From positions 62,001 through 126,000 of the forward strand of contig NZ_JAUNUG010000001.1 of assembly GCF_030538285.1 (NCBI RefSeq): a stretch of 64,000 nucleotides of DNA. The letters run 5' to 3'. Source of the stretch: Corynebacterium sp. GTDB taxonomy: Bacteria > Actinomycetota > Actinomycetes > Mycobacteriales > Mycobacteriaceae. The notes under the pieces were generated by a model, which was not told where the DNA came from, ran no database searches, and saw nothing but the letters and a program-made list of their open reading frames with translations. How positions within the stretch are numbered: position 1 is the stretch's first letter; every line of letters starts with the position of its first letter. The translations under genes and the position numbers were made by a program. Below are positions 1 through 64,000 of the stretch, one piece after another.

Positions 1-28
1 CTCAGGGGTGCGCATGAGGCCCATAATA

Positions 29-301
29 ATGCAGACTGGAACCGTGGAAATTCACTATTTCGCGGCCGCCCGGGCCGCCGCCGGATGCGCCTCTGAAACC
101 GTGGACGTTATCCCCGCCACCCTCGGGGAGCTTCTCGACGCCCGCGCTACCGCCCACACCGGCCACACCGACGCCGGCATGAGCTTCGCTGAGGTGCTGG
201 AACGCTGCACCTTCCTCGTCGACGGACGCCATTCGACCCGCGACACCCCGTTGGAGGGAGCATCGCGGGTCGATGTGCTGCCGCCTTTCGCCGGGGGCTA
301 A
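29..301 (+). CDS. MoaD/ThiS-family small sulfur carrier protein
   Basis: Small ubiquitin-like protein of 90 residues that ends in Gly-Gly (PPFAGG), the C-terminus that is adenylated and thiocarboxylated in MoaD and ThiS carriers. The start VEIHYFAAARAAAG and the end VDVLPPFAGG are typical of MoaD, the small subunit of molybdopterin synthase. GTG at 8 and ATG at 14 are also in frame. ATG at 29 was chosen because the conserved beta-strand begins a few residues later. No MoaE or other cofactor gene is visible beside it, but the window begins just upstream. It converges on the membrane-protein gene that follows, and the two coding ends overlap by 4 bp. ThiS is a less likely alternative because of the MoaD-like start. 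Confidence 0.75.
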   Translation: MQTGTVEIHYFAAARAAAGCASETVDVIPATLGELLDARATAHTGHTDAGMSFAEVLERCTFLVDGRHSTRDTPLEGASRVDVLPPFAGG

Positions 302-663
302 ACCTTCGGGGTGACCAGCCCGATCACCCAGGTGGCCACGCCCATGACGAGGGCGCCGATGAAAGCGGAAGTGAAGCCGTCGACCTGCAGACCCAGGCCC
401 AGCGCCGCGGAAAGCCAACCGGTCAACAGGAACAGTAGGGCGTTGATCACTAGGGCGAACAGCCCCAGGGTGAGGACGGTCAGCGGCGTGCCTATCGCAT
501 GCGCGATGGGGCTGATCACGGCGTTGACCGCCATAAACAGCAACGCCACCCAGATAAACGCCCAGGGATCATCCGCTGGTTCGACAGAGATTCCGGGCAC
601 GATGCGGGTCACAAAGAACAGCGCAATCGCCGTGGTGATGATGCTCAGCAGTAGTCGGAACAT
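298..663 (-). CDS. Small four-helix membrane protein, phage-holin-4-2/YvlD-like family
   Basis: 121-residue hydrophobic protein with four predicted membrane segments, roughly residues 3-20, 31-50, 57-80 and 90-115. The pattern (FVTRIVPGI, then a long helix with NAVISPIAH, then NALLFLLTGWL) fits the family often annotated as phage holin family protein or YvlD. Despite the name, members are chromosomal and not lytic proteins. The ATG at 663 overlaps the stop of the upstream aminotransferase gene (TGATG), which suggests translational coupling. GTG at 666 is an alternative start. The cellular role is unknown. Confidence 0.7.
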   Translation of the reverse strand: MFRLLLSIITTAIALFFVTRIVPGISVEPADDPWAFIWVALLFMAVNAVISPIAHAIGTPLTVLTLGLFALVINALLFLLTGWLSAALGLGLQVDGFTSAFIGALVMGVATWVIGLVTPKV

Positions 664-1685
664 CACAGACCTGCCTTCTGCCAGGCCGCCAGGAGCTGGT
701 CGGCCTCGGCCTGCGTGGTCACGGTGATGCGCACGCCCTCGGGGAAGGCGCGGACCAGCACACCCTGCGCGGCGAGCCGCTCGGCGACGTCGACGGAGTC
801 CACGCCCGGCAGCCAGATGAAGTTCGCCTGACTACGGCGGGCGCCGAGGGCGTCGGCGACGCGGTCGCGCTGCTCAACGGTCTCCTCGGTGCGTTCCAGC
901 AGTTCATCGGCGCTATCCAGGCTGGCCAGGGCGCCAGCCTGGGCGACGGCATTGACGCCGAAGGGGATGCATACCTTGTCCAGCGCGCCGATGATCTCCG
1001 GGTTGCCGAACGCGTAGCCCACCCGCACGCCGGCCAGGCCATAAGCCTTGGAGAAGGTGCGCATCGCCACCACATTAGGGTGCTTTGCGACGGCCTCCGT
1101 ACCCACCACCGTGTCTTCCGCCCGGTTGTACTCGAAATACGCCTCATCCAGGCCCACGATGACATCCTCGGGGACCTGCGCCATGAATTCATCGAACTCC
1201 GCCTGCGTGATCACCGCACCCGAGGGGTTATTCGGGTTGCACAGGAAGATGAGCTTCGTCTTCTCGGTGATCTTCGCGACCATGGTGGGTAGGTCGTGGC
1301 GGCCGTCGTCGAGAAGCGGGACCGGCACCGGAGTCGCGCCGACCACCTGGGCAAAGATCGGGTACGCCTCGAAGCTGCGCCACGCGAAGACGATCTCATC
1401 GCCCGCACCGGCGGTGATCTGCACCAACTGTTGGCACAGCGCTGAGGAACCGCAACCCACCGCCACGTGTCCGACCGGCAGATCCAGATGCTCCGCCAGA
1501 GCCTGCTTCAGCTGGGTGGAGAACATGTCCGGGTAACGGTTGGCGTTCGCGGCGGCCTGCGCCATGGCCTCCGCCGCCGCCGGGAGCGGGGCTGTGGACA
1601 CCTCGTTGGAGGACAGTTTCAGCGCGTCCGGCTGGGCCTTCCCGGGAACATAAGCGGGCAGGGCGGCTAGGTCAGGACGAATCAT
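663..1685 (-). CDS. pat: HisC-like aminotransferase, probable aromatic/phenylalanine aminotransferase
   Basis: 340-residue fold-type I PLP enzyme of the histidinol-phosphate aminotransferase family. Visible landmarks are the substrate motif LKLSSNE near residue 23, NPNNPSG near 150-156 (PLP-contacting Asn), LDEAY near 179-183 (PLP-contacting Asp) and FSKAYGLAG near 211-219 with the Schiff-base lysine at about 213. It stands alone without other his genes, which matches the second HisC-like protein of corynebacteria (Pat/AroT type) that makes phenylalanine or tyrosine from the keto acids. The assignment within the family is inference. ATG at 1685 was chosen because MIRPDLAALPAYVPGK is the usual start; the longer open frame would run to 1748. 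Confidence 0.85.
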   Translation of the reverse strand: MIRPDLAALPAYVPGKAQPDALKLSSNEVSTAPLPAAAEAMAQAAANANRYPDMFSTQLKQALAEHLDLPVGHVAVGCGSSALCQQLVQITAGAGDEIVFAWRSFEAYPIFAQVVGATPVPVPLLDDGRHDLPTMVAKITEKTKLIFLCNPNNPSGAVITQAEFDEFMAQVPEDVIVGLDEAYFEYNRAEDTVVGTEAVAKHPNVVAMRTFSKAYGLAGVRVGYAFGNPEIIGALDKVCIPFGVNAVAQAGALASLDSADELLERTEETVEQRDRVADALGARRSQANFIWLPGVDSVDVAERLAAQGVLVRAFPEGVRITVTTQAEADQLLAAWQKAGL

Positions 1686-1765
1686 GCGGCTGATTGTAGG
1701 CGGTTTGGCTTGCAGGTGGCCGGGCGGGTAGGATTCCTGCAGTTGCACCGTTTGCGCGTGTGACT

Positions 1766-1854
1766 GGAGACGTGCCAGAGCGGCCGAATGGGGCTCCCTG
1801 CTAAGGAGTTGCCTGCTTTGCGGCGGGCCGGAGGTTCGAATCCTCTCGTCTCCG
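1766..1854 (+). tRNA. tRNA-Ser(GCT)
   Basis: Long-variable-arm tRNA of 89 nt. The acceptor arms GGAGACG (1766-1772) and CGTCTCC (1847-1853) pair. The anticodon loop CTGCTAA gives anticodon GCT, reading AGC/AGU. The T arm GGTTCGAATCC is standard. CCA is not encoded. tRNA-Arg follows after a single base. Confidence 0.95.
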
Positions 1855-1855
1855 C

Positions 1856-1931
1856 GCGCCCGTAGCTCAACGGATAGAGCATCTGACTACGGATCAGAAG
1901 GTTGGGGGTTCGAATCCCTCCGGGCGCACCA
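1856..1931 (+). tRNA. tRNA-Arg(ACG), copy 1
   Basis: The acceptor GCGCCCG pairs with CGGGCGC at 1921-1927. The anticodon loop CTACGGA gives ACG, whose A34 would be deaminated to inosine by TadA (encoded at 7887). The 3' CCA is encoded. The tRNA body is identical to the copy at 6136. Confidence 0.95.
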
Positions 1932-1934
1932 CTG

Positions 1935-1958
1935 GGACCACCTACGGGTGGTCCTTTT
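1935..1958 (+). terminator. Rho-independent terminator of the tRNA-Ser/tRNA-Arg unit
   Basis: Perfect stem GGACCACC-TACG-GGTGGTCC followed by TTTT, immediately downstream of the tRNA-Arg CCA end. Confidence 0.85.
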
Positions 1959-2032
1959 CCGTCTGCTCCGGGGAGTAGGATTGTGACCGCGCGCACAGTT
2001 GTGGCGCATCCCCTCAAGGAGAGGACTCCGTA

Positions 2033-2815
2033 ATGACCATCAATCACGGCGATCCCGTCTGGATGGATCTGTCCACCGACAACATCGAGGCCGCAGCTAC
2101 CTTCTACCGTGAAGTCCTCGGTTGGGACTTTGAGCACCAGGGTGAGGAATACGGCGGCTATCACATGATCATGCGCGACGGTCAGCCCGTCGGCGGGGCG
2201 ATGAGCTCGCTCATGGGCCCGGACGGCCCCACCGAGGAACCGCAGTACCCCACCGCCTGGACCATCTACCTCAAGGTCGACGACCTCGACGCTGCGCTCG
2301 AGGCGGTCGCCGAACACGGCGGCACCGTCGTCGTCCCGGCGATGGGCGTTGGTGATCTGGGCCGCATGGCGGTCATCTTTGACCCCGCCGGGGCAGGGCT
2401 GGGACTGTGGGAGCCGGGGAGCTTCGCGGGTTTTGTCCGTGACAACGGTCCTGGCTTCCCTGCCTGGTTCGAGGTGATGGCCCGCGACTATGACGCTGCC
2501 GAGCCCTTTTACCGGGAGGTCTTCGGGTGGGGCATCGGTTATATCGGGGAGGACGGCCAGCCGGCGGAGCAGCCTAGCGGGGACATTCGCTATGGTTCCA
2601 CGCAGGCTGCCGGGCTCTGCGAGGCCGATCGTTTCCTAGCTCCCGGGGTGCCCAGCTTTTGGCGGGCTTATATTGCGGTCGAGGATGTGGACGCGAGCGT
2701 CGAGAAGCTCCGGGAGCTTGGCGGGACCGTGTTGGATGGGCCGATGGACACTCCTTTCGGACGGATCGCGACGGTCGCTGACCCGCAGGGCGGGAGCTTC
2801 CAGATCAGCTCCTGA
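2033..2815 (+). CDS. Two-domain VOC (glyoxalase/bleomycin-resistance-like) protein
   Basis: 260-residue protein made of two tandem vicinal-oxygen-chelate modules, about residues 8-125 and 135-258. Each has the FYREVLGW/FYREVFGW helix and a closing GRMAVIFDPAG or GRIATVADPQG strand. This architecture matches actinobacterial VOC proteins annotated as hydroxylases or glyoxalases, but the substrate cannot be read from sequence. ATG at 2033 follows a good ribosome site (GGAGAGGA about 7 nt upstream). It is probably monocistronic or weakly linked to mgtE 44 nt downstream. Confidence 0.85.
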   Translation: MTINHGDPVWMDLSTDNIEAAATFYREVLGWDFEHQGEEYGGYHMIMRDGQPVGGAMSSLMGPDGPTEEPQYPTAWTIYLKVDDLDAALEAVAEHGGTVVVPAMGVGDLGRMAVIFDPAGAGLGLWEPGSFAGFVRDNGPGFPAWFEVMARDYDAAEPFYREVFGWGIGYIGEDGQPAEQPSGDIRYGSTQAAGLCEADRFLAPGVPSFWRAYIAVEDVDASVEKLRELGGTVLDGPMDTPFGRIATVADPQGGSFQISS

Positions 2816-2859
2816 GGGCCTCATGCTGTAGCGTTGACCAGCGGATAGAGGGAGGCGAC

Positions 2860-4218
2860 ATGTCTGAGGTCAACGTGATCGAGAAGCTCGAGAGGATCAT
2901 CCGCGCGGACGGGGGAGTACCGCCGGAACGCGCGGCGGAGCTTTCTGAGCTTCTCGACGAACCCCCGATCAAGGATGTCGTCGCACTTGTTGAGCGTTCG
3001 ACGGCGGTGCGCGCGGCGGTGGTCCTGCGGTTGCTGTCCCGTCAGCGGGCGATCGCCGTGTTTGACGCGCTCGACGCCGCGCATCAGGCCGACCTCATCG
3101 ACGCCCTGGGCGATGAGTCCGTCACGGACTTCTTCGGTGAGCTCGATCCGGATGACCGGGTCTCGCTTCTCGACGAGCTGCCCGCCGAGATCGCCGAAAG
3201 GTTCATGCGCACCCTCGATGACACGGAGCGTGACATCACTGGTGTGGTGCTCGGTTACCCCAGGGGGTCGGTGGGACGTCGGATGTCGCCGGAGGTGCCG
3301 CACATTTACGACGACATGACGGCCGAGGAGATCCTGCAGAAGCTGCGCCGGGTGGCTCACGATGTGGAGACGATCTACACGCTGCCGATCATTCGCCGTG
3401 ACCGGCGGCTGGTCGGGGTGGCGTCGCTGCGTGACCTGTTCACCGCGGAGGGATCGACCGGGGTGGCTGATCTAATGGCGAAGCCGGTGTTTGCTCACGC
3501 GCAGGACGAGGCGGAGGCGACCGCCCGCTGGTTCGTGCCCCTGGACATGCTGGCGATGCCGGTGGTGGATGAGTCGGAACGCCTGGTCGGCGTACTCACC
3601 TTCGATGACGCTGCCGACATCATCGAGGAGGCGGATTCGGAGGACACCGCCCGTTCCGGCGCGTCCGAACCGTTGCAGCAGCCCTACTTATCGACGCCGC
3701 TGGTGAAGATCGTGAGATCCCGCATCGTGTGGCTGCTGGTGCTGGCGATCTCCGCGTTGCTCACCGTGCAGGTACTGGACACCTTCGAGGACACTCTCGC
3801 CGCCGCGGTGGTGCTCAGCCTGTTCATCCCGCTGCTCACGGGCACGGGCGGCAACACGGGCAATCAGGCGGCGACCACGGTCACCCGTGCTCTGGCGCTG
3901 GGCGACGTCCGACCGCGCGACGTCGCTGCCGTCGCGTGGCGGGAGATCCGGGTGGGCATGCTGCTCGGCGCCGTGCTGGGCACGCTGGGTTTCGTGCTGG
4001 GCACGCTGGTCTACGGGCTCCCAATCGGCATGGTCATCGGTTCAACCCTGCTGCTGGTGTGTACTTTTTCGGCGACGGTGGGTGGGGTGATGCCGATCAT
4101 CGCGAAGAAGGTCGGCGCGGACCCGGCGGTCTTTTCCAACCCGTTCATCTCGACGCTGTCGGATGCGACCGGTTTGATCATCTATTTCCTCATTGCCAAG
4201 TCTGTCCTCGGCCTGTGA
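2860..4218 (+). CDS. mgtE: MgtE-family magnesium transporter
   Basis: 452-residue Mg2+ channel/transporter. Order: a cytosolic helical N domain (about residues 1-130, many DELPAEIAERF-like helices), a tandem CBS pair (about 135-260, MSPEVPHIYDDMTAEE and LMAKPVFAHAQDEAEATARWF), a connecting helix, and a membrane domain of five helices from about residue 290. The family signature GTGGNTGNQAATTVTRAL lies near 338-355. In MgtE the N and CBS domains sense cytosolic Mg2+ and gate the pore. The start is preceded by AGGGAGG at a suitable distance. No Mg2+ riboswitch fits in the 44-nt upstream gap. Confidence 0.93.
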   Translation: MSEVNVIEKLERIIRADGGVPPERAAELSELLDEPPIKDVVALVERSTAVRAAVVLRLLSRQRAIAVFDALDAAHQADLIDALGDESVTDFFGELDPDDRVSLLDELPAEIAERFMRTLDDTERDITGVVLGYPRGSVGRRMSPEVPHIYDDMTAEEILQKLRRVAHDVETIYTLPIIRRDRRLVGVASLRDLFTAEGSTGVADLMAKPVFAHAQDEAEATARWFVPLDMLAMPVVDESERLVGVLTFDDAADIIEEADSEDTARSGASEPLQQPYLSTPLVKIVRSRIVWLLVLAISALLTVQVLDTFEDTLAAAVVLSLFIPLLTGTGGNTGNQAATTVTRALALGDVRPRDVAAVAWREIRVGMLLGAVLGTLGFVLGTLVYGLPIGMVIGSTLLLVCTFSATVGGVMPIIAKKVGADPAVFSNPFISTLSDATGLIIYFLIAKSVLGL

Positions 4219-4446
4219 GTTGGCATGAAAGTTCCCTGCCACCCCCGGATAGGGGGCGGTCGCGGCGTCAGATGGGCGGTCTGTGCAGGTGAATGCCCGA
4301 ATCGGGGCGTATGTGACCTGCCGTACTGAGTTGGCAAAAAGTGGTGCCGTCCACTTATGTAACACGTAGGGAGTGCTCACTTTTTCCTGGAGGGCACTTC
4401 GACTAATCCTGTCCCGCATACATCACATAAGGATCGTGCACCCACC

Positions 4447-6051
4447 ATGAGCACTCCTCACTCCGACGTGGAGAACCGCAAGGCAGAGCCGACGGTCGAA
4501 CCCGCACCGGGCGACCTCAGCGAGACCCGCGATCCCCGCGAATGGTATCGCCAGGCCTTCGGCCTCATCCTCGGCCTGGTCCTCGCAGCCCTGGTCTACT
4601 TCCTCTTCCCCTCCAACGCCGCCGAGACGGTCCTCCAGTCCGCCGGCGCTGACCCGGAAGCCGAGTACAGCCACATGGCGATGCGTATCGTCGCCGCCAC
4701 CACCATTTGGATGGCCGTGTGGTGGATGACCGAGGCCATTCCGCTGGCCGCCACCGCCCTCATTCCGATCGCGGTCTTCCCGCTGGCGGGTGTCGCTACG
4801 TTTGCGGAGGTTGGTTCCCCTTACGCCAGTTCCACCATCTTCCTCTTCCTCGGTGGCTTCCTCCTGGCCCTGGGTCTGCAGCGCTGGAACGTGCACCGTC
4901 GCATGGCGCTGGCCGTGGTCATGGCGGTGGGCACCAGCCCGAAGCGTCTCATCCTCGGCTTCATGATCGCCACCGGCTTCCTGTCCATGTGGGTGTCCAA
5001 CACCGCGACCGCCGTCGTCATGCTCCCCATCGGCCTGTCCGTGCTGTCGCTGACCGCCGGCCTGGTCGGTGGCATGCGCAAGCAGAAGAAGTTCGCCACG
5101 GCCCTCATGCTGGCCATCGCCTACTCCGCATCGATCGGCTCCCTGGGTACCCTCATCGGCACCCCGCCGAACGCCCTGCTCGCCGGTTACATGAGCGAGG
5201 CCCACGACATCGTCATCGGCTTCGGCCAGTGGATGATGGTCGGCGTGCCCGTGGCCGTGGTGTTCACCGTCATCGCATGGCTGGTGCTCATCACCGTGTT
5301 CAAGCCGGAGATGGACGAGATCCCGGGTGGCCGCGAGCTCATCCGCGAGGAAATCAAGAAGATGGGTAAGTGGACCCAGCCGCAGATCCTCGTCACCATC
5401 ATCTTCGTGCTGGCTGCCCTGTCCTGGGTGTTCATCCCGCTCATCATGGACTGGACCGGTTCCGCGCTGGCCTACAACGATGCCATCGTCGGTGTCATCG
5501 CTGGTCTGCTCATGTTCGCCATCCCGGCGGACGGCAAGACCGGTGTCCGTCTCCTTGACTGGAAGACCGCCAACGAACTGCCGTGGGACGTCCTGCTGCT
5601 CTTCGGTGGTGGCCTCTCCCTGTCGGCCATGTTCACCAACACCGGCCTGTCCCTGTGGATCGGTGAGGTGGCCAAGGGCCTGGAGGTCCTGCCGATCTTC
5701 CTGCTCATGGGTGCTGTCGCCCTGCTGGTCCTGGTGCTCACCGAGTTCACCTCGAACACCGCCACCGCCGCGACCTTCCTGCCCATCATGGGTGGCGTCG
5801 CTGTCGGTATCGGCCTGACCGGCGCGACCGAGATGAACGTCCTGCTGCTCACCATCCCGGTTGCCCTGTCCGCCACCTGTGCGTTCATGCTGCCGGTGGC
5901 CACCCCGCCGAACGCCATCGCCTTCGGCTCCGGCTACGTCAAGATCGGCGACATGATCAAGGGCGGCATCTGGCTCAATGCCATCGCCGTCGTGCTCATC
6001 ACCCTGGCCGCTTACTTCATCGCTGTCCCGGTGTTCGGCCTCGTGATCTAA
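4447..6051 (+). CDS. dccT: DASS/SLC13-family sodium:dicarboxylate (divalent anion) symporter
   Basis: 534-residue carrier with a hydrophilic N-terminal tail of about 35 residues and roughly 11-13 membrane segments. The two diagnostic repeats of the DASS family are visible: WVSNTATAVVMLPIGLS with GTLIGTPPNALLAGY in the first half, and EFTSNTATAATFLPIMG with VATPPNAIAFGSGYV in the second. The paired SNT motifs bind carboxylate and Na+. The position beside mgtE and its length agree with corynebacterial DccT, which takes up succinate, fumarate and malate. The exact substrate is inferred. Sulfate or citrate carriers of the same family are the alternative. Confidence 0.82.
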   Translation: MSTPHSDVENRKAEPTVEPAPGDLSETRDPREWYRQAFGLILGLVLAALVYFLFPSNAAETVLQSAGADPEAEYSHMAMRIVAATTIWMAVWWMTEAIPLAATALIPIAVFPLAGVATFAEVGSPYASSTIFLFLGGFLLALGLQRWNVHRRMALAVVMAVGTSPKRLILGFMIATGFLSMWVSNTATAVVMLPIGLSVLSLTAGLVGGMRKQKKFATALMLAIAYSASIGSLGTLIGTPPNALLAGYMSEAHDIVIGFGQWMMVGVPVAVVFTVIAWLVLITVFKPEMDEIPGGRELIREEIKKMGKWTQPQILVTIIFVLAALSWVFIPLIMDWTGSALAYNDAIVGVIAGLLMFAIPADGKTGVRLLDWKTANELPWDVLLLFGGGLSLSAMFTNTGLSLWIGEVAKGLEVLPIFLLMGAVALLVLVLTEFTSNTATAATFLPIMGGVAVGIGLTGATEMNVLLLTIPVALSATCAFMLPVATPPNAIAFGSGYVKIGDMIKGGIWLNAIAVVLITLAAYFIAVPVFGLVI

Positions 6052-6135
6052 AAGCGCGCTGACCAGCTGATTTGTCTGTCCCGACCGCTGCCATGTAATG
6101 TTACATCTCGTTGCACGGCAGCAGCCGGACAGCAA

Positions 6136-6208
6136 GCGCCCGTAGCTCAACGGATAGAGCATCTGACTACGGATCAGAAGGTTGGGGGTTCGAATCCCTC
6201 CGGGCGCA
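6136..6208 (+). tRNA. tRNA-Arg(ACG), copy 2
   Basis: 73-nt tRNA whose body is identical to the copy at 1856-1928 (anticodon ACG). Unlike copy 1 it is followed by CAG, so CCA is not encoded. It has its own terminator directly downstream. Confidence 0.95.
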
Positions 6209-6215
6209 CAGTGAA

Positions 6216-6240
6216 GGGCCACCGAGAGGTGGCCCTTTTT
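6216..6240 (+). terminator. Rho-independent terminator after tRNA-Arg copy 2
   Basis: Perfect stem GGGCCACC-GAGA-GGTGGCCC followed by five T. Confidence 0.88.
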
Positions 6241-6259
6241 GCATCACGACGGATAGTCA

Positions 6260-6317
6260 CACTGGGTTGGTGCACTTTGGCTGTACTTAAGCATGGGGCA
6301 TTTGCACCAACCCAGTG
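6260..6317. repeat. Long-loop inverted repeat (15-bp perfect arms)
   Basis: CACTGGGTTGGTGCA at 6260-6274 and its exact reverse complement at 6303-6317, separated by 28 nt. It lies between the tRNA-Arg terminator and the tyrA stop codon (6321). The loop is too long for a standard terminator and the arms have no T tract. Function unknown. Confidence 0.7.
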
Positions 6318-6320
6318 CCC

Positions 6321-7328
6321 CTAGAAAATGTCGATCCGTGCGCCCAGGGATTCCGCCTGCACGAGCTGGCTGACCCACGTCGGGGCGCCGGGGTGCAGGC
6401 GCAGCAGGGGGCGTGAGGAGATCTTGACGGGGGAGACGGATTCGCCGCGCGCGCCATGGCGGGCCTCGAAGCGCACGCGGGCGGCGTAGCCGGAGTCGGC
6501 GAGCTGCGAGATGTCGGGGCGGGGCTTGGCGAGGGAGGCGCGGGCGTCGTTAAGCAGGTCGAGGGCTTCATCAAGCGCCACGACGACGGCGTCGGCGTTC
6601 GTCTCACACATCGCACGCACCAGCGAGGGCTGCGTGCCGGCGACGCGGGTGGAGTCGCGGAAGCTGCCGGCTGCCAGGGACTGGGCGAGGGCGCCGCCGT
6701 TGTCACCGACGATGGCGAGAGTCTCGGCGAAGAGGTGGACGAGGTGGGAGATGCGGGCGACCGCGGCGTCGTGGTGTTCGACGCGGGCGGGGATGGCGTC
6801 GGCGCCGACCGCCAGGATCATGCGGACGACGTCGGTCCACAGCTGGATCCACTCGGGGGAGGCGTCGGGGGCGTGGTCGTAGGTGATCACCCAGGCGGCG
6901 CGGGTGAACAGGCCTTCCTGGGAGGCGGACCAGCCAGAGTCAGCGGTGCCGGCCATGGGGTGGCCGCCGACGTAGCGGTCCTGCAGGCCGCGTTCCTTGA
7001 CCAGGGCGTAGACCTCGGCCTTGACGGAGACGACGTCGGTGAAACCGCAGCTGGGTGCGTGTTCTGCGATGGCGTCGAGCATCCCGGGGATGGCGGGCAT
7101 GGGGGCTGCCATGACGATGAGGGCTTTGTCTTGCTCGGCGCGTCGCAAAGTGGTGGCGAGGTCGTCGGAGGCGTCGAAGCCTTCCTCGTTGGCGGCGCGG
7201 GCACCGGCGCCCGAGCGGTTGTATCCGTAGACGTCGTGGCCGCGGGCGGCCAGGTCGCGCAGGAGGGAGCCACCGATGAGTCCGAGGCCGAGGATGCAGA
7301 TGGGGCGGGTAACGTTCGTCGAGGTCAC
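6321..7328 (-). CDS. tyrA: Prephenate (or arogenate) dehydrogenase TyrA
   Basis: 335-residue NAD(P)-dependent oxidoreductase of tyrosine synthesis. The N-terminal Rossmann motif ILGLGLIGGSLLRDLAARG (about residues 10-28) is followed by the HPMAGT loop (about 120) typical of TyrA. The C-terminal helical dimerisation domain carries AVARISHLVHLFAE. Corynebacterial enzymes of this family often prefer arogenate, so the substrate is left open. The GTG at 7328 was chosen because VTSTNVTRPICILGLG directly precedes the nucleotide-binding strand; the open frame continues to 7409. The gene is divergent from the TadA-associated gene 37 bp away. Confidence 0.9.
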   Translation of the reverse strand: MTSTNVTRPICILGLGLIGGSLLRDLAARGHDVYGYNRSGAGARAANEEGFDASDDLATTLRRAEQDKALIVMAAPMPAIPGMLDAIAEHAPSCGFTDVVSVKAEVYALVKERGLQDRYVGGHPMAGTADSGWSASQEGLFTRAAWVITYDHAPDASPEWIQLWTDVVRMILAVGADAIPARVEHHDAAVARISHLVHLFAETLAIVGDNGGALAQSLAAGSFRDSTRVAGTQPSLVRAMCETNADAVVVALDEALDLLNDARASLAKPRPDISQLADSGYAARVRFEARHGARGESVSPVKISSRPLLRLHPGAPTWVSQLVQAESLGARIDIF

Positions 7329-7365
7329 CTGACAAGTGTCCCACAACAGGACTAGTCTCACCGGT

Positions 7366-7863
7366 ATGGAACACGAGGAGTACGGCCGTAGCTTCGCCGT
7401 GACGGTCACCCGGGCCGATGGGCACTGGGTGGTGCGTTCATTCGACGATGATTTTTCTGCGCTGGCGACCTCTGTGCAGGCGGTGCGGCAGTTGCGGAGT
7501 GAGGGGCCAGCGTTCGCGTTGTTGTGCGTCGATGATGACTATTTCGTCATCGTCCGCCCCACGCCGAATGGGGTGCAGGCACTCGTGTCGGATGCGACGA
7601 TGGCGGTTGATGATGATTTCGCCGCGGAGATCCTCAGTGAGCTGGATGCGGAGATCCCGGACCTGGATCCGGATGAGCTCGATGATGTGGACGGCTGGCC
7701 GGACGGCGATTTCGACCTCCTCGCCGACGTGGGCCTGAGCGAGGAGATCCTCGGGGTCATCGCCGACGATGATGATCTGTGGCCCTCCGAGCAGCTGGTC
7801 CGTATCGCGGAGGAGCTTGGTTTCGCTGATGAGCTTATCGACGTCGCGGGGGTCGACGATTGA
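7366..7863 (+). CDS. Acidic tRNA adenosine deaminase-associated protein
   Basis: 165-residue, very Asp/Glu-rich protein (runs such as LDPDELDDVDGWPDGDFD and VIADDDDLW) that matches the actinobacterial family regularly encoded directly before tadA. Its biochemical role is not known to me; the name only reflects gene linkage. The start at ATG 7366 gives MEHEEYGRSFAVTVTR, the usual family start; GTG codons farther upstream are ignored. The stop codon lies 23 nt before the chosen tadA start and overlaps the longest tadA frame. Confidence 0.8.
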   Translation: MEHEEYGRSFAVTVTRADGHWVVRSFDDDFSALATSVQAVRQLRSEGPAFALLCVDDDYFVIVRPTPNGVQALVSDATMAVDDDFAAEILSELDAEIPDLDPDELDDVDGWPDGDFDLLADVGLSEEILGVIADDDDLWPSEQLVRIAEELGFADELIDVAGVDD

Positions 7864-7886
7864 TCCTTCCCCGCGAGGAGGGCCTC

Positions 7887-8336
7887 GTGCGAGCTGAGCG
7901 GCTCATGCGCCGCGCCCTGGAGGTCGCGGCCATGACCCCGCCCGGCGACGTGCCCGTGGGAGCCGTTATTTTCGGCCCGGATGGGCGCGAGCTGGCGTTT
8001 GCCACCAATCGCCGCGAAGCCGACGGGGATCCCACGGCGCATGCGGAGGTGCTGGCGATTCGGCGGGGCGTCGAGAAGCATGGCGATGCGTGGCGCCTGA
8101 GCGGGTGCACGCTGGTGGTCACCCTGGAACCGTGCACAATGTGCGCGGGTGCCGTGCTCGGAGCACGGGTGGATGAGGTGATTTTCGGGGCGTGGGAGCC
8201 GAAGACCGGCGCCTGCGGCTCGCTTATCGACGTCCTCCGCGCCCCCGGCCAGCTCCACCGCCCGGATGTGCGCGGCGGGGTCCTGGAGCGAGAGTGTGCG
8301 GCCTTGCTGGCGGGGTTCTTCAAATCTTTACGTTAA
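7887..8336 (+). CDS. tadA: tRNA(adenine34) deaminase TadA
   Basis: 149-residue zinc-dependent deaminase that converts A34 to inosine in tRNA-Arg(ACG), two copies of which lie in this window. The cytidine-deaminase-fold motifs are intact: TAHAEV (zinc His52 and catalytic Glu54) and LEPCTMCAGAV (zinc Cys83 and Cys86). The GTG at 7887 was chosen because GAGGAGG sits 6 nt upstream; the frame also has a TTG at 7860 overlapping the previous stop. Forms a two-gene unit with the acidic partner protein. Confidence 0.92.
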   Translation: MRAERLMRRALEVAAMTPPGDVPVGAVIFGPDGRELAFATNRREADGDPTAHAEVLAIRRGVEKHGDAWRLSGCTLVVTLEPCTMCAGAVLGARVDEVIFGAWEPKTGACGSLIDVLRAPGQLHRPDVRGGVLERECAALLAGFFKSLR

Positions 8337-8404
8337 CGTTATGCACCATTTCTCATGTGTCGCTACCCTGGGACATACATCACATCAACAGAAAGGTTAT
8401 GCAC

Positions 8405-8614
8405 ATGAGCATCGGAGACAAGATGGAGAACCTCGGCGGCAAGATCAAGGAAGGCGCCGGCAAGCTTACGGATAACGAGCGCCTCGAGGCCGAGGGCAAG
8501 GCCGACCAGACCAAGGCTGACGTCAAGGAAGGCGCCCGCGAGGCTGGCGACAAGGTTAAGGAAGCCGGCGACAACGTCCTCGGCTCCGTCCAGGATGCCA
8601 AGCGCGAGAACTAA
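8405..8614 (+). CDS. CsbD-family stress-associated small protein
   Basis: 69-residue, highly charged, Lys/Glu/Gly-rich protein built of short amphipathic repeats (MENLGGKIKEGAGKL, KADVKEGAREAGDKVKEAG), the hallmark of CsbD-like proteins, which in other bacteria are general-stress induced. ATG at 8405 fits best to the AAAGG ribosome site at 8392; the ATG at 8399 would be too close. No operon partner. Confidence 0.88.
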   Translation: MSIGDKMENLGGKIKEGAGKLTDNERLEAEGKADQTKADVKEGAREAGDKVKEAGDNVLGSVQDAKREN

Positions 8615-8674
8615 TTTGGCAGGCCGCGGCACGCTCGATTAGTCTTGACCGAGGTCCTGGCTGACAGTGACCAA

Positions 8675-8765
8675 GGTGGCGTGTCCGAGCGGCCGAAGGT
8701 GATCGCCTCGAAAGCGATTGTTGGGTAACCCCCAACCGAGGGTTCAAATCCCTCCGCCACCGCCA
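8675..8765 (+). tRNA. tRNA-Ser(CGA)
   Basis: Long-variable-arm tRNA. Acceptor GGTGGCG pairs with CGCCACC (8755-8761). The anticodon loop CTCGAAA gives CGA. The T arm is GGGTTCAAATCCC. The 3' CCA is encoded at 8763-8765. Confidence 0.95.
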
Positions 8766-8769
8766 ACCT

Positions 8770-8800
8770 GAAGGCCCCGACCGCAAAGGTCGGGGCCTTC
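8770..8800 (+). terminator. Terminator-like hairpin after tRNA-Ser(CGA)
   Basis: 13-bp perfect stem GAAGGCCCCGACC / GGTCGGGGCCTTC with a 5-nt loop. No clear T tract follows, so the efficiency of termination is uncertain. Confidence 0.65.
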
Positions 8801-8870
8801 GTCCATGTCGGGCCCCCTCGGTAGACTGGCCCTGTTCGCTTAATTCTCGTGTGAGGAAAGCCCATTTACC

Positions 8871-11360
8871 GTGGCTAAATTTCTGTTCAAGCTGGGACGC
8901 TGGTCCTTCCACCGCAAGTGGATCGTCATCCTCGTATGGCTGGCGGCGCTCGCCGGTGTGGCCGGCGCAGCCGTGGCCTTCCAGAAGCCGTTCTCCAACG
9001 AATTCTCTATCGGCGGCACGCCTTCTATTGAGGCGACCAAGGTGCTGGTGGAGAAGTTCCCGGAGGGCGGCAACCCCGTCAATGCGGCGAGCGTCAACGT
9101 GGTGTTCGCCGCGCCAGAGGGTGAGCAGTTGGCGGATCCGGGGAATTCCGCGGCGATTGACACGGTGGTCACCCATATTGCGGACAATCTTCCTGATCTG
9201 ACCGACACGGAGAGATTCGGCAACCCCGTGGAGGTCTCGCCTGCCCTGCAGCAGGGGGTCATCGACATGATGACGGAGCAGGGGTTGCCGGAGGAGTCTG
9301 CCCGCGAGGACGCCGAGAACCTGGCGATGGTCTCCGAAGACGGCCGCATCGGCTACACCACCTTCACCATTGATGTGCCCTCATCGATGGACGTGACGGA
9401 TGAGCACCGGGCCATCGTCAATGAAGCCATGGATCTGGGTCGTGAGCAGGGCATTCAGGTCGAGGCCGGCGGTGCCGGTTTCGGTGATCCCATCACGGTG
9501 AAAACCACCAGTGAGATCGTCGGTCTGGCGGTCGCGTTTGTGGTACTCATCGTCACCTTCGGTTCGCTCATCGCGGCCGGACTGCCCGTGCTCACCGCCG
9601 TTATCGGCGTGGGTATCGGCGCGCTGACGATCATCATCGCCACCGCGTTCATCGAGCTGAACAACATCACCCCGGTGCTGGCCGTCATGATCGGCCTGGC
9701 CGTGGGCATCGACTACGCCCTGTTCATCCTCTCCCGCTATCGGGCGGAGCGGTCCCGCATGCCTGCCGATGAGGCCGCCGGCATGGCCGTGGGCACCGCC
9801 GGATCCGCGGTGGTCTTCGCCGGTGCCACTGTCATCATCGCGCTGGCGGCGCTGACCATCGTCAACATTGAGTTCCTCACCGCCATGGGTCTGTCGGCGG
9901 CGTTCACGGTGCTCGTCGCCGTGCTCGTCGCCCTCACCTTCATCCCGGCGTTGCTCGGCGTGCTCGGCGACCGCACCTTCAAGGCACCGGTGCCCGGCGT
10001 AGCCGGCAACCCGTGGAAGAAGCGCGAGAAGAAGGAGGGAAGGCGGCGTCGAAAAGCAAAGCCGACGATGGGTAACCGCTGGATCCGCTTCGTGCGCCGC
10101 GTCCCCGGCCTGGTCATGGCCGTCGTCGTGCTCACCCTCGGGGCCCTGTCCTACCCGGTGCTCAACATGGAGCTCTCGCTGCCCTCAGACTCGACCTCCA
10201 ACCTGGACACCACCCAGCGCAAATCCGCCGACCTCATGGCCGAGGGCTTCGGCGAGGGCGTCAACGCGCCCTTCCTGGTCATCGTCGACGCTGACGAGAT
10301 CAACCCCGACGCCCCTGCCCTGGCACCCCTGGTGCAGGCGCAGGAATCGATGGCCGGGGAGGGGGAAACGGTGGATCGTCGAGAAGCAGCTGTGACCAGC
10401 TCCTTCCTCTACACCGTCGCGCAGCTGAAAAACGTCGGCGGCGTCAAGCACGCTCAGCTGGTGGGCATGAACCCGGACACCGACGCCGCGCAGATCATGG
10501 TCACCCCGTTCACCGGGCCGGATGACCAGTACACCACCCAGGTGTCGCATGCTCTGCGTGAGCAGGGCGAGCAGATCGCCGACGCCACGGGTGCTGACAT
10601 CGGGCTCACCGGCCTCACGGCCGTCCAGATGGACATCACCGAGAGGCTGTCGGAGGCCATGCCGATCTACCTGGGGATTGTCGTTGGTCTGGCGATATTC
10701 CTGCTGCTCGGCGTGTTCCGTTCCGTCATGGTGCCGCTCGTCGCCGGATTGGGCTTCCTGCTCTCGGTCGGCGCGGCCTTCGGCATGACCGTGCTCGTGT
10801 GGCAGGAAGGCCTGTGGGATCTGGTGAACACCCCGGCCCCGCTGATTTCCTTCATGCCGATCTTCCTCATCGGTGTCACCTTCGGCCTGGCCATGGACTA
10901 CCAGGTCTTCCTGGTCACCCGCATGCGTGAGCATTACATCAACCTGCGCGTGAAAGCCCACGAGGACCCCGACCCGGATGTCCCGCGGGCGATCTCCAAA
11001 CTCGATGCCGTCGAGGAATCCACCATCATCGGCTTCACCCGCGGAGCCCGCGTGGTCACCGCCGCCGCGCTCATCATGATCGCGGTGTTCGTGGCCTTCA
11101 TCGACCAGCCCCTGCCGTTCATCCAGATCTTCGGCTTCGCCCTCGGTGTGGGCGTGTTCTTCGACGCGTTCTTCGTCCGCATGGCGCTCGTGCCCGCCAC
11201 GATGTTCCTCATGGGCAGCGCCACCTGGTGGATCCCCCGCTGGCTCAACCGCCTCATCCCCCGCATGGACATCGAGGGCACTGCTCTGGAGAAGGAGTGG
11301 GAGGAACGGCACGCCGCGCAACAACAGCACCGCAAGGAAATGGAGAAGGTCACCTCATGA
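8871..11360 (+). CDS. MmpL-type RND transporter
   Basis: 829-residue inner-membrane protein with two MMPL repeats. Each has one N-terminal helix, a large extracytoplasmic domain and a five-helix bundle. Proton-relay-like segments are visible in TM4 (VGIDYALFILSRYRAE, near residue 285) and in the second half (LAMDYQVFLVTRMREHY, near 675). Corynebacterial MmpL/CmpL proteins export trehalose monomycolate or other envelope lipids; others of this size are annotated as drug exporters. The substrate cannot be decided here. The GTG at 8871 gives MAKFLFKLGRWSFHRKW. The last four bases (ATGA) overlap the start of tgt, so the two are co-transcribed although functionally unrelated. Confidence 0.85.
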   Translation: MAKFLFKLGRWSFHRKWIVILVWLAALAGVAGAAVAFQKPFSNEFSIGGTPSIEATKVLVEKFPEGGNPVNAASVNVVFAAPEGEQLADPGNSAAIDTVVTHIADNLPDLTDTERFGNPVEVSPALQQGVIDMMTEQGLPEESAREDAENLAMVSEDGRIGYTTFTIDVPSSMDVTDEHRAIVNEAMDLGREQGIQVEAGGAGFGDPITVKTTSEIVGLAVAFVVLIVTFGSLIAAGLPVLTAVIGVGIGALTIIIATAFIELNNITPVLAVMIGLAVGIDYALFILSRYRAERSRMPADEAAGMAVGTAGSAVVFAGATVIIALAALTIVNIEFLTAMGLSAAFTVLVAVLVALTFIPALLGVLGDRTFKAPVPGVAGNPWKKREKKEGRRRRKAKPTMGNRWIRFVRRVPGLVMAVVVLTLGALSYPVLNMELSLPSDSTSNLDTTQRKSADLMAEGFGEGVNAPFLVIVDADEINPDAPALAPLVQAQESMAGEGETVDRREAAVTSSFLYTVAQLKNVGGVKHAQLVGMNPDTDAAQIMVTPFTGPDDQYTTQVSHALREQGEQIADATGADIGLTGLTAVQMDITERLSEAMPIYLGIVVGLAIFLLLGVFRSVMVPLVAGLGFLLSVGAAFGMTVLVWQEGLWDLVNTPAPLISFMPIFLIGVTFGLAMDYQVFLVTRMREHYINLRVKAHEDPDPDVPRAISKLDAVEESTIIGFTRGARVVTAAALIMIAVFVAFIDQPLPFIQIFGFALGVGVFFDAFFVRMALVPATMFLMGSATWWIPRWLNRLIPRMDIEGTALEKEWEERHAAQQQHRKEMEKVTS

Positions 11361-12598
11361 CCGACCTGTCATTCGCACTCGGCACCGAACTCGAATCCGG
11401 CCCCGGCCGGCACGGGCGGACCGGCACCATCCACACCCCGCACGGTGATATCCAGACCCCGGCGTTTATCCCGGTGGCCACTAAAGCGACGGTGAAAACG
11501 CTCACGCCGGAGCAGATCACCCAGACCGGTGCGCAGGCAATCCTGTCCAACGCCTACCACCTCTACCTGCAGCCCGGCGCCGACATCGTCGACGAGGCGG
11601 GCGGCGTGGGCCGCTTCGAGAACTGGTCGGGGCCCACCTACACCGACTCCGGCGGCTTCCAGGTGATGAGCCAGGGTGTCGGCTTCCAGAAAACCCTGAC
11701 CATGGAGCAGAAGGATGGCCAGGACTGGGGCCGGGAGAAGAAGAACTTGGCACGGGTCGACGAGGAGGGCGTCGACTTCGTCAGCTTCATCGACGGCTCC
11801 CGCCACCGCTTCACCCCGGAGATCTCCATGCAGATCCAGCACCAGCTCGGCGCGGACATCATCTTCGCCTTCGATGAGCTGACCACCCTCATGGACACCC
11901 GCTCCTACCAGGAAGCTTCCGTCGAGCGCACGCATCGCTGGGCGGCGCGTTGCATCGAGGAGCACAACCGGCAGACTCAGCTGCGGGAGGACAAGCCGCT
12001 GCAGTCGCTATGGGGAGTCATCCAGGGTGCCCAATACGAGGACCTGCGGCGCAAGGCCACCCGCGACCTGGTGTCGCTTTCCGACGCCAGCGTTGCCGCC
12101 GGGCAACGCGGCTTCGGTGGTTACGGTATCGGCGGGGCCCTGGAGAAGGAGAATCTGGGCACGATCGTCGGCTGGGTGTGTGATGAACTACCCGCGGACA
12201 AGCCGCGCCACCTGTTGGGTATCTCCGAACCGGATGACATCTTCACCGCCGTCGAGGCCGGCGCCGACACCTTCGACTGCGTGGCCCCCACCCGCCTGGC
12301 GCGCCGGGGTGGTGTCTACACACTCGACGGGCGCCTCAACCTAATCAACGCCGGCTTCAAGCGTGACTTCCGCGGTATTGATGAGGAGTTTGGCGGTTAC
12401 GTCTCCGAGACTTACTCCCGCGCGTACCTGCGGCACCTGTTCAAGGCGAATGAGTTCCTCGGGATGACGCTGTGCACGATCCACAACCTGTCATTCATGA
12501 TCCGGCTGGTGGATAACATCCGGGCGTCGATAGAAGGCGGCTACTTCGAGGACTACCGCACGGAGTTCATGGGGCGCTACTACGCGAAGAAGCGCTGA
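11357..12598 (+). CDS. tgt: Atypical bacterial-type tRNA-guanine transglycosylase
   Basis: 413-residue TIM-barrel enzyme that exchanges G34 of GUN-anticodon tRNAs for a 7-deazaguanine. Asp97 in TDSGGFQ and the nucleophile Asp307 in DTFDCVAPTR are present, as is TIHNL with the zinc His. Two family features deviate by eye alignment to E. coli Tgt. The zinc triad CxCxxC before YSRAYL is replaced by FGGYVSE, and the base-pocket motif GGLAVGE reads GGALEKE. The active-site aspartates argue for catalysis but the base specificity may differ. The start ATG overlaps the mmpL stop by 4 bp. A queuosine-precursor transporter and gluQ lie 10 kb away. Confidence 0.85.
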   Translation: MTDLSFALGTELESGPGRHGRTGTIHTPHGDIQTPAFIPVATKATVKTLTPEQITQTGAQAILSNAYHLYLQPGADIVDEAGGVGRFENWSGPTYTDSGGFQVMSQGVGFQKTLTMEQKDGQDWGREKKNLARVDEEGVDFVSFIDGSRHRFTPEISMQIQHQLGADIIFAFDELTTLMDTRSYQEASVERTHRWAARCIEEHNRQTQLREDKPLQSLWGVIQGAQYEDLRRKATRDLVSLSDASVAAGQRGFGGYGIGGALEKENLGTIVGWVCDELPADKPRHLLGISEPDDIFTAVEAGADTFDCVAPTRLARRGGVYTLDGRLNLINAGFKRDFRGIDEEFGGYVSETYSRAYLRHLFKANEFLGMTLCTIHNLSFMIRLVDNIRASIEGGYFEDYRTEFMGRYYAKKR

Positions 12599-12634
12599 CC
12601 TGCCTGTAGCTAGGTGGGCCGTGTGTAGCGGGTG

Positions 12635-12661
12635 CTGCGGCTAGCCGCAGGGGCGACTTTT
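12635..12661 (+). terminator. Possible terminator after tgt
   Basis: The palindrome CTGCGG-CTAG-CCGCAG at 12635-12650 lies 37 nt after the tgt stop, with TTTT at 12658-12661. The gap between stem and T run makes it a weak candidate. Confidence 0.4.
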
Positions 12662-12837
12662 GGGTAGTCCAACTCTCTTAATCTTTTGACAGGTTGAGCG
12701 GAAATCTCCACTATCTCTGGCATTTTCCTGTCACGCTCCTAATAACATGGCAAATTCTCAGGTCTCAGTTTGATAACGGGCGTTCCTAAAGGAAGTGTTG
12801 GATATAGCTGCATTTCCTGATGAGAGGCCCTCAGACG

Positions 12838-14193
12838 GTGAAAACGTCACGAGACATCCCCCTTGAACCGAAATTGTTCGGTATCATCGCCGCCTTGGCC
12901 GCCACGCTCGTGGCGTGGCTCTGGCTCTTCCTCGGGGAACCTGACCCGTTCCGTTCCATGGCTTTCGGCGGGGTGGTGTGTCTCCTCGTCGTGGGATACG
13001 CACTCAGCCGCGGACAAGTGTGGCCGGTGCTGGTGCAGATGTCGCCTACGGCTTTGTTGATGACAGTCTTCCCGCTCATCGTCGGCACCCTGGGGGAGAC
13101 CATCACCCTGGTCCTCATGGTATCCATTACGGTCCCGTGGATCTCCCACGCTGTCACCCTGCCCTTCTATCGCCCGTTGCAGCAGGCAGACCGCAACGAC
13201 GCCGCAGCGTTCTACCGTGCCTTCGCCCGCGTGTGGCCACCGATGATCGCCGCCTCCCTGCTCTCCGTGGCGCTGTTCGCGGTGGTGATGGCGACCATCA
13301 CGGGCTGGGCTGGCGTCGAGATCGGGTTCTATGTTTTCGGCCTCGTCACCAACCTGATTTTCGCCCAGTCACTTATTCCCGCCCAGGAGACGAAGCGTTA
13401 TTTCCGTATCTTTGCTGGCTGGGCTCTCTACGCCGGCGCACTTTTTCTCGCCCCGCACCTGTGGTTCCTGGCTCCCCTGGTCGGCCTCCTGCCGCAGCTG
13501 GCCCTATTGGGCCGCGGACTCACCGGGCTGGCCGTCCCGCGGGCTCTGCCGCTCCGCCCGCTCCTGCGCGAGACTGTCATCGGTCTGTCCCTGGGTTCTG
13601 TGCTGTGGGCGGACAAGTTCTTCCTCATCGCACTGAACATGAACCGCGTGGACATCATCACCGTCTACGTCGGCCTCATCCCCGTGGTGGTGGCCATCGC
13701 CTTCTATTTCTCCTCCCAGTACCCGATCCTGCGAGCCAGCCTGGACACGCTTATGTCCGGGATCAATTCCGCCCCCATCCCCACCCTGCGGTCCACCGGT
13801 AAGCAGACCCGTCGACAGCTGTGGAACACCATGGCCACCACCGTTTTCGTTGCCGCCGGCACCGGGCTGGGTGTCATTCTCATCTCCGGTGGGCTGCCCA
13901 TTGAGCACAGTCCCTTCAGCCTCATGCTCTTCCTGGTGCCTACGGTGCTGTTGGGGCTGCACCTGTCGCTCTACCAGCTCACCCAGTTCGAACTCGATGA
14001 GACGGCGGCCTGGTTGGGCGGGATTTTTCTGGCGACCACGTTGTTGGCCTTTGTCTTCCTGGAGCCTGAGTTCGCCTATATCGTCGTGTTGCTTGCTTCG
14101 CTGGGAGTGATGCTCGCGGCGCTGAAGTGGACCTCCGACAGTGTCACCGATGTCCCTTACGAGCAGTTCTGGCAGAAGGCGGTCGCGTGGTGA
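12838..14193 (+). CDS. pelG: PelG-like polysaccharide-export membrane protein
   Basis: 451-residue polytopic protein with about 12 hydrophobic segments, of the PelG branch of the Wzx/MATE-like flippase superfamily. A WADKFFLIAL segment after an RETVIGLSLGSVLW helix matches the PelG signature in the middle of the protein, and the C-terminal VPYEQFWQKAVAW resembles the family end. In Pel systems PelG works with the glycosyltransferase PelF to polymerise and export a cationic GalN/GalNAc polymer. The GTG at 12838 is preferred because GAGAGG lies 10 nt upstream; ATG at 12820 is the alternative. Its stop overlaps the pelF start by 4 bp (GTGA). PelD, PelE and PelA homologues are not visible nearby. 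Confidence 0.75.
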   Translation: MKTSRDIPLEPKLFGIIAALAATLVAWLWLFLGEPDPFRSMAFGGVVCLLVVGYALSRGQVWPVLVQMSPTALLMTVFPLIVGTLGETITLVLMVSITVPWISHAVTLPFYRPLQQADRNDAAAFYRAFARVWPPMIAASLLSVALFAVVMATITGWAGVEIGFYVFGLVTNLIFAQSLIPAQETKRYFRIFAGWALYAGALFLAPHLWFLAPLVGLLPQLALLGRGLTGLAVPRALPLRPLLRETVIGLSLGSVLWADKFFLIALNMNRVDIITVYVGLIPVVVAIAFYFSSQYPILRASLDTLMSGINSAPIPTLRSTGKQTRRQLWNTMATTVFVAAGTGLGVILISGGLPIEHSPFSLMLFLVPTVLLGLHLSLYQLTQFELDETAAWLGGIFLATTLLAFVFLEPEFAYIVVLLASLGVMLAALKWTSDSVTDVPYEQFWQKAVAW

Positions 14194-15857
14194 GCGTGGC
14201 GCACACTCCTATCCTGCGGCTTCCGGGCGATGAGCGGGAGTTGCCGCTTGTCGACGTCGCCATCGTCATGGAGTCCACCTACCCCTTCCTCAAGGGCGGG
14301 GTGTCCGCGGTGGTCCACGACATCATCACTCACAACCCGGATCTGAGCTTCGGCATCATCCACATCGCCTGGGACACCAAAGCCCCGTCGGAGGACCTGT
14401 ACGGCATGCCCGCCAACGTGCAGTGGGTTGACGTGCTCTACCTCTCCCTGGAGGAAAATGGTGCGGATTTCCGCGCGGCTGTGGAAAACCCGCGGGAGGA
14501 GCAACAGGTCACACAATTCATTGACGCCGTGCAGGCGGCGCTGAACGGCCATTACGCCCCCATGCGTCAGTTGTACCTCGATGCGGTCAACCCACAGACC
14601 CGCACGTGGCGGCTGTGGTCGGTGCTGGTTGACCGCCAGTTCATGGAGGCCGCCGTCCACGCCACCCGCGGGGCCACCGACATCAGCCTGGGCGAGTTGT
14701 TCTGGCTCATGCGGGATTTCTTCTCGTTGGCCTATTCATTGCTGGATCGGGTGCATCCGCCGGCGCGGGTCTACCACGCCCACACCACCGGCTACGCCAG
14801 CCTGGTTTCGGCGGCGGCGAAGATCCAGAACGACGGGGCCTTCCTGCTCACCGAGCACAATCTCTACGTCCGCGACACCGTCAACACACTGCTGGAGCGG
14901 CCGATGAACCTGCCGGTCACCATGCAGTCGCACGAGCTGCACGCCAGCAGCACCGTGGAGAAGTTCTGGACCCGCTGGTGGACCGTCCTGGGCGCCATGC
15001 TCTACCCGGAGACCGACCACATCACCTACCTCTATCCCAACGCGATCACCGAGGCCGCTGACCTGGGCGGTGACCGCTCCAAATCGGAGATCCTGCCCAA
15101 CGGCATCGTGTGGGAGGAGTTCGACTATGCGCGGGCGCGGCGTCGAGAAGCTCGCGACAACCTGGACACCAAGAAGACATGGCGGTTGGCGTGCATCGCC
15201 CGGGTGGTGCCGATTAAAGGAATCATCGAGCTTATCGACGCCGCCGCCCTCCTCGTCGAACGCGGCGTCGATAATGTTGTCATCGACGTCCTCGGCCCCA
15301 CCGAGCACGTCCCGGAATACTACGAGCAGTGCCTCGCGCGGATCCGCGAGCACGAACTCGAAGGCCGGGTGACCCTGCGCGGCACGGTCGCCGTGCGCGA
15401 CGTCCTCCACGATTACGATGCGCTCATCCTCGCCAGCTTCAACGAAGGCCAGCCCGTGGTGGTGCTGGAATCGATGGTCATCGGACTGCCGGTCCTGGGC
15501 ACCAACGTCGGTGGCATGGACCAGCTGGTCATCGACCCCCTCGAAGACCCTTCCGACCCCGATGCCCGCACCATCGGGCCCTGCGGCGACCTTGTTGAAC
15601 CGGGTGATGTGGCCGGCCTGGCCGACATGGTCCAGCGGATGGTGGCCAGCCCCGAGCTCTACCGCACGTGGAGCGACAATGCGCTCGACCGGCTGCGCAC
15701 CGTCTTCCTCATGGAAAGCGTCATGGTCCGCTACAACGCCATCTACCGTCGCCTCGGCGCGCAGCCGGAGCGCGCCACCCGCACCGCGGATCTCGGGCGC
15801 GGGCCCGAGGACATCACTGACGGACCCTTCGAGCGTTACCCGGAGCCGAGCGCATGA
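14190..15857 (+). CDS. pelF: PelF-like GT4 glycosyltransferase
   Basis: 555-residue cytosolic glycosyltransferase. The N-terminal half (about 15-300) carries the PelF-specific region with MESTYPFLKGGVSAVVHDII. The C-terminal half is a GT-B nucleotide-sugar lobe with ARVVPIKGIIELIDAA, RGTVAVRDVLHDYDALIL and the GT4 Glu motif NEGQPVVVLESMVIGLPV. PelF uses UDP-sugars to build the Pel polymer. GTG at 14190 overlaps the pelG stop; another GTG lies at 14187. The stop overlaps the next gene (ATGA). Tight four-gene overlap indicates one transcript and coordinated function. Confidence 0.85.
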   Translation: MSVAHTPILRLPGDERELPLVDVAIVMESTYPFLKGGVSAVVHDIITHNPDLSFGIIHIAWDTKAPSEDLYGMPANVQWVDVLYLSLEENGADFRAAVENPREEQQVTQFIDAVQAALNGHYAPMRQLYLDAVNPQTRTWRLWSVLVDRQFMEAAVHATRGATDISLGELFWLMRDFFSLAYSLLDRVHPPARVYHAHTTGYASLVSAAAKIQNDGAFLLTEHNLYVRDTVNTLLERPMNLPVTMQSHELHASSTVEKFWTRWWTVLGAMLYPETDHITYLYPNAITEAADLGGDRSKSEILPNGIVWEEFDYARARRREARDNLDTKKTWRLACIARVVPIKGIIELIDAAALLVERGVDNVVIDVLGPTEHVPEYYEQCLARIREHELEGRVTLRGTVAVRDVLHDYDALILASFNEGQPVVVLESMVIGLPVLGTNVGGMDQLVIDPLEDPSDPDARTIGPCGDLVEPGDVAGLADMVQRMVASPELYRTWSDNALDRLRTVFLMESVMVRYNAIYRRLGAQPERATRTADLGRGPEDITDGPFERYPEPSA

Positions 15858-16828
15858 CCCCGCGTCTGGCCTGGCTCCGTTACGCCGGCCCGCTCACCGA
15901 GGAAGAGATCGACGAGGCCGCCGGGCGCTACCGCGCCGTGGTGCTCCAACCCTGGGAGATGCACGCCGCGCGCCGACTCAAGGAGGCGGACCCCACCTGC
16001 ACCGTCCTGGCCTACAAATGTCTGTCCTCCATCCGTGATTACGAGCCCGGCCCCGTCTACAGCTCCGGGATCAGCCCGGCCTTGTCGGAGCAGCTGCACA
16101 CCGCCGCCGCCGTGCCCGAGTGGCGTCAGTACCGCGGCCACCGTCAGCAACGGGTGTGGGACGAGTCTTACCAAAAGGCGTGGGTGGAGTGTGTCGTCGC
16201 TGAACTCACAGGCAGCCCCTTCGACGGGATCATGGCTGACAATGACGTGTGGGATGACTACTACGGGCACGGGCTCGACATGGAGCTCGTCCGCGCCGGG
16301 CTGGAACAGCTTGTCCAGCGGGCCGGAACCGCGCTGAGCGATATCGGCAAGGTGCTGGTGCCCAACATCGCCGAATCCCGCCGTGAGCCCGGGCGCTGGG
16401 CCCGCCACTCCGCCTTCGGCGGGGGTTTCGAGGAATGCCTCATCGGCTGGGGCACACGCGACGACGGCTGGCTCGACATCCCCGACATCCTCGCCCAGTT
16501 CGCCGAGCTGGACGTCCCGGGTCTCATCATCGCCCGCGTGCCCGGCGATGGCTCACCTGCGGATACCTCCCTGCCGCTCGCGGTCGCCGCGGCGTACGTG
16601 TTCTGGCCCCACCGGGATGTCGCCGTCACCGCCACGGCCCACGACGGCTACCACGCCATGCCCTTCATCGATGTCCCTGACCTGGGTGAACCCACCAGTC
16701 CCATCATCGACTGCCCCGGCGGCCCCGGTGTTTTCCGCCGACTGTTCACCCGCGGTGAGGCCTGGGTCAACCTCGGCCCCGCTACCGCCCACCTGCCCGG
16801 ACATGCAGGCCATTGGTGGACGGACTGA
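15854..16828 (+). CDS. Putative GHL15-like glycosyl hydrolase of the Pel-like locus
   Basis: 324-residue protein without a signal peptide, resembling the hypothetical glycosyl hydrolase family 15 (GHL15) TIM barrel: a short VVLQPWEM strand, AYKCLSSIRDYEPG, then DGIMADNDVWDDYYGH with candidate acidic catalytic residues at about 119-130, and a late AYVFWPHRDVAVT strand. In classical Pel operons the hydrolase/deacetylase PelA trims the polymer. By position this could be its functional stand-in, but as a cytosolic protein it might act on lipid- or nucleotide-linked sugar instead. Overlaps both neighbours by a few bases. The family call is by eye and moderate. Confidence 0.6.
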   Translation: MTPRLAWLRYAGPLTEEEIDEAAGRYRAVVLQPWEMHAARRLKEADPTCTVLAYKCLSSIRDYEPGPVYSSGISPALSEQLHTAAAVPEWRQYRGHRQQRVWDESYQKAWVECVVAELTGSPFDGIMADNDVWDDYYGHGLDMELVRAGLEQLVQRAGTALSDIGKVLVPNIAESRREPGRWARHSAFGGGFEECLIGWGTRDDGWLDIPDILAQFAELDVPGLIIARVPGDGSPADTSLPLAVAAAYVFWPHRDVAVTATAHDGYHAMPFIDVPDLGEPTSPIIDCPGGPGVFRRLFTRGEAWVNLGPATAHLPGHAGHWWTD

Positions 16829-17469
16829 TGGTGGACTGGGAGCATTTCGCCTACCATCGCGCCCGCCGCGCCGGGCACGATGGGCGCTTGCGGCGACTGG
16901 CCTCCCTGTCCCCGCTTATCGACGCCCCCGTCCTCACCGAGATCATCGGCAATCACCGCCCCGAGGCGGTGGGGGAGCAGATCATCTACCGCGGCGCGGT
17001 GACGCTGCGGGACATTCTCTACGACTATGATGCCCTGCTGCTTCCCGACCCGCGCCCGGAGCACGCGGACCAGGTGCTGGAGGCGATGGCGGTCGGACTG
17101 CCGATTCTGGGGGCACCCGCCGGGTGGCTGGCGGATCTGGTACTCGGACCGGAACCCTGTGGGGCGCTGGGAGCGGACATTCCCGCGCTGGTGAAGCGGC
17201 TCGCGGCTGACCCTGAGCTGTATCAACGCTGGTCAGCGGCCGCCCTGGGCCGGGCGCGACAGCGCCTGGCACGGCCCGCGCCCACGCCACCGCCCCAAGT
17301 GGCCGCCGCGGAACGCTACCCGGGGCAGGAGCGGATGTTGCAGGCAGGCGGCTACTCCCCGGCGGGCAGCACCCAACCACGCGCGGCGTCCGTCGACAGC
17401 CGGACGCGGGTGCCCTCGGGGTGGACATCGGAGGCCTCGGGGTTGGCCAAGCTGGCCAACAGGCGCTGA
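16828..17469 (+). CDS. Half-size glycosyltransferase, GT4 C-terminal lobe only
   Basis: 213-residue protein that aligns only with the C-terminal lobe of the PelF two genes upstream: IYRGAVTLRDILYDYDALLL and LEAMAVGLPILGAPAGWLADLV mirror RGTVAVRDVLHDYDALIL and LESMVIGLPVLGTNVGGMDQLV. The acceptor-binding N lobe and the E-x7-E start are missing, since the family Asn-Glu-Gly is replaced by RPEHADQV. It is either a degenerate duplicate or a non-catalytic partner of PelF. ATG at 16828 overlaps the preceding stop (TGATG). Its 3' end overlaps the convergent ABC ATPase gene by 118 bp, which is unusual. Confidence 0.7.
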   Translation: MVDWEHFAYHRARRAGHDGRLRRLASLSPLIDAPVLTEIIGNHRPEAVGEQIIYRGAVTLRDILYDYDALLLPDPRPEHADQVLEAMAVGLPILGAPAGWLADLVLGPEPCGALGADIPALVKRLAADPELYQRWSAAALGRARQRLARPAPTPPPQVAAAERYPGQERMLQAGGYSPAGSTQPRAASVDSRTRVPSGWTSEASGLAKLANRR

Positions 17470-18440
17470 CCCTGCCAGTCGAGCTCATAGTCGACGCGCT
17501 CGCCCATGAACGCGGAGACGGTGACGGTGGCGATGTCGGCGCCCTCTGCTCCCTCGTCGAGCGGGGTGACCACCAGCGACTCGGGTCGGATGAGCAGCAC
17601 CGCCGGATTATCCCGTTCCTGCAAGTCAGGGTGCGCGGGGACGGTGATGCCGTGGCCGAAGACGGTGACCCGCGCCCCCTCCTCCTCCACGCAGGCGACG
17701 TCGACATTGAGCAGGTTGGCGCGGCCCACGAAGCCGGCGACAAAAGCGGTGGCGGGACGGCGGTAGAGCTCGGTGGGGGTGGCGACCTGCTCGATGCGCC
17801 CGGCGTTCATCACGACGACGAGGTCACTCATGGCCATCGCCTCGGACTGGTCGTGGGTGACGTAGACGGCGGTAGCCCCCAGTTCACGCTGCAGCTGGCG
17901 GATGCGCAGGCGCATGCGCTCGCGCAAGGTGGCGTCGAGGTTGGACAGCGGTTCGTCGAAAAGCATCACCTGCGGGCGGGTGACCATGGCGCGCGCCAGG
18001 GCGACGCGCTGCTGCTGTCCACCGGACAGCTGCCCGGGGGAGCGGTCACCCAGGCCCGTCAGGCCCATCTGGTCGAGGGCTTCGTCGACGCGGGTGGCCA
18101 ACTCGACGCGCTTGACGCCGGCAGCGTGCAGGCCGTAGCCGACGTTCTCGCGCACGTTCAAGTGCGGGAACAGGGCGTAGCTCTGGAAAACGAGGCTGAT
18201 GGGGCGCTTATCGGGGGAGACGCGAGTGAGGTCGGCGCCGTCGAGAAGCAACTCGCCGGACGTCGGGGACTCGAAACCGGCGATGGTGCGCAGCACGGTC
18301 GTCTTGCCGCAGCCGGAGGGCCCGAGGAGGGTGACGAAGGTGCCCGGGGCGATGTCGAGGTTGAAACCATCGACGGCGCGGTGACCGGAACGCGGGTTAT
18401 AGACCTTGACCAGGTCTTTGAGGGTCAGACGGCCTGCCAC
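17352..18440 (-). CDS. ABC importer ATPase, AfuC/FbpC-like
   Basis: 362-residue ATPase. The Walker A LLGPSGCGKTTVLRTIAG is near residues 37-54, the Q-loop is VFQSYALFPH, the signature LSGGQQQRVALARAM is near 140-154, and Walker B VMLFDEPLSNLD is followed by the H-loop YVTHDQSEAM. A C-terminal TOBE-like domain starts at about 240. This architecture belongs to the Fe3+/spermidine/phosphonate importer group. The start is GTG at 18440, overlapping the permease stop by 16 bp. It is the third gene of a binding protein-permease-ATPase operon. Confidence 0.88.
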   Translation of the reverse strand: MAGRLTLKDLVKVYNPRSGHRAVDGFNLDIAPGTFVTLLGPSGCGKTTVLRTIAGFESPTSGELLLDGADLTRVSPDKRPISLVFQSYALFPHLNVRENVGYGLHAAGVKRVELATRVDEALDQMGLTGLGDRSPGQLSGGQQQRVALARAMVTRPQVMLFDEPLSNLDATLRERMRLRIRQLQRELGATAVYVTHDQSEAMAMSDLVVVMNAGRIEQVATPTELYRRPATAFVAGFVGRANLLNVDVACVEEEGARVTVFGHGITVPAHPDLQERDNPAVLLIRPESLVVTPLDEGAEGADIATVTVSAFMGERVDYELDWQGQRLLASLANPEASDVHPEGTRVRLSTDAARGWVLPAGE

Positions 18441-20146
18441 TGGCGGGCTCCTTCCATGCGGCGGGTGATCAGGTGGATGACCAGCATGGCGAGCAGCACG
18501 ATGATGATCAGGATGGTGCAGAATGCGAAGGCATTACCGAAACGCCCGCGGTCGACCTCGGCGTAAATCTGCGAGGTGAGGATGCGTTGCGAGGGCGTGG
18601 TGAGGAAGATGACCGCCGACACGCTCGTCATCGACCGCGCGAAAGCATAGGTCAGGCCCGCCAGCAGCGCGGGGCGCAGCAGCGGCATGGTGATTCGCCG
18701 GAAGGTGCCCGCCTCGGACTGGCCGAGTGAGATCGACGCCTCCTCCAACGCGGGGTCAATCTGCCGCAGCGCGGAGATGCCGTTGCGCTGACCGACGGGG
18801 GAAGAACCGGCGACAAACACCATGATGATGGCGATTGCACCACCGAACACCGCGCCGCCGCCGGCCAACGCGGGGGCCAGGGGGATGCCGAAAACGGTTG
18901 TCGAGGAGTTATAGACAATGAGGTAACCGATGCCGACGACCGTGCCCGGCAGCGCCATGCCCAGCATGCCGAGGAAGTCGACGACCCCGGCGGTGCGCTG
19001 CAGCCGCGTGACCACCAGCCAGGCGATGAACACGCCCAGCAGTCCGGCAATCGGCGTGGCGATGAGCGCGAGGAGGGTGGTGTCGATGATCGCGTCATTG
19101 CCCACACCGGTGAAGATGTAGCGGTAGTTGTTCAGCGTGAAGGTGTTGTTCACGCCGAGGATCCGCACGAAACCTCCGAGCAGGATCGCGCCGTAGATGA
19201 TGAGCACCAGCGCGGCGACAATATAGGCGACGATGAGCGCCGGGATCTTCAGCCAGGGCGTCTCAATCGCCACGTGCCGGCCTGTCGGCTTACCCGAGAC
19301 CGACACCGTTGACGCGCGTTCCGCCCAGTAGCGCTGCAGCAGGAAAAGCGTGACGGCCGGCAGGAGCAGCACCATGGAGTAGGCGGCGCCGCCCGGCAGG
19401 TTGTACTCGCCGATGATCGCCAGGTAGGCGCGCGAGGCCAGCACCTGGAAATCTCCGCCGAGGACCAACGGATTCGACAGATCCGAGATCGTCTCGACGA
19501 ACACCAGCAGGAACGCCCCCGCAAACCCCGGCACCAGCATGGGTAGGGTAACGGTCCGCAGGATCCGCAGGCGGTTCGCGCCCAGCGAGAATGCGGCCTC
19601 CTCATGCGCCGGGTCGAGGGCCCGCAGCATGCCGAGCAGGTTCATGTACGCCAGCGGCAGGTACGACAGGGTGAGCACGAACAGCAGGCCCCAGAACCCG
19701 TAGATGTCCAGGCGATAGCCGAAGATGCCCTGCGTGATCATGCCGGAACGCCCGAACAGGGTGATCGTCGCCGCGGCGACCGCAAACGGCGGGGACACGA
19801 TCGGCAAAAGAGTGAGGAAGTGGATGGCGCGGCGCCCCAGGAAATGCATGCGGGCCTGCGCGAAAGCGAGAATGAACGCCAGCACGGTAGTCAGCGTGGC
19901 CACCGACAGGCCCAGCTGCAACGTGTTGAGCAGCAGCTGCCGGTTGATGCGCGAGGTGGCGAAACTGCTCACCACCGTCCATCCCTCCACCGACAGCGCA
20001 TAACGGAACACACCCCACAGCGGCCACCCGATGAGGGCGGTGATGATGAGCAGTACGGCGGCGAGCAGAACGCGGCTGTTGCGCATCGGTGTCGCCTTCT
20101 TCTGCTTATCGACGCCCGCGCCCGGCGCCGCTGTCAGCGTGGTCAT
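18425..20146 (-). CDS. Fused double permease of an AfuB/FbpB-type ABC importer
   Basis: 573-residue permease with two tandem binding-protein-dependent transport domains of six helices each. The EAA loops are visible as DPAHEEAAFSLGANRLRILRTVTLP (about 205) and DPALEEASISLGQSEAGTFRRITMP (about 475). Such fused permeases are typical of ferric-iron (FbpB/SfuB) and 2-aminoethylphosphonate importers. Starts 4 nt after the binding-protein stop, so the three genes form one operon. Confidence 0.87.
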   Translation of the reverse strand: MTTLTAAPGAGVDKQKKATPMRNSRVLLAAVLLIITALIGWPLWGVFRYALSVEGWTVVSSFATSRINRQLLLNTLQLGLSVATLTTVLAFILAFAQARMHFLGRRAIHFLTLLPIVSPPFAVAAATITLFGRSGMITQGIFGYRLDIYGFWGLLFVLTLSYLPLAYMNLLGMLRALDPAHEEAAFSLGANRLRILRTVTLPMLVPGFAGAFLLVFVETISDLSNPLVLGGDFQVLASRAYLAIIGEYNLPGGAAYSMVLLLPAVTLFLLQRYWAERASTVSVSGKPTGRHVAIETPWLKIPALIVAYIVAALVLIIYGAILLGGFVRILGVNNTFTLNNYRYIFTGVGNDAIIDTTLLALIATPIAGLLGVFIAWLVVTRLQRTAGVVDFLGMLGMALPGTVVGIGYLIVYNSSTTVFGIPLAPALAGGGAVFGGAIAIIMVFVAGSSPVGQRNGISALRQIDPALEEASISLGQSEAGTFRRITMPLLRPALLAGLTYAFARSMTSVSAVIFLTTPSQRILTSQIYAEVDRGRFGNAFAFCTILIIIVLLAMLVIHLITRRMEGARQWQAV

Positions 20147-20149
20147 CGT

Positions 20150-21265
20150 TTAGTTGGACTCTTCCTCGGCGGGCTCCTCGGCGACCTCGGCGTCGAAACG
20201 CGCGGTCAGGGCGGAGCGGGCCTCGCCGGCGGCGGCGAAGTCATAGTCGACGAGGGTGATGTCATCGAAGGAGACCATGCGCGGATCCTCGACGGCGTCC
20301 GGGTGGGTGAGGATCTGGAAGGCGTTGTTCTCCGGGCCCAGGTCCTGCGCGGCCGGGGTCAGTGCCCAGTCGATGTAGGCCTTGGCGGCGTCCGGGTTCT
20401 TCGCACCCTTCATCAGTGCGACACCGCCGATCTCGTAACCGGTGCCCTCCTCCGGGAAGGAGACGACCAGGTCATCGAAGCCCTCCTCCTGGTGGGAGAC
20501 GCAGTCGTGGGAGAAGACCATGGCGACGGCCACCTCACCGCGGCCGGCAGACTGGGCCGGGGCGGAACCGGAGCGGGTGTACTGCAGGATGTTGGAGTTG
20601 AAGTCGCGCATGTAGTCGAGTGCCTCATCCTCGCCGCCGAGACGCTCCACCTGGGTCCACAGGGTGGTGAACGCGGTGCCGGAGGTGGACGGGTGGGCCA
20701 TCATGAGTTCACCCTGCAGCTCCGGGACGGTGAGATCATCCCAGGAATCCGGGACGTCGACGCCGAGCTCCTCCAGGCGAGACTCATTGGAGCAGAAGCC
20801 CAGCGCACCGAGGTAAACGCCAGCCCAGTAGCCCTCAGGATCGACGACGTCGTCGTCGAGGTCGGCGGCGTTCGGGGACTCGTACTGCTCCAGCAGACCC
20901 TCCTGGGTGGCGGCGATGAAGCCGTCGACCGGGCCGGCGTGCCAGACATCGAACTCCGGGTTGTCGCCGGCGGCCTGGAAACGGGCCACCGCCTCGCCGG
21001 AAGACATGCGGACGTAGTTGGTGGTGATGCCGGACTCAGCCTCGAAGGCATCGGCCCAAGCGGCGCAGAGCACCTCGTCAGCGGTGCAGGCGACGGTGAT
21101 CTCACCCTCGGCGGCAGCGGCCTCGGTGGCGGTGGCAGCGCCGGTGGTGGCGGTGGTGGTGCCGTCGGTGGTCTCCTCCTCGACGCTGCCGCACGCGGCG
21201 ATGGTCAGCGTGGAGACGGCGAGCAGGGAAAGGAATGCGGTACGGCGGGACTTCAGAGCAGACAT
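20150..21265 (-). CDS. ABC-importer substrate-binding lipoprotein, AfuA/FbpA-like
   Basis: 371-residue lipoprotein. The signal peptide has the lipobox LTIAACGS (acylated Cys near residue 24), then a Thr/Ala-rich linker and a two-lobe type-2 periplasmic-binding fold (ITVACTADEVLCAAWADAFE, later GGVALMKGAKNPDAAKAYIDW). It resembles Fe3+ and phosphonate binding proteins, but I do not see the paired tyrosines expected in classical FbpA, so the ligand stays open. ATG at 21265 is preceded by AGGAG. First gene of the operon. Confidence 0.83.
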   Translation of the reverse strand: MSALKSRRTAFLSLLAVSTLTIAACGSVEEETTDGTTTATTGAATATEAAAAEGEITVACTADEVLCAAWADAFEAESGITTNYVRMSSGEAVARFQAAGDNPEFDVWHAGPVDGFIAATQEGLLEQYESPNAADLDDDVVDPEGYWAGVYLGALGFCSNESRLEELGVDVPDSWDDLTVPELQGELMMAHPSTSGTAFTTLWTQVERLGGEDEALDYMRDFNSNILQYTRSGSAPAQSAGRGEVAVAMVFSHDCVSHQEEGFDDLVVSFPEEGTGYEIGGVALMKGAKNPDAAKAYIDWALTPAAQDLGPENNAFQILTHPDAVEDPRMVSFDDITLVDYDFAAAGEARSALTARFDAEVAEEPAEEESN

Positions 21266-21357
21266 GGGGGCTCCTGGTGGGAAGCGGACGTGTACCGGGG
21301 ACACCTTTCCCCATCGAAATTAAAGTGCCGTCAACTGAACATTAATAGGTGGTGAAC

Positions 21358-22008
21358 TTAGTAGTCCTCCCGCTTTTTCACCCAGGCGATGACCGCGTAG
21401 GTCACGGGTAGCAAGGCCACCTCGATCAGTGTCTTCCACAGGAAGCCGACGATGACGTAGTTGATCAAGTCGCTGGCTGTGGCAATCCCGATCACTGGCG
21501 CCGCGATGAGGCAGAACAGCAGCGTGTCCCCGAACTCACCGACCACCGTCGAGCCAATGAGCCGCGCCCACAGTGACTTCTCACCTGTGCGTTGCTTGAT
21601 CTTCACCAGCACCCAGGAGTTGAGCAGCTGGCCGACGAGGTAACCGGCCAGCGAGGCCACCACGATCTGTGGCACCAGGCCCAGGATGTAGGCGAATTCC
21701 TCCTGCGAATCATAGAAATCAGCCGGGGGCAGCCAGATGGCGACATAGAAGGACATCACCGCCAGCAGGGTCACCGCGAACCCGGTGATAATCGCGCGCC
21801 GCGCCGCCTTGAACCCGTAGCACTCGGCCAGCACATCGCCGAGGACATAGGCCAGCGGGAAGAGGAAAAAGGCGCCGTCGGTGATCAGCGGGCCGACGGC
21901 CACGCCCTTGGTGGCCAGAATGTTGGAGATGAGGAAGACCGCGACGAAAAACGCCACGATAGCGGGGTAGTAGCTGCGCTGGAGGGGGATGAAACGGGTG
22001 TCGCTCAC
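21358..22008 (-). CDS. Queuosine precursor transporter (YhhQ/QPTR family)
   Basis: 216-residue membrane protein with six hydrophobic segments. Diagnostic stretches are ISNILATKGVAVGPLITDGA, YVLGDVLAECYGFKAARRAI and GSTVVGEFGDTLLF, all typical of the YhhQ/QPTR family that imports preQ0, preQ1 or queuine. The GTG at 22008 (VSDTRFIPLQRSYY) was chosen over the longer frame to 22086, which would add a non-family tail. The presence of tgt and gluQ in the same window supports a role in queuosine salvage. Whether it imports preQ1 or queuine cannot be read here. Confidence 0.87.
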   Translation of the reverse strand: MSDTRFIPLQRSYYPAIVAFFVAVFLISNILATKGVAVGPLITDGAFFLFPLAYVLGDVLAECYGFKAARRAIITGFAVTLLAVMSFYVAIWLPPADFYDSQEEFAYILGLVPQIVVASLAGYLVGQLLNSWVLVKIKQRTGEKSLWARLIGSTVVGEFGDTLLFCLIAAPVIGIATASDLINYVIVGFLWKTLIEVALLPVTYAVIAWVKKREDY

Positions 22009-22112
22009 GCTTAGGATGATCCCACACTGATGTCTGCGTGCGGGGGGTAAGTCTGGGGGTGGTGTCAATATATCTTGCTGCGGCAATAGCTCACATCGGC
22101 CACAATAACCTC

Positions 22113-23729
22113 ATGATCTTCTCCCGAATCTCTGCGACTGCCGCTGCACTGGCTCTCGCCGCCACCGCTCTCACTGTCCCTCAGGCCGCTGCCTTACCTA
22201 CCAATCCCGTCTCCCCGCCGAACGGGACCAGCGGTTCCTGTGCGGCCTCCGCGTCCGCGACGGCCAACGTGCCGGGCGATAGTCCGCGGCAGCAGACGGG
22301 TGCCATCCCCGGCACCGTGACTGTGGGTGTGCAGAACTGGTCCAACGCCAACGGGACCTTTGGTATGCGCCCGTTTGTCCGTGCCTACGGCGTTGCCGAG
22401 CGGTGGATGACCGATTCGACGCTCACCTTCGAAACCGATGGCCCGGAAGGGGAGTACTCCGTCCGCGCGCACACTGAACCCATTCCAATCACGGCGCACA
22501 CGGTGCCGATCACCCACAGTTTTGCCCCCGTTGTGGGCGAGAAGGGTGGTTTCATCGCTGAGCTGGGCAACTTCAATGCCAATGAGCCAGGGTGGGGAGC
22601 CGCCGCCACCAATGCCGCGCTGTGGTACATTGGCGGCCCGATCGAGGAAGAGGTCAACGGTACCGTCTCCATCGACACCACTGTTCTGCCTTGGCCATCG
22701 GAAAACGTCAACTGCCAGCCGCTGGGTGTCGTCCCCGGCTCTGGTCCGGTAGCGGCCGTCGGTTCCCCGCAGGGCACCGGCGCTGTGGTCACCGCCGGTG
22801 ACGCCGCCGATCATGCGCGTATGTACGGCAATGTCTACCTGCCGGGGACTGACACCCTGGTGGAGGGGGCGGAGGTCACCGTCAACCCGGATGGCACGGT
22901 GTCCCTGTCCCTGCCGGTGGGCGTTGATGCGGATGCGGTGGAGATCCAGCTGCGTGCAAAGCCGCGCGAGGATGAGGCCACGTTCGAGGCCTACAACGTC
23001 GACTGGAATGTCGGAGAACGCTTCACGGTGAACATCGTTGACCAGGTGGACGGCAACACCCCCGGCTACTACCATGCGGTCACCCACCCGGGCGTGCCGA
23101 TCACGTTGCAGCAGAACCGTGACCTCGACATGCCGGAGGGCACCACCTACGAGATCGTCGGGGACCCGCTGACGGATCCGCTCAGTGATGGCTGGGAGTA
23201 CGTCGTCGACGCCTCCTCCGGTGCTCTCACCGTGACTCCGCCGGAGGACGCACAGACCGGTGACTACATCGTCGTATCCGTTGAGGTGACCTACCCGGAC
23301 GGTTCGACCGAGACGATCGAGGGGCATGTCACCGTGGTTGATCGAGGCCAGCCGATCAGCCAGGAGGAGGGTTCCTCTGTGGATGGTCGTTGCATCGCCA
23401 CTGCCGGTGCCGTGATCACCCCGCTGGCTCTGCTGGCGCCGCTCGCGTTGGCCAGCCAGGTCGACATTCCGGGTGTCTCCCCGATGATCCGCGATCTGCA
23501 GGTGCAGCTGCAGCGGGCCAACAATGACCTGCAGCAGGGTCTGGGCATCAACAACCCGGAGATCGCCCGCCTGGCCGCGCAGATCAATGAGGCTCTGGGG
23601 CCGGATGCGATCCGCGTCCTCGGTGCCGCCGGTGTCGCCGCGCTGAGCCTGCTGGCTGTCGGTGTCATCGCTGACGCCTGCCTGCCGGGCGCGGGTGGAT
23701 CCTCCGGATCCTCCCTCTCCAGCGAGTAA
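22113..23729 (+). CDS. Secreted surface protein 1 with one YPDG repeat and the Cys-flanked C-terminal module
   Basis: 538-residue exported protein. The signal peptide ([20 protein letters not shown]..., cleavage near AAALPTNP) is followed by a non-repeated domain (about 45-300), then one immunoglobulin-like repeat of the YPDG type ending in [19 protein letters not shown] (about 325-415). The C-terminal module (427-523) starts with [20 protein letters not shown] and ends with a second hydrophobic helix and ACLPG; Cys427 and Cys523 are 96 residues apart. A Ser/Gly tail follows. No LPXTG motif is present, so sortase anchoring is unlikely. ATG at 22113 was chosen because it opens the signal peptide; the frame extends to 22038. 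Related to the two proteins at 45.5-52.6 kb. Confidence 0.8.
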
Positions 23730-23743
23730 TACTGACCTACCTG

Positions 23744-23772
23744 CACCCGCCCACGATGATCGTGGGCGGGTG
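23744..23772 (+). terminator. Strong hairpin between surface-protein 1 and gluQ
   Basis: Perfect 13-bp arms CACCCGCCCACGA / TCGTGGGCGGGTG with a 3-nt loop, 15 nt after the stop codon. There is no long T tract (GTCGTCATT follows). It ends 26 nt before the gluQ start, so it may also fall in the gluQ leader. Confidence 0.65.
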
Positions 23773-23797
23773 TCGTCATTCCCGCTACCCTGGAATC

Positions 23798-24700
23798 ATG
23801 ACTCACGCAGGCCGCTACGCCCCGTCCCCCTCCGGAGACCTGCACTTCGGCAATCTCCGCACCGGTCTCATTGCCTGGCTTTTCGCCCGGCACACCGGCC
23901 GAGATTTCTTGTTGCGGGTGGAGGATATTGACACCCAGCGTTCGACGATCGATTCGGCCCATCGTCAGATCGATGATCTGCTCACCCTCGGCCTGACCTT
24001 CGACGGGGACATTCTCTACCAGTCGGAGCGTTTCCCGGCGTACCAGCGGGCCCTGGACATGCTTGACGCCCGTGGCTTGGTCTACGAGTGCTATTGCTCC
24101 CGCAAGGACATCCAGGATTCGGCCCGCGCCCCGCACACCCCCGCCGGCTCCTACCCGGGCACCTGCCGGGACTTGTCTGAGGGTGAGCGGGCTAAGCGTC
24201 GAGAAGCTCTTGCTGAGCAGGGGCGCACGCCTGCGTTGCGCCTGCGCACGGACGTCGATGAGTTCACCATCCAGGACCACTACCACGGTGCGTACACCAC
24301 TGAGGTCGATGATTTTGTATTGCGCCGCGGCGGGCAGGCGCCGGACTGGGCGTACAATCTGGCGGTTGTCGTCGATGATGGTTTTCAGGGTATCGACCAG
24401 GTCGTCCGCGGTGAGGATCTACTTTCCTCCAGCCCGCGCCAGGCCTACCTGGCGACGTTGCTCGGCATTGAGCTGCCCGAATACGTCCATGTCCCGCTGG
24501 TGATCAACGAATCCGGGCAGCGTCTGGCGAAGCGCGACGGCGCCGTGACCCTGCGCGAGATGCTTCTCGACGACCCGGTGTTCAAGGTCGTCGAAAAGCT
24601 CGCCGCCTCACTCGGCTATCCAGGAGTGAACACCCTCCAGAAGCTCCGCGAGGTTTTCGATCCGGCGGATCTGCCCCGCGATGCCCTGGTGTGGCGCTGA
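23798..24700 (+). CDS. gluQ: Glutamyl-Q tRNA(Asp) synthetase
   Basis: 300-residue truncated class I synthetase that lacks an anticodon-binding domain and glutamylates the queuosine base of tRNA-Asp. HIGH-like motif [20 protein letters not shown] (about residues 7-26), zinc ligands C-x-C in YECYCSR with Tyr and Cys in GSYPGTCRD, and a KMSKS-like [11 protein letters not shown] near 250 are all visible. The length agrees with GluQRS rather than GltX (about 490 residues). Its presence implies that queuosine is made in this organism's tRNA. Start ATG at 23798. Confidence 0.92.
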
Positions 24701-24722
24701 TCACGCGCGTATATTTGTCCGC

Positions 24723-25151
24723 ATGAACCCGGACAAAATTGCCGAGCGCATCGTCGCCGACTCTCCCGACGCCATCATCTACTGCGACCGCACCGGCACC
24801 ATCCAGCTCTGGAACGCCGGGGCCGAGCGCATCTTCGGCTGGACCTCCGCGGAAGCAATCGGCGAGAACCTCGACATCATCATCCCGGAAAAGTACCGCG
24901 ACGTGCACTGGAAGGGGTGGGAGCGCGTGATGGTCTCCGGTGAGACCAGGTACGGCGCCGAACCACTCGCCGTCCCCGGCTTGCACAAGGACGGCTCGGC
25001 CATGTCGCTGGAGTTCTCCATCATGATGCTTCACGACGTCACCGGTGATATCCAGGGCATCGCCGCCATCATGCGCGATGTGTCAGTTCGTTGGGCCCGC
25101 GAGAAGGAGCTCCGCGCCCGAGTACGCGAGCTGGAGTCGCAAAATACTTAA
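24723..25151 (+). CDS. Single-domain PAS protein
   Basis: 142-residue cytosolic protein that consists of one PAS sensor fold: [27 protein letters not shown] opens it, [22 protein letters not shown] and [18 protein letters not shown] follow, and it closes with [19 protein letters not shown] and a short helix. No kinase, cyclase or DNA-binding output domain is attached, so it must act through a partner or as a ligand sink. Ligand (heme, flavin or other) unknown. Starts 22 nt after gluQ on the same strand. Confidence 0.82.
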
Positions 25152-25171
25152 CAAGAGCTAAGATCCGAGAC

Positions 25172-25927
25172 ATGCATACAAGTATGGTCTCGCGCCTCGC
25201 GGCGGAATTCCTCGGCACCTTCGTCCTCGTCTTCGGCGGCGCCGGTAGCGCTATTTTCGCTGCTTCCGTCCTCGCCGGCGACAACGCCAATATCAACATG
25301 GGCATCGGCTTCGTCGGTGTCTCCCTCGCCTTTGGCCTCACTGTCCTCACCATGGCCTACGCCGTCGGTCACATCTCCGGCGGACACTTCAACCCTGCGG
25401 TCACCCTCGGCGCTGTCCTTGCCGGGCGCGTCGAACCCGCCGCCGTCCTCCCGTACTGGCTCGCTCAGCTCATCGGCGGTATCGCCGCTGGTGGTGTCCT
25501 GTGGGTCATCGCCTCCGGGAAGGAAGGCTTCTCCGCCGTCGAATCTGGCTTCGCGACGAACGGCTACGGCGACCTTTCCCCCGACGGCTACTCCCTGGCC
25601 GCCGTCCTCATCGCCGAGATCGTCCTCACCGCGATCTTCCTCTACATCATCCTCGGCGCCACCGATAAGCGCGCCCCGCAGGGCTTCGCCCCCATCGCGA
25701 TCGGCCTGGCGCTGACGCTCATCCACCTGGTGTCGATCCCGATCTCCAACACCTCCGTCAACCCGGCCCGCTCCCTCGGCGTGGCCGTCTTTGCCGGATC
25801 CGAGCCGCTCATGCAGGTCTGGGCCTTCTTCCTGGCCCCGCTGCTCGGTGCCGCCATCGCCGGCTTCACCTACAAGTTCCTCTTCCCGGATCAGTCGGAT
25901 CACGTCTTGGAGGAGATCGGTAGGTAG
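25172..25927 (+). CDS. Aquaporin Z-like MIP channel
   Basis: 251-residue channel with six membrane helices and both half-helix motifs, [10 protein letters not shown] (about residues 67-76) and SVNPARSLG (about 194-202). The overall similarity ([23 protein letters not shown] at the start) places it with water-specific AqpZ rather than GlpF, which would have a longer loop and a different second filter. Start at ATG 25172; ATG at 25184 (MVSRLAAEF) is equally plausible. Monocistronic by spacing, with a shared terminator downstream. Confidence 0.88.
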
Positions 25928-25999
25928 ATCGCCGTGCAGCAGTGACTTTTTCCGGGCCCATTTTGGGGCCTCCTGCATGGCGTTCTACCTGAATCGCGA

Positions 26000-26026
26000 A
26001 AAGCCTCGGCGTAATGCCGAGGCTTT
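26000..26026. terminator. Bidirectional terminator between aquaporin and tRNA-Ser(GGA)
   Basis: Perfect stem AAAGCCTCGGC-GTAAT-GCCGAGGCTTT. The A/T ends let it serve the aquaporin gene on the plus strand and the tRNA on the minus strand. Confidence 0.8.
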
Positions 26027-26033
26027 CCATCTG

Positions 26034-26119
26034 CGGAGGATGTGGGATTTGAACCCACGAGGGTATTGCTACCCGCACGCGTTCCAGGCGTGTGACATAG
26101 GCCGCTAGTCGAATCCTCC
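26034..26119 (-). tRNA. tRNA-Ser(GGA)
   Basis: 86-nt long-variable-arm tRNA. The acceptor GGAGGAT pairs with ATCCTCC, the anticodon loop CTGGAAC gives GGA, and the T arm is GGGTTCAAATCCC. CCA is not encoded. Confidence 0.94.
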
Positions 26120-26263
26120 TGATCACTGCGGCCGCGGTGACCGTGGTCGCTGTGTTCTCGTGAAACAGTACACAACATCGCGCTGAAAATACAAATCGCT
26201 GGTCAGGGGCGTCGATAAGCGGGGATTTGGCCTCTGTACCCCGCGATGGGTTAGAGTTGGCGG

Positions 26264-26353
26264 CAGGATCCCGTGCGGCGTTCATCTTGTGAACTCCCCC
26301 AGGGCAGGAATGCAGCAAGGGTCAGCGAGCTCTGACGGGTGCGCGGGATCCCC
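26264..26353 (+). ncRNA. ffs: Signal recognition particle RNA (4.5S type)
   Basis: About 90-nt hairpin RNA. The ends GGATCCCGTGCGGCG and GCGCGGGATCC pair, and the conserved apical domain CCCAGGGCAGGAATGCAGCAAGGGT with GCGAGCTCTG is that of the bacterial SRP Alu-less RNA. A run of six T directly after the stem (26354-26359) is the terminator. Boundaries are accurate to a few bases. Confidence 0.9.
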
Positions 26354-26439
26354 TTTTTTGATTCGGGGGAATCTCACTTCACGCGAGAAACGTCTACCAT
26401 TGTGGCCGAACACTCCACGATGGAAAGCAGGCCCTTAAC

Positions 26440-27711
26440 GTGACGCTCCTCGACTTCGATTCTGACCGCCTCGCCGAGTTCGCGGCGCAGGTCCGCAAGG
26501 ACTATGACGATCTCAAGGCCAGAAACCTCAAGCTCGACCTCACCCGCGGCAAGCCGTCGTCTGAGCAGCTCGATTTCGCTGAGCCGCTGCTGGCGCTGCC
26601 CGGTGAAGGTGACCACGCCGACGCGGACGGCACCGACGTCCGTAACTACGGCAACCTCAAGGGCATCCGCGACATCCGTGCGATCTGGGCTGAGGTCCTC
26701 GGTGTGGACCCGGAGCTGCTCATCGCCGGCGACTCCTCCTCGCTGAACATCATGTTCGACTTGATCTCCTGGTCCTACGCCTTCGGCAACAACGACTCGC
26801 AGCAGCCCTGGCGCGAGGAGGAGAAGGTCCGCTGGATCTGCCCCGTGCCGGGCTATGACCGTCACTTCACCATCTCCGAGCAGTTCGGCTTCGAGATGGT
26901 CACTGTGCCGATGCTGGAGGACGGCCCCGACGTCGAGGCTATCCGGGAACTGGTGAAGGATCCGCAGGTCAAGGGCATGTGGGCGGTGCCGATGTTCGGT
27001 AACCCGACCGGCATCACCTTTTCCGAGGAGGTCTGCCGCGAGCTCGCCGCCCTGGAGACTGCCGCCCCGGACTTCCGCGTCGTGTGGGACAACGCCTACG
27101 CCGTGCACACCCTCACTGATGAGTTCCCGCCGATCCACGACGTCGTTGGCATGGCCACCGAGGCCGGTCACCCGAACCGTTTCTGGGTGATGTCCTCGAC
27201 CTCCAAGATCACCCTGGCCGGTGCCGGTGTGAGCTTCTTCCATTCCTCGGCGGAGAACCTCGCCTGGTACCAGTCGATCGCCGGGGTGCGTGGTATCGGT
27301 CCGAACAAGGTCAACCAGCTGGCCCATGCCCGCTACTTCGGTGATGCGGAGGGCGTGCGCGCCGTCATGCGTAAGCACGCCGGCTCCCTGGCCCCGAAGT
27401 TCACCCGCGTCCTGGAGATCATGGAGCGCCGCCTCGGTGAGTACGAGGTGGCCCGCTGGACGAAGCCGGAGGGTGGTTACTTCATCTCCCTCGACGTCAT
27501 CGACGGCACCGCCTCCCGCGTGGTGGAGCTGGCCAAGGAGGCCGGTATCGCGCTGACCGGCGCGGGCTCCTCCTTCCCGCTGAAGAATGACCCGAACAAC
27601 CGCAACATCCGCCTCGCTCCCTCGCTGCCGCCGGTGGAGGAGCTGGAGGTCGCCATGGATGGTGTGGCCACTTGCGTGCTGCTGGCGGCCGTCGAGAAGC
27701 TCGGGGCGTAA
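26440..27711 (+). CDS. aspT: Aspartate aminotransferase (AspT type)
   Basis: 423-residue PLP aminotransferase that interconverts oxaloacetate/glutamate with aspartate/2-oxoglutarate, feeding the lysC-asd pathway encoded 16 kb downstream. LDLTRGKPSSEQLDF near residue 30, MFGNPTGITFS near 186, VVWDNAYAVH near 210 and the Schiff-base lysine in SSTSKITLAGAG near 253 are typical of the atypical actinobacterial AspT class. The start is GTG at 26440. TAA directly abuts the ATG of the next gene (27712), so the two are likely co-transcribed. Confidence 0.9.
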   Translation: MTLLDFDSDRLAEFAAQVRKDYDDLKARNLKLDLTRGKPSSEQLDFAEPLLALPGEGDHADADGTDVRNYGNLKGIRDIRAIWAEVLGVDPELLIAGDSSSLNIMFDLISWSYAFGNNDSQQPWREEEKVRWICPVPGYDRHFTISEQFGFEMVTVPMLEDGPDVEAIRELVKDPQVKGMWAVPMFGNPTGITFSEEVCRELAALETAAPDFRVVWDNAYAVHTLTDEFPPIHDVVGMATEAGHPNRFWVMSSTSKITLAGAGVSFFHSSAENLAWYQSIAGVRGIGPNKVNQLAHARYFGDAEGVRAVMRKHAGSLAPKFTRVLEIMERRLGEYEVARWTKPEGGYFISLDVIDGTASRVVELAKEAGIALTGAGSSFPLKNDPNNRNIRLAPSLPPVEELEVAMDGVATCVLLAAVEKLGA

Positions 27712-28221
27712 ATGAACCGCGACGACACCATCTACTGGATTTCCCAGCTCATCCCGGGTGAGCTGGTGATTGGTGAGGATGTCGTCACCGCGGATCTCGG
27801 CGACGGGCAGACCGTGGCGGTGACGCTCGGTTTCGCCGATGTGGATACCGGGCTCCACGCCGTGGAGGAGGAACTTCCGGTGCGCTCGGAACTCATCATC
27901 GTGGCGCGCGCCTCGGTGGAGGAACTGACGGCGGTGCTGCGGGCGGCCGTCGCAAAGTTCACGGGATTTCTGCCTGCCCAGCCGGGCACGATGCTGCCGC
28001 AGTTGCACAAGGTCAAGGCGGTGGAACACGGACTGTTCGTGCCCCCGTATCTATGGGGCGGAGAGACCCCGCGCGTCACGGAGGAGGAGCGGTTGACGGT
28101 GCTGCTGCAGCTGGTCATGCTTACCGACGCCGAGTACGCCTACGCCGTCGAGGAAGGCCCGGGTGCCCTCCAGCAGGCCTTGGGTGAGGCCGGGATCGAT
28201 CTTCTCGACTGGGCCCGCTAG
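27712..28221 (+). CDS. Suppressor-of-fused-like domain protein
   Basis: 169-residue soluble protein. The second half (LFVPPYLWGGETPRVT, LLQLVMLTDAEYAYAVEEG, LGEAGIDLLDW) resembles bacterial SUFU-domain proteins, whose role is unknown though several act as immunity proteins elsewhere. Here it stands between aspT and dnaX with no toxin gene, so a housekeeping role is more likely. The family call is by eye. Confidence 0.65.
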   Translation: MNRDDTIYWISQLIPGELVIGEDVVTADLGDGQTVAVTLGFADVDTGLHAVEEELPVRSELIIVARASVEELTAVLRAAVAKFTGFLPAQPGTMLPQLHKVKAVEHGLFVPPYLWGGETPRVTEEERLTVLLQLVMLTDAEYAYAVEEGPGALQQALGEAGIDLLDWAR

Positions 28222-28239
28222 CCGGGTAAGGTTGGCGCC

Positions 28240-30306
28240 GTGGCTCTCTACCGGAAATACCGTCCCGCGTCCTTCGCCGAGGTCGTCGGCCAGGAGCAGG
28301 TGACCCGGCCCCTGTCGGTGGCCCTCGACTCCGGCCGCATCAACCACGCCTACCTGTTCTCGGGTCCCCGCGGTTGCGGCAAGACGTCGTCGGCGCGCAT
28401 CCTGGCGCGTTCCCTCAACTGCATCGAGGGGCCGACGTCGAACCCGTGTGGCGAATGCCCGTCGTGCGTGTCGCTGGCCCCGGGCGGGCCGGGCAACCTG
28501 GACGTCACGGAGCTGGACGCGGCCTCGCACCGCGGTGTCGACGACATGCGTGAGCTGCGCGATTCCGCCATCTTTGCGCCCGCCGAGTCCCGCTACCGCG
28601 TCTTCATCATCGATGAGGCGCACATGATCACCCGCGAAGGCTCCAACGCGCTGCTCAAGATCGTGGAGGAGCCGCCGGAGCACCTCATCTTCATCTTCGC
28701 CACGACGGAGCCGGAGAAGGTCATCGGCACCATCCGCTCGCGCACCCACCATTACCCGTTCCGCCTGCTCACCCCACAGTCGATGCGCGGGCTGCTGGAA
28801 CGCACCGTGGATGCCGAAGGCGTGCGTGTCGAGGATTCGGTGTATCCGCTGGTTATCCGCGCTGGCGGCGGCTCGCCGCGCGACTCGCTGTCCATCCTGG
28901 ACCAGCTCATCGCCGGCTCCCCGCCGGAGGGCTTGTCGTACGAGGTCGCGTTGCCGTTGTTGGGAGTCACCGATCTTTCGCTTATCGACGCCACCGTCAA
29001 CGCCCTCGCCACCGGCGACCGCGCCGCCCTCTTCCAGACAGTCGATGACGTCATCGAGGCCGGCCACGATCCGCGTCGTTTCGTCGAGGATCTGCTGGAG
29101 AGGTTGCGCGACCTCATGGTCCTGCAGGCCGTGCCCGATGCCTTCGACCTCGGGCTCGTCGACGCGCCCACCGACCGCGCCACCGTCTTGTCCGAGCAGG
29201 CCGCCGGTTTCACCGCCGGTCAGCTCGCCCATCTGGCCGCCACGGTGAACGAGCGCATCGCCGACATGCGCGGCGCCACCTCCCCGCGCCTGCTGCTGGA
29301 GATCCTCTGCGCCCACCTGCTGTTGCCCGCCGCACCCGTGCAGGGTGCCGGGGTGGCTCCGGCGGCTCCGGCTCCGGTTGCCGCTGCTCCGGCGCCGACT
29401 TCGGGCAAGGTCTACGAGCGACCGTCCGTGCGCCGGGCCCGCGAGGAGGCAGAGAAGAAGGCGGCCCCTGAACCACCGACGCCGGAACCTGAGCCGAAGG
29501 CAGAGCCCGCGACTGCGCAGGATCCTGTCGAAGCACTGCGTTCCCGCTGGTCTGCCATCCGCGATGAGGTCGCCCGCCAGAACAAGGTGGCCGCCATCAT
29601 GCTGGCGGAGGCCCGCGTCCTCGGCCTCAAGGACGACACCCTGGTCCTCGGCCACAACACCGGTGCCCTGGCGGAGCGGCTCAACGCGGAATCGAACAAC
29701 GCGGTCATCGCGAAGGTGGTCTCCGCGGAGGCGGGGCGCGAGTTGCAGGTCCACTGCGTCATCGGCACCGACCCGGCCGCTGCCGGGTTCAGCCCGACTC
29801 CGAAGAAGGAGACGTGGAAACCGCAGACCGCGGAAGCCGACCGAGAAACCCCCGAGGAGCCCGAGAGTCCGGCCCCCACTGAGCCCGCCTCATCGTGGGG
29901 TAAGCCACGCGCCCTCGGTGGGGACAACGCCACCCCGGTGCCCGCCCCTGCGATGCCCCCGACGACGCCTCCGCCCGCTGAGGAGAACAGGCCCTCCTGG
30001 CAGCGCATCGCCGAGCGGGGCCGGGCCAACGCCGCCCGCCAGGCCGCCGAACGCGCCGCCCGACCCGCCTTCGACGATGACGTGCCCCTGCCGCCGGAGC
30101 CAATGGACGACCATGAGCCCCCGCCGGAGGAACCGCCCGCCCCGGCGGTGACTGGGGTGACGTCGGTGGCGTCGGTGGCGTCGCAAAGCGATGAAGAAGA
30201 GGAAATGCTCAAGGCGGCGCAAGAGCCGGGCACCTACGACCGGCGCGATGCGACGACCATCGCGATGGAGCTGCTGGAGCAGGAGCTCGGCGCGCGGCGC
30301 CTGTAG
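28240..30306 (+). CDS. dnaX: DNA polymerase III subunits gamma/tau
   Basis: 688-residue clamp-loader ATPase. Walker A SGPRGCGKTSSARIL is near residues 41-55, a zinc-binding C-x8-C-x2-C-x2-C array is visible in CIEGPTSNPCGECPSC, Walker B/DEAH IIDEAHMI is near 126, and an SRC-like segment with RSRTHHYPFRLL follows. After residue 365 come a Pro/Ala-rich linker and the tau-specific C-terminal part. The start is GTG at 28240. First of the classical dnaX-ybaB-recR series. Confidence 0.95.
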   Translation: MALYRKYRPASFAEVVGQEQVTRPLSVALDSGRINHAYLFSGPRGCGKTSSARILARSLNCIEGPTSNPCGECPSCVSLAPGGPGNLDVTELDAASHRGVDDMRELRDSAIFAPAESRYRVFIIDEAHMITREGSNALLKIVEEPPEHLIFIFATTEPEKVIGTIRSRTHHYPFRLLTPQSMRGLLERTVDAEGVRVEDSVYPLVIRAGGGSPRDSLSILDQLIAGSPPEGLSYEVALPLLGVTDLSLIDATVNALATGDRAALFQTVDDVIEAGHDPRRFVEDLLERLRDLMVLQAVPDAFDLGLVDAPTDRATVLSEQAAGFTAGQLAHLAATVNERIADMRGATSPRLLLEILCAHLLLPAAPVQGAGVAPAAPAPVAAAPAPTSGKVYERPSVRRAREEAEKKAAPEPPTPEPEPKAEPATAQDPVEALRSRWSAIRDEVARQNKVAAIMLAEARVLGLKDDTLVLGHNTGALAERLNAESNNAVIAKVVSAEAGRELQVHCVIGTDPAAAGFSPTPKKETWKPQTAEADRETPEEPESPAPTEPASSWGKPRALGGDNATPVPAPAMPPTTPPPAEENRPSWQRIAERGRANAARQAAERAARPAFDDDVPLPPEPMDDHEPPPEEPPAPAVTGVTSVASVASQSDEEEEMLKAAQEPGTYDRRDATTIAMELLEQELGARRL

Positions 30307-30345
30307 ACTGGCCGTCGACAAAATCAACCGACGAAAGGCACACCT

Positions 30346-30669
30346 ATGACTCAGCCGGATATGTCCCAGATCCTTGCCCAGGCCCAGGAAATGCAGGCCA
30401 AGCTGCAGCAGGCGCAGCAGGAGATCCTCGCCACCGAGGTCACCGGCGAGGCCGGTAATGGCCTGGTGAAGGTCACCATGACCGGTGGCGGCGAAGTTAC
30501 CAACGTGGTCATCGACCCGCAGGTCGTCGACCCGGAGGACGTAGAAACCCTGCAGGACCTGCTCACCGGCGCCTTCCGTAACGCTCACGAGCAGGCCGGC
30601 AACCTCGCCGCTGAGAAGATGGGCCCGCTGTCCCAGGGCGGCGACCCGTTCGGCGGGATGCTCGGCTAA
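30346..30669 (+). CDS. ybaB: YbaB/EbfC-family nucleoid-associated protein
   Basis: 107-residue DNA-binding protein with the Gln-rich helix [20 protein letters not shown] and the strands [23 protein letters not shown], both standard for the family. Lies between dnaX and recR as in most bacteria. Start ATG at 30346 with GAAAGG upstream. Confidence 0.94.
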
Positions 30670-30682
30670 ACACCGGCGCATG

Positions 30683-30712
30683 CAACCCCCGATTCGGTTG
30701 GATCGGGGGTTG
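30683..30712 (+). terminator. Hairpin between ybaB and recR
   Basis: 11-bp perfect stem CAACCCCCGAT / ATCGGGGGTTG with an 8-nt loop. Only a mixed TCGCTATT follows, so read-through into recR is likely. Confidence 0.6.
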
Positions 30713-30752
30713 TCGCTATTCTCCAACTGGACCACCGAAGAAAGGCGAGCAC

Positions 30753-31394
30753 GTGTTTGAAGGACCGCTGCAGGATCTCATCGACGAGCTCTCCCGCCTC
30801 CCCGGCGTCGGCCCGAAGAGCGCGCAGCGAATCGCCTTCCACCTGCTGGCTGTCGAGCCGGATGACATCGATCGACTCACCGCAGCGCTGGAGGCTGTGC
30901 GCGACGGTGTCAGCTTCTGCCGCATCTGCTGTAACGTGTCTCGGCAGGAAGTGTGCCGCATCTGCGCCGACTCAGGCCGCGACCGCGGCATGATCTGTGT
31001 CGTCGAGGAGCCGAAGGACATCCAGGTCATCGAGCGCACCGGCGAGTACACCGGCCGCTACCACGTCCTCGGCGGGGCCTTGGATCCCTTGGCCAACGTC
31101 GGCCCGAAAGACCTCCACATCACGGAGTTGCTGCAGCGCATCGGTGGGGTGCTGCCCGACCGTGAGCTAGCCGATTCCACCCACGACACAGCGCCCGATG
31201 TCCACGAGGTCATCATCGCCACCGACCCCAACACCGAGGGCGAGGCCACGGCCTCCTACCTGGCGCGCCTGCTCAAGGATTTCCCGGACCTGGTGATTTC
31301 CCGCCTGGCGTCCGGCATGCCCCTGGGCGGGGATCTGGAGTTCGTCGACGAGCTGACGCTCTCGCGCGCGCTGAGTGGACGGTTGCAGATCTGA
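30753..31394 (+). CDS. recR: Recombination mediator RecR
   Basis: 213-residue ring-forming protein of RecFOR gap repair. It has the helix-hairpin-helix [20 protein letters not shown] (about 10-30), the C4 zinc finger [16 protein letters not shown] (about 58-72), the Toprim segment [25 protein letters not shown], and the C-terminal Walker-like tail [22 protein letters not shown]. The start is GTG at 30753 with GAAAGGCGAG upstream. The stop is followed at once by the 115-bp tandem repeat. Confidence 0.95.
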
Positions 31395-31395
31395 G

Positions 31396-31710
31396 GGCCG
31401 CCTGATTCTCTTACAAGGCGCTTGTGCTGACCTGGGGGAATGCGGGCGCGTGGCTCCGCTGGGGTGAGATTTTCAGGCGGGCCCGGGTTTGGTGGGCCCG
31501 CACGTAAGGCGGCCGCCTGATTCTCTTACATGGCGCTTGTGCTGACCTGGGGGAATGCCGGTGCGGGGCTCCGCTGGGGTGAGATTTTCAGGCGGGCCCG
31601 GGTTCGGCAGGCCCGCACGTAAGGCGGCCGCCTGATTCTCTTACAAGGCGCTTGTGCTGACCTGGGGGAATGCGGGCGCGTGGCTCCGCTGGGGTGAGAT
31701 TTTCAGGCGA
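31396..31710. repeat. 115-bp intergenic tandem repeat, 2.7 copies
   Basis: Units start at 31396, 31511 and 31626, each with GGCCGCCTGATTCTC. Copy 2 differs from copy 1 at a handful of positions, while copy 3 equals copy 1 over its 84 nt and then stops. Each unit begins with CGCCTGA and contains TCAGGCG about 83 nt later, so it can fold back on itself. It also contains GGGCCCGGG. The array fills the gap between the convergent recR and CDF genes, and the CDF stop codon (31703-31705) lies inside copy 3. Possibly an amplified terminator. Confidence 0.85.
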
Positions 31711-32668
31711 GGAGGTGGCGCGGCAGCTCGGTCACCAGCACCACGGAAACATCGTAGGCCTTCCAGTCCAGCTCGCGGACCCGCTCACGCAACTCCTCCA
31801 GGTCTGCGGCGGTGGGGTTGTGATCGTCGGCGACGACGAAAAGTTCGATGTGCAGCACCTGCCCGAGATCGCGGGCTCTGACCGCGGCCTGCGCCACCCA
31901 GCTGGTGTCGGTGGCGCAGGTCTCGATGCGATCGATGAGCGGGTTGACTTCCTTGCTGTCGTGGGTGCGGGCCTGGATGTCGGTGAGTCCGGTGATGGCG
32001 GACTTCATGTTGCGGTAGCCGTCGCCGACGATGGAAATGCCGACGAAGATGGCAGCGAGCGGGTCAGCCCACCACAGTCCGATACCGACCCCGAGCACGC
32101 CGACGCTGGTGGACACGGCGGTCATCCAGTCGGCTTTGCTCATGTCTGCGTCGGCGTAAAGAGCCTTGTTGTTGAGCGCCTCCGCGTAGCGCAGTTTGTA
32201 GCGGGCCAGAATCACGGGCGGGATGCCGAAGATGCTGACAATGGCGATCATCACCCAGCCAGCCCAGATGTCGTGGCCGAACAGCACCATGATGCCGATG
32301 GCGGTGCGTTCCCCGGCGAGCACGCCCCGCACGGAGTCGAAGATCAGCAACCCGCCCATCGCCAGCAGTGCCGCGGCGGAGACGAGCTGGCCGATGCCTA
32401 CACCCCGGTGGTAGCCGTAGGGGTAGCGTCGGCTGCGCTTGTGGCGGATGAGCCGCATCGCGATGAGGAAGGCGATCGGGGGGAGGAAAGTGAGGGCGTC
32501 CTCGACCCACGCCGCGCGCATCGCGTCGGATTGACCGGCGACCAAAGCGGTGAGCGCGACGGAGGGGATGAGGTAGCCGATGGATAACCATTCGACGATG
32601 ATCGCCTTTCGGGAGGTCTGCTCGACGTCCTCGGGCATGTTCTCGGGGGTGTCGCGTAGGTCGCTCAC
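31703..32668 (-). CDS. Atypical CDF-family cation transporter, copy A
   Basis: 321-residue membrane protein with a cation-diffusion-facilitator layout: about six membrane helices (30-240) and a C-terminal cytosolic dimerisation domain. The usual TM2 and TM5 metal residues (His/Asp-x3-Asp) are not where expected: TM2 reads VEDALTFLPPIAF and TM5 reads YADADMSKADWMTA. It is 4-bp overlapped by the upstream paralogue. The start is GTG at 32668. The substrate is unknown; zinc/iron-type export by family is only a default guess. Confidence 0.78.
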   Translation of the reverse strand: MSDLRDTPENMPEDVEQTSRKAIIVEWLSIGYLIPSVALTALVAGQSDAMRAAWVEDALTFLPPIAFLIAMRLIRHKRSRRYPYGYHRGVGIGQLVSAAALLAMGGLLIFDSVRGVLAGERTAIGIMVLFGHDIWAGWVMIAIVSIFGIPPVILARYKLRYAEALNNKALYADADMSKADWMTAVSTSVGVLGVGIGLWWADPLAAIFVGISIVGDGYRNMKSAITGLTDIQARTHDSKEVNPLIDRIETCATDTSWVAQAAVRARDLGQVLHIELFVVADDHNPTAADLEELRERVRELDWKAYDVSVVLVTELPRHLLA

Positions 32669-33666
32669 GGGGATTCTCCTTCCGCAATGGCGTGCGCTCG
32701 TGTGTCGCGGAGGTGGGCGGGGATGTCGAAGACGGGGACCACCTGAACGTCATGCAGTTTCCAGTCGAGCTGGTGCAGCTGGCGGCGCAGGCTGTCGAGC
32801 TCGATCATCGTGGGATCGTGTCCTGGTTCAGGGACGACGAGCATCTCGACGTGGAAGAGGTGCCCCTGGTCGCGGACGCGGGCCTCGGCGTCGGCCACCC
32901 ACACGGTGCTGCGGACGAGGTGTTCAGCCTCATCGATGAGCGGATGCTCCTCCTCGTTGAAGGTGAGGGCGCGGGTGTCCAGCAGATCCTGCACGGCGGC
33001 GGTGAGGTTGTTCCAGCCGTCCCAGACGATGGAAGCGCCGACGACAATTGCGGCGACCGCATCAGTCCACCACAGGCCGACCCCGATGCCGAGGACACCG
33101 ATGATGGTGGCCAGCGCTGTCTGCCAGTCGGCCTTGGCCATGTCGGCGTCGGCGTAGAGGACCTTGTCGTGCAGGGTCTTCGCCAGCCGTAGCTTCCTCC
33201 GACCCAGCAGAACCGGGGGAACAGCGGTGGCCGCCATGACGACGACCATGAGCCACCCGGCCCAGATCTCCTGCCCGAACAGCACCGTGAGGCCGATGGG
33301 CGGGCGTTCCCCGGCGGTCAGACCCATGACCGAGTCGGCCACGAGGAATCCGCCCATGAGCAGCAGCGCCGTCGCGGAGACCAGATGTGCGGCCCCGATC
33401 GAGCGGTGGTACCCGAAGGGGAATCGCCGGTTGGCGCCGATGCGGATGACACGGGTGGCGACGAGGAAGGCGATGGGAGGGAGGAAAGAGAGGAGGTCGT
33501 CTACAAGCGCGGCCTGCATGGCCTGGGATTGGCCCATGACCAGGTAGACAAGAGTGGCGCTGACGACAAGAAGTCCGATGGTCGCCCACTCGAGGCGGAT
33601 CGCTTGGCGCAGTGCCTGTTGCTGTTTTTCCGGCAGGGCGTCATGGCCGGATCTGGCGGGCGCCAT
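32665..33666 (-). CDS. Atypical CDF-family cation transporter, copy B
   Basis: 333-residue paralogue of the downstream gene with the same altered motifs (VDDLLSFLPPIAF in TM2, YADADMAKADWQTA in TM5) and the same C-terminal dimerisation domain. The shared departures argue for a distinct functional subfamily rather than random decay. Its start overlaps the stop of the lipoprotein gene and its stop overlaps the next start, so lipoprotein-CDF-CDF form one operon. The pair may form a heterodimer, which is inference from CDF dimer structure. Confidence 0.78.
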   Translation of the reverse strand: MAPARSGHDALPEKQQQALRQAIRLEWATIGLLVVSATLVYLVMGQSQAMQAALVDDLLSFLPPIAFLVATRVIRIGANRRFPFGYHRSIGAAHLVSATALLLMGGFLVADSVMGLTAGERPPIGLTVLFGQEIWAGWLMVVVMAATAVPPVLLGRRKLRLAKTLHDKVLYADADMAKADWQTALATIIGVLGIGVGLWWTDAVAAIVVGASIVWDGWNNLTAAVQDLLDTRALTFNEEEHPLIDEAEHLVRSTVWVADAEARVRDQGHLFHVEMLVVPEPGHDPTMIELDSLRRQLHQLDWKLHDVQVVPVFDIPAHLRDTRAHAIAEGESP

Positions 33667-34112
33667 CAGATCTCCCCGTGCTCCCGGGCAAGGTGGCGTT
33701 CGAGGGCGACCATGAGTTCGTTTTCACCCATCCGCAGCCCCATGACCTGGTCGCCGGTGTAGGGGCGGGTCAGGGCCATCGCGTCGGACCAGGGGGCATC
33801 GGTCGTGAGACCCCCGATGACGATGTCGAGTTCCCCCTCCTCGATCAGCTCCGCCAGGACGCTTTCCGGACCGGTGTGCCATTCGATGTCGGCGTCGATG
33901 GTCTCGGCGAAGGAGGAGATGAGGTCCGCTTCGGTGCCGGTGATGTCCCCGTCGTCCCCGATGGTGGTCCACGGGCGATGCTCGGAGACCCCGACGACCA
34001 GGGTGCCGCCGGTGGCGCGGTCAAGGGTGCCTTCTGTGTCGGCGGGGATCGACCCGCAGGCCCCGAGCATCAGCCCGGAGGTCGCGAGCAGGATCAGACT
34101 CCAACGGCGCAC
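33666..34112 (-). CDS. Half-size solute-binding (family 3-like) lipoprotein
   Basis: 148-residue lipoprotein with signal peptide and lipobox LMLGACGS (Cys near residue 19). The remaining 125 residues match lobe 1 of amino-acid-type binding proteins (LVVGVSEHRPWTTIGDDGDITGTEADLI, LDIVIGGLTTDAPWSDAMALTRPY). It ends where the hinge to lobe 2 would come, about half the usual 250-residue length. Encoded first in an operon with two CDF transporters and no ABC genes, so it may deliver or sense their substrate. A truncated ABC binding protein is the alternative. Confidence 0.75.
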   Translation of the reverse strand: MRRWSLILLATSGLMLGACGSIPADTEGTLDRATGGTLVVGVSEHRPWTTIGDDGDITGTEADLISSFAETIDADIEWHTGPESVLAELIEEGELDIVIGGLTTDAPWSDAMALTRPYTGDQVMGLRMGENELMVALERHLAREHGEI

Positions 34113-34162
34113 AGCGCACCTCCCACATAAACTGCTTTTGATATGTGGGTGTGATTCTACCG

Positions 34163-34915
34163 CTACTTCAGGCGTTCGAGACGCAGCTTATTGACGACCG
34201 CGATCTCCAGCGGTTCCAGTTCCGTCAGCTTCACGCCCATGGCGTGAGCCAGCAGCAGGTCCGCCAGCTGGGGGTTGCGGGCCAGGACGGGGCCGTGCAT
34301 GTAGGTGGCCACGACGCTGCCCTGCACGGCACCCTCGGCAAACCGCTGGCGGGTGCCGTCGGCGACGTCGGCAGAGGCGGCCACATCGCAGTTGCCGGTG
34401 CCGCGGGTGACCCGGCCCAGCGGCTCGGCGCCGGGGCCTAGGAGGGTGGCGCCGAGGTGGTTTTCGAAACCGGTGAGCGGCTCGGTGAGCTCGGCGGTGA
34501 TGCCCGCGCGGGTGGGCGTCGATGAGACTTCACCGATGGCGCGGGTCTGGAGGGCGATGGTGGTGGCGTCGATAAGCCCGAGACCGTCAACGACCCGACC
34601 GCCGGCGCGGAAGGATTCACCGAGGACCTGCAGGCCGGCGCACACGGCCAGGACGGGGCGGCCGGACCAGGCGGCACGGGTCAGGCCGCCGTCGGCGATG
34701 AGGTGCTCCGCCGCGAGGATCTGCGCGGTGTCCTCGCCGCCGCCGACGCAGTAGATGTCCAGCGACTCGGGCACTGCCTCGCCGAGTTTGATCGGCAGGA
34801 TGTCAGCGGAAAAGCCCCGCATGCGGGCGCGCTGGCGCAGGACCAGGGCGTTTCCGTCATCGCCGTAAGTGCCCAGGACGTCGGGAAGCACGAGTCCGAT
34901 GCTCAGGTCAGCCAC
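34163..34915 (-). CDS. gatD: Lipid II isoglutaminyl synthase, glutaminase subunit GatD
   Basis: 250-residue class I (triad) glutamine amidotransferase. The nucleophile Cys lies in VLAVCAGLQVLGESF (about residue 93) and the His in ATYMHGPVLARNPQLAD (about 205). Together with MurT it amidates D-Glu of lipid II to D-isoglutamine, needed for peptidoglycan cross-linking in actinobacteria. Encoded directly downstream of murT with an 8-bp overlap. Start at 34915. Confidence 0.93.
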   Translation of the reverse strand: MADLSIGLVLPDVLGTYGDDGNALVLRQRARMRGFSADILPIKLGEAVPESLDIYCVGGGEDTAQILAAEHLIADGGLTRAAWSGRPVLAVCAGLQVLGESFRAGGRVVDGLGLIDATTIALQTRAIGEVSSTPTRAGITAELTEPLTGFENHLGATLLGPGAEPLGRVTRGTGNCDVAASADVADGTRQRFAEGAVQGSVVATYMHGPVLARNPQLADLLLAHAMGVKLTELEPLEIAVVNKLRLERLK

Positions 34916-36185
34916 GGGAGGTCTCCTTCTGCAGGGCGGCCTTCAGATCGCGGAAGGCGGTGTAATTGGCCAGGACCTCGATGCGCCCGGGCGGGCAGTC
35001 GAGGATCGCCTGGAGGGGGTCGGGGATGAGTTCATGGGAAATATCGGCGTAGGTCAGGCGCACCGCGAGGTCGGTGCCGCGCTCGCCGGCGGCCTTGACC
35101 GCCAGTCCCTCGAAATCCTCGAAGCGGACATCCCACAGCCAGGACAGGTCCTCGCCGTCGGCGACCTGGCCGTTGACGGCGATAACCAGCCCGTCAGCCG
35201 AACGATCCACCATGGACAACGCCTCCTGCCAGCCAGCCGGATTCTTGGCCAGCAACAGATGGATGTCACGCTCACCCAGGCGGATCGTGGAGTAGCGGCC
35301 GGCGACATTATCGACGGACTCGGCGGCTGCGACGGCGTCGATAAGCGGGACGTCGAAACCCTCGACGGCCGCAGCAATCGCCTGCGTCGCGTTACCGCGG
35401 TTGGCGCGGCCCGGGAGCTTGAGGCTGAGCGCGGAATCCCCGTGCGGGGAGGACAGACCGTCATCGGTGATGGTCCAGGTGGGGGTGGGACGGCGGAAGC
35501 TGCGGCCGTCGGGTAGCGGCTTCACGGCCCACCAATCATCGACCTCGCGGACGACATGCCCGCCAGTGCGCGGGCAGGAGACCGAATCGCCGATCCACCC
35601 GGCGCCGGCGGAGACCCAGATGACGTTGGGGGCATCAAAGGCGACCGACGTCATGAGGACGTCGTCGCAGTTGGCGATGACCAGCATCTCCGGATTCGCC
35701 ATTACCGCCCCGCGCAGCGCGCGCTCGATCTTGTTGATCTCCCCGACGCGGTCCAGCTGATCGCGGGTGAGATTGAGCAGGACCAGGGCCTGCGGGCGCA
35801 GGCGCTCGGCGACTGAAGGCACGTGCAGCTCATCGACCTCAAGCACAATATGCGAGGCATCCTTGCCGGCCAGCAGCGCCGAGATGATGCCGGCGTCCAT
35901 ATTGTCGCCACCGTCATTGGTGGCCACGGTGTGCCGGGAGCGGATCGCGGCGGCCAGCATCCGCGTTGTCGTCGACTTACCATTCGTGCCGGTCACCAGC
36001 ACCGCAGGGCGTCCCCCGCCAAGATTCTCCATGATGGACGGGTCGATCGCGTTGGCCACCAGGCCGCCGATCATGCCGCCGGCACCCCGGCCGGATAGGC
36101 GGGAGGCGGTGGTGGCAAGCGTGGCGGCCGTGGTCGCCGCCGTGGAGCGCAGGCGGCGCAGAGCACCGGAACGTGGGAACTTCAT
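34908..36185 (-). CDS. murT: Lipid II isoglutaminyl synthase, Mur-ligase-like subunit MurT
   Basis: 425-residue Mur ligase homologue. An N-terminal helix is followed by the P-loop VLVTGTNGKSTTTRMLA (about 63-79), the central ATPase domain with VLLNLTRDQLDRVGE (about 155), and the C-terminal domain that binds GatD. The zinc ribbon usually seen between the two halves of the central domain is degenerate here: SCPRTGGHVVREVDDWWAV keeps only one cysteine. Co-transcribed with gatD. Confidence 0.92.
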   Translation of the reverse strand: MKFPRSGALRRLRSTAATTAATLATTASRLSGRGAGGMIGGLVANAIDPSIMENLGGGRPAVLVTGTNGKSTTTRMLAAAIRSRHTVATNDGGDNMDAGIISALLAGKDASHIVLEVDELHVPSVAERLRPQALVLLNLTRDQLDRVGEINKIERALRGAVMANPEMLVIANCDDVLMTSVAFDAPNVIWVSAGAGWIGDSVSCPRTGGHVVREVDDWWAVKPLPDGRSFRRPTPTWTITDDGLSSPHGDSALSLKLPGRANRGNATQAIAAAVEGFDVPLIDAVAAAESVDNVAGRYSTIRLGERDIHLLLAKNPAGWQEALSMVDRSADGLVIAVNGQVADGEDLSWLWDVRFEDFEGLAVKAAGERGTDLAVRLTYADISHELIPDPLQAILDCPPGRIEVLANYTAFRDLKAALQKETSRG

Positions 36186-36200
36186 GCCACCACAGTAGCC

Positions 36201-37220
36201 CTAGCGGCCGTGGGGGTTTTGTACCTTCTTCACCGCGTCGAGGAACTCCGTGTCGGTGAGCAGGGGAATGCCCTTGCGCACCGCATGCATCGCCTTGCCC
36301 CGCAGATCCTCGGTGTCATTGCACACCATGACGCTGGTGGTGCGGGTGAGTTTCTCCGAGTAGACCAACTCAGACTTCATACACGCCTCAATGAGGCGAT
36401 CCGGATCGATCTCCACCTCCGGGGCGACGACGACCTCCATGCCGCGCACCAGCCGCTTGCCGGGGACATAAACGCCCGGATTGGGATGGGGGCGGGGGGC
36501 TTCCTGGGCGTCGACACGCACATGGGAACGCTGCAGGCCGAAGCGGTCGGCCCGCAGATCCCCTGGGGCGGCTGCTGCCAGGTCGCCGCGCTCGCGGATC
36601 TCGAAGAAAACGTCGATGAGGAGGTCAGTGAGCTCGCGGGACGTGTCGTGCTCGGGGCGTAGCGCACGCTCGACGGTGGCGACGGGGGAGGGGGCGTCGA
36701 CATTGAGGGCGGCGGCCAGGTTGCCCAGGCGGATGTCGGGGAGGGCGATGCGGTGGCGACGCGCCGTCGCAAGCGTATCGACGATCGACGCCGGCTTCGG
36801 CACATGCCCCACCCGCTGGCGACGCCGCCGTCCGCGCCCCCGGCCGCGACCGCGCGAGCGGTTGGAACGGGCGGCGGCGTTCATGGCGCGGCGGGCCTCA
36901 GATACGATGAAACCCCACGTGCGGGGGGCGTTGTGGACGACGAGGGTGCGGTCGTCGAGAAGCCTGTCCAGCGTTTTCAGCACCTGCGAGAAACGCTGGC
37001 CCTCCGCCACCTCCTCGTGTGTGAGGCCATGGAAATGGTGCGGGCCCGGATCGCTGCCGGGATTGAGGACGGCATGAAACTCTTCACCGATCTCACCGTC
37101 TTCATTGAAGGTGAGGACGTCGACGGACACCAGGCGTGCGGTCGAGGGGTGGATGCCGGTGGCCTGTGTCGTCAGCGCGACGTAAGGAAACGCCGCGGGG
37201 TCACCGTTGTGCGTGGTCAT
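36201..37220 (-). CDS. DnaQ-like exonuclease-fold protein with C-terminal BRCT domain, probably catalytically dead
   Basis: 339-residue protein annotated elsewhere as DNA polymerase III epsilon subunit. The RNase-H-like exonuclease fold (about 10-185) is recognisable from FHAVLNPGSDPGPHHFHGLTHEE, but the first acidic pair of DEDD enzymes is absent (VALTTQATG instead of a D-x-E strand) and the HNAxxD helix reads VVHNAPRTWGF. An Arg-rich insert (RSRGRGRGRGRRRR, about 125-140) interrupts it. A BRCT domain follows (GMEVVVAPEVEIDPDRLIEAC to FLDAVKKVQ, about 260-335). The start ATG at 37220 was chosen as MTTHNGDPAAFPYV. Located upstream of murT-gatD. Confidence 0.75.
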   Translation of the reverse strand: MTTHNGDPAAFPYVALTTQATGIHPSTARLVSVDVLTFNEDGEIGEEFHAVLNPGSDPGPHHFHGLTHEEVAEGQRFSQVLKTLDRLLDDRTLVVHNAPRTWGFIVSEARRAMNAAARSNRSRGRGRGRGRRRRQRVGHVPKPASIVDTLATARRHRIALPDIRLGNLAAALNVDAPSPVATVERALRPEHDTSRELTDLLIDVFFEIRERGDLAAAAPGDLRADRFGLQRSHVRVDAQEAPRPHPNPGVYVPGKRLVRGMEVVVAPEVEIDPDRLIEACMKSELVYSEKLTRTTSVMVCNDTEDLRGKAMHAVRKGIPLLTDTEFLDAVKKVQNPHGR

Positions 37221-37357
37221 TACACCGAGTGTAGTGGGTCGATAGGGTGGCGGGGCCACTGGCTAGCGGCGCTTGGAAACTAATCACAACGTGTGGCTGA
37301 CGTATGGGAAAAATGAGAGTACGTTTAGGGCTGTCGGACTTGTTTCCAAAGCAATGG

Positions 37358-37390
37358 TTGACATATCATAGGCAGCAAGTTTGATATAAC
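37358..37390 (+). promoter_or_regulatory. Candidate MerR-type promoter with dyad operator
   Basis: TTGACA at 37358 and GATATA/TATAAC near 37383-37390 give a spacer of 19-21 nt, longer than normal. The dyad ATATCA-13 nt-TGATAT sits across it. Overlong spacers bridged by a dyad are the hallmark of MerR-regulated promoters, and the downstream gene (37429) encodes a MerR-family regulator, suggesting autoregulation. Confidence 0.4.
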
Positions 37391-37428
37391 GGCGCACACA
37401 CGGTTAAGGAAAGGCGGAGCCATAGACA

Positions 37429-38064
37429 ATGCGAATGGCTGAGTTGAGTAGGCGGAGCGGGGTCAGCGTACCCACCATCAAGTTCTATCTACGCGAGGGG
37501 TTGCTTCCGGCGGGGCGACGCACGAAGACCAATCAGGCCTTCTACTCGGATGAGCACGTTACCCGCCTGAAGCTGATCGCCGTCCTCAGCGGAACGGCGC
37601 GTCTGTCGCTGGCAGAGGTGAAAAACGTCCTCGCTGAGCTGGATGGGCCCAATAACGTACTCGAAGCCATGGCCACCATGCAGGACTCGCTCGTGACAGA
37701 GGGTACTCCCGAGGCTGAAACCCACGTCGATGAAGCCGTGCAGCTCATGGACGACATCGTGGGCCGCCGTGGTTGGATAGTGCGACCGGATTCGGCGGCC
37801 TACCGCTCAGCCGTGCGGGCCCTCGCGGAACTGCATACAACGGACCTTGCGTGGACCCCGGAGATGATGCACGAATACGCCGACCATGCCGAGCAAATGG
37901 GTGCTCTCGATGTTGCGACGCTCGACGTCGAAGGGCCGGAGGAGGACCTGCTCGTGCAGATCGTCATGGGCACCCTGCTGCGGCGCCAGCTCGTCGATTC
38001 CTTCATTCTGCTCGCCCAGCAGCACAACGCACGTGTGCGGTATGGGGCGAATGTGACCTGCTAG
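37429..38064 (+). CDS. MerR-family transcriptional regulator
   Basis: 211-residue regulator. The N-terminal winged helix-turn-helix MRMAELSRRSGVSVPTIKFYLREGLLPAG is followed by TNQAFYSDEHVTRLKLI and a dimerisation coiled coil (to about residue 110). The C-terminal effector part is about 100 residues, helical, and has no conserved metal-binding cysteines, so it is not a classical metal or mercury sensor. Effector unknown. ATG at 37429 follows AGGAAAGGCGGAG; ATG at 37435 is an alternative. Confidence 0.88.
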   Translation: MRMAELSRRSGVSVPTIKFYLREGLLPAGRRTKTNQAFYSDEHVTRLKLIAVLSGTARLSLAEVKNVLAELDGPNNVLEAMATMQDSLVTEGTPEAETHVDEAVQLMDDIVGRRGWIVRPDSAAYRSAVRALAELHTTDLAWTPEMMHEYADHAEQMGALDVATLDVEGPEEDLLVQIVMGTLLRRQLVDSFILLAQQHNARVRYGANVTC

Positions 38065-38083
38065 GACCCCGCTCCAAAACTAA

Positions 38084-38120
38084 GAAAAGAGGTGGCGCAA
38101 ACCTGTGCGCCACCTCTTTT
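38084..38120. terminator. Bidirectional terminator between the MerR gene and leuA
   Basis: Stem AAGAGGTGGCGCA / TGCGCCACCTCTT with A-rich and T-rich ends on both sides (AAAAGAGG and CTCTTTT). Serves the convergent MerR and leuA genes. Confidence 0.9.
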
Positions 38121-38133
38121 GCTTAAGATATCC

Positions 38134-40056
<1,923 letters not shown>

Positions 40057-40090
40057 TTACCGCTCCATATTGTCGATGAAAGCGGAAGCA

Positions 40091-40134
40091 GCGACCGGCG
40101 ACACCAAACTCCGCGACGGGGTGCCGGTCGCTTC
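40091..40134 (-). promoter_or_regulatory. leuA attenuator hairpin
   Basis: On the minus strand GCGACCGGC and GCCGGTCGC (9-bp perfect stem, extended by GAAG/CTTC-like and ACC/GGT pairs) fold just after the leader-peptide stop. No U tract follows immediately, so it may be an antiterminator or a translation-level switch rather than a simple terminator. Confidence 0.7.
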
Positions 40135-40135
40135 T

Positions 40136-40192
40136 TTACTGGACCTGGGACCCGCCGCGGCGAAGAAGAAGGAGGTTCGCGCGGGAGAACAT
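40136..40192 (-). CDS. leuL: leuA leader peptide with four consecutive Leu codons
   Basis: 18-codon open frame encoding MFSRANLLLLRRGGSQVQ. The CTC CTT CTT CTT run is the leucine sensor: ribosome stalling there when leucyl-tRNA is scarce would change the folding of the following hairpin and allow leuA transcription. Leucine-responsive leaders upstream of leuA are established for corynebacteria. The distance from the stop codon to the leuA start is about 150 nt. Confidence 0.82.
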   Translation of the reverse strand: MFSRANLLLLRRGGSQVQ

Positions 40193-40258
40193 GCTGTGAA
40201 GTCTACACAGCGCCAGCCCCGGCGCAACACAACATTGCGAAGATGGGGGTGGGTATGG

Positions 40259-40296
40259 GAAAACCCCCTGGCCAGGTCTCCCGCGGCCAGGGGGTT
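40259..40296 (-). terminator. Terminator of the 34-residue peptide gene
   Basis: 12-bp stem AACCCCCTGGCC / GGCCAGGGGGTT with an 11-nt loop, followed on the minus strand by TTTTCCC. Lies 12 nt after the stop codon at 40308. Confidence 0.85.
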
Positions 40297-40307
40297 AGCT
40301 CACTCGC

Positions 40308-40412
40308 TTAGAAGTGGGAGCTGATGACCTGGAACGGCCACTGAACCCACTCGACGAAGAACTCGATCGGATCGATGAGCCAGTTAACGATTTCGGTGGA
40401 GCCGTGGAACAT
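40308..40412 (-). CDS. 34-residue amphipathic peptide, candidate PorA-like cell-wall channel
   Basis: Tiny gene encoding MFHGSTEIVNWLIDPIEF followed by FVEWVQWPFQVISSHF. The hydrophobic and polar residues alternate as in an amphipathic helix and there is no signal peptide. Corynebacterial mycomembrane channels of the PorA/PorH type are 40-57-residue acidic peptides without signal sequences, so this is a candidate by analogy only. A strong ribosome site (AAAGGGG, 8 nt upstream) and a dedicated terminator show that it is a real gene. The neighbouring 53-residue gene may encode its partner. Confidence 0.6.
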   Translation of the reverse strand: MFHGSTEIVNWLIDPIEFFVEWVQWPFQVISSHF

Positions 40413-40489
40413 GATGGTGCCCCTTTCAGTAGATGATTTCTTACTCTGTCCAGATTACGGAACATATCAGTACAGAGCAATGAAAATGC

Positions 40490-40525
40490 AGGCCCCGCCC
40501 GGACGTGATCGGCTGGGCGGGGCCT
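40490..40525 (-). terminator. Terminator of the 53-residue peptide gene
   Basis: 11-bp stem AGGCCCCGCCC / GGGCGGGGCCT, followed on the minus strand by GCATTTTCATT. Separates the two small peptide genes. Confidence 0.8.
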
Positions 40526-40539
40526 GCGGAGAGGATGAC

Positions 40540-40701
40540 TTACTTGTCAGCCTGGGCGCCGTTCTCGGCGTCGGTCTTGTCGGCATCGGAGGACAGCAGC
40601 TCGAAGGAGTCGAACAGGCCCTTGAAGAAGTCGATGATGCCGTCGAAAAGGCCCTCGAAGTTGGAGGAGAGGGCGTCGCCGAATGCGTTGAGGTTGTCCA
40701 T
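40540..40701 (-). CDS. 53-residue acidic peptide, candidate PorH-like cell-wall channel
   Basis: Encodes MDNLNAFGDALSSNFEGLFD then GIIDFFKGLFDSFELLSSDA and an Asp/Glu/Lys-rich tail. Length, acidity, lack of signal peptide and a Phe/Leu-faced amphipathic helix recall PorH of C. glutamicum (57 residues as I remember it), which pairs with a shorter PorA encoded next to it. The tandem order (longer acidic gene first, shorter second) agrees. Ribosome site AAAAGGAATTC precedes the ATG. Orthology is not shown; a different secreted peptide is possible. Confidence 0.6.
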   Translation of the reverse strand: MDNLNAFGDALSSNFEGLFDGIIDFFKGLFDSFELLSSDADKTDAENGAQADK

Positions 40702-40808
40702 GAGAATTCCTTTTCAAAAACACGGGATGTGAACATCGGCAACTCTAAGCACAGCTGCCACACAGCGCAACGGCAGTTGGCAAGTGCATCACGTACTACA
40801 CTGGCGAC

Positions 40809-41921
40809 GTGTCCGCCCGATACCGCCACCTAGCTGTGCTTATCGACGCCGCCCTCATCCTCCTCATCGGCTCTACCGTGAGGGTTCTCACACTCGGTGT
40901 CATGGCCCGGGCCAATGGGGAAGACCTTACGGGCCTTTTGCACAAGTGGGACGCGCAGTATTATCTGGCGATCGCTGAGTACGGCTACTTCGATGCTCCA
41001 CTGGCCACCGACGTGCCGGTGCATCACCGCACTCTCGCCTTCTTTCCCGGCTTTCCTCTATTGGTTCGCGGCGTGGGGGCTGTCACGGGTCTGGAAACGG
41101 CTGCCGCCGCGGCTTTGGTCAACATCATTGCCGGCGTCGCCATGACCGCTGCGGCCATGGTTATCGCCAGGCGGATGGGGGCTGATCGGTTCGGGATGGC
41201 GGCGGTTGGAGTTCTCGTCTCTGCAGCCCCGATGTCCATTACTTTCACCATGCCGTATACCGAAGCGCTCTTCGGGGCCCTGGCGTTCTGGGCGCTTCTC
41301 GCCCTCATGGACCGTCGTTGGGGATGGGCGGCCGGGCTCATCCTTGTGCTCGGTGTCGTGCGGATTACCGCGGTGGTGCTGATCGTGGTGTTTGTCGTGG
41401 CTGTACTCATCCGGGCACCCCGCGACCCGCGGGCTTGGGCCTGTCTGGCGCTGACGCCGTGGTCGCTGGCCGCCTATCTGGGATGGGCGAGCTGGCACAC
41501 GCGAGACGTGGGCGGTTACTTCGGTATCCAGGCGCAGGGTTGGCATACGGGATTCGACTTCGGGGCCGCCACTTTCGCCTGGAGTGTGGAGATTCTCACG
41601 ACCGGGACGGAGGTGGGTTACCTACTCAGTCTCGCTGTCATGCTCGCCGCAGTCATCGCGTTGGCGTTGGCGTGGGGGCGGGTTCCCGCAGAAGTGTGGA
41701 CCTTCTGCGCCGCGGTCATGGCAATGGTCCTCCTGTCCGACGGGATCATGCACTCTCGCCCGCGCCTTCTGCTGCCCGCTGTGCTTGTGCTCATTCCGTG
41801 GGCGTTGCGCTGCGCTGATAGGCTGCCGCGCTGGGGAACGGGCCTCTTGGCAGGAGCCTGGATCGCGTTGGGTGCCTGGTTCTCGGGCTACATGCTGGCT
41901 GTTTTTGAGTGGGCAATCTAG
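40809..41921 (+). CDS. GT-C membrane glycosyltransferase, PIG-V/mannosyltransferase-like
   Basis: 370-residue protein with about ten membrane helices. The first extracytoplasmic loop has HKWDAQYYLAIAEYGYF and later FFPGFPLLVRGV, matching the W-D-x-x-x-Y-x-x-I-A-x-x-G-Y and FFPxxP motifs of PIG-V-like polyprenyl-phosphate-mannose-dependent transferases; the Asp is the likely catalytic residue. A role in lipomannan or glycoprotein mannosylation in the envelope is inference. Start at GTG 40809. Followed by an inverted repeat and the convergent DMT gene. Confidence 0.75.
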   Translation: MSARYRHLAVLIDAALILLIGSTVRVLTLGVMARANGEDLTGLLHKWDAQYYLAIAEYGYFDAPLATDVPVHHRTLAFFPGFPLLVRGVGAVTGLETAAAAALVNIIAGVAMTAAAMVIARRMGADRFGMAAVGVLVSAAPMSITFTMPYTEALFGALAFWALLALMDRRWGWAAGLILVLGVVRITAVVLIVVFVVAVLIRAPRDPRAWACLALTPWSLAAYLGWASWHTRDVGGYFGIQAQGWHTGFDFGAATFAWSVEILTTGTEVGYLLSLAVMLAAVIALALAWGRVPAEVWTFCAAVMAMVLLSDGIMHSRPRLLLPAVLVLIPWALRCADRLPRWGTGLLAGAWIALGAWFSGYMLAVFEWAI

Positions 41922-41927
41922 CCCCGC

Positions 41928-42017
41928 TGTCACAACGGTTCTTGAAGATTTCGGCACCGACGCAGCCACCTGGGGTTTTAACAGCCCTCAGAAAACTTCA
42001 AGAACGGTTGTGACAGG
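41928..42017. repeat. 90-bp element with 21-bp near-perfect terminal inverted repeats
   Basis: CTGTCACAACGGTTCTTGAAG at 41928-41948 and CTTCAAGAACGGTTGTGACAG at 41997-42017 are inverted copies matching at 20 of 21 positions (only the centre differs). The 48-bp interior has no coding potential. It fills the gap between two convergent genes. It could be a bidirectional terminator or a MITE-like miniature element; no target duplication is evident. Confidence 0.75.
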
Positions 42018-42023
42018 CGCCCT

Positions 42024-42878
42024 TTAAGACACGCCCTTGCGCGATAGCACCACCGTCGACGCCACCATCGCGACGAACGCCAGCGCCATCAGTAGCCAAC
42101 CGGACACAGTCGACACCTGGAATTTCTCCCCGAGGACCAGGTAGCCGAGGGAGAACGCGACGATGGGTTCAGAGATGGTCATCGCGGGCAGGGAGCTCTT
42201 CAGTGCGCCGGCGTTGAAGGAGTACTGCTGGACAATGGTGCCCAAGGTGGCGCCCAAGATGAGGCCGTAGGTTTCCCAGTTGGTGATGATCGCCCACACC
42301 CCGCCGTGGATGAAGATATCTACGAAGGCCTTGCTCAGCACGGCGACATAGCCGAAGAGTGCGCCGGTGACGATGCCCAGCAGCAGCGCTTTCTCCCGGC
42401 GGATCTGCAGTTGCGCGACTCTCTCAATAGTAATGAGCACCACCGCCCCGACCAGCAGCGCGGGCAGCCAGCGTTCCAGCGGTGGTTGCGGATCGCCGGG
42501 CAAGGGGCGGCCAAGGATGACCAACACGCCCACGCCCACGGTGAGGGTGCCCGCCCAGAACAGTTCGTGCGCGGAGATGCGGCGGCCATCGTATTTCGCG
42601 GCCAGTGGCAGGGTGAACATCAGCGACAGCACGAGGATCGGCTGCACCACGAGCAGGGTGCCAAAACCCAGTGCGACCACCTGTAACCCGTACCCGAGCA
42701 GGGCGGTGCCGGTGCCTGCCCACCACAGGGGGCGGGAGATGGCGTTCCAGAAGGGCGAGCCCTTCAACGAGCCGTCGGCGGGGGCTTCCTCGGCGATGCG
42801 GTGGCGCACCACGGTTCCCCACGCGATGGTGAGGGCGGAGGCCAGTGCGAACAGCACGGCCAGCAGATTGCTGTGCAC
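42024..42878 (-). CDS. DMT-superfamily (EamA-like) permease
   Basis: 284-residue membrane protein with about nine to ten helices, from [21 protein letters not shown] to [17 protein letters not shown]. The late [35 protein letters not shown] segment is typical of drug/metabolite exporters of the DMT group. Substrate unknown. The GTG at 42878 was chosen because the first membrane helix starts there; the same frame stays open far upstream only because it runs antisense through lysC. Divergent from lysC. Confidence 0.8.
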
Positions 42879-43007
42879 CTGATCAACCTTAGTGAATGCA
42901 CTCGGGATCGCAGGACGGGGCGCGCGCACCAAAGTACTCGTGACCGCCTGTGGGCAGGTACGATGAAGCCCGAACTTTGGCACCCGAGACGAAAGGCGGC
43001 CTACACG

Positions 43008-45328
<2,321 letters not shown>

Positions 45329-45342
45329 CTGATCAACCTCCT

Positions 45343-45379
45343 GGAACCCTCCTCCTGGTAGTACCTGGCGGAGGGGTCC
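45343..45379 (+). terminator. Weak hairpin after asd
   Basis: GGAACCCTCC and GGAGGGGTCC pair with one mismatch around a 17-nt loop, 14 nt after the asd stop. No T tract. Confidence 0.35.
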
Positions 45380-45498
45380 CGCCTGTCGGAGGTAAATTAT
45401 TCAACAGCCGAAGATCGTTCTTCCAGCCTTTCAAGCGGTTTGCATTGGGGCGTGAAACCATGTCCGTGCCAAACAATCGAATTTGATAGGAATTTCTC

Positions 45499-45657
45499 AT
45501 GTCGATGATGAGGAGACTGGTAGCTGCAGTATCGGCTATCGCGCTGGGAGTTGGTGGCGTTGTTGCCGCCCCGCTCGCCACGCCCGCAAAACAAACATGG
45601 TACCACCACCGACCTGTGTTCCATCAACTGCGCGGCGCAGGGTGTGCTCGACTCTGA
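45499..45657 (+). pseudogene. Signal-peptide fragment of surface protein 2, out of frame with its body
   Basis: Open frame of 52 codons starting MSMMRRLVAAVSAIALGVGG and continuing VVAAPLATPA, a complete Sec signal peptide with ribosome site AGGAA. After CCCGCAAAACAAAC it runs on as an unrelated tail and stops at 45657. The body of the protein is in the +1 frame and has no signal peptide of its own. Deleting one A of AAAA (45588-45591) would give ...ATPANKHGTTTDLCS and join the two. This is a frameshift, a sequencing error or a phase-variable site. Confidence 0.75.
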
Positions 45658-47728
45658 CCTGGAGACCGGAATTGGATCCCTGACCGGCTTCACTGTCACC
45701 GCGACACCGAACGAATACGGCAGTGCTGCTGCGCAGGTGCAGCACTGGGACCCGAAGACGGGTATCTCCTACTGGCGCATCCCCTTCGGCACTGCCGAAG
45801 TCCTCCAGAACGTCCGGATGGAGATTGACTTGCCGGAGGGATACGAGGTCTCGGCGATGCGGCAGAACAACGTCGTCGTCTACCTTGATGCAGGCAAGTT
45901 TGGGGAGTACGGAATCGCCGACGCCCGCCCCAACGCCGGGTACGTCAGGGGAACCTCAAGCCCGCGCTCTAATTCTCCGGAATCTAAGGAATTCCGCCAG
46001 CAGTGGACGTTGGAGTCCCAGTCCGATGAGCTTCTGGTGCTCACGATCGACGAAATGCCCGCGCGCTCCCACGCGGTTCTCCGGGCGGAACTGATGGTGG
46101 AGCCGGGTTTTGAGGTGGATCCGGTCAGCCAGGTCGATCTTCGCATCACCGCGGATCGCGCCTGCGGCATCTCCGGCAACGTCTTCAATGATGTCAACGG
46201 CAACGGCGTGTGGGACGCCGGCGAGCTCCCCCGCCCTGGTGTCCCGGTGTACCTGTTCAACTCTGCAGGCGAGATCGTGGACGACGCGGTGACCAACAAC
46301 CGGGGCCAGTACCGCTTCGGTGAGCTCGGTCAGGACGACTACGTTGTCCAGTTCGCCCGCCCGGAAGGCGTCCCCGGTTACATCTTCACCCAGGGCGTCG
46401 ATTCTCAGGTGAACACCGATGGTGCCACTGAGCCCCTCGTCTTCGACCTTGATACCCCGCAGTACGGACCTGATCGAGAATTCCGCAGCGTCATTGCCGG
46501 TGTGGCTGCGGCCAACCTGGTGCGCAGTGCTTCCTACGATGATTCCTACACCAGCCCGGGTGTGTCCGTCGAGGTCAACCAGACCGGCGCCCCGTTCATC
46601 CCGGCTGGCTCCCAGTATGCCGTGGACGAAGCAATCATCCCGGAAGGGTGGGACGTGGAAATCGACCCCGACTCCGGGCGCCTGACTGTCACGCCGCCGC
46701 TGGCCGCACAACCGGGTGAAAACCACGTCATCGGCGTGATCATCTCTCTCGCTGACGACGCCGGCACCGTGGAGACCACGGCACGTGTCGAGGTCGACGC
46801 CCAGATTGTCGGTTTCGAGATCGATACAGAGACCGGTGAGCTCATCGTGTTCTGGAACTACTACGACGTAGACGGCAACCCCGTGGAAGAAGTAATCGGC
46901 GTCGTCGTCGGTGAAGACTGTGTGGACGACACTGATGGTCAGGACGGCACTGACGGCGTCGGTATCGAATCCGTCGACATCCTCAACGGTGAGCTGATGA
47001 TCAGCCTCACCAACGGCGAAGTTCACAACGCTGGCCCGGTGATCGGTGAGGATGGCCAGGACGGAGCCGACGGTGTCGGTATCGAATCGATCGAGATCAT
47101 CAACGGTGAGCTGGTGATCACCATCACCAACGGCGAGACCCAGAACGCCGGCCCGGTGGCCGGTCAGGACGGAGCTCCGGGTCGTGTCGGCGAAGATGGC
47201 GAGGATGGCCAGGACGGCGTCGACATCGAATCCGTCGAGGTCATCAACGGTGAGCTGATCGTCACCTTCACTAACGGTGATACCGAGAATGTTGGCCGGG
47301 TCGTTGGCGAAGACGGCCAGGACGGAGCTTCGGGCCGCGACGGTGTCGACAGCCGGGATGGCCGCGACGGATCCGTCGGCGGCGGTTCGGTCGTGGGTCT
47401 GCCGGGCTCGTCGAATGGTCGATGCGTCCAGGCTGTAGCCACGGTCGGGATTCCGCTGCTGGCGCTGCTGCCCTTCGGCCTGGCGAGGCAGGTGAACATC
47501 CCCGGACTGTCGCCGCTGGTGGCTGATGCGCAGGCGCAACTGATGACGGCCAACACCGAGCTGCAGCAGCAGTCGGGAATCTATGACGGGAACACCGCCA
47601 ACTTCATGGCCCAGGTCAATGCTGAGCTGCAGAAGCACGGCGCGACCGTGGGCCAGCTGGCCGGCGGTGCCGCTCTGCTGGCTGTCGGCGGGCTCGTGGC
47701 CACGTACATATATGACAATTGCGTCTAG
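45551..47728 (+). CDS. Surface protein 2 body: SdrD-like B domain, collagen-like repeats and Cys-flanked C-terminal module (N-terminus frameshifted)
   Basis: 725-codon frame. A non-repeated domain (about 45-200, with ISYWRIPFGTAEVLQNVRMEI) resembles the N domain of surface protein 3. A Cna-B/SdrD-like domain follows (GNVFNDVNGNGVWDAGELPR, about 207-300), then a YPDG-like Ig domain, then about 3.5 units of 38-40 residues combining Gly-x-Asp collagen-like runs (DGQDGTDGVGIES) with INGELVITITNGETQNAGP. The module Cys625-Cys724 (GRCVQAVATVGIPLLALLPF ... YDNCV) ends the protein. No LPXTG. The only starts are TTG and GTG inside the signal-peptide region of another frame, so expression as an exported protein needs frame correction. 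Confidence 0.7.
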   Translation: MVALLPPRSPRPQNKHGTTTDLCSINCAAQGVLDSDLETGIGSLTGFTVTATPNEYGSAAAQVQHWDPKTGISYWRIPFGTAEVLQNVRMEIDLPEGYEVSAMRQNNVVVYLDAGKFGEYGIADARPNAGYVRGTSSPRSNSPESKEFRQQWTLESQSDELLVLTIDEMPARSHAVLRAELMVEPGFEVDPVSQVDLRITADRACGISGNVFNDVNGNGVWDAGELPRPGVPVYLFNSAGEIVDDAVTNNRGQYRFGELGQDDYVVQFARPEGVPGYIFTQGVDSQVNTDGATEPLVFDLDTPQYGPDREFRSVIAGVAAANLVRSASYDDSYTSPGVSVEVNQTGAPFIPAGSQYAVDEAIIPEGWDVEIDPDSGRLTVTPPLAAQPGENHVIGVIISLADDAGTVETTARVEVDAQIVGFEIDTETGELIVFWNYYDVDGNPVEEVIGVVVGEDCVDDTDGQDGTDGVGIESVDILNGELMISLTNGEVHNAGPVIGEDGQDGADGVGIESIEIINGELVITITNGETQNAGPVAGQDGAPGRVGEDGEDGQDGVDIESVEVINGELIVTFTNGDTENVGRVVGEDGQDGASGRDGVDSRDGRDGSVGGGSVVGLPGSSNGRCVQAVATVGIPLLALLPFGLARQVNIPGLSPLVADAQAQLMTANTELQQQSGIYDGNTANFMAQVNAELQKHGATVGQLAGGAALLAVGGLVATYIYDNCV

Positions 47729-47749
47729 TTCCTCAGGACGCTCTTAAAA

Positions 47750-47783
47750 GGCGCCCGTTCCAACCCTGGTTGGAATGGGCGCC
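47750..47783 (+). terminator. Terminator after surface protein 2
   Basis: GGCGCCCGTTCCAACC / GGTTGGAATGGGCGCC, a 16-bp stem with one mismatch and a 2-nt centre, 21 nt after the stop codon. Preceded by TTAAAA; no strong T tract. Confidence 0.7.
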
Positions 47784-47912
47784 TGTGCATCGTCGAAACC
47801 GCGAAGATTACCCGGTCATCAAGACTGCGAGCTCAGGGCCGGAAAATGGCGACAAGTTGAGTGCGGTGACCATGAAAAAGCCTGGCAACGACCCGGTTAA
47901 TTCAGGTCAAAC

Positions 47913-48266
47913 GACGATGACGCCGCTACCGAGAACGGCACCGAGGGTGTGGGTGGGTCGTCCGGTTCCTCCGAGGACGTGGACAACTCCTTAGAGTGGT
48001 ACTGGGTTCCTCAAAGCACCATGGCTCGAAACTCGACTCACCTTCGCCAATGCGCGGGGGAGGGGCAAGTTTTTTTATCCCAGCCCCGAAGGGGGTGGCC
48101 GCTCTTCGTTGAAGAAAGTGGTCCAGCCCTCGGCAAAGGGATGATCTTCCTGTTCGAATGCTGGCAAGGGGAGAGGGTGATGCACCTAAGCGTAACGTTT
48201 CCTAAAGAACGGTTGAAGGGGGGGCGCAAGAATCATCACAGTTCCATTGCAAATCGGCCGTAGTTC
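47913..48266 (+). pseudogene. Possible coding remnant in the gap between the two large surface-protein genes
   Basis: The 600 bp between the surface genes has no intact gene. In one frame from 47913 a coding-like stretch reads DDDAATENGTEGVGGSSG followed by SSEDVDNSLEWYWVPQS. Its GGSSGSS run recalls the Ser/Gly linkers of the neighbouring surface proteins, and it continues open to about 48263 without an N-terminus. It may be the relic of a deleted third surface gene. The rest of the gap (48267-48329) holds only the presumed promoter region of the next gene. Confidence 0.3.
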
Positions 48267-48329
48267 AGTTCTAATGGTCCGAGTACTGCTCTCGTCCAGT
48301 GCTACTATCCACGCTATCCAAGGGGAACA

Positions 48330-51300
48330 ATGCACAGCAGGAGAATTGTCTCCGTCTCAGCGGCGGTGATGCTCGGTTTGTCCACGGCGGTGGTTCCGGT
48401 CATTACTCCGAACATCACGACGCTTTCAGTCGCGGCGGCCCAAACTCAGGCCGATCCGCTACCGCAGCCCACCGTCCGGACCGACGGTGTCGACTGGAAC
48501 TTGGCACGCTATACCGATGGTCGCATCGTGGCGCTCGCGACTTCGCAGTTTATCGTCGGCTCTCAGACCGAGGGAACACCGACGTATGATTTCGAGGACA
48601 CGACCTATGACATGCGTCTCGTGGCGGCCACCGATAACACCGGTGCTCCGATTCTGGCGGGGACCGAACAGGTCTACTACTGGGAGACCGTGCCCTATGA
48701 AGGCAATCACTCTACGGAGTGGGTCTATGAATGGGGGATCTCGAGTGTCCGCGACACCGAGCTCGTTCGTTCCCCCCGTAACGGTCGCTTGGTCAGGCCT
48801 ACCGCCGATGATCAAACCGCTTACTTGGCGTCAAACGTAGAGCCTTTCGGAGTCACGATCAACCGGAACCCTGCGATCCGTTGGCGCATTCCCCACCTCG
48901 TGGGCGAACCCCTGTTTAACGTGCAGTTGACAATGGTGTTCCCTCGTGAGCTCCCTGAACCGACACTCATCACTCCTGGCGACACCTACTTCTACGGTGG
49001 TTCCATTCCACTGGAGGCCAGTACAGCTGACCCGAAGGAACGGGCGCAGTTTCCTGCCTTCAATACCAATGGCGCACGGGGACCGATCCCGGCTGAGTAC
49101 ATCGAGTGGGAGGTGCTGCCAACAGAAGACCCTTACGTCCAAACTATGTTCATCCCGTACATGCCTGCAGGCACGATGAGCATCATCAACTGGCAGCAGA
49201 TGAACCCAGAGCGCCTCACCTACACCGCACTGGATGCCACCGTCACCGCCGACAAGTTCCACTACGAGCCCATTGAGGTTTACCAGGCCGAGGAGGAAAC
49301 CGGGGCTGCGCCACTGAACCCCGAGGCGGACCGAACGCAGCTGGCAGGTGTGAACTTCACGGCAACGGACGAGACACCTGAATGGGTGGAGGTGAACCTG
49401 GAAACAGGTGCTCTCACCGCTCGCCCCGGTTACGGTGTTCCCGCTGGCACCTACGAGTTCCCCGTCGATGTCACCTGGCCGGAAGCCTCCAATACCGGCA
49501 CGAGGATTTTGGGAACAGTCATTGTCAAGGATCGTCCGGTGGTGGCGAATTACACGCCGGTGACTGTCGTCCAGGGCGACACTCTGGAGGTGACGGGACC
49601 TGACAACTCTGGTTTCTTCCCGCCGGACACCGTTTTCACGCCGATCGAAGGCGTGACTCCCGACTGGGTCACCGTCAACCCCGACGGGTCCGTCACCGTC
49701 AACCCGGGCAGCGATGTTGCGCCCGGACCGCAACCGGTCCGCATCGCCATCGAACTGCCGGACGGAACCACTGGTGAAGGCACCTTGGTGGTCTACGTCG
49801 TCAACCCGAATCAGCCTGTCTATGAGCCGATCCAGGTGGTCCAGGGAGGCGACTCGGTATCCACTCAGATCCCGGCGAACCAGGATGGCACCGAGCTACC
49901 GGAGGGCACGAGGTTCGGGTCCACCCCGGACACCCCTGAATGGGCGACGGTCAACCCCGATGGCACGGTGTCCGTCGAGGTCGGATACGACGTCCCAGTT
50001 GGCGCTGTTAATGTCCCCGTCCTGGTGACTTACCCGGATGGCACCACTTCTGTGGTCAACGCTCCGGTATCAATCATCAACGACGATGACCCGCGTTACG
50101 CGCCGACCACCGTGCAACAGGGGTCCGATGCCGTGACCCCTGCTCCGGTGGATACCACCGACGGTACTCTGCCGGAGGAAACCACCTTCACCCTCGGTGA
50201 GGGTGCACCTGACTGGGTGACCGGCATCGATTCAGACACCGGCGTCCTGACTCTAGAGCCGGGTCTGGAAATTCCGGCCCAGGAGTATGAGATCCCGGTC
50301 ATTGTGATGATCCCAAATGGCGACGCTCCGGGATCGACCACCATCAACATCATTGCTCCGGTATTTGTCACCGAAGCGGTGAAGTCTCCGGTTTATGAAC
50401 CGATCACGGTAGCGCAGGGTGACACCGGTACCGTACCGGTGCCCACCGCCTACGATGGTGTCACTCAGCTTCCCGTTGGCACCACCTTTGCTGCGGTCCC
50501 CTCTGACCCGGCTAACCCGGAGGCGCCCGCCACTCAGGATTGGGTTACCATCCAGCCTGATGGCTCCATCTCAGTGGTTCCAGGCAACGGAACGCCGGCG
50601 GGAACCTACCAGGTTCCCGTGGAAGTGTCGTACCCGGATGGCACCTCCGAGATCGTGAACGCCACGGTCACCGTCACCAACCCGAATGAGCCCGCCTACA
50701 CGGCAGAGACCGTGTTGCCGGGTGAGATCGCGACTTCTGATGTGCCGAGCGGACTGGTTACCGACGGTGCAACCTTTGAGGTCATCCAGGAGAACGTCCC
50801 GGCAGGTTGGACCAACGTCAGTGTTGATGCCGATGGTGTGGTGACTGCAACCTCGCCCGCAGAGGCGGAGCCGGGCAGCACGATCAACATCCCGGTCACA
50901 ATCAATTACGCTGACGGTACCTCCGTCGTCGTGGATTTCCCGGTGATCATCGCCCCGCACACCGATGCTGTGGATCCCTTCTATAACCCGGTGACTACCC
51001 CCGCGGGCGTCGAGGTTGATTCTCCCCTCAGCCTCCCGGAAGAGCAGAGCATTCCGGAGGACACCGGTTTCGCCCTGGAGGAGGGTTGGACTGCTCCCGA
51101 AGGTTGGACGGTCTCGGTTGATCTAAACATGGGTGTCGTCACCACAACCCCGCCGACAGATGCTCGCCCTGGCGATTCTATCTCCGTCCCGGTGGTCGCC
51201 ACCTACCCGGACGGTTCGACCGATACGATCCCCGCGATAATCACCGTCGGCGTTGACCAGGCCGCTGACAATAACCCGTCCTATGATTCTGAGACCACTG

Positions 51301-52559
51301 CTCCGGGTACGGCGGTGGATCTGCCGCAGATTGGTGATACCGATCTGCCGGAGGGTACCGAGTTCGGTTTGCCGGAGGACTACACCCCGCCGACCGGGTG
51401 GGATGTGGTGGTTGATCCGGGCACCGGTGTGGTGACTGTGACGCCGCCGGCTGATGCCGTCCCGGGTCAGTTCATCACAGTTCCGGTGCTGGTGACCTAC
51501 CCGGACGGTTCGACCGACAACGCACCAGCCACCGTGATCATTGGTGGCGGCGAGGCTGGCGAGCACCAGCCGGAGTACCAGCCGGAGAACACGCAGGCTG
51601 GTGTCCCGGTTGATGTGACCCAGGATGCGAGCCTCCCTGCAGGGTCCGAGTTCGCAACTCCTGAGGGTTATGTCCCGCCGGCTGGCTGGGACGTAGTCGT
51701 GGACCCCGCCACCGGCACGGTTACGGTGACTCCGCCGGCCACGGCGAGCCCGGGTGACGTTATCCAGGTTCCGGTCGTTGTGACGTACCCGGACGGCACT
51801 GTTGATCGTGTGACGGCAACTGTGGTTGTCGATGCGGATGAACTGTTCTGGTTCGGTACCCAGGTTGAACAGGGTGGGGTGGCTACCATCACCGTCCCGC
51901 GCAACCTGGATCCGGACGGTCTGCCAGAGGATGTCACATACACACTGGGTGATGGCGCTCCGGAGTGGGCGACCCTGAACCCGGATGGCACAATCACGGT
52001 GACTCCGGGCGAGGATGTCCTGCCGGGTTACTACACCATCCCGGTCGAGATCACTGACGCGGACGGTAATGTCCGGATCCTCCCGGCGATCGTCGAGGTC
52101 GTCGAGAAGGAGCAGGAAGTGCCCCCGGTTCCAGGTGGTTCTGACGGTGGTTCCTCCGATGGCTCTGACGGTGGTTCCTCGGGCCCGGGCTCGTCCCTGC
52201 CGGGCTCCTCTAGCGGGTCCAGCGGTTCCTCTGTGACAGATCGTTGTGTCCAGGCGGCTGCCACAGTGGGTATCCCGCTGTTGGCCTTACTGCCGATCGG
52301 GCTGGCGACCCAGGTGAACATCCCGGGTCTGTCCCCGTTGGTTGCCGATGCGCAGTCTCAGTTGCAGAACTTCAACACTGATCTGCAGCAGCAGGCTGGT
52401 ATCCATGACCCGGCTACCGCCAACTTCATGAACCAGGTCAATGCCGAGCTCCAGAAGCACGGCGGTGTCGTTGGTAAGGCTGTTGGTGCTGCCGCGCTCA
52501 TCGCCATCGGCGGTCTGGTGGGCAAGTACCTCTACGACAACTGTGTTCCGCGCCGCTAG
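48330..52559 (+). CDS. Surface protein 3: giant YPDG-repeat protein with Cys-flanked C-terminal module
   Basis: 1409-residue exported protein. The signal peptide ends near SVAAAQTQA (about 38). A non-repeated domain (about 40-305) contains IRWRIPHLVGEPLFNVQL, similar to surface protein 2. Ten Ig-like repeats of 90-100 residues follow (about 310-1263), most with a start like PVYEPIQVVQGG, a middle [14 protein letters not shown] and an end VPVLVTYPDGTT; repeats 8 and 9 are the most alike. A Gly/Ser linker (1264-1302) leads to the module Cys1306-Cys1405 with two hydrophobic helices. No LPXTG or cell-wall-binding repeats. The domain order suggests an adhesin held at the surface by its C-terminus; ligand unknown. 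Confidence 0.85.
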   Translation: MHSRRIVSVSAAVMLGLSTAVVPVITPNITTLSVAAAQTQADPLPQPTVRTDGVDWNLARYTDGRIVALATSQFIVGSQTEGTPTYDFEDTTYDMRLVAATDNTGAPILAGTEQVYYWETVPYEGNHSTEWVYEWGISSVRDTELVRSPRNGRLVRPTADDQTAYLASNVEPFGVTINRNPAIRWRIPHLVGEPLFNVQLTMVFPRELPEPTLITPGDTYFYGGSIPLEASTADPKERAQFPAFNTNGARGPIPAEYIEWEVLPTEDPYVQTMFIPYMPAGTMSIINWQQMNPERLTYTALDATVTADKFHYEPIEVYQAEEETGAAPLNPEADRTQLAGVNFTATDETPEWVEVNLETGALTARPGYGVPAGTYEFPVDVTWPEASNTGTRILGTVIVKDRPVVANYTPVTVVQGDTLEVTGPDNSGFFPPDTVFTPIEGVTPDWVTVNPDGSVTVNPGSDVAPGPQPVRIAIELPDGTTGEGTLVVYVVNPNQPVYEPIQVVQGGDSVSTQIPANQDGTELPEGTRFGSTPDTPEWATVNPDGTVSVEVGYDVPVGAVNVPVLVTYPDGTTSVVNAPVSIINDDDPRYAPTTVQQGSDAVTPAPVDTTDGTLPEETTFTLGEGAPDWVTGIDSDTGVLTLEPGLEIPAQEYEIPVIVMIPNGDAPGSTTINIIAPVFVTEAVKSPVYEPITVAQGDTGTVPVPTAYDGVTQLPVGTTFAAVPSDPANPEAPATQDWVTIQPDGSISVVPGNGTPAGTYQVPVEVSYPDGTSEIVNATVTVTNPNEPAYTAETVLPGEIATSDVPSGLVTDGATFEVIQENVPAGWTNVSVDADGVVTATSPAEAEPGSTINIPVTINYADGTSVVVDFPVIIAPHTDAVDPFYNPVTTPAGVEVDSPLSLPEEQSIPEDTGFALEEGWTAPEGWTVSVDLNMGVVTTTPPTDARPGDSISVPVVATYPDGSTDTIPAIITVGVDQAADNNPSYDSETTAPGTAVDLPQIGDTDLPEGTEFGLPEDYTPPTGWDVVVDPGTGVVTVTPPADAVPGQFITVPVLVTYPDGSTDNAPATVIIGGGEAGEHQPEYQPENTQAGVPVDVTQDASLPAGSEFATPEGYVPPAGWDVVVDPATGTVTVTPPATASPGDVIQVPVVVTYPDGTVDRVTATVVVDADELFWFGTQVEQGGVATITVPRNLDPDGLPEDVTYTLGDGAPEWATLNPDGTITVTPGEDVLPGYYTIPVEITDADGNVRILPAIVEVVEKEQEVPPVPGGSDGGSSDGSDGGSSGPGSSLPGSSSGSSGSSVTDRCVQAAATVGIPLLALLPIGLATQVNIPGLSPLVADAQSQLQNFNTDLQQQAGIHDPATANFMNQVNAELQKHGGVVGKAVGAAALIAIGGLVGKYLYDNCVPRR

Positions 52560-52575
52560 AAGGTAGCAGTTCCTG

Positions 52576-52608
52576 AACCCCAACCCCGGTCATCCAGGGT
52601 TGGGGTTT
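52576..52608. terminator. Bidirectional terminator between surface protein 3 and sigC
   Basis: AACCCCAACCC / GGGTTGGGGTT with a 10-nt loop between convergent genes. It touches the sigC stop codon at 52607. Confidence 0.8.
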
Positions 52609-53173
52609 AGTTGTCGGGGCGGGCGGCGTCGATAAGATCTTTGCGGGCGCGGGCGACGCGGGAACGGATTGTGCCGACGCGGACGCCGGCGATCTTCGCG
52701 GCCTCTTCGTAGGTGTAGCCGAGGACCTGGGTGAGGATGAGGGCTTCGCGGCGTTCGGTGGGGAGGGCGTCGATAAGCGTGCGCGCGTCGATCCACTCGG
52801 ACCAGGAGGAGGCGTTGGCGCCGTCAACGGGGGTCGTGGCGGCGGCGTCTTCGTATTCGGTGACGGATTTGCGGGGGCGGGCCATGTCATGGCGGATGTT
52901 GTCGACCCATACGCGGCGCGCGAGGGAGAGTAGCCACGTGCGTGCGGAGGAGCGGGCGGCGAAGCGGGGGAGTGCGCTCATGACACGGAGGTAGGTCTCC
53001 TGGGTGAGATCATCGGCGATGTCGCGGCCGCCGAGGTGAGCGAGGAGGCGCCACACGTCGTCCTGGGTGGCGCGGATGAACTCCGTCAGCGCTTCGCGGT
53101 CGCCACGACCGGCGCGGAGGGCCAGGTCGGTGACGCGGGCGTCGTCTGATGCGGAGTGCTTGCTCACGCTCAT
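52607..53173 (-). CDS. sigC: ECF-type RNA polymerase sigma factor SigC
   Basis: 188-residue sigma-70 family member with region 2 (LAHLGGRDIADDLTQETYLRVM, about 45-66; RTWLLSLARRVWVDNIR, about 80-96) and region 4 (LPTERREALILTQVLGYTYEEAAKIAGVRVGTIRSRVARARKDL, about 135-180), and no regions 1 or 3. The position next to katA matches SigC of C. glutamicum, which controls respiratory-chain and oxidative-stress genes. No anti-sigma gene is adjacent. Confidence 0.9.
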   Translation of the reverse strand: MSVSKHSASDDARVTDLALRAGRGDREALTEFIRATQDDVWRLLAHLGGRDIADDLTQETYLRVMSALPRFAARSSARTWLLSLARRVWVDNIRHDMARPRKSVTEYEDAAATTPVDGANASSWSEWIDARTLIDALPTERREALILTQVLGYTYEEAAKIAGVRVGTIRSRVARARKDLIDAARPDN

Positions 53174-53225
53174 CGACGTTACCAGGGCAAACGGCAGTCA
53201 AATATTCGGATAGGTAGCGTGGGGG

Positions 53226-53254
53226 TTGCACGGCTCACAATATGGGCCTAGGCT
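53226..53254 (+). promoter_or_regulatory. Candidate katA promoter
   Basis: TTGCAC (53226-53231) and TAGGCT (53249-53254) with exactly 17 nt between them, about 55 nt upstream of the katA start. A small hairpin CCACC-GATA-GGTGG follows in the leader. Confidence 0.45.
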
Positions 53255-53309
53255 ATTAACTAACGCCCACCGATAGGTGGAACACATTATGAATCCAGAA
53301 AGAGGAGCT

Positions 53310-54860
53310 ATGAGCGACCAGAACTCCAAGGCAAACGAGATCGTCGAGCGCGGTCTGCGCCCCAACGTCACCGGCAACACCACCCGCCACAACGGTGCGC
53401 CGGTCCCGTCCGAGAACATCTCCGTCACCGCTGGCCCGCAGGGCCCGAACATCCTCAATGACATCCACCTCATTGAGAAGCTCGCCCACTTCAACCGCGA
53501 GAACGTTCCCGAGCGCATCCCCCACGCCAAGGGCCACGGCGCCTTCGGTGAGCTCCACATCACCGAGGATGTCTCCCAGTACACCAAGGCCAAGTTGTTC
53601 CAGCCCGGGACCGTCACCCCGATGGGTGTCCGCTTCTCCACCGTCGCCGGTGAGAAGGGTTCCCCCGACACCTGGCGCGACGTGCACGGTTTCGCCCTGC
53701 GCTTTTACACCGAGGACGGTAACTACGACATTGTCGGTAATAACACCCCGACCTTCTTCGTCCGCGATGGTGTGAAGTTCCCCGACTTCATCCACTCCCA
53801 GAAGCGCCTCGGCCGCAACGGCCTGCGCGACGCTGATATGCAGTGGGATTTCTGGACCCGCACCCCCGAGTCCTCCCACCAGGTCACTTACCTCATGGGT
53901 GACCGCGGTACCCCGAAGACCACCCGCCACATGAACGGCTACGGCTCCCATACCTTCCAGTGGGTCAACGAAAAGGGCGAGGCCTTCTGGGTGAAGTACC
54001 ACTTCATCTCCCGCCAGGGTGTGGAGAACTTCACCGACGCCGAGGCCACCGAGATGGCCGGCATCAACGCCGACCACCACCGCCAGGACCTCTACGAGGC
54101 TATCGACCGCGGCGACTACCCCATCTGGGACGTCAAGGTGCAGATCATGCCGGTGGCAGAGGCCGAGAACTACCGCTGGAACCCCTTCGACCTCACGAAG
54201 GTCTGGTCCAAGAAGGACTACCCGCGCATCGATGTCGGCTACTTTGTGCTCAACCGCAACCCGCGCAACCACTTCGCCCAGATCGAGCAGATCGCCCTCG
54301 ACCCGGGCAACCTGGTCCCCGGCATCGGCCTGTCCCCGGACCGCATGCTCCAGGCCCGTGCCTTTGCGTACGCCGATCAGCAGCGTTACCGCATCGGACC
54401 CAACTACCGCGACCTGCCGGTGAACCGTCCCCTCAACGACGTCAACACCTACAGCAACCGCGGCCCGATGGCGTACTTCTTTGACGATGAGGATCAGCCG
54501 ACCTACTCCCCGAACCGCTTCGACAAGGGGGCTGGCTACCTGGATAACGGCGAGGATTCCTCCTCCAACCACACCTCCTACGGCCAGGCCGATGACATCT
54601 ACGTCAACCCGGACCCGCACGGTACTGACCTGGTGCGCGCCGCCTACGTCAAGCACCCGGAGGACGATGACTTCGTGCAGGCTGGCATCCTCTACAACGA
54701 GGTCCTCGATGACGCCGCCAAGCAGCGTCTCGCCGAGAGCATCGCCGGCGCGATGGTCGGCGTGACCCCCTCGGTGGAGGAGCGTTGCTACTGGTACTGG
54801 ACCAGCGTCGACCCGAAGCTCGGCGAGGCTGTCAAGACCGAGTTCGCCAAGAAGAAGTAA
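53310..54860 (+). CDS. katA: Monofunctional heme catalase
   Basis: 516-residue clade-3-type catalase that dismutates hydrogen peroxide. Catalytic His near 72 in [13 protein letters not shown], the distal Asn segment [20 protein letters not shown] near 130-150, and the proximal heme-ligand Tyr in [14 protein letters not shown] near 350 are visible. Start ATG at 53310 follows AGAGGAG; upstream in-frame starts at 53277 would add a non-conserved tail. Divergent from sigC with a shared 137-bp control region. Confidence 0.95.
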
Positions 54861-54885
54861 CTACTGCTTCTCGACGCCCGCGCTC

Positions 54886-54917
54886 AGCCCGCCCCGCAGT
54901 TTTTGCGGTGGCGGGCT
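54886..54917 (+). terminator. Terminator after katA
   Basis: AGCCCGCC-CCGCA / TGCGG-T-GGCGGGCT stem with GTTTT in the loop, 25 nt after the katA stop. Followed by TTGGCGT without a T run. Confidence 0.65.
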
Positions 54918-54948
54918 TGGCGTCTGCGGGGTGCACGGCCTGCTATTT

Positions 54949-55009
54949 CCCCTGCAAACGAGTATTTCGGCCATGCATATGCACAGTGAAAATACCCCGT
55001 TTGCAGGGG
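54949..55009. repeat. Long-loop inverted repeat between katA and mrpG
   Basis: CCCCTGCAAACG (54949-54960) and its exact reverse complement CGTTTGCAGGGG, with further TATTT/AAATA pairing after a small bulge. The loop contains ATGCATATGCA. Lies between two convergent genes. Confidence 0.65.
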
Positions 55010-55095
55010 GGCACTGGGGGAAATCGCACTGAGACCCCCGCTGCGCGCCACCCTGCTCAATGACCACGGGTTCACGCCCGAGGAGGTTGAGTGGG

Positions 55096-55440
55096 CTAAG
55101 CCCCCGGCTGGTAGGCGCGGTCCTCGGCGTGTTTCTCATCCACCACGGTCACGCCGTAGATGGAGCGGCCCATGTAGTAGGAACCGACTGAGGCGACGAT
55201 CCACACACCCGCGATGGCCAGCAGCGCTCGGATAAAGTTATTGAGATCGAAGCCGGTGGTTGACCAGTCGAGGATGAGCTTGGACATCAGCAACAGCGGG
55301 AAACCCACACCGATGACGGGGCCGAGCAGGTTGACGCGTGTCAGGGCATCGGGCGCGCGCCACATCGCGACGGAGGTGGTCACCACCATGAGGGTGGCGG
55401 TGATGGCAAGGATCGAGACGATGATCTCGGCGACAGACAT
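55096..55440 (-). CDS. mrpG: Mrp-type Na+/H+ antiporter subunit G
   Basis: 114-residue protein with three membrane helices, WRAPDALTRVNLLGPVIGVG being the family core. Last gene of the mrpACDEFG operon. Its ATG at 55440 overlaps the mrpF stop by one base. Confidence 0.9.
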   Translation of the reverse strand: MSVAEIIVSILAITATLMVVTTSVAMWRAPDALTRVNLLGPVIGVGFPLLLMSKLILDWSTTGFDLNNFIRALLAIAGVWIVASVGSYYMGRSIYGVTVVDEKHAEDRAYQPGA

Positions 55441-55712
55441 TAGCGACGCCCCCTCGAGATGATGCGGGCCATAGACAAGGTGGGCAGGACGCCACCGGCG
55501 ATGGCGGCCAGCAGAGCCACCTCGTAGCCGATCGATGTCGGGTTGGTCAGCGTCCAGGTGAGGAAGATACAGATCATCGTGTAGAAGATGAGGTCCGCCA
55601 GCACCGCGCGGGTGAGCACGTCAGAGGTGCGCAAGACGAGCACCAGACCGGACAGCAATGTGGCCGCCATGATGGCGATGCACGCGGCGAGGATCCACTC
55701 GAAGGGGCTCAC
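55440..55712 (-). CDS. mrpF: Mrp-type antiporter subunit F
   Basis: 90-residue protein of three helices with LRTSDVLTRAVLADLIFY, the MrpF/PhaF hallmark. The start is the GTG at 55712, which overlaps the mrpE stop (GTGA), so the long open frame running upstream through mrpE is ignored. Confidence 0.9.
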   Translation of the reverse strand: MSPFEWILAACIAIMAATLLSGLVLVLRTSDVLTRAVLADLIFYTMICIFLTWTLTNPTSIGYEVALLAAIAGGVLPTLSMARIISRGRR

Positions 55713-56128
55713 TGGTTCTTCTCCTTCCGGTCGGTCGGGTACTCGTAGAACTTCGGGTCCAGCGTGGTGGTCGGACCCTGGCCCGGGACACCGTGATCGA
55801 TGGACTTCACGTGCGGGGCCATGCGTGCCTCCATGTCGGCGAGAGACTCGAAGACCTCTACCGGGTTGGAACCGAAGGCGGCCTGCACCAGCAGGATGTG
55901 GGGATCTCCCTCGTGCTCCGGGGCGCGCAGACCCAGCGACAGAGTCGAGGGGGTGGTGGTGATGGATGTGGTGAACCAGAAGATCTGCCACTCGCTGGTC
56001 ACGCGCAGCGGGTAACGCACGACAACCGGGTCATAACCGGCATCGGGGCGGAACCCGGCCCAGGCGACCTGGAAGCCGGCGACGAAAATCTCCTTGATCC
56101 ACCAGGGGATGTAGAGCAACACGTGCAT
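55709..56128 (-). CDS. mrpE: Mrp-type antiporter subunit E
   Basis: 139-residue protein. An N-terminal membrane-associated part (LLYIPWWIKEIFVAGFQVAW) precedes a soluble domain with PLRVTSEWQIFWFTTSITTTPSTL and a late VKSIDHG. Shorter at the N-terminus than many MrpE proteins, as usual in actinobacteria. Directly follows mrpD with a 1-nt gap. Confidence 0.88.
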   Translation of the reverse strand: MHVLLYIPWWIKEIFVAGFQVAWAGFRPDAGYDPVVVRYPLRVTSEWQIFWFTTSITTTPSTLSLGLRAPEHEGDPHILLVQAAFGSNPVEVFESLADMEARMAPHVKSIDHGVPGQGPTTTLDPKFYEYPTDRKEKNQ

Positions 56129-56129
56129 G

Positions 56130-57653
56130 TCAGCGGCCTCCCTGGAGGTCGGTCATGTCGGGAACACCGATCGGATCCTCGCCCAAGACGGCGGCCGCGT
56201 AGCCGTCGACGTCGAGGAGGCCTTCGGTGGCGGTGAGGGTGGCGTCGATAAGCGGGCCCGCGAAGATGAACATCGCCAGCGATCCTGCCATGAGCACCGC
56301 GGAGGGGGCGATGAGCCGGGCGGAGATGCGCAGCTCCTTGGGGTAGCGTTGCATCGGCTTACCCCAGAACACCTCGCGCCAGACGCGCAGCATGGACAGC
56401 AGCGCACCGATGGAGGCGACCACGATGACGGCGATGACCAGCCATGCCCACCAGTCGACAGCGCGGGCAATCTCGAAGACCAGCAGGATCTTGCCCCACA
56501 TGCCCGAGAACGGCGGGAAACCGACGATGGAGAACGCGCCCGCGGCGAACAGCGCTGCCACGATGGGATCGCGCCGGGCCAGACCCGAGAGCTTGGACAA
56601 CAGCCCGGTGGCGTAGGTCTCCTCGATCGCGCCCGAGGTGAGCAGCAGTGCGCCGACGGTGACCATGTGGTGCAGCGTGTACAGCAGGCCGGCGGCCAAC
56701 GCGCGTTGCGGATCATCTGAGGTGAACGCCAGCATGACCAGGATGAACGGCATGCCGTTGATCATCTGGTAACCCAGCACGCGGCGGATCGAGTTCTCCG
56801 CCAGACCCGCGAAAGCGCCGATGAGCATCGAGACCACCATGATGGCGATGATGAGCCAGTTCCAGCGGTCCTCTAGATCGAAGATGTTCACGTAGATGCG
56901 GTAGAGCATGTACACCGCGACCTTCGTGTGCAGGCCGGAGAACAGGCCCATCACGGCTGCGGAGGTTTCCGGGTAGGTGCGCGGCAACCAGGTGTGGACC
57001 GGGAAGACACCGGCCTTGGCACCCACGGCGATGACCACCAGGCCCATGGCGACCACCGCCGGGCCGTTACCCGCGGCAACCCCCTGGAGCGCGGCGATGT
57101 TCACCGTGCCGGTGACGCCGTAGAGCACGCCGACACCGATGAGCAGCAGCGTCGAGGCCGCCAGGTTGACCAGTACAAACGCACGCCCACCGGCCAGGCG
57201 TGCCCAGGTGCCGGACATGGCGATCAGACCGTAGGAGGGCAGCAGCATGACCTCGATGAACACGAAGAAGTTGAACAGATCGGCGGTCAGCAGCGCGCCG
57301 TTGACACCCGTGATGAGGATGAGCGTCAACGAGGCGTAGTAGCGGTTGACCGTCTCACCGGAGATGGTGGCGAACCAGTTGGCGGTGGCCGCGACGATCA
57401 TCGTGGTGATGATCATGATTGCGGCGAAAGTATCCGCCGCAAACGGGATGGCCACACCACCGACATACAGGCCGACGTTGTGGGCGATGGGACCGTTGTC
57501 CGCAGTGTGCAGGAACAACCAGATACCGGCGGCGACGCCGAGCAGCGGGATACCGATGTGGAGCACATCGCGGGCCCAGCGCCACGGCAGCAGCACCGCG
57601 ATAGCCGCGGTGAACAGCGGGATGGCGGCGAAAAGGGGGAGAGTCCAGTCCAT
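56130..57653 (-). CDS. mrpD: Mrp-type antiporter subunit D (complex I NuoN/M-like)
   Basis: 507-residue proton-translocating membrane protein with about 14 helices. FNFFVFIEVMLLPSYGLIAM carries the essential membrane Glu, and later KAGVFPVHTWLPRTYPETSAAVMGLFSGLHTKVAVYMLYR carries the paired Lys/His residues. Overlaps the mrpC stop by one base. Confidence 0.93.
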   Translation of the reverse strand: MDWTLPLFAAIPLFTAAIAVLLPWRWARDVLHIGIPLLGVAAGIWLFLHTADNGPIAHNVGLYVGGVAIPFAADTFAAIMIITTMIVAATANWFATISGETVNRYYASLTLILITGVNGALLTADLFNFFVFIEVMLLPSYGLIAMSGTWARLAGGRAFVLVNLAASTLLLIGVGVLYGVTGTVNIAALQGVAAGNGPAVVAMGLVVIAVGAKAGVFPVHTWLPRTYPETSAAVMGLFSGLHTKVAVYMLYRIYVNIFDLEDRWNWLIIAIMVVSMLIGAFAGLAENSIRRVLGYQMINGMPFILVMLAFTSDDPQRALAAGLLYTLHHMVTVGALLLTSGAIEETYATGLLSKLSGLARRDPIVAALFAAGAFSIVGFPPFSGMWGKILLVFEIARAVDWWAWLVIAVIVVASIGALLSMLRVWREVFWGKPMQRYPKELRISARLIAPSAVLMAGSLAMFIFAGPLIDATLTATEGLLDVDGYAAAVLGEDPIGVPDMTDLQGGR

Positions 57654-58030
57654 TACTTACCTCCGGTGCCGGCCGCACGGCCGAGGGTGGCGACAGGATC
57701 GGCGGCGATGTTGTCGTCGGCCGGCTCGGGGACGTCGGTGTCATCGTCCCGGCCCAGGGCGGCGAGGGTGAGCAGGATGGTCGTGGTGGCCATGGCGATG
57801 ACGATGGCTGTCAGCACAAAGGCCTGCGGCAGCGGGTCCGCCGCCACATCCAGCGGGGTGCGGTCCGGGAAGGGCTCCCCGCGCCACGCGCCGACACCGG
57901 CGGCCAGCAGGGTGAGGTTTCCGGAGTGCCCCAGCAGGGACATGCCGAACACGATGCGCACCATGCCGCGCTGCTGGATGAGATACACCGACCCTGTCAC
58001 CAGGATCGCGATGGTCAGGGCGAGGATCAT
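57653..58030 (-). CDS. mrpC: Mrp-type antiporter subunit C (NuoK-like)
   Basis: 125-residue protein with three helices. LLGHSGNLTLLAAGVGAW and the third helix DPLPQAFVLTAIVIAMATTTILLTLAAL match MrpC/NuoK. Overlaps mrpA by 4 bp. Confidence 0.92.
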   Translation of the reverse strand: MILALTIAILVTGSVYLIQQRGMVRIVFGMSLLGHSGNLTLLAAGVGAWRGEPFPDRTPLDVAADPLPQAFVLTAIVIAMATTTILLTLAALGRDDDTDVPEPADDNIAADPVATLGRAAGTGGK

Positions 58031-61023
58031 CGCTCGGCCTCCTTCTCGGTATCGGTCTGGGCATCGGTCTCAGTATCGGTCTCAGCGACGAGTACCGAGC
58101 GCGGCGCATCGGCTGGGTTGATCGGCTCGGGGAAGGACTCGGCGTGCCCCTCGCCTTTCTCGATGGTCGGGGTGGCGGGCAGGGGCCCGTCTTCGTCGAT
58201 ACGCGCGTAGTTGAGGTCGTTGACGTCCACGCCCGGGCGCAGGTAGCCGCCGAGAGCGTTGATCGCCATGGTGAGCATGCCGAGCACCGCCAGGTAGATA
58301 CCCAGGTCGAAGATGAGCGAGGTGGTCATGTGCTCGCCGAGGATGTAGCCGTGGATGGCGTAGAGGAAGGAGCCCTCCAACAGGCCGATGAAGCCCGCGC
58401 CGACGGCGGTCATGATGCCGATGCCGGTGAGCCACACCGGGGTGGACTCGCGGAAGACGATGCCGTCCTGGCCCTTCGACAGATACGCCAGGCCGATGGC
58501 GGCACCCATGATCAGGGCTGCGACGAAGCCGCCGCCCGGATCTTGGTGGCCGCGCATGAACACGAGCACGCTGAGGATCGCCAGCACCGGGATGACCAGC
58601 AGGATGACCTTGCGCATCGGGATCGAGTTGAGCTGCGACTGGCCGAACGGTGCCGGGCGGGTGCCCTCCTTGAAGGGGTGGCGCGGCATGGAGTGGGCGA
58701 CCGCGGCGATGACGATCGCCGCCATGCCCAGCACGGAGAGCTCGCCGAGGGTATCCAGGGCGCGGAACTCGACAAGGATGACCGCCACGATGTTCTGGCC
58801 GCCGGTGATCTCCGGGGCCTGGTCGAGGTACCACATGGCCAGCTCGGAACGCTCGCGGCGACCCAGCAGCGCGAAGACGCCACCGAAGGTGACCACGCCG
58901 GCCGCCAGGGCGATGATGAAGGAGCCGATCTGGCGTCGGGAGGAGGTGACCTTGGGGAACAGGTTCGGCTGGTAGCGCAGGACCATCATGATGACGATGA
59001 CGGTAAGAGCCTCGACCGTCAGCTGCGTGAGTGCCACGTCAGGTGCGCCAAGCAGCATCATCTGCAGGCTCATGCCCACGCCGACGGTGCCGATGAGCAC
59101 CGCGGCCGACAGGCGCGAGTTGGTGATCGCCAGGCCCACGACCGACACGCCGATGATGATGAGCGGGATGAGGTCCCACGGGTTGTCCAGGCCTTCGGTG
59201 CGCGGGGCCGGGGTGATGCCGTCGACGCCCGGCGACAGGTAGGTTGCTCCGCCGAGGACGATGACGCACAGCACCAGCGGCAGCAGGTGGCGCGAGGGGT
59301 TGTGGGTGTTGGCCATGGCGCCGACGGCACGGCCGAAGCGCCCGGAGATGCGCACGCCGTGCTCGAGCAGTTCGTTGCCGGAGGAGGGGAACATCTTGCG
59401 CCCCTCCAGTACCGGCCAGATCTGCTTGCGGAAGACCACGCCGATGATGCCGACGATGAGCACACCCACCGAGATCAGCAGCGGGGTGTTGATGCCGTGC
59501 CACAGCGCCAGATGCGACTCGTGCTCGGCGCCGATGGAGGCGGTGATGGCGTCGAGGGGGGCGTCGAAAAGCCCCGCTAAGAAGGCGAAGGGCAAAGACA
59601 TCAGGCCCGGCAGGGCGGCCGGCAGCCACAGGGAGACCGGGGCCTCGTGGACCTTGGACATGTCGCGCGGGCCGTCGATGAACGCGCCGAAGACGATCTT
59701 CGCGGAGTACGTGAAGGTGAGCACCGCGCCGATCGCGGCGACGAACAGCAGCAGGCCGGAGTAGGGGGCGTCCTGGAAGGCGGTGAGCATGCCCTCCTTG
59801 GACAAAAAGCCCAGCAGCGGCGGGACCGCGGCCATCGACGCCGCGCCGATGACCACCGAGGCGAACGTGAACGGCATCTTGTCCCACAGGCGGCCCAGGC
59901 GGCGGATGTCGCGGGAACCGGCCTCATGGTCGATGACACCGATGAGCATGAACAGGGAGGACTTGAACAGCGCGTGCGCGGCGGTGTGCACCACGGCCGC
60001 GGCGAGGGCGAAGGGGGTGCCCACACCGATCGTCGCGACGATCCAGCCCAGGTGGGAGACCGTCGAGTAGGCGGTGAGCTGCTTGAGGTCAGTCTTCTGC
60101 ACGGCAAAGGCCGCGGACATGATCGCGGTGGCCATACCGGCGATGATGAGCAGCCCGTTCCACACGGCCACGTCGTGGAACACGGTGGAGAAACGCAGCA
60201 GCAGGTAGATACCGGCCTTGACCACGGCGGCGGCGTGCAGGAAGGCGGAGACTGGCGTGGCGGCGGCCATGGCCTCCGGCAGCCAGAAGTGGAAGGGCAG
60301 CTGTGCGGACTTGGTGAAAGCGGAGACTGCGACCAGCACCGCCAGGCCAGCGGTGACACCGGGGCTCTCCGCCCAGAAATCGGCCGCCAGGATGTCCGAG
60401 AGGCGGGTGGTGCCCGCGGTGGTCGCAGCGACGGCCACGGCCACCAGCAGCGTCAGGCCACCGATGAAGGTGAGGATGAGGGTGCGGATGGACCCGGCCT
60501 CGCCGGAGGAGCCCGAGCGCGCAATCAGCATGAACGACGCCAGCGACACCAGCTCCCAGGCGAGGAAGAGGAGCACCACGTCGTCGGCAAGCACGAGCAG
60601 GAGGATCGACAACGTAAACGCCGTCATGATCGTGTAGAAACTGGTGTTGCCCTGGCGTTTCGGCAGATACGCCGCAGAATAGATGAACACCACCGCGCCG
60701 ATGATCAGCGCCAGCATGGCAAAGAACACACCCAGCGCATCACCCCGCAACGCCAGCGAGACATCCATTCCCGGGGCCACGACATCCGTGACCCACACGT
60801 AGTCGAAGGTGAGGGGTCGGCCGTCGATAACCGCGGGAAGTTCCCTGCCGAGCGCCACCGCCCCCGCCACGAAGAGGGCGGCCAGCGGCCACCCTGCCTT
60901 TCTGTCGAGCACACGCACCGCAGGTGGGGCCGCAACCACCGCCACAGCCGCGAGCGTTATGACAAGGATCAGTGTCACTGGGGAACCACGCTCAATATGT
61001 TCGGAAACAGTTAGGAATCTCAT
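58027..61023 (-). CDS. mrpA: Mrp-type antiporter subunit A with fused MrpB domain
   Basis: 998-residue protein, first gene of the operon. Residues about 1-500 are a NuoL-like antiporter core (LAWELVSLASFMLIARSG; FTKSAQLPFHFWLPEAMAAATPVSAFLHAAAVVKAG). Residues about 600-800 are the MrpA-specific C-terminal part. Residues about 815-960 form the MrpB domain (RKVILLVIPVLAILSVLVFMRGH...GGGFVAAL), which explains the absence of a separate mrpB gene. The complex exchanges cytosolic Na+ for H+ and supports alkali and salt tolerance. Divergent from the gene at 61097 with 73 bp between. Confidence 0.94.
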   Translation of the reverse strand: MRFLTVSEHIERGSPVTLILVITLAAVAVVAAPPAVRVLDRKAGWPLAALFVAGAVALGRELPAVIDGRPLTFDYVWVTDVVAPGMDVSLALRGDALGVFFAMLALIIGAVVFIYSAAYLPKRQGNTSFYTIMTAFTLSILLLVLADDVVLLFLAWELVSLASFMLIARSGSSGEAGSIRTLILTFIGGLTLLVAVAVAATTAGTTRLSDILAADFWAESPGVTAGLAVLVAVSAFTKSAQLPFHFWLPEAMAAATPVSAFLHAAAVVKAGIYLLLRFSTVFHDVAVWNGLLIIAGMATAIMSAAFAVQKTDLKQLTAYSTVSHLGWIVATIGVGTPFALAAAVVHTAAHALFKSSLFMLIGVIDHEAGSRDIRRLGRLWDKMPFTFASVVIGAASMAAVPPLLGFLSKEGMLTAFQDAPYSGLLLFVAAIGAVLTFTYSAKIVFGAFIDGPRDMSKVHEAPVSLWLPAALPGLMSLPFAFLAGLFDAPLDAITASIGAEHESHLALWHGINTPLLISVGVLIVGIIGVVFRKQIWPVLEGRKMFPSSGNELLEHGVRISGRFGRAVGAMANTHNPSRHLLPLVLCVIVLGGATYLSPGVDGITPAPRTEGLDNPWDLIPLIIIGVSVVGLAITNSRLSAAVLIGTVGVGMSLQMMLLGAPDVALTQLTVEALTVIVIMMVLRYQPNLFPKVTSSRRQIGSFIIALAAGVVTFGGVFALLGRRERSELAMWYLDQAPEITGGQNIVAVILVEFRALDTLGELSVLGMAAIVIAAVAHSMPRHPFKEGTRPAPFGQSQLNSIPMRKVILLVIPVLAILSVLVFMRGHQDPGGGFVAALIMGAAIGLAYLSKGQDGIVFRESTPVWLTGIGIMTAVGAGFIGLLEGSFLYAIHGYILGEHMTTSLIFDLGIYLAVLGMLTMAINALGGYLRPGVDVNDLNYARIDEDGPLPATPTIEKGEGHAESFPEPINPADAPRSVLVAETDTETDAQTDTEKEAER

Positions 61024-61096
61024 CTGACGTTACCAGGAGTGACCTACCGCGCGCCTACCACATCATCCACCCCATCTACCAGTACTTTCGGAGGGT

Positions 61097-62497
61097 ATGA
61101 GCGCCTCCATTCGTCATTGGATCACGGCACTGCTGCTGGTCGTCCCCCTGGTTGTGGGGGCGGCGGTCGCCGCTGCCACCCATCTCGATCCCGCCGCCAC
61201 GTGGAGCAGCGGGGACGAACCGGCGGCCGCCCCCGCGCCCATCGCTTCCCAAGAGCTTATCGACGCCCGCCGCGCCGCCGGTGAAGCCGGTTCCCAGGCG
61301 GGTTTCCTCACCACGGGCACCGGAGAGCTGGCCGAGGGTGTCGCCGAGATGCGGACCGGCGCCGAGGGCCTGCCGGAGGAGTTCAACGAGGCAGTTCTCG
61401 GCGCGCAGCAGCTGCACCAGGGGCTGGTGGAACTGCAGGCAGGCGTGGGCCAGCTGGGGACCGGCGCCGGCGAGGTCGCCGACGGGGTGGGCGGCGCCGT
61501 CGACCAGGTCATCGGTCTCGGCGCCCTGCGTGGCCAGCTGTTAGCGGCCATCGACGACACCACCAGTGGCATGGAAGGCGTGAGCGACCCGGATGTCGTC
61601 GAGGCGCGTGAGCAGCTCCTCGGCCTGCGCGGCCAGGTCGAGCTCATCGAGCTGGACGGAGAGGTGGCTCAGCAATTGCAGGCGCTCAAAGACGGTTCGC
61701 GTGAGATCGCCAACCAGCTCGGCGTCCCCGGCTACGCCTTCCACGACGGCATCTACTCCGCCACCCAGGGGGCGCAGGAGCTCTCCTACGGTCTCACCGA
61801 GGCGCAGGGCGGCATCGGCGAGGCCATCTCCGGTGTCGAGGCCCTCGACGAGGGAGCCCAGCGTATCGACGACATGGCCTCCCGCACCCAGGACCGCATC
61901 ACCGCAGTCCAGCGCGCCCTGCCCGCCGTGCAGGCCGCCGACGCGGAGTCCGAGCAGGTCAGCCCGGCATTATCCCCGCTATTCGCACTGCTCATCGCAG
62001 CACTTGTCATGGTCGGTGGCGCCTTCGCCGGTGCTCCTCGACGCCCCGTTATCGCCCTCGCCGCCATCCTCGGGTTGACGGTGGCCGGCGTTGTGCTGCT
62101 GTGGCTGGTCGGAGCGGGACTCGGGGCCGGTGCGCTGGGACTCGGGGCGGTGGTGCTGGCCTCCGGCGCTGCAGCCGCCGCGGTGAGTACCCATGTGCTG
62201 ATGCGGCTATTCGGTGGCATCGGCGGTTCCATCGCGGCCGGGGTGCTCGGCCTGGTGCAGCTCGGCATCGTCGGCTGGGTGTGGAAAACCCTGACCACCA
62301 CCGAAGTCTCCGCCGCCTGGCAGGTCGCTGCGAACCTCTTCCCCCTGGGCTGGGGCACCGCGGGGCTGACCGCCGCCGGCAACGACGGCACCCTCGGCGT
62401 GCTCTGGCTCTCACTCGGAGTGCTCGGAGCGATGGCCGTGCTGGGCGTAGGTGCGGTGTTGGTAGAGCGGCGTGAGGCTGCACGGCGATCTAGCTGA
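61097..62497 (+). CDS. YhgE/Pip-like membrane protein
   Basis: 466-residue protein. One N-terminal membrane helix (about 8-27) is followed by a long extracytoplasmic, Gly/Gln-rich coiled region (about 45-290) with repeated TGTGELAEGVAEMRTGAEGL-like heptads. Five to six C-terminal membrane helices follow (about 297-460). This outline and the heptads agree with the YhgE/Pip family, which is related to phage-infection proteins and ABC-2-like permeases; a cognate partner is not adjacent. Function unknown, envelope-related by family. Confidence 0.7.
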   Translation: MSASIRHWITALLLVVPLVVGAAVAAATHLDPAATWSSGDEPAAAPAPIASQELIDARRAAGEAGSQAGFLTTGTGELAEGVAEMRTGAEGLPEEFNEAVLGAQQLHQGLVELQAGVGQLGTGAGEVADGVGGAVDQVIGLGALRGQLLAAIDDTTSGMEGVSDPDVVEAREQLLGLRGQVELIELDGEVAQQLQALKDGSREIANQLGVPGYAFHDGIYSATQGAQELSYGLTEAQGGIGEAISGVEALDEGAQRIDDMASRTQDRITAVQRALPAVQAADAESEQVSPALSPLFALLIAALVMVGGAFAGAPRRPVIALAAILGLTVAGVVLLWLVGAGLGAGALGLGAVVLASGAAAAAVSTHVLMRLFGGIGGSIAAGVLGLVQLGIVGWVWKTLTTTEVSAAWQVAANLFPLGWGTAGLTAAGNDGTLGVLWLSLGVLGAMAVLGVGAVLVERREAARRSS

Positions 62498-62502
62498 GAC
62501 GA

Positions 62503-62536
62503 GAAAAATCCCCCTCACCGCGCTGGTGAGGGGGAT
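62503..62536 (-). terminator. Terminator of tRNA-Pro(CGG), possibly bidirectional
   Basis: 12-bp stem ATCCCCCTCACC / GGTGAGGGGGAT with a 5-nt loop, followed on the minus strand by TTTTTCTCG. Also 11 nt behind the YhgE-like gene. Confidence 0.85.
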
Positions 62537-62545
62537 CAACTTCAG

Positions 62546-62622
<77 letters not shown>

Positions 62623-62696
62623 GTGTCCTGCGGATTACTCCGTGGTACCTGGAATACCTTAGCCCACATCCGGGCGAAGCGGCAAAACGCCAGGTC

Positions 62697-63602
62697 TTAG
62701 GAAGTTTCGGTGATGCGCAGCAGGGTGGCGGAGGGGCGGCAGAACAGGCGGACGGGCACGAACTTGGAGGTGCCCAGCCCGTTGGAGACGTGCATTTTCA
62801 TCCGGCCGAAATTGTGCAGCCCCTGGACGCGCGCGCGGTCAATGCCACAGTTGGTCACGATCGCCCTCGACCCCGGCAGGCACAGCTGCCCACCGTGGGT
62901 GTGCCCCGACAGGGACAGCTGGTAGCCGTCACGCTCGAACTCGGCCAAAACCCGCGGCTCCGGGGAGTGCAGTAACGCGAGGGAGAGGTCGGCGTCGGGG
63001 TTGGGGGCGCCGTCGATAAGCGAATAGTCGTCGAGATCATGATGCGGATCATCGACACCGGCGGCGGCGATCCGCACGGAACCGACCTGGAACTCCAGGC
63101 GCTGGTGGGTGGCGTCCTGCCAGCCGCGTTCAATGAACGCGGCGCGCATATCGCGCCACGGCAGATCGATGTAGGAGGGGATGCGGCGCGTGCCGAAGAG
63201 GTAGCCGAAGGGGTTGGGCAGCTGCGGCGCCCAGTAATCGTTCGTGCCGAACACGAACATGCCCGGGCGGTTGAGCAGCGGGCCGAGGGCGCGGAGGACA
63301 CCGGGGACGGCGCGCTCGTCGGAAAGGTTGTCGCCGGTGTTGACCACCAGATCCGGGTTGAGGGAGTCCAGCGCGGACACCCATGCCTCCTTCGTCGACT
63401 GCCCCGGGATCATGTGTAGGTCGGAGACGTGGAGCAGGCGGAACTCCTCACGCCCGCGCAGCGTGCCCGGCGGCAGGAGGGGGACGGTGATGTCCTTGAG
63501 CTCGAAGCGGCGCAGTTCGGAATTGCCCCAGGCGAGCAGTCCGGCGCCAGCGAGGGCGGCCGCGCCGAGGGCACCGACGAGGGGGTAGATGAGCTTGTTC
63601 AC
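62697..63602 (-). CDS. Membrane-anchored metallophosphoesterase
   Basis: 301-residue protein with an N-terminal membrane helix (about 5-27) and a calcineurin-like phosphoesterase domain: LLHVSDLHMIPGQ, VVNTGDNLSDERAVPG, a GTNDYW variant of the usual GNHD box, and SLSGHTHGGQLCLPG near 230. These are the metal-binding boxes of YkuE/YaeI-like enzymes. The GTG at 63602 fits better to the upstream AGGTAGGG than the GTG at 63611. The substrate is unknown, lipid-type in some relatives. Divergent from the YqeY-like gene. Confidence 0.85.
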   Translation of the reverse strand: MNKLIYPLVGALGAAALAGAGLLAWGNSELRRFELKDITVPLLPPGTLRGREEFRLLHVSDLHMIPGQSTKEAWVSALDSLNPDLVVNTGDNLSDERAVPGVLRALGPLLNRPGMFVFGTNDYWAPQLPNPFGYLFGTRRIPSYIDLPWRDMRAAFIERGWQDATHQRLEFQVGSVRIAAAGVDDPHHDLDDYSLIDGAPNPDADLSLALLHSPEPRVLAEFERDGYQLSLSGHTHGGQLCLPGSRAIVTNCGIDRARVQGLHNFGRMKMHVSNGLGTSKFVPVRLFCRPSATLLRITETS

Positions 63603-63637
63603 CCGCACCACCCTACCTGCGGAGTACCGTGGTCCCC

Positions 63638-64000
63638 ATGAGTGAGCTGAAGGACAAGATCCGCGCCGACCTGAAGACCGCGATGCTGGCCAAGGACAAG
63701 GGCCGCACCGGCACCATCCGCATGCTGCTGGCCGCTATCCAGGGAGAGGAGACCACCGGCACCAAGCATGAGGCGAGCGACGAGGACATCCTCAAGGTCA
63801 TCGCCCGGGAGATCAAGAAGCGCCGCGAGTCGGCGCAGATCTACACCGATAACAACCGCCCCGAGCTCGCCGAGACGGAGCTCGCGGAGGTCGCGGTGCT
63901 GGAGGAGTACCAGCCGGCGCAGTTGGATGACGCGGGCGTCGAGAAGCTTGTCGACGACGCGGTCGCCACCGTAGCCGCCGAGCAGGGCATCGCACCGGCA
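63638..64000 (+). CDS. YqeY/GatB-domain protein (3' end beyond window)
   Basis: 121 codons visible, open to the last base. It starts MSELKDKIRADLKTAMLAKD, then TIRMLLAAIQGEE, IAREIKKRRESAQIYTDNNR and ETELAEVAVLEEYQPAQLDD, all typical of the about 150-residue YqeY family, which shares the tRNA-binding tail domain of GatB. The role is uncertain. The 3' end contains a pair of overlapping, oppositely oriented copies of the iterated CGTCGANAAGC word (63947-63966). Confidence 0.88.
   Translation, partial: MSELKDKIRADLKTAMLAKDKGRTGTIRMLLAAIQGEETTGTKHEASDEDILKVIAREIKKRRESAQIYTDNNRPELAETELAEVAVLEEYQPAQLDDAGVEKLVDDAVATVAAEQGIAPA
63947..63966. repeat. Head-to-head pair of the iterated 11-mer CGTCGANAAGC
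   Basis: CGTCGAGAAGCTTGTCGACG holds two copies of the word in opposite orientation sharing the bases GC in the middle, forming a near-perfect dyad. It represents the 36 exact copies seen in the window. In the CGTCGANAAGC orientation these start at 1307, 2698, 8069, 10047, 10377, 15141, 17954, 18239, 24197, 24589, 26210, 27690, 34567, 35336, 36953, 52768, 56243, 59562, 63011 and 63947. In the reverse orientation they start at 130, 2949, 3165, 7833, 8222, 14246, 15230, 16914, 20104, 24562, 28980, 40838, 45151, 54866, 61255 and 63956. Confidence 0.8.

Follow-up and report, generated by a model that had tools for sequence, protein, structure and literature searches.

What maintains a non-palindromic 11-mer, CGTCGANAAGC, at high frequency in a 64,000-nucleotide stretch of a Corynebacterium genome (here termed the window)? 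KOPS, Chi and HIP1 are short, highly iterated words, of which HIP1 is palindromic, whereas KOPS and Chi show polarity along replichores. Unlike HIP1, the Corynebacterium word is non-palindromic, its reverse complement being another sequence. Uptake words, to our knowledge, have been described in just two proteobacterial families, the Neisseriaceae and the Pasteurellaceae.

Abundance and placement of the word

An exact-word count on both strands returned exactly 36 copies in the window, 20 on the plus and 16 on the minus strand. This tally is identical to that of an earlier sequence-only reading, all of whose named positions were recovered and whose make-up of the variable base N (15 G, 14 T, 4 A and 3 C) was reproduced. 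The same reading had considered the word to be iterated beyond chance, which was borne out by 100 dinucleotide shuffles of the window, in which the mean was 0.15 copies and the largest count 1. The copies, each located by exact-word count, are as follows.

130..140, minus strand, word CGTCGAGAAGC
1307..1317, plus strand, word CGTCGAGAAGC
2698..2708, plus strand, word CGTCGAGAAGC
2949..2959, minus strand, word CGTCGAGAAGC
3165..3175, minus strand, word CGTCGAGAAGC
7833..7843, minus strand, word CGTCGATAAGC
8069..8079, plus strand, word CGTCGAGAAGC
8222..8232, minus strand, word CGTCGATAAGC
10047..10057, plus strand, word CGTCGAAAAGC
10377..10387, plus strand, word CGTCGAGAAGC
14246..14256, minus strand, word CGTCGACAAGC
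15141..15151, plus strand, word CGTCGAGAAGC
15230..15240, minus strand, word CGTCGATAAGC
16914..16924, minus strand, word CGTCGATAAGC
17954..17964, plus strand, word CGTCGAAAAGC
18239..18249, plus strand, word CGTCGAGAAGC
20104..20114, minus strand, word CGTCGATAAGC
24197..24207, plus strand, word CGTCGAGAAGC
24562..24572, minus strand, word CGTCGAGAAGC, inverted pair with 24589
24589..24599, plus strand, word CGTCGAAAAGC, inverted pair with 24562
26210..26220, plus strand, word CGTCGATAAGC, intergenic, ahead of the SRP RNA gene at 26262
27690..27700, plus strand, word CGTCGAGAAGC
28980..28990, minus strand, word CGTCGATAAGC
34567..34577, plus strand, word CGTCGATAAGC
35336..35346, plus strand, word CGTCGATAAGC
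36953..36963, plus strand, word CGTCGAGAAGC
40838..40848, minus strand, word CGTCGATAAGC
45151..45161, minus strand, word CGTCGACAAGC
52768..52778, plus strand, word CGTCGATAAGC
54866..54876, minus strand, word CGTCGAGAAGC, intergenic
56243..56253, plus strand, word CGTCGATAAGC
59562..59572, plus strand, word CGTCGAAAAGC
61255..61265, minus strand, word CGTCGATAAGC
63011..63021, plus strand, word CGTCGATAAGC
63937..63947, plus strand, word CGTCGAGAAGC, overlapping inverted pair with 63946
63946..63956, minus strand, word CGTCGACAAGC, overlapping inverted pair with 63937

Copies also occur outside the window: the 2.95-Mb genome contains 1,533 copies of CGTCGANAAGC (761 plus, 772 minus), compared with 19 (14 plus, 5 minus) of a control in which its letters are reversed. 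An unsupervised scan of 120 kb returned CGTCGANAAGC as the top word; counting sites separated by more than 300 bases, it had 60, compared with 0.82 predicted by an order-3 Markov model. A 401-kb genome sample in 21 stretches, the window included, contained 220 exact copies, among which T was the commonest base at N (122 T, 64 G, 20 A and 14 C), unlike in the window, where G was. Compared with these 220 exact copies, each one-letter variant occurred 0 to 6 times when the change fell at position 1-5 or 10, and 3 to 29 times when it fell at position 6, 8, 9 or 11. Alignment of 215 copies revealed flanks consisting of a three-base rhythm, a preferred G before the word (as previously remarked for the window) and A or G after it, and nothing else.

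The near-equal orientations in the window (20 and 16) had been taken to argue against a KOPS- or Chi-like word. Balance over the whole sequence is insufficient for this purpose, because KOPS-type words also balance chromosome-wide, but the conclusion is supported by a local test: across the 21 stretches, 114 plus and 106 minus copies were distributed without orientation skew (chi2=12.97 on 21 df, p=0.91), and this local mixing excludes a KOPS-like polarity and sets the word apart from KOPS and Chi. With respect to genes, 182 of the 220 copies were located within them and 37 were intergenic (coding fraction 0.858). Genic copies use all six reading frames, which excludes a peptide motif and agrees with the earlier assertion, made from several frames and from copies outside genes, that no codon effect is involved.

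Close pairs (less than 200 bases) accounted for 15 of 199 neighbouring gaps, and 13 of these 15 were inverted (two-sided p=0.007, the test having been picked after the counts were known), with just one overlapping dyad among them. Several intergenic single copies were judged by eye to lie after hairpin-like sequence.

Spread and dialects in the genus

At least 100 copies of CGTCGANAAGC were present in 153 of 221 Corynebacterium genomes, in each of which forward and reverse counts agreed within a factor of 1.27. The 24 genomes from outside the genus were at background level, with 899 copies of the word versus 827 of the control when summed.

Some word-poor relatives carry alternative words built on a GGC(G/A)TC core. 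Among the 221 genomes, CATCGNNAAGC was found at 625-1,337 copies in 11 and at most 223 in the others, while CGCGNCGTCAT reached 661 copies in a single genome but did not exceed 59 in any of the remaining 220; weaker alternative words were observed in two genomes, G195 and G013. An unsupervised search of 20-140 kb samples, a size at which a sparse word could be missed in word-poor genomes, revealed nothing convincing in G014, G028, G030, G003, G017, G024, G176, G196 and G204. The same search identified a weak excess around GGCGTCG in G015, G033 and G010, and a count for CCTCGNCGACG in G063 (19 versus 1.3) that is doubtful because this genome has a GC content of 75%.

The fate of individual sites was followed in two relatives over 68 kb of aligned sequence (80.1% identical). 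At 49 CATCGNNAAGC sites, the aligned relative read exactly CGTCGNNAAGC in 28 cases, kept the spelling in 6 and had another sequence in 15, while the eight remaining fixed positions of the word were 80-98% kept. CATCG was altered in 29 of 40 instances inside the word versus 35 of 231 outside it (p=7e-13), and in 6 of 16 words that differed by one letter in their second half. Among the 28 switched sites were 6 of the 13 protein-altering ones. Closer relatives sharing the same dialect kept 40 of 41 and 51 of 53 sites. Such alignments show that dialects can switch their spelling in place across a genome.

A putative DNA uptake sequence and its alternatives

Among the roles that the sequence-only reading had proposed (DNA uptake, nucleoid organisation, recombination or modification), uptake is favoured by the use of six frames and intergenic DNA, the lack of local polarity, and the dialects with their in-place switching. 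The word is probably a DNA uptake sequence, serving as a self-recognition tag for natural transformation via a Tad pilus, ComEA and ComEC. We infer uptake itself, a surface reader and drive, which could be connected as follows. A surface protein that reads the sequence would prefer word-bearing DNA, the simplest candidate being a minor pilin of the Tad pilus, and ComEA and ComEC would then import the chosen DNA as single strands. Biased transfer (molecular drive) would spread and repair copies on either strand and in any frame that the protein tolerates, because word-bearing fragments would enter and recombine more often. A shift of reader specificity in a lineage would cause sites to drift in place to a new spelling, giving rise to dialects in which the core is conserved. 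We also lean towards a broader, genus-wide system of self-DNA recognition, comprising the uptake word, at least five dialects on the GGC(G/A)TC core, a Tad-pilus component as reader and in-place switching that includes protein-altering sites, with an independent origin in the Actinomycetota, outside the Neisseriaceae and Pasteurellaceae.

The reason that uptake words exist is the subject of an old dispute, in which selection against foreign DNA is opposed to drive by a biased receptor. A word of this kind in Corynebacterium would be the third example and of independent origin, and would render the dispute testable by comparison, because several dialects exist within this single genus, 153 of 221 genomes have the main spelling and close relatives are spelled differently. 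Many corynebacteria would also be predicted to be naturally transformable, and the word would indicate which DNA to use. Literature titles and abstracts contained, among the matches listed, no report of an uptake word in Corynebacterium, in line with the earlier statement that no described system of this genus has the word, and none of natural transformation in the genus, the latter counting against uptake.

The DNA uptake sequence (DUS) of Neisseriaceae is read by the minor pilin ComP. The DUS is short and non-palindromic, numbers between 943 and 5,918 copies in each of the genomes cited, and forms eight dialects with the common core CTG, some family members being without the word (PMC3630211). 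The Corynebacterium word resembles it in length, lack of palindromy, high copy number, dialects around a core (here GGC(G/A)TC) and word-poor members, but the words are unrelated, the hosts are actinobacterial, and the pilus is Tad rather than type IV. The uptake signal sequence (USS) of Pasteurellaceae is likewise short and highly iterated, with about 1,300 copies of AAGTGCGGT in H. influenzae, and its pairs often form terminators (PMC5217627). It is, however, another word, and close inverted pairs are few in the Corynebacterium genome sampled here, in contrast to the terminator dyads of Haemophilus.

The principal alternative, which we regard as unlikely, is that the word is bound by a chromosome protein inside the cell (a nucleoid-associated, recombination or repair factor), with binding specificity and sites evolving together; dialects and in-place switching could in principle be driven by a sequence reader of any kind. 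However, the lack of local polarity speaks against a directional word of the KOPS or Chi type, genic copies occur in all frames and near the coding fraction (182/220 versus 0.858), and for a regulator or organiser some force would be required to respell numerous scattered genic sites, protein-altering ones included; the absence of the word from one prophage (see below) also suits uptake better. Far less probable is a methylase or restriction modification site that is abundant by happenstance: Type I, IIG and III enzymes include non-palindromic recognition words, but ten specified bases exceed their usual length, and modification would leave the great excess, the dialects and the in-place switching without a reason. 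Codon or amino acid usage, or base composition, might account for the 109 of 182 genic copies in a frame reading LIDA-type peptides on the opposite strand, and for the three-base G rhythm in the 5′ flank, but as a source of the count it is already refuted by the presence of the word in all six frames and intergenic DNA, the reversed-word control (19 versus 1,533) and the Markov expectation. That the word is left over from a dispersed repeat or a mobile element is, despite the high copy number, highly improbable, as aligned copies share just the rhythm and the neighbouring bases and the dialect shifts base by base, in place.

Import machinery, candidate reader and mobile DNA

As regards the machinery that an uptake sequence would require, all 57 Corynebacterium genomes examined for ComEC had it (two overlapping sets, 37/37 and 28/28), and 79 of 81 had the Tad ATPase (55/57 plus 24/24 others), the two genomes without a Tad ATPase match being fragmented assemblies. 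Both sets include word-poor genomes, and the presence of com and tad genes was therefore rejected as the cause of the patchy word distribution, about which it explains nothing. Machinery of the same class is described for the actinobacterium Micrococcus luteus, in which Flp/Tad pili are required for transformation and which has comEA and comEC while being without the comG cluster; in contrast to Corynebacterium, no uptake word is mentioned in the available part of that report (PMC6370729).

In a first TadE alignment, one column contained S in 10 of 12 position-2-A genomes (otherwise H or Q), as compared with R in 5, T in 3, S in 1 and E in 1 of 10 position-2-G genomes; G004 has R there, although it is nested among S relatives. 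Among 20 further position-2-G genomes, the 8 that are closely related to G004 all had R, which probably reflects one event, while the remaining 12 had S (G114, G229, G146 and G181), K (2), T (2), Q (1), V (1) or R (2). A one-residue dialect code in TadE was thus rejected as a general rule, as S, K, T, Q and V also occur in position-2-G genomes. A similar scan of the Rv3654c-like pilin yielded no column better than that of TadE.

Classified by eye, TadE was of type A in 42 of 44 word-bearing genomes read, with G008 the most diverged, whereas G013 and G243, which have dialects of their own, fit neither class cleanly. Type B was found in 12 word-poor genomes, all of one TadA clade, and phylogeny alone could produce such an association. 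Type A was also present in G014, G176 and G196, whose samples were without a convincing word, a finding that counts against the uptake reading, and the TadE type of word-poor G063 and G204 appeared ambiguous by eye.

The mobile-DNA comparison comprises one prophage and one plasmid. The prophage of word-rich G215, linked to viral locus L295 (identical to G215 DNA over 4.0 kb), contained 0 words in 21.0 kb versus 6.6 expected (P=0.0014). The word of the window was absent from all ten viral loci L295-L304 (of 80), of which L295, the only one with a known host, was used. A portal search gave matches in 6 of 47 genomes; the portal family of G215 is a broad-host one. Of plasmid pTP10, 50 kb were read and found to carry 4 words, including 3 within a chromosome-type mshC gene.

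Abundance and placement of the word

The 36 copies of the 11-mer CGTCGANAAGC that the sequence-only reading had reported in the window were confirmed (20 on the forward and 16 on the reverse strand), compared with 0.15 after dinucleotide shuffling. The genome containing the window (2.95 Mb, 94 contigs) was shown to harbour 761 forward and 772 reverse copies, compared with 14 and 5 copies, respectively, of a control consisting of the same letters reversed. When 120 kb of the genome were scanned in an unsupervised way, CGTCGANAAGC came out as the top word, with 60 sites separated by over 300 bases vs 0.82 expected. Within a detailed sample of 400,960 bases, comprising the window and 20 stretches of the genome, 220 copies were present, in which the variable base N was T in 122, G in 64, A in 20 and C in 14 cases. 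In the same sample, each single-letter variant occurred 0 to 6 times if the change fell at positions 1-5 or 10, and 3 to 29 times if it fell at positions 6, 8, 9 or 11. Alignment of 215 copies revealed flanks with a three-base rhythm, a favoured G ahead and A or G behind, and nothing more; because the flanks are limited to these features, a longer repeat was rejected as the origin of the word.

A simple custom gene caller, which predicted 324 genes and a coding fraction of 0.858, placed 182 of the 220 copies in genes, 37 between genes and one at a gene edge. The genic copies use all six frames (109, 37, 16, 8, 6 and 6), the dominant frame being LIDA read on the opposite strand, and a peptide motif was therefore rejected as their source. 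The strand mix is even locally (114 vs 106 across 21 stretches, p=0.91), and replichore polarity is thus absent. Spacing is near random (199 gaps, mean 1,737, CV 0.88), and 13 of 15 neighbouring pairs less than 200 bases apart are inverted (p=0.007, in a test picked after the counts had been seen). Four intergenic copies (L019:10023, L003:10283, L014:13288 and L001:8956) directly follow what was judged by eye to be G+C-rich hairpin-like sequence, as if placed at terminators. The widest word-free gap in the window (45162-52767, 7.6 kb) contains an ORF of 1,409 aa (48330-52559) with a signal-like start, possibly encoding a fast-evolving or acquired surface protein.

Distribution and dialects

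Among 61 genomes counted, the 37 from Corynebacterium contained 7 to 1,533 copies of CGTCGANAAGC, and the 24 from outside the genus totalled 899 copies vs 827 of the control. In a broader sample of 221 Corynebacterium genomes, evenly drawn out of a larger group, 153 carried at least 100 copies and 68 fewer than 100. Unsupervised searches of individual word-poor genomes revealed altered spellings, or dialects: CATCGNCAAGC in G006 (36 sites vs 1.0 expected), ATGACGNCGCG (equivalent to CGCGNCGTCAT) in G243 (31 vs 0.6), GGNGGCATCGG in G195 (10 vs 0.3) and CGTCGNCAAT in G013 (23 vs 2.4). Four further word-poor genomes sampled yielded weak words, and nine yielded no convincing word by this search. 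The fuller dialect form is CATCGNNAAGC in G006, G129 and G167, and CGTCGNNAAGC in the neighbouring G004. CATCGNNAAGC reaches 625-1,337 copies in 11 of the 221 genomes and does not exceed 223 elsewhere; CGCGNCGTCAT is present in 661 copies in G243, none of the other 220 genomes having more than 59. Position-wise consensus identified a core, GGC(G/A)TC, common to most dialects, the leading GG being weak or missing in G013. Genomes G097, G224 and G233, with 211-223 copies of CATCGNNAAGC and CGTCGANAAGC at about background, perhaps carry another related dialect. In G033 (records L034 and L035), numerous 10-mers centred on GGAGCTGCTGG and GCGGATGGAG recur, a pattern that probably reflects a tandem-repeat gene.

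The DUS dialects of Neisseriaceae (PMC3630211) combine very high counts, several spellings around a conserved core and some relatives without the sequence, an anatomy which the Corynebacterium word shares. By most features visible in sequence, the word resembles an uptake sequence and is a candidate member of that class, the data on pairing at terminators and on scarcity in mobile DNA being mixed. No report of it was found among the literature matches listed, a coverage mostly without subscription papers.

In-place switching between dialects

Across a 68 kb alignment of G006 and G004 (80.1% identity), 28 of the 49 CATCGNNAAGC sites of G006 were CGTCGNNAAGC at the same place in G004, six were still CATCG and 15 were other sequences; in the reverse direction, 28 of 45 sites were switched and six kept. 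The second base was retained in 27% of sites, compared with 80 to 98% for the other eight fixed bases. CATCG with at least two second-half misfits, and with its remaining four bases retained, served as control: A to G was observed in 29/40 cases inside the word vs 35/231 in the control (p=7e-13), and in 6/16 words with one misfit. The reverse-direction change amounted to 29/37 vs 36/106 (p=3e-6). By custom gene calls, 20 of the 28 switched sites are silent, six change Ile to Val and two are intergenic. The same-dialect pair G006/G129 retained 40/41 and 51/53 sites; permuted control words, small in number, were retained in 1/17 (G006-G004) and 5/9 (G006-G129) cases.

In a TadA tree, G004 adjoins G006, G129 and G177 (support 100/100), in a group whose other members are CATCG genomes, G014, which is word-poor, and G195, the bearer of the GGCATCGG word. 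Since G004 is nested in an otherwise mainly CATCG group of this one-gene tree, it was probably the G004 lineage that changed, from A to G. The natural explanation would be a single reader (a sequence-recognising protein) whose preference shifted first, the old spelling then being replaced along the genome.

Import genes and mobile DNA

In the source genome, comEC was identified by a Pfam match and clusters with ORFs which, from sequence features, we take to be comEA and holA. A Tad cluster is located on the window's own contig, beyond the window; apart from the ATPase, its gene names are likewise our presumption from such features:

about 139-145 kb of the contig: ATPase, TadB/C, Flp-like pilin, TadE and Rv3654c-like pilin, followed by a helicase on the other strand

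ComEC was present in 37/37 and 28/28 genomes (57 different genomes in all); the Tad ATPase was detected in 55/57 genomes and in 24/24 others. Being found in nearly all genomes examined, these genes are compatible with uptake, yet do not distinguish genomes rich in the word from those poor in it. Transformation of Micrococcus luteus is described as requiring Flp/Tad pili (PMC6370729). In G001, a genome with 256 words, the ComEC match is split into two overlapping pieces, seemingly in different frames (G001:C4:524862-525658), apparently reflecting a broken gene or a sequencing error.

TadE sequences were assigned by eye to type A in 42 of 44 word-bearing genomes examined and to type B in 12 word-poor genomes of a single clade, a split which tracks phylogeny and proves nothing alone. 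Three type-A genomes yielded no word. An Arg/Ser change in TadE of G004, considered as a receptor code, failed to generalise to further genomes.

One prophage contained no words in 21.0 kb, where 6.6 were expected from its host genome (0.31 words/kb; P=0.0014). In 50 kb of plasmid pTP10, four words were found (a raw count, unscaled to host density), three of them within an mshC gene of chromosomal type and the fourth within a gene for a tetracycline transporter. These counts, from a single prophage and a single plasmid, are suggestive and do not amount to a survey of mobile DNA.

The mshC gene on pTP10, a C. striatum resistance plasmid (L279:11684-12898), matches G131, G078, G183, G192 and G227 at 98-99%, and G078, G192 and G227 hold a second, diverged match to the mshC block (75-78%); the block therefore seems to move between species. 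The nearest phage-collection relatives of a prophage portal gene of the word-rich G215 (G215:C1:742355-743353; records L280 and L295, the latter a viral-collection locus identical to G215 DNA over 4.0 kb) match at ~77-81% and belong to phages of Oscillospirales, Streptococcus and others, indicative of an unusually broad-host family.
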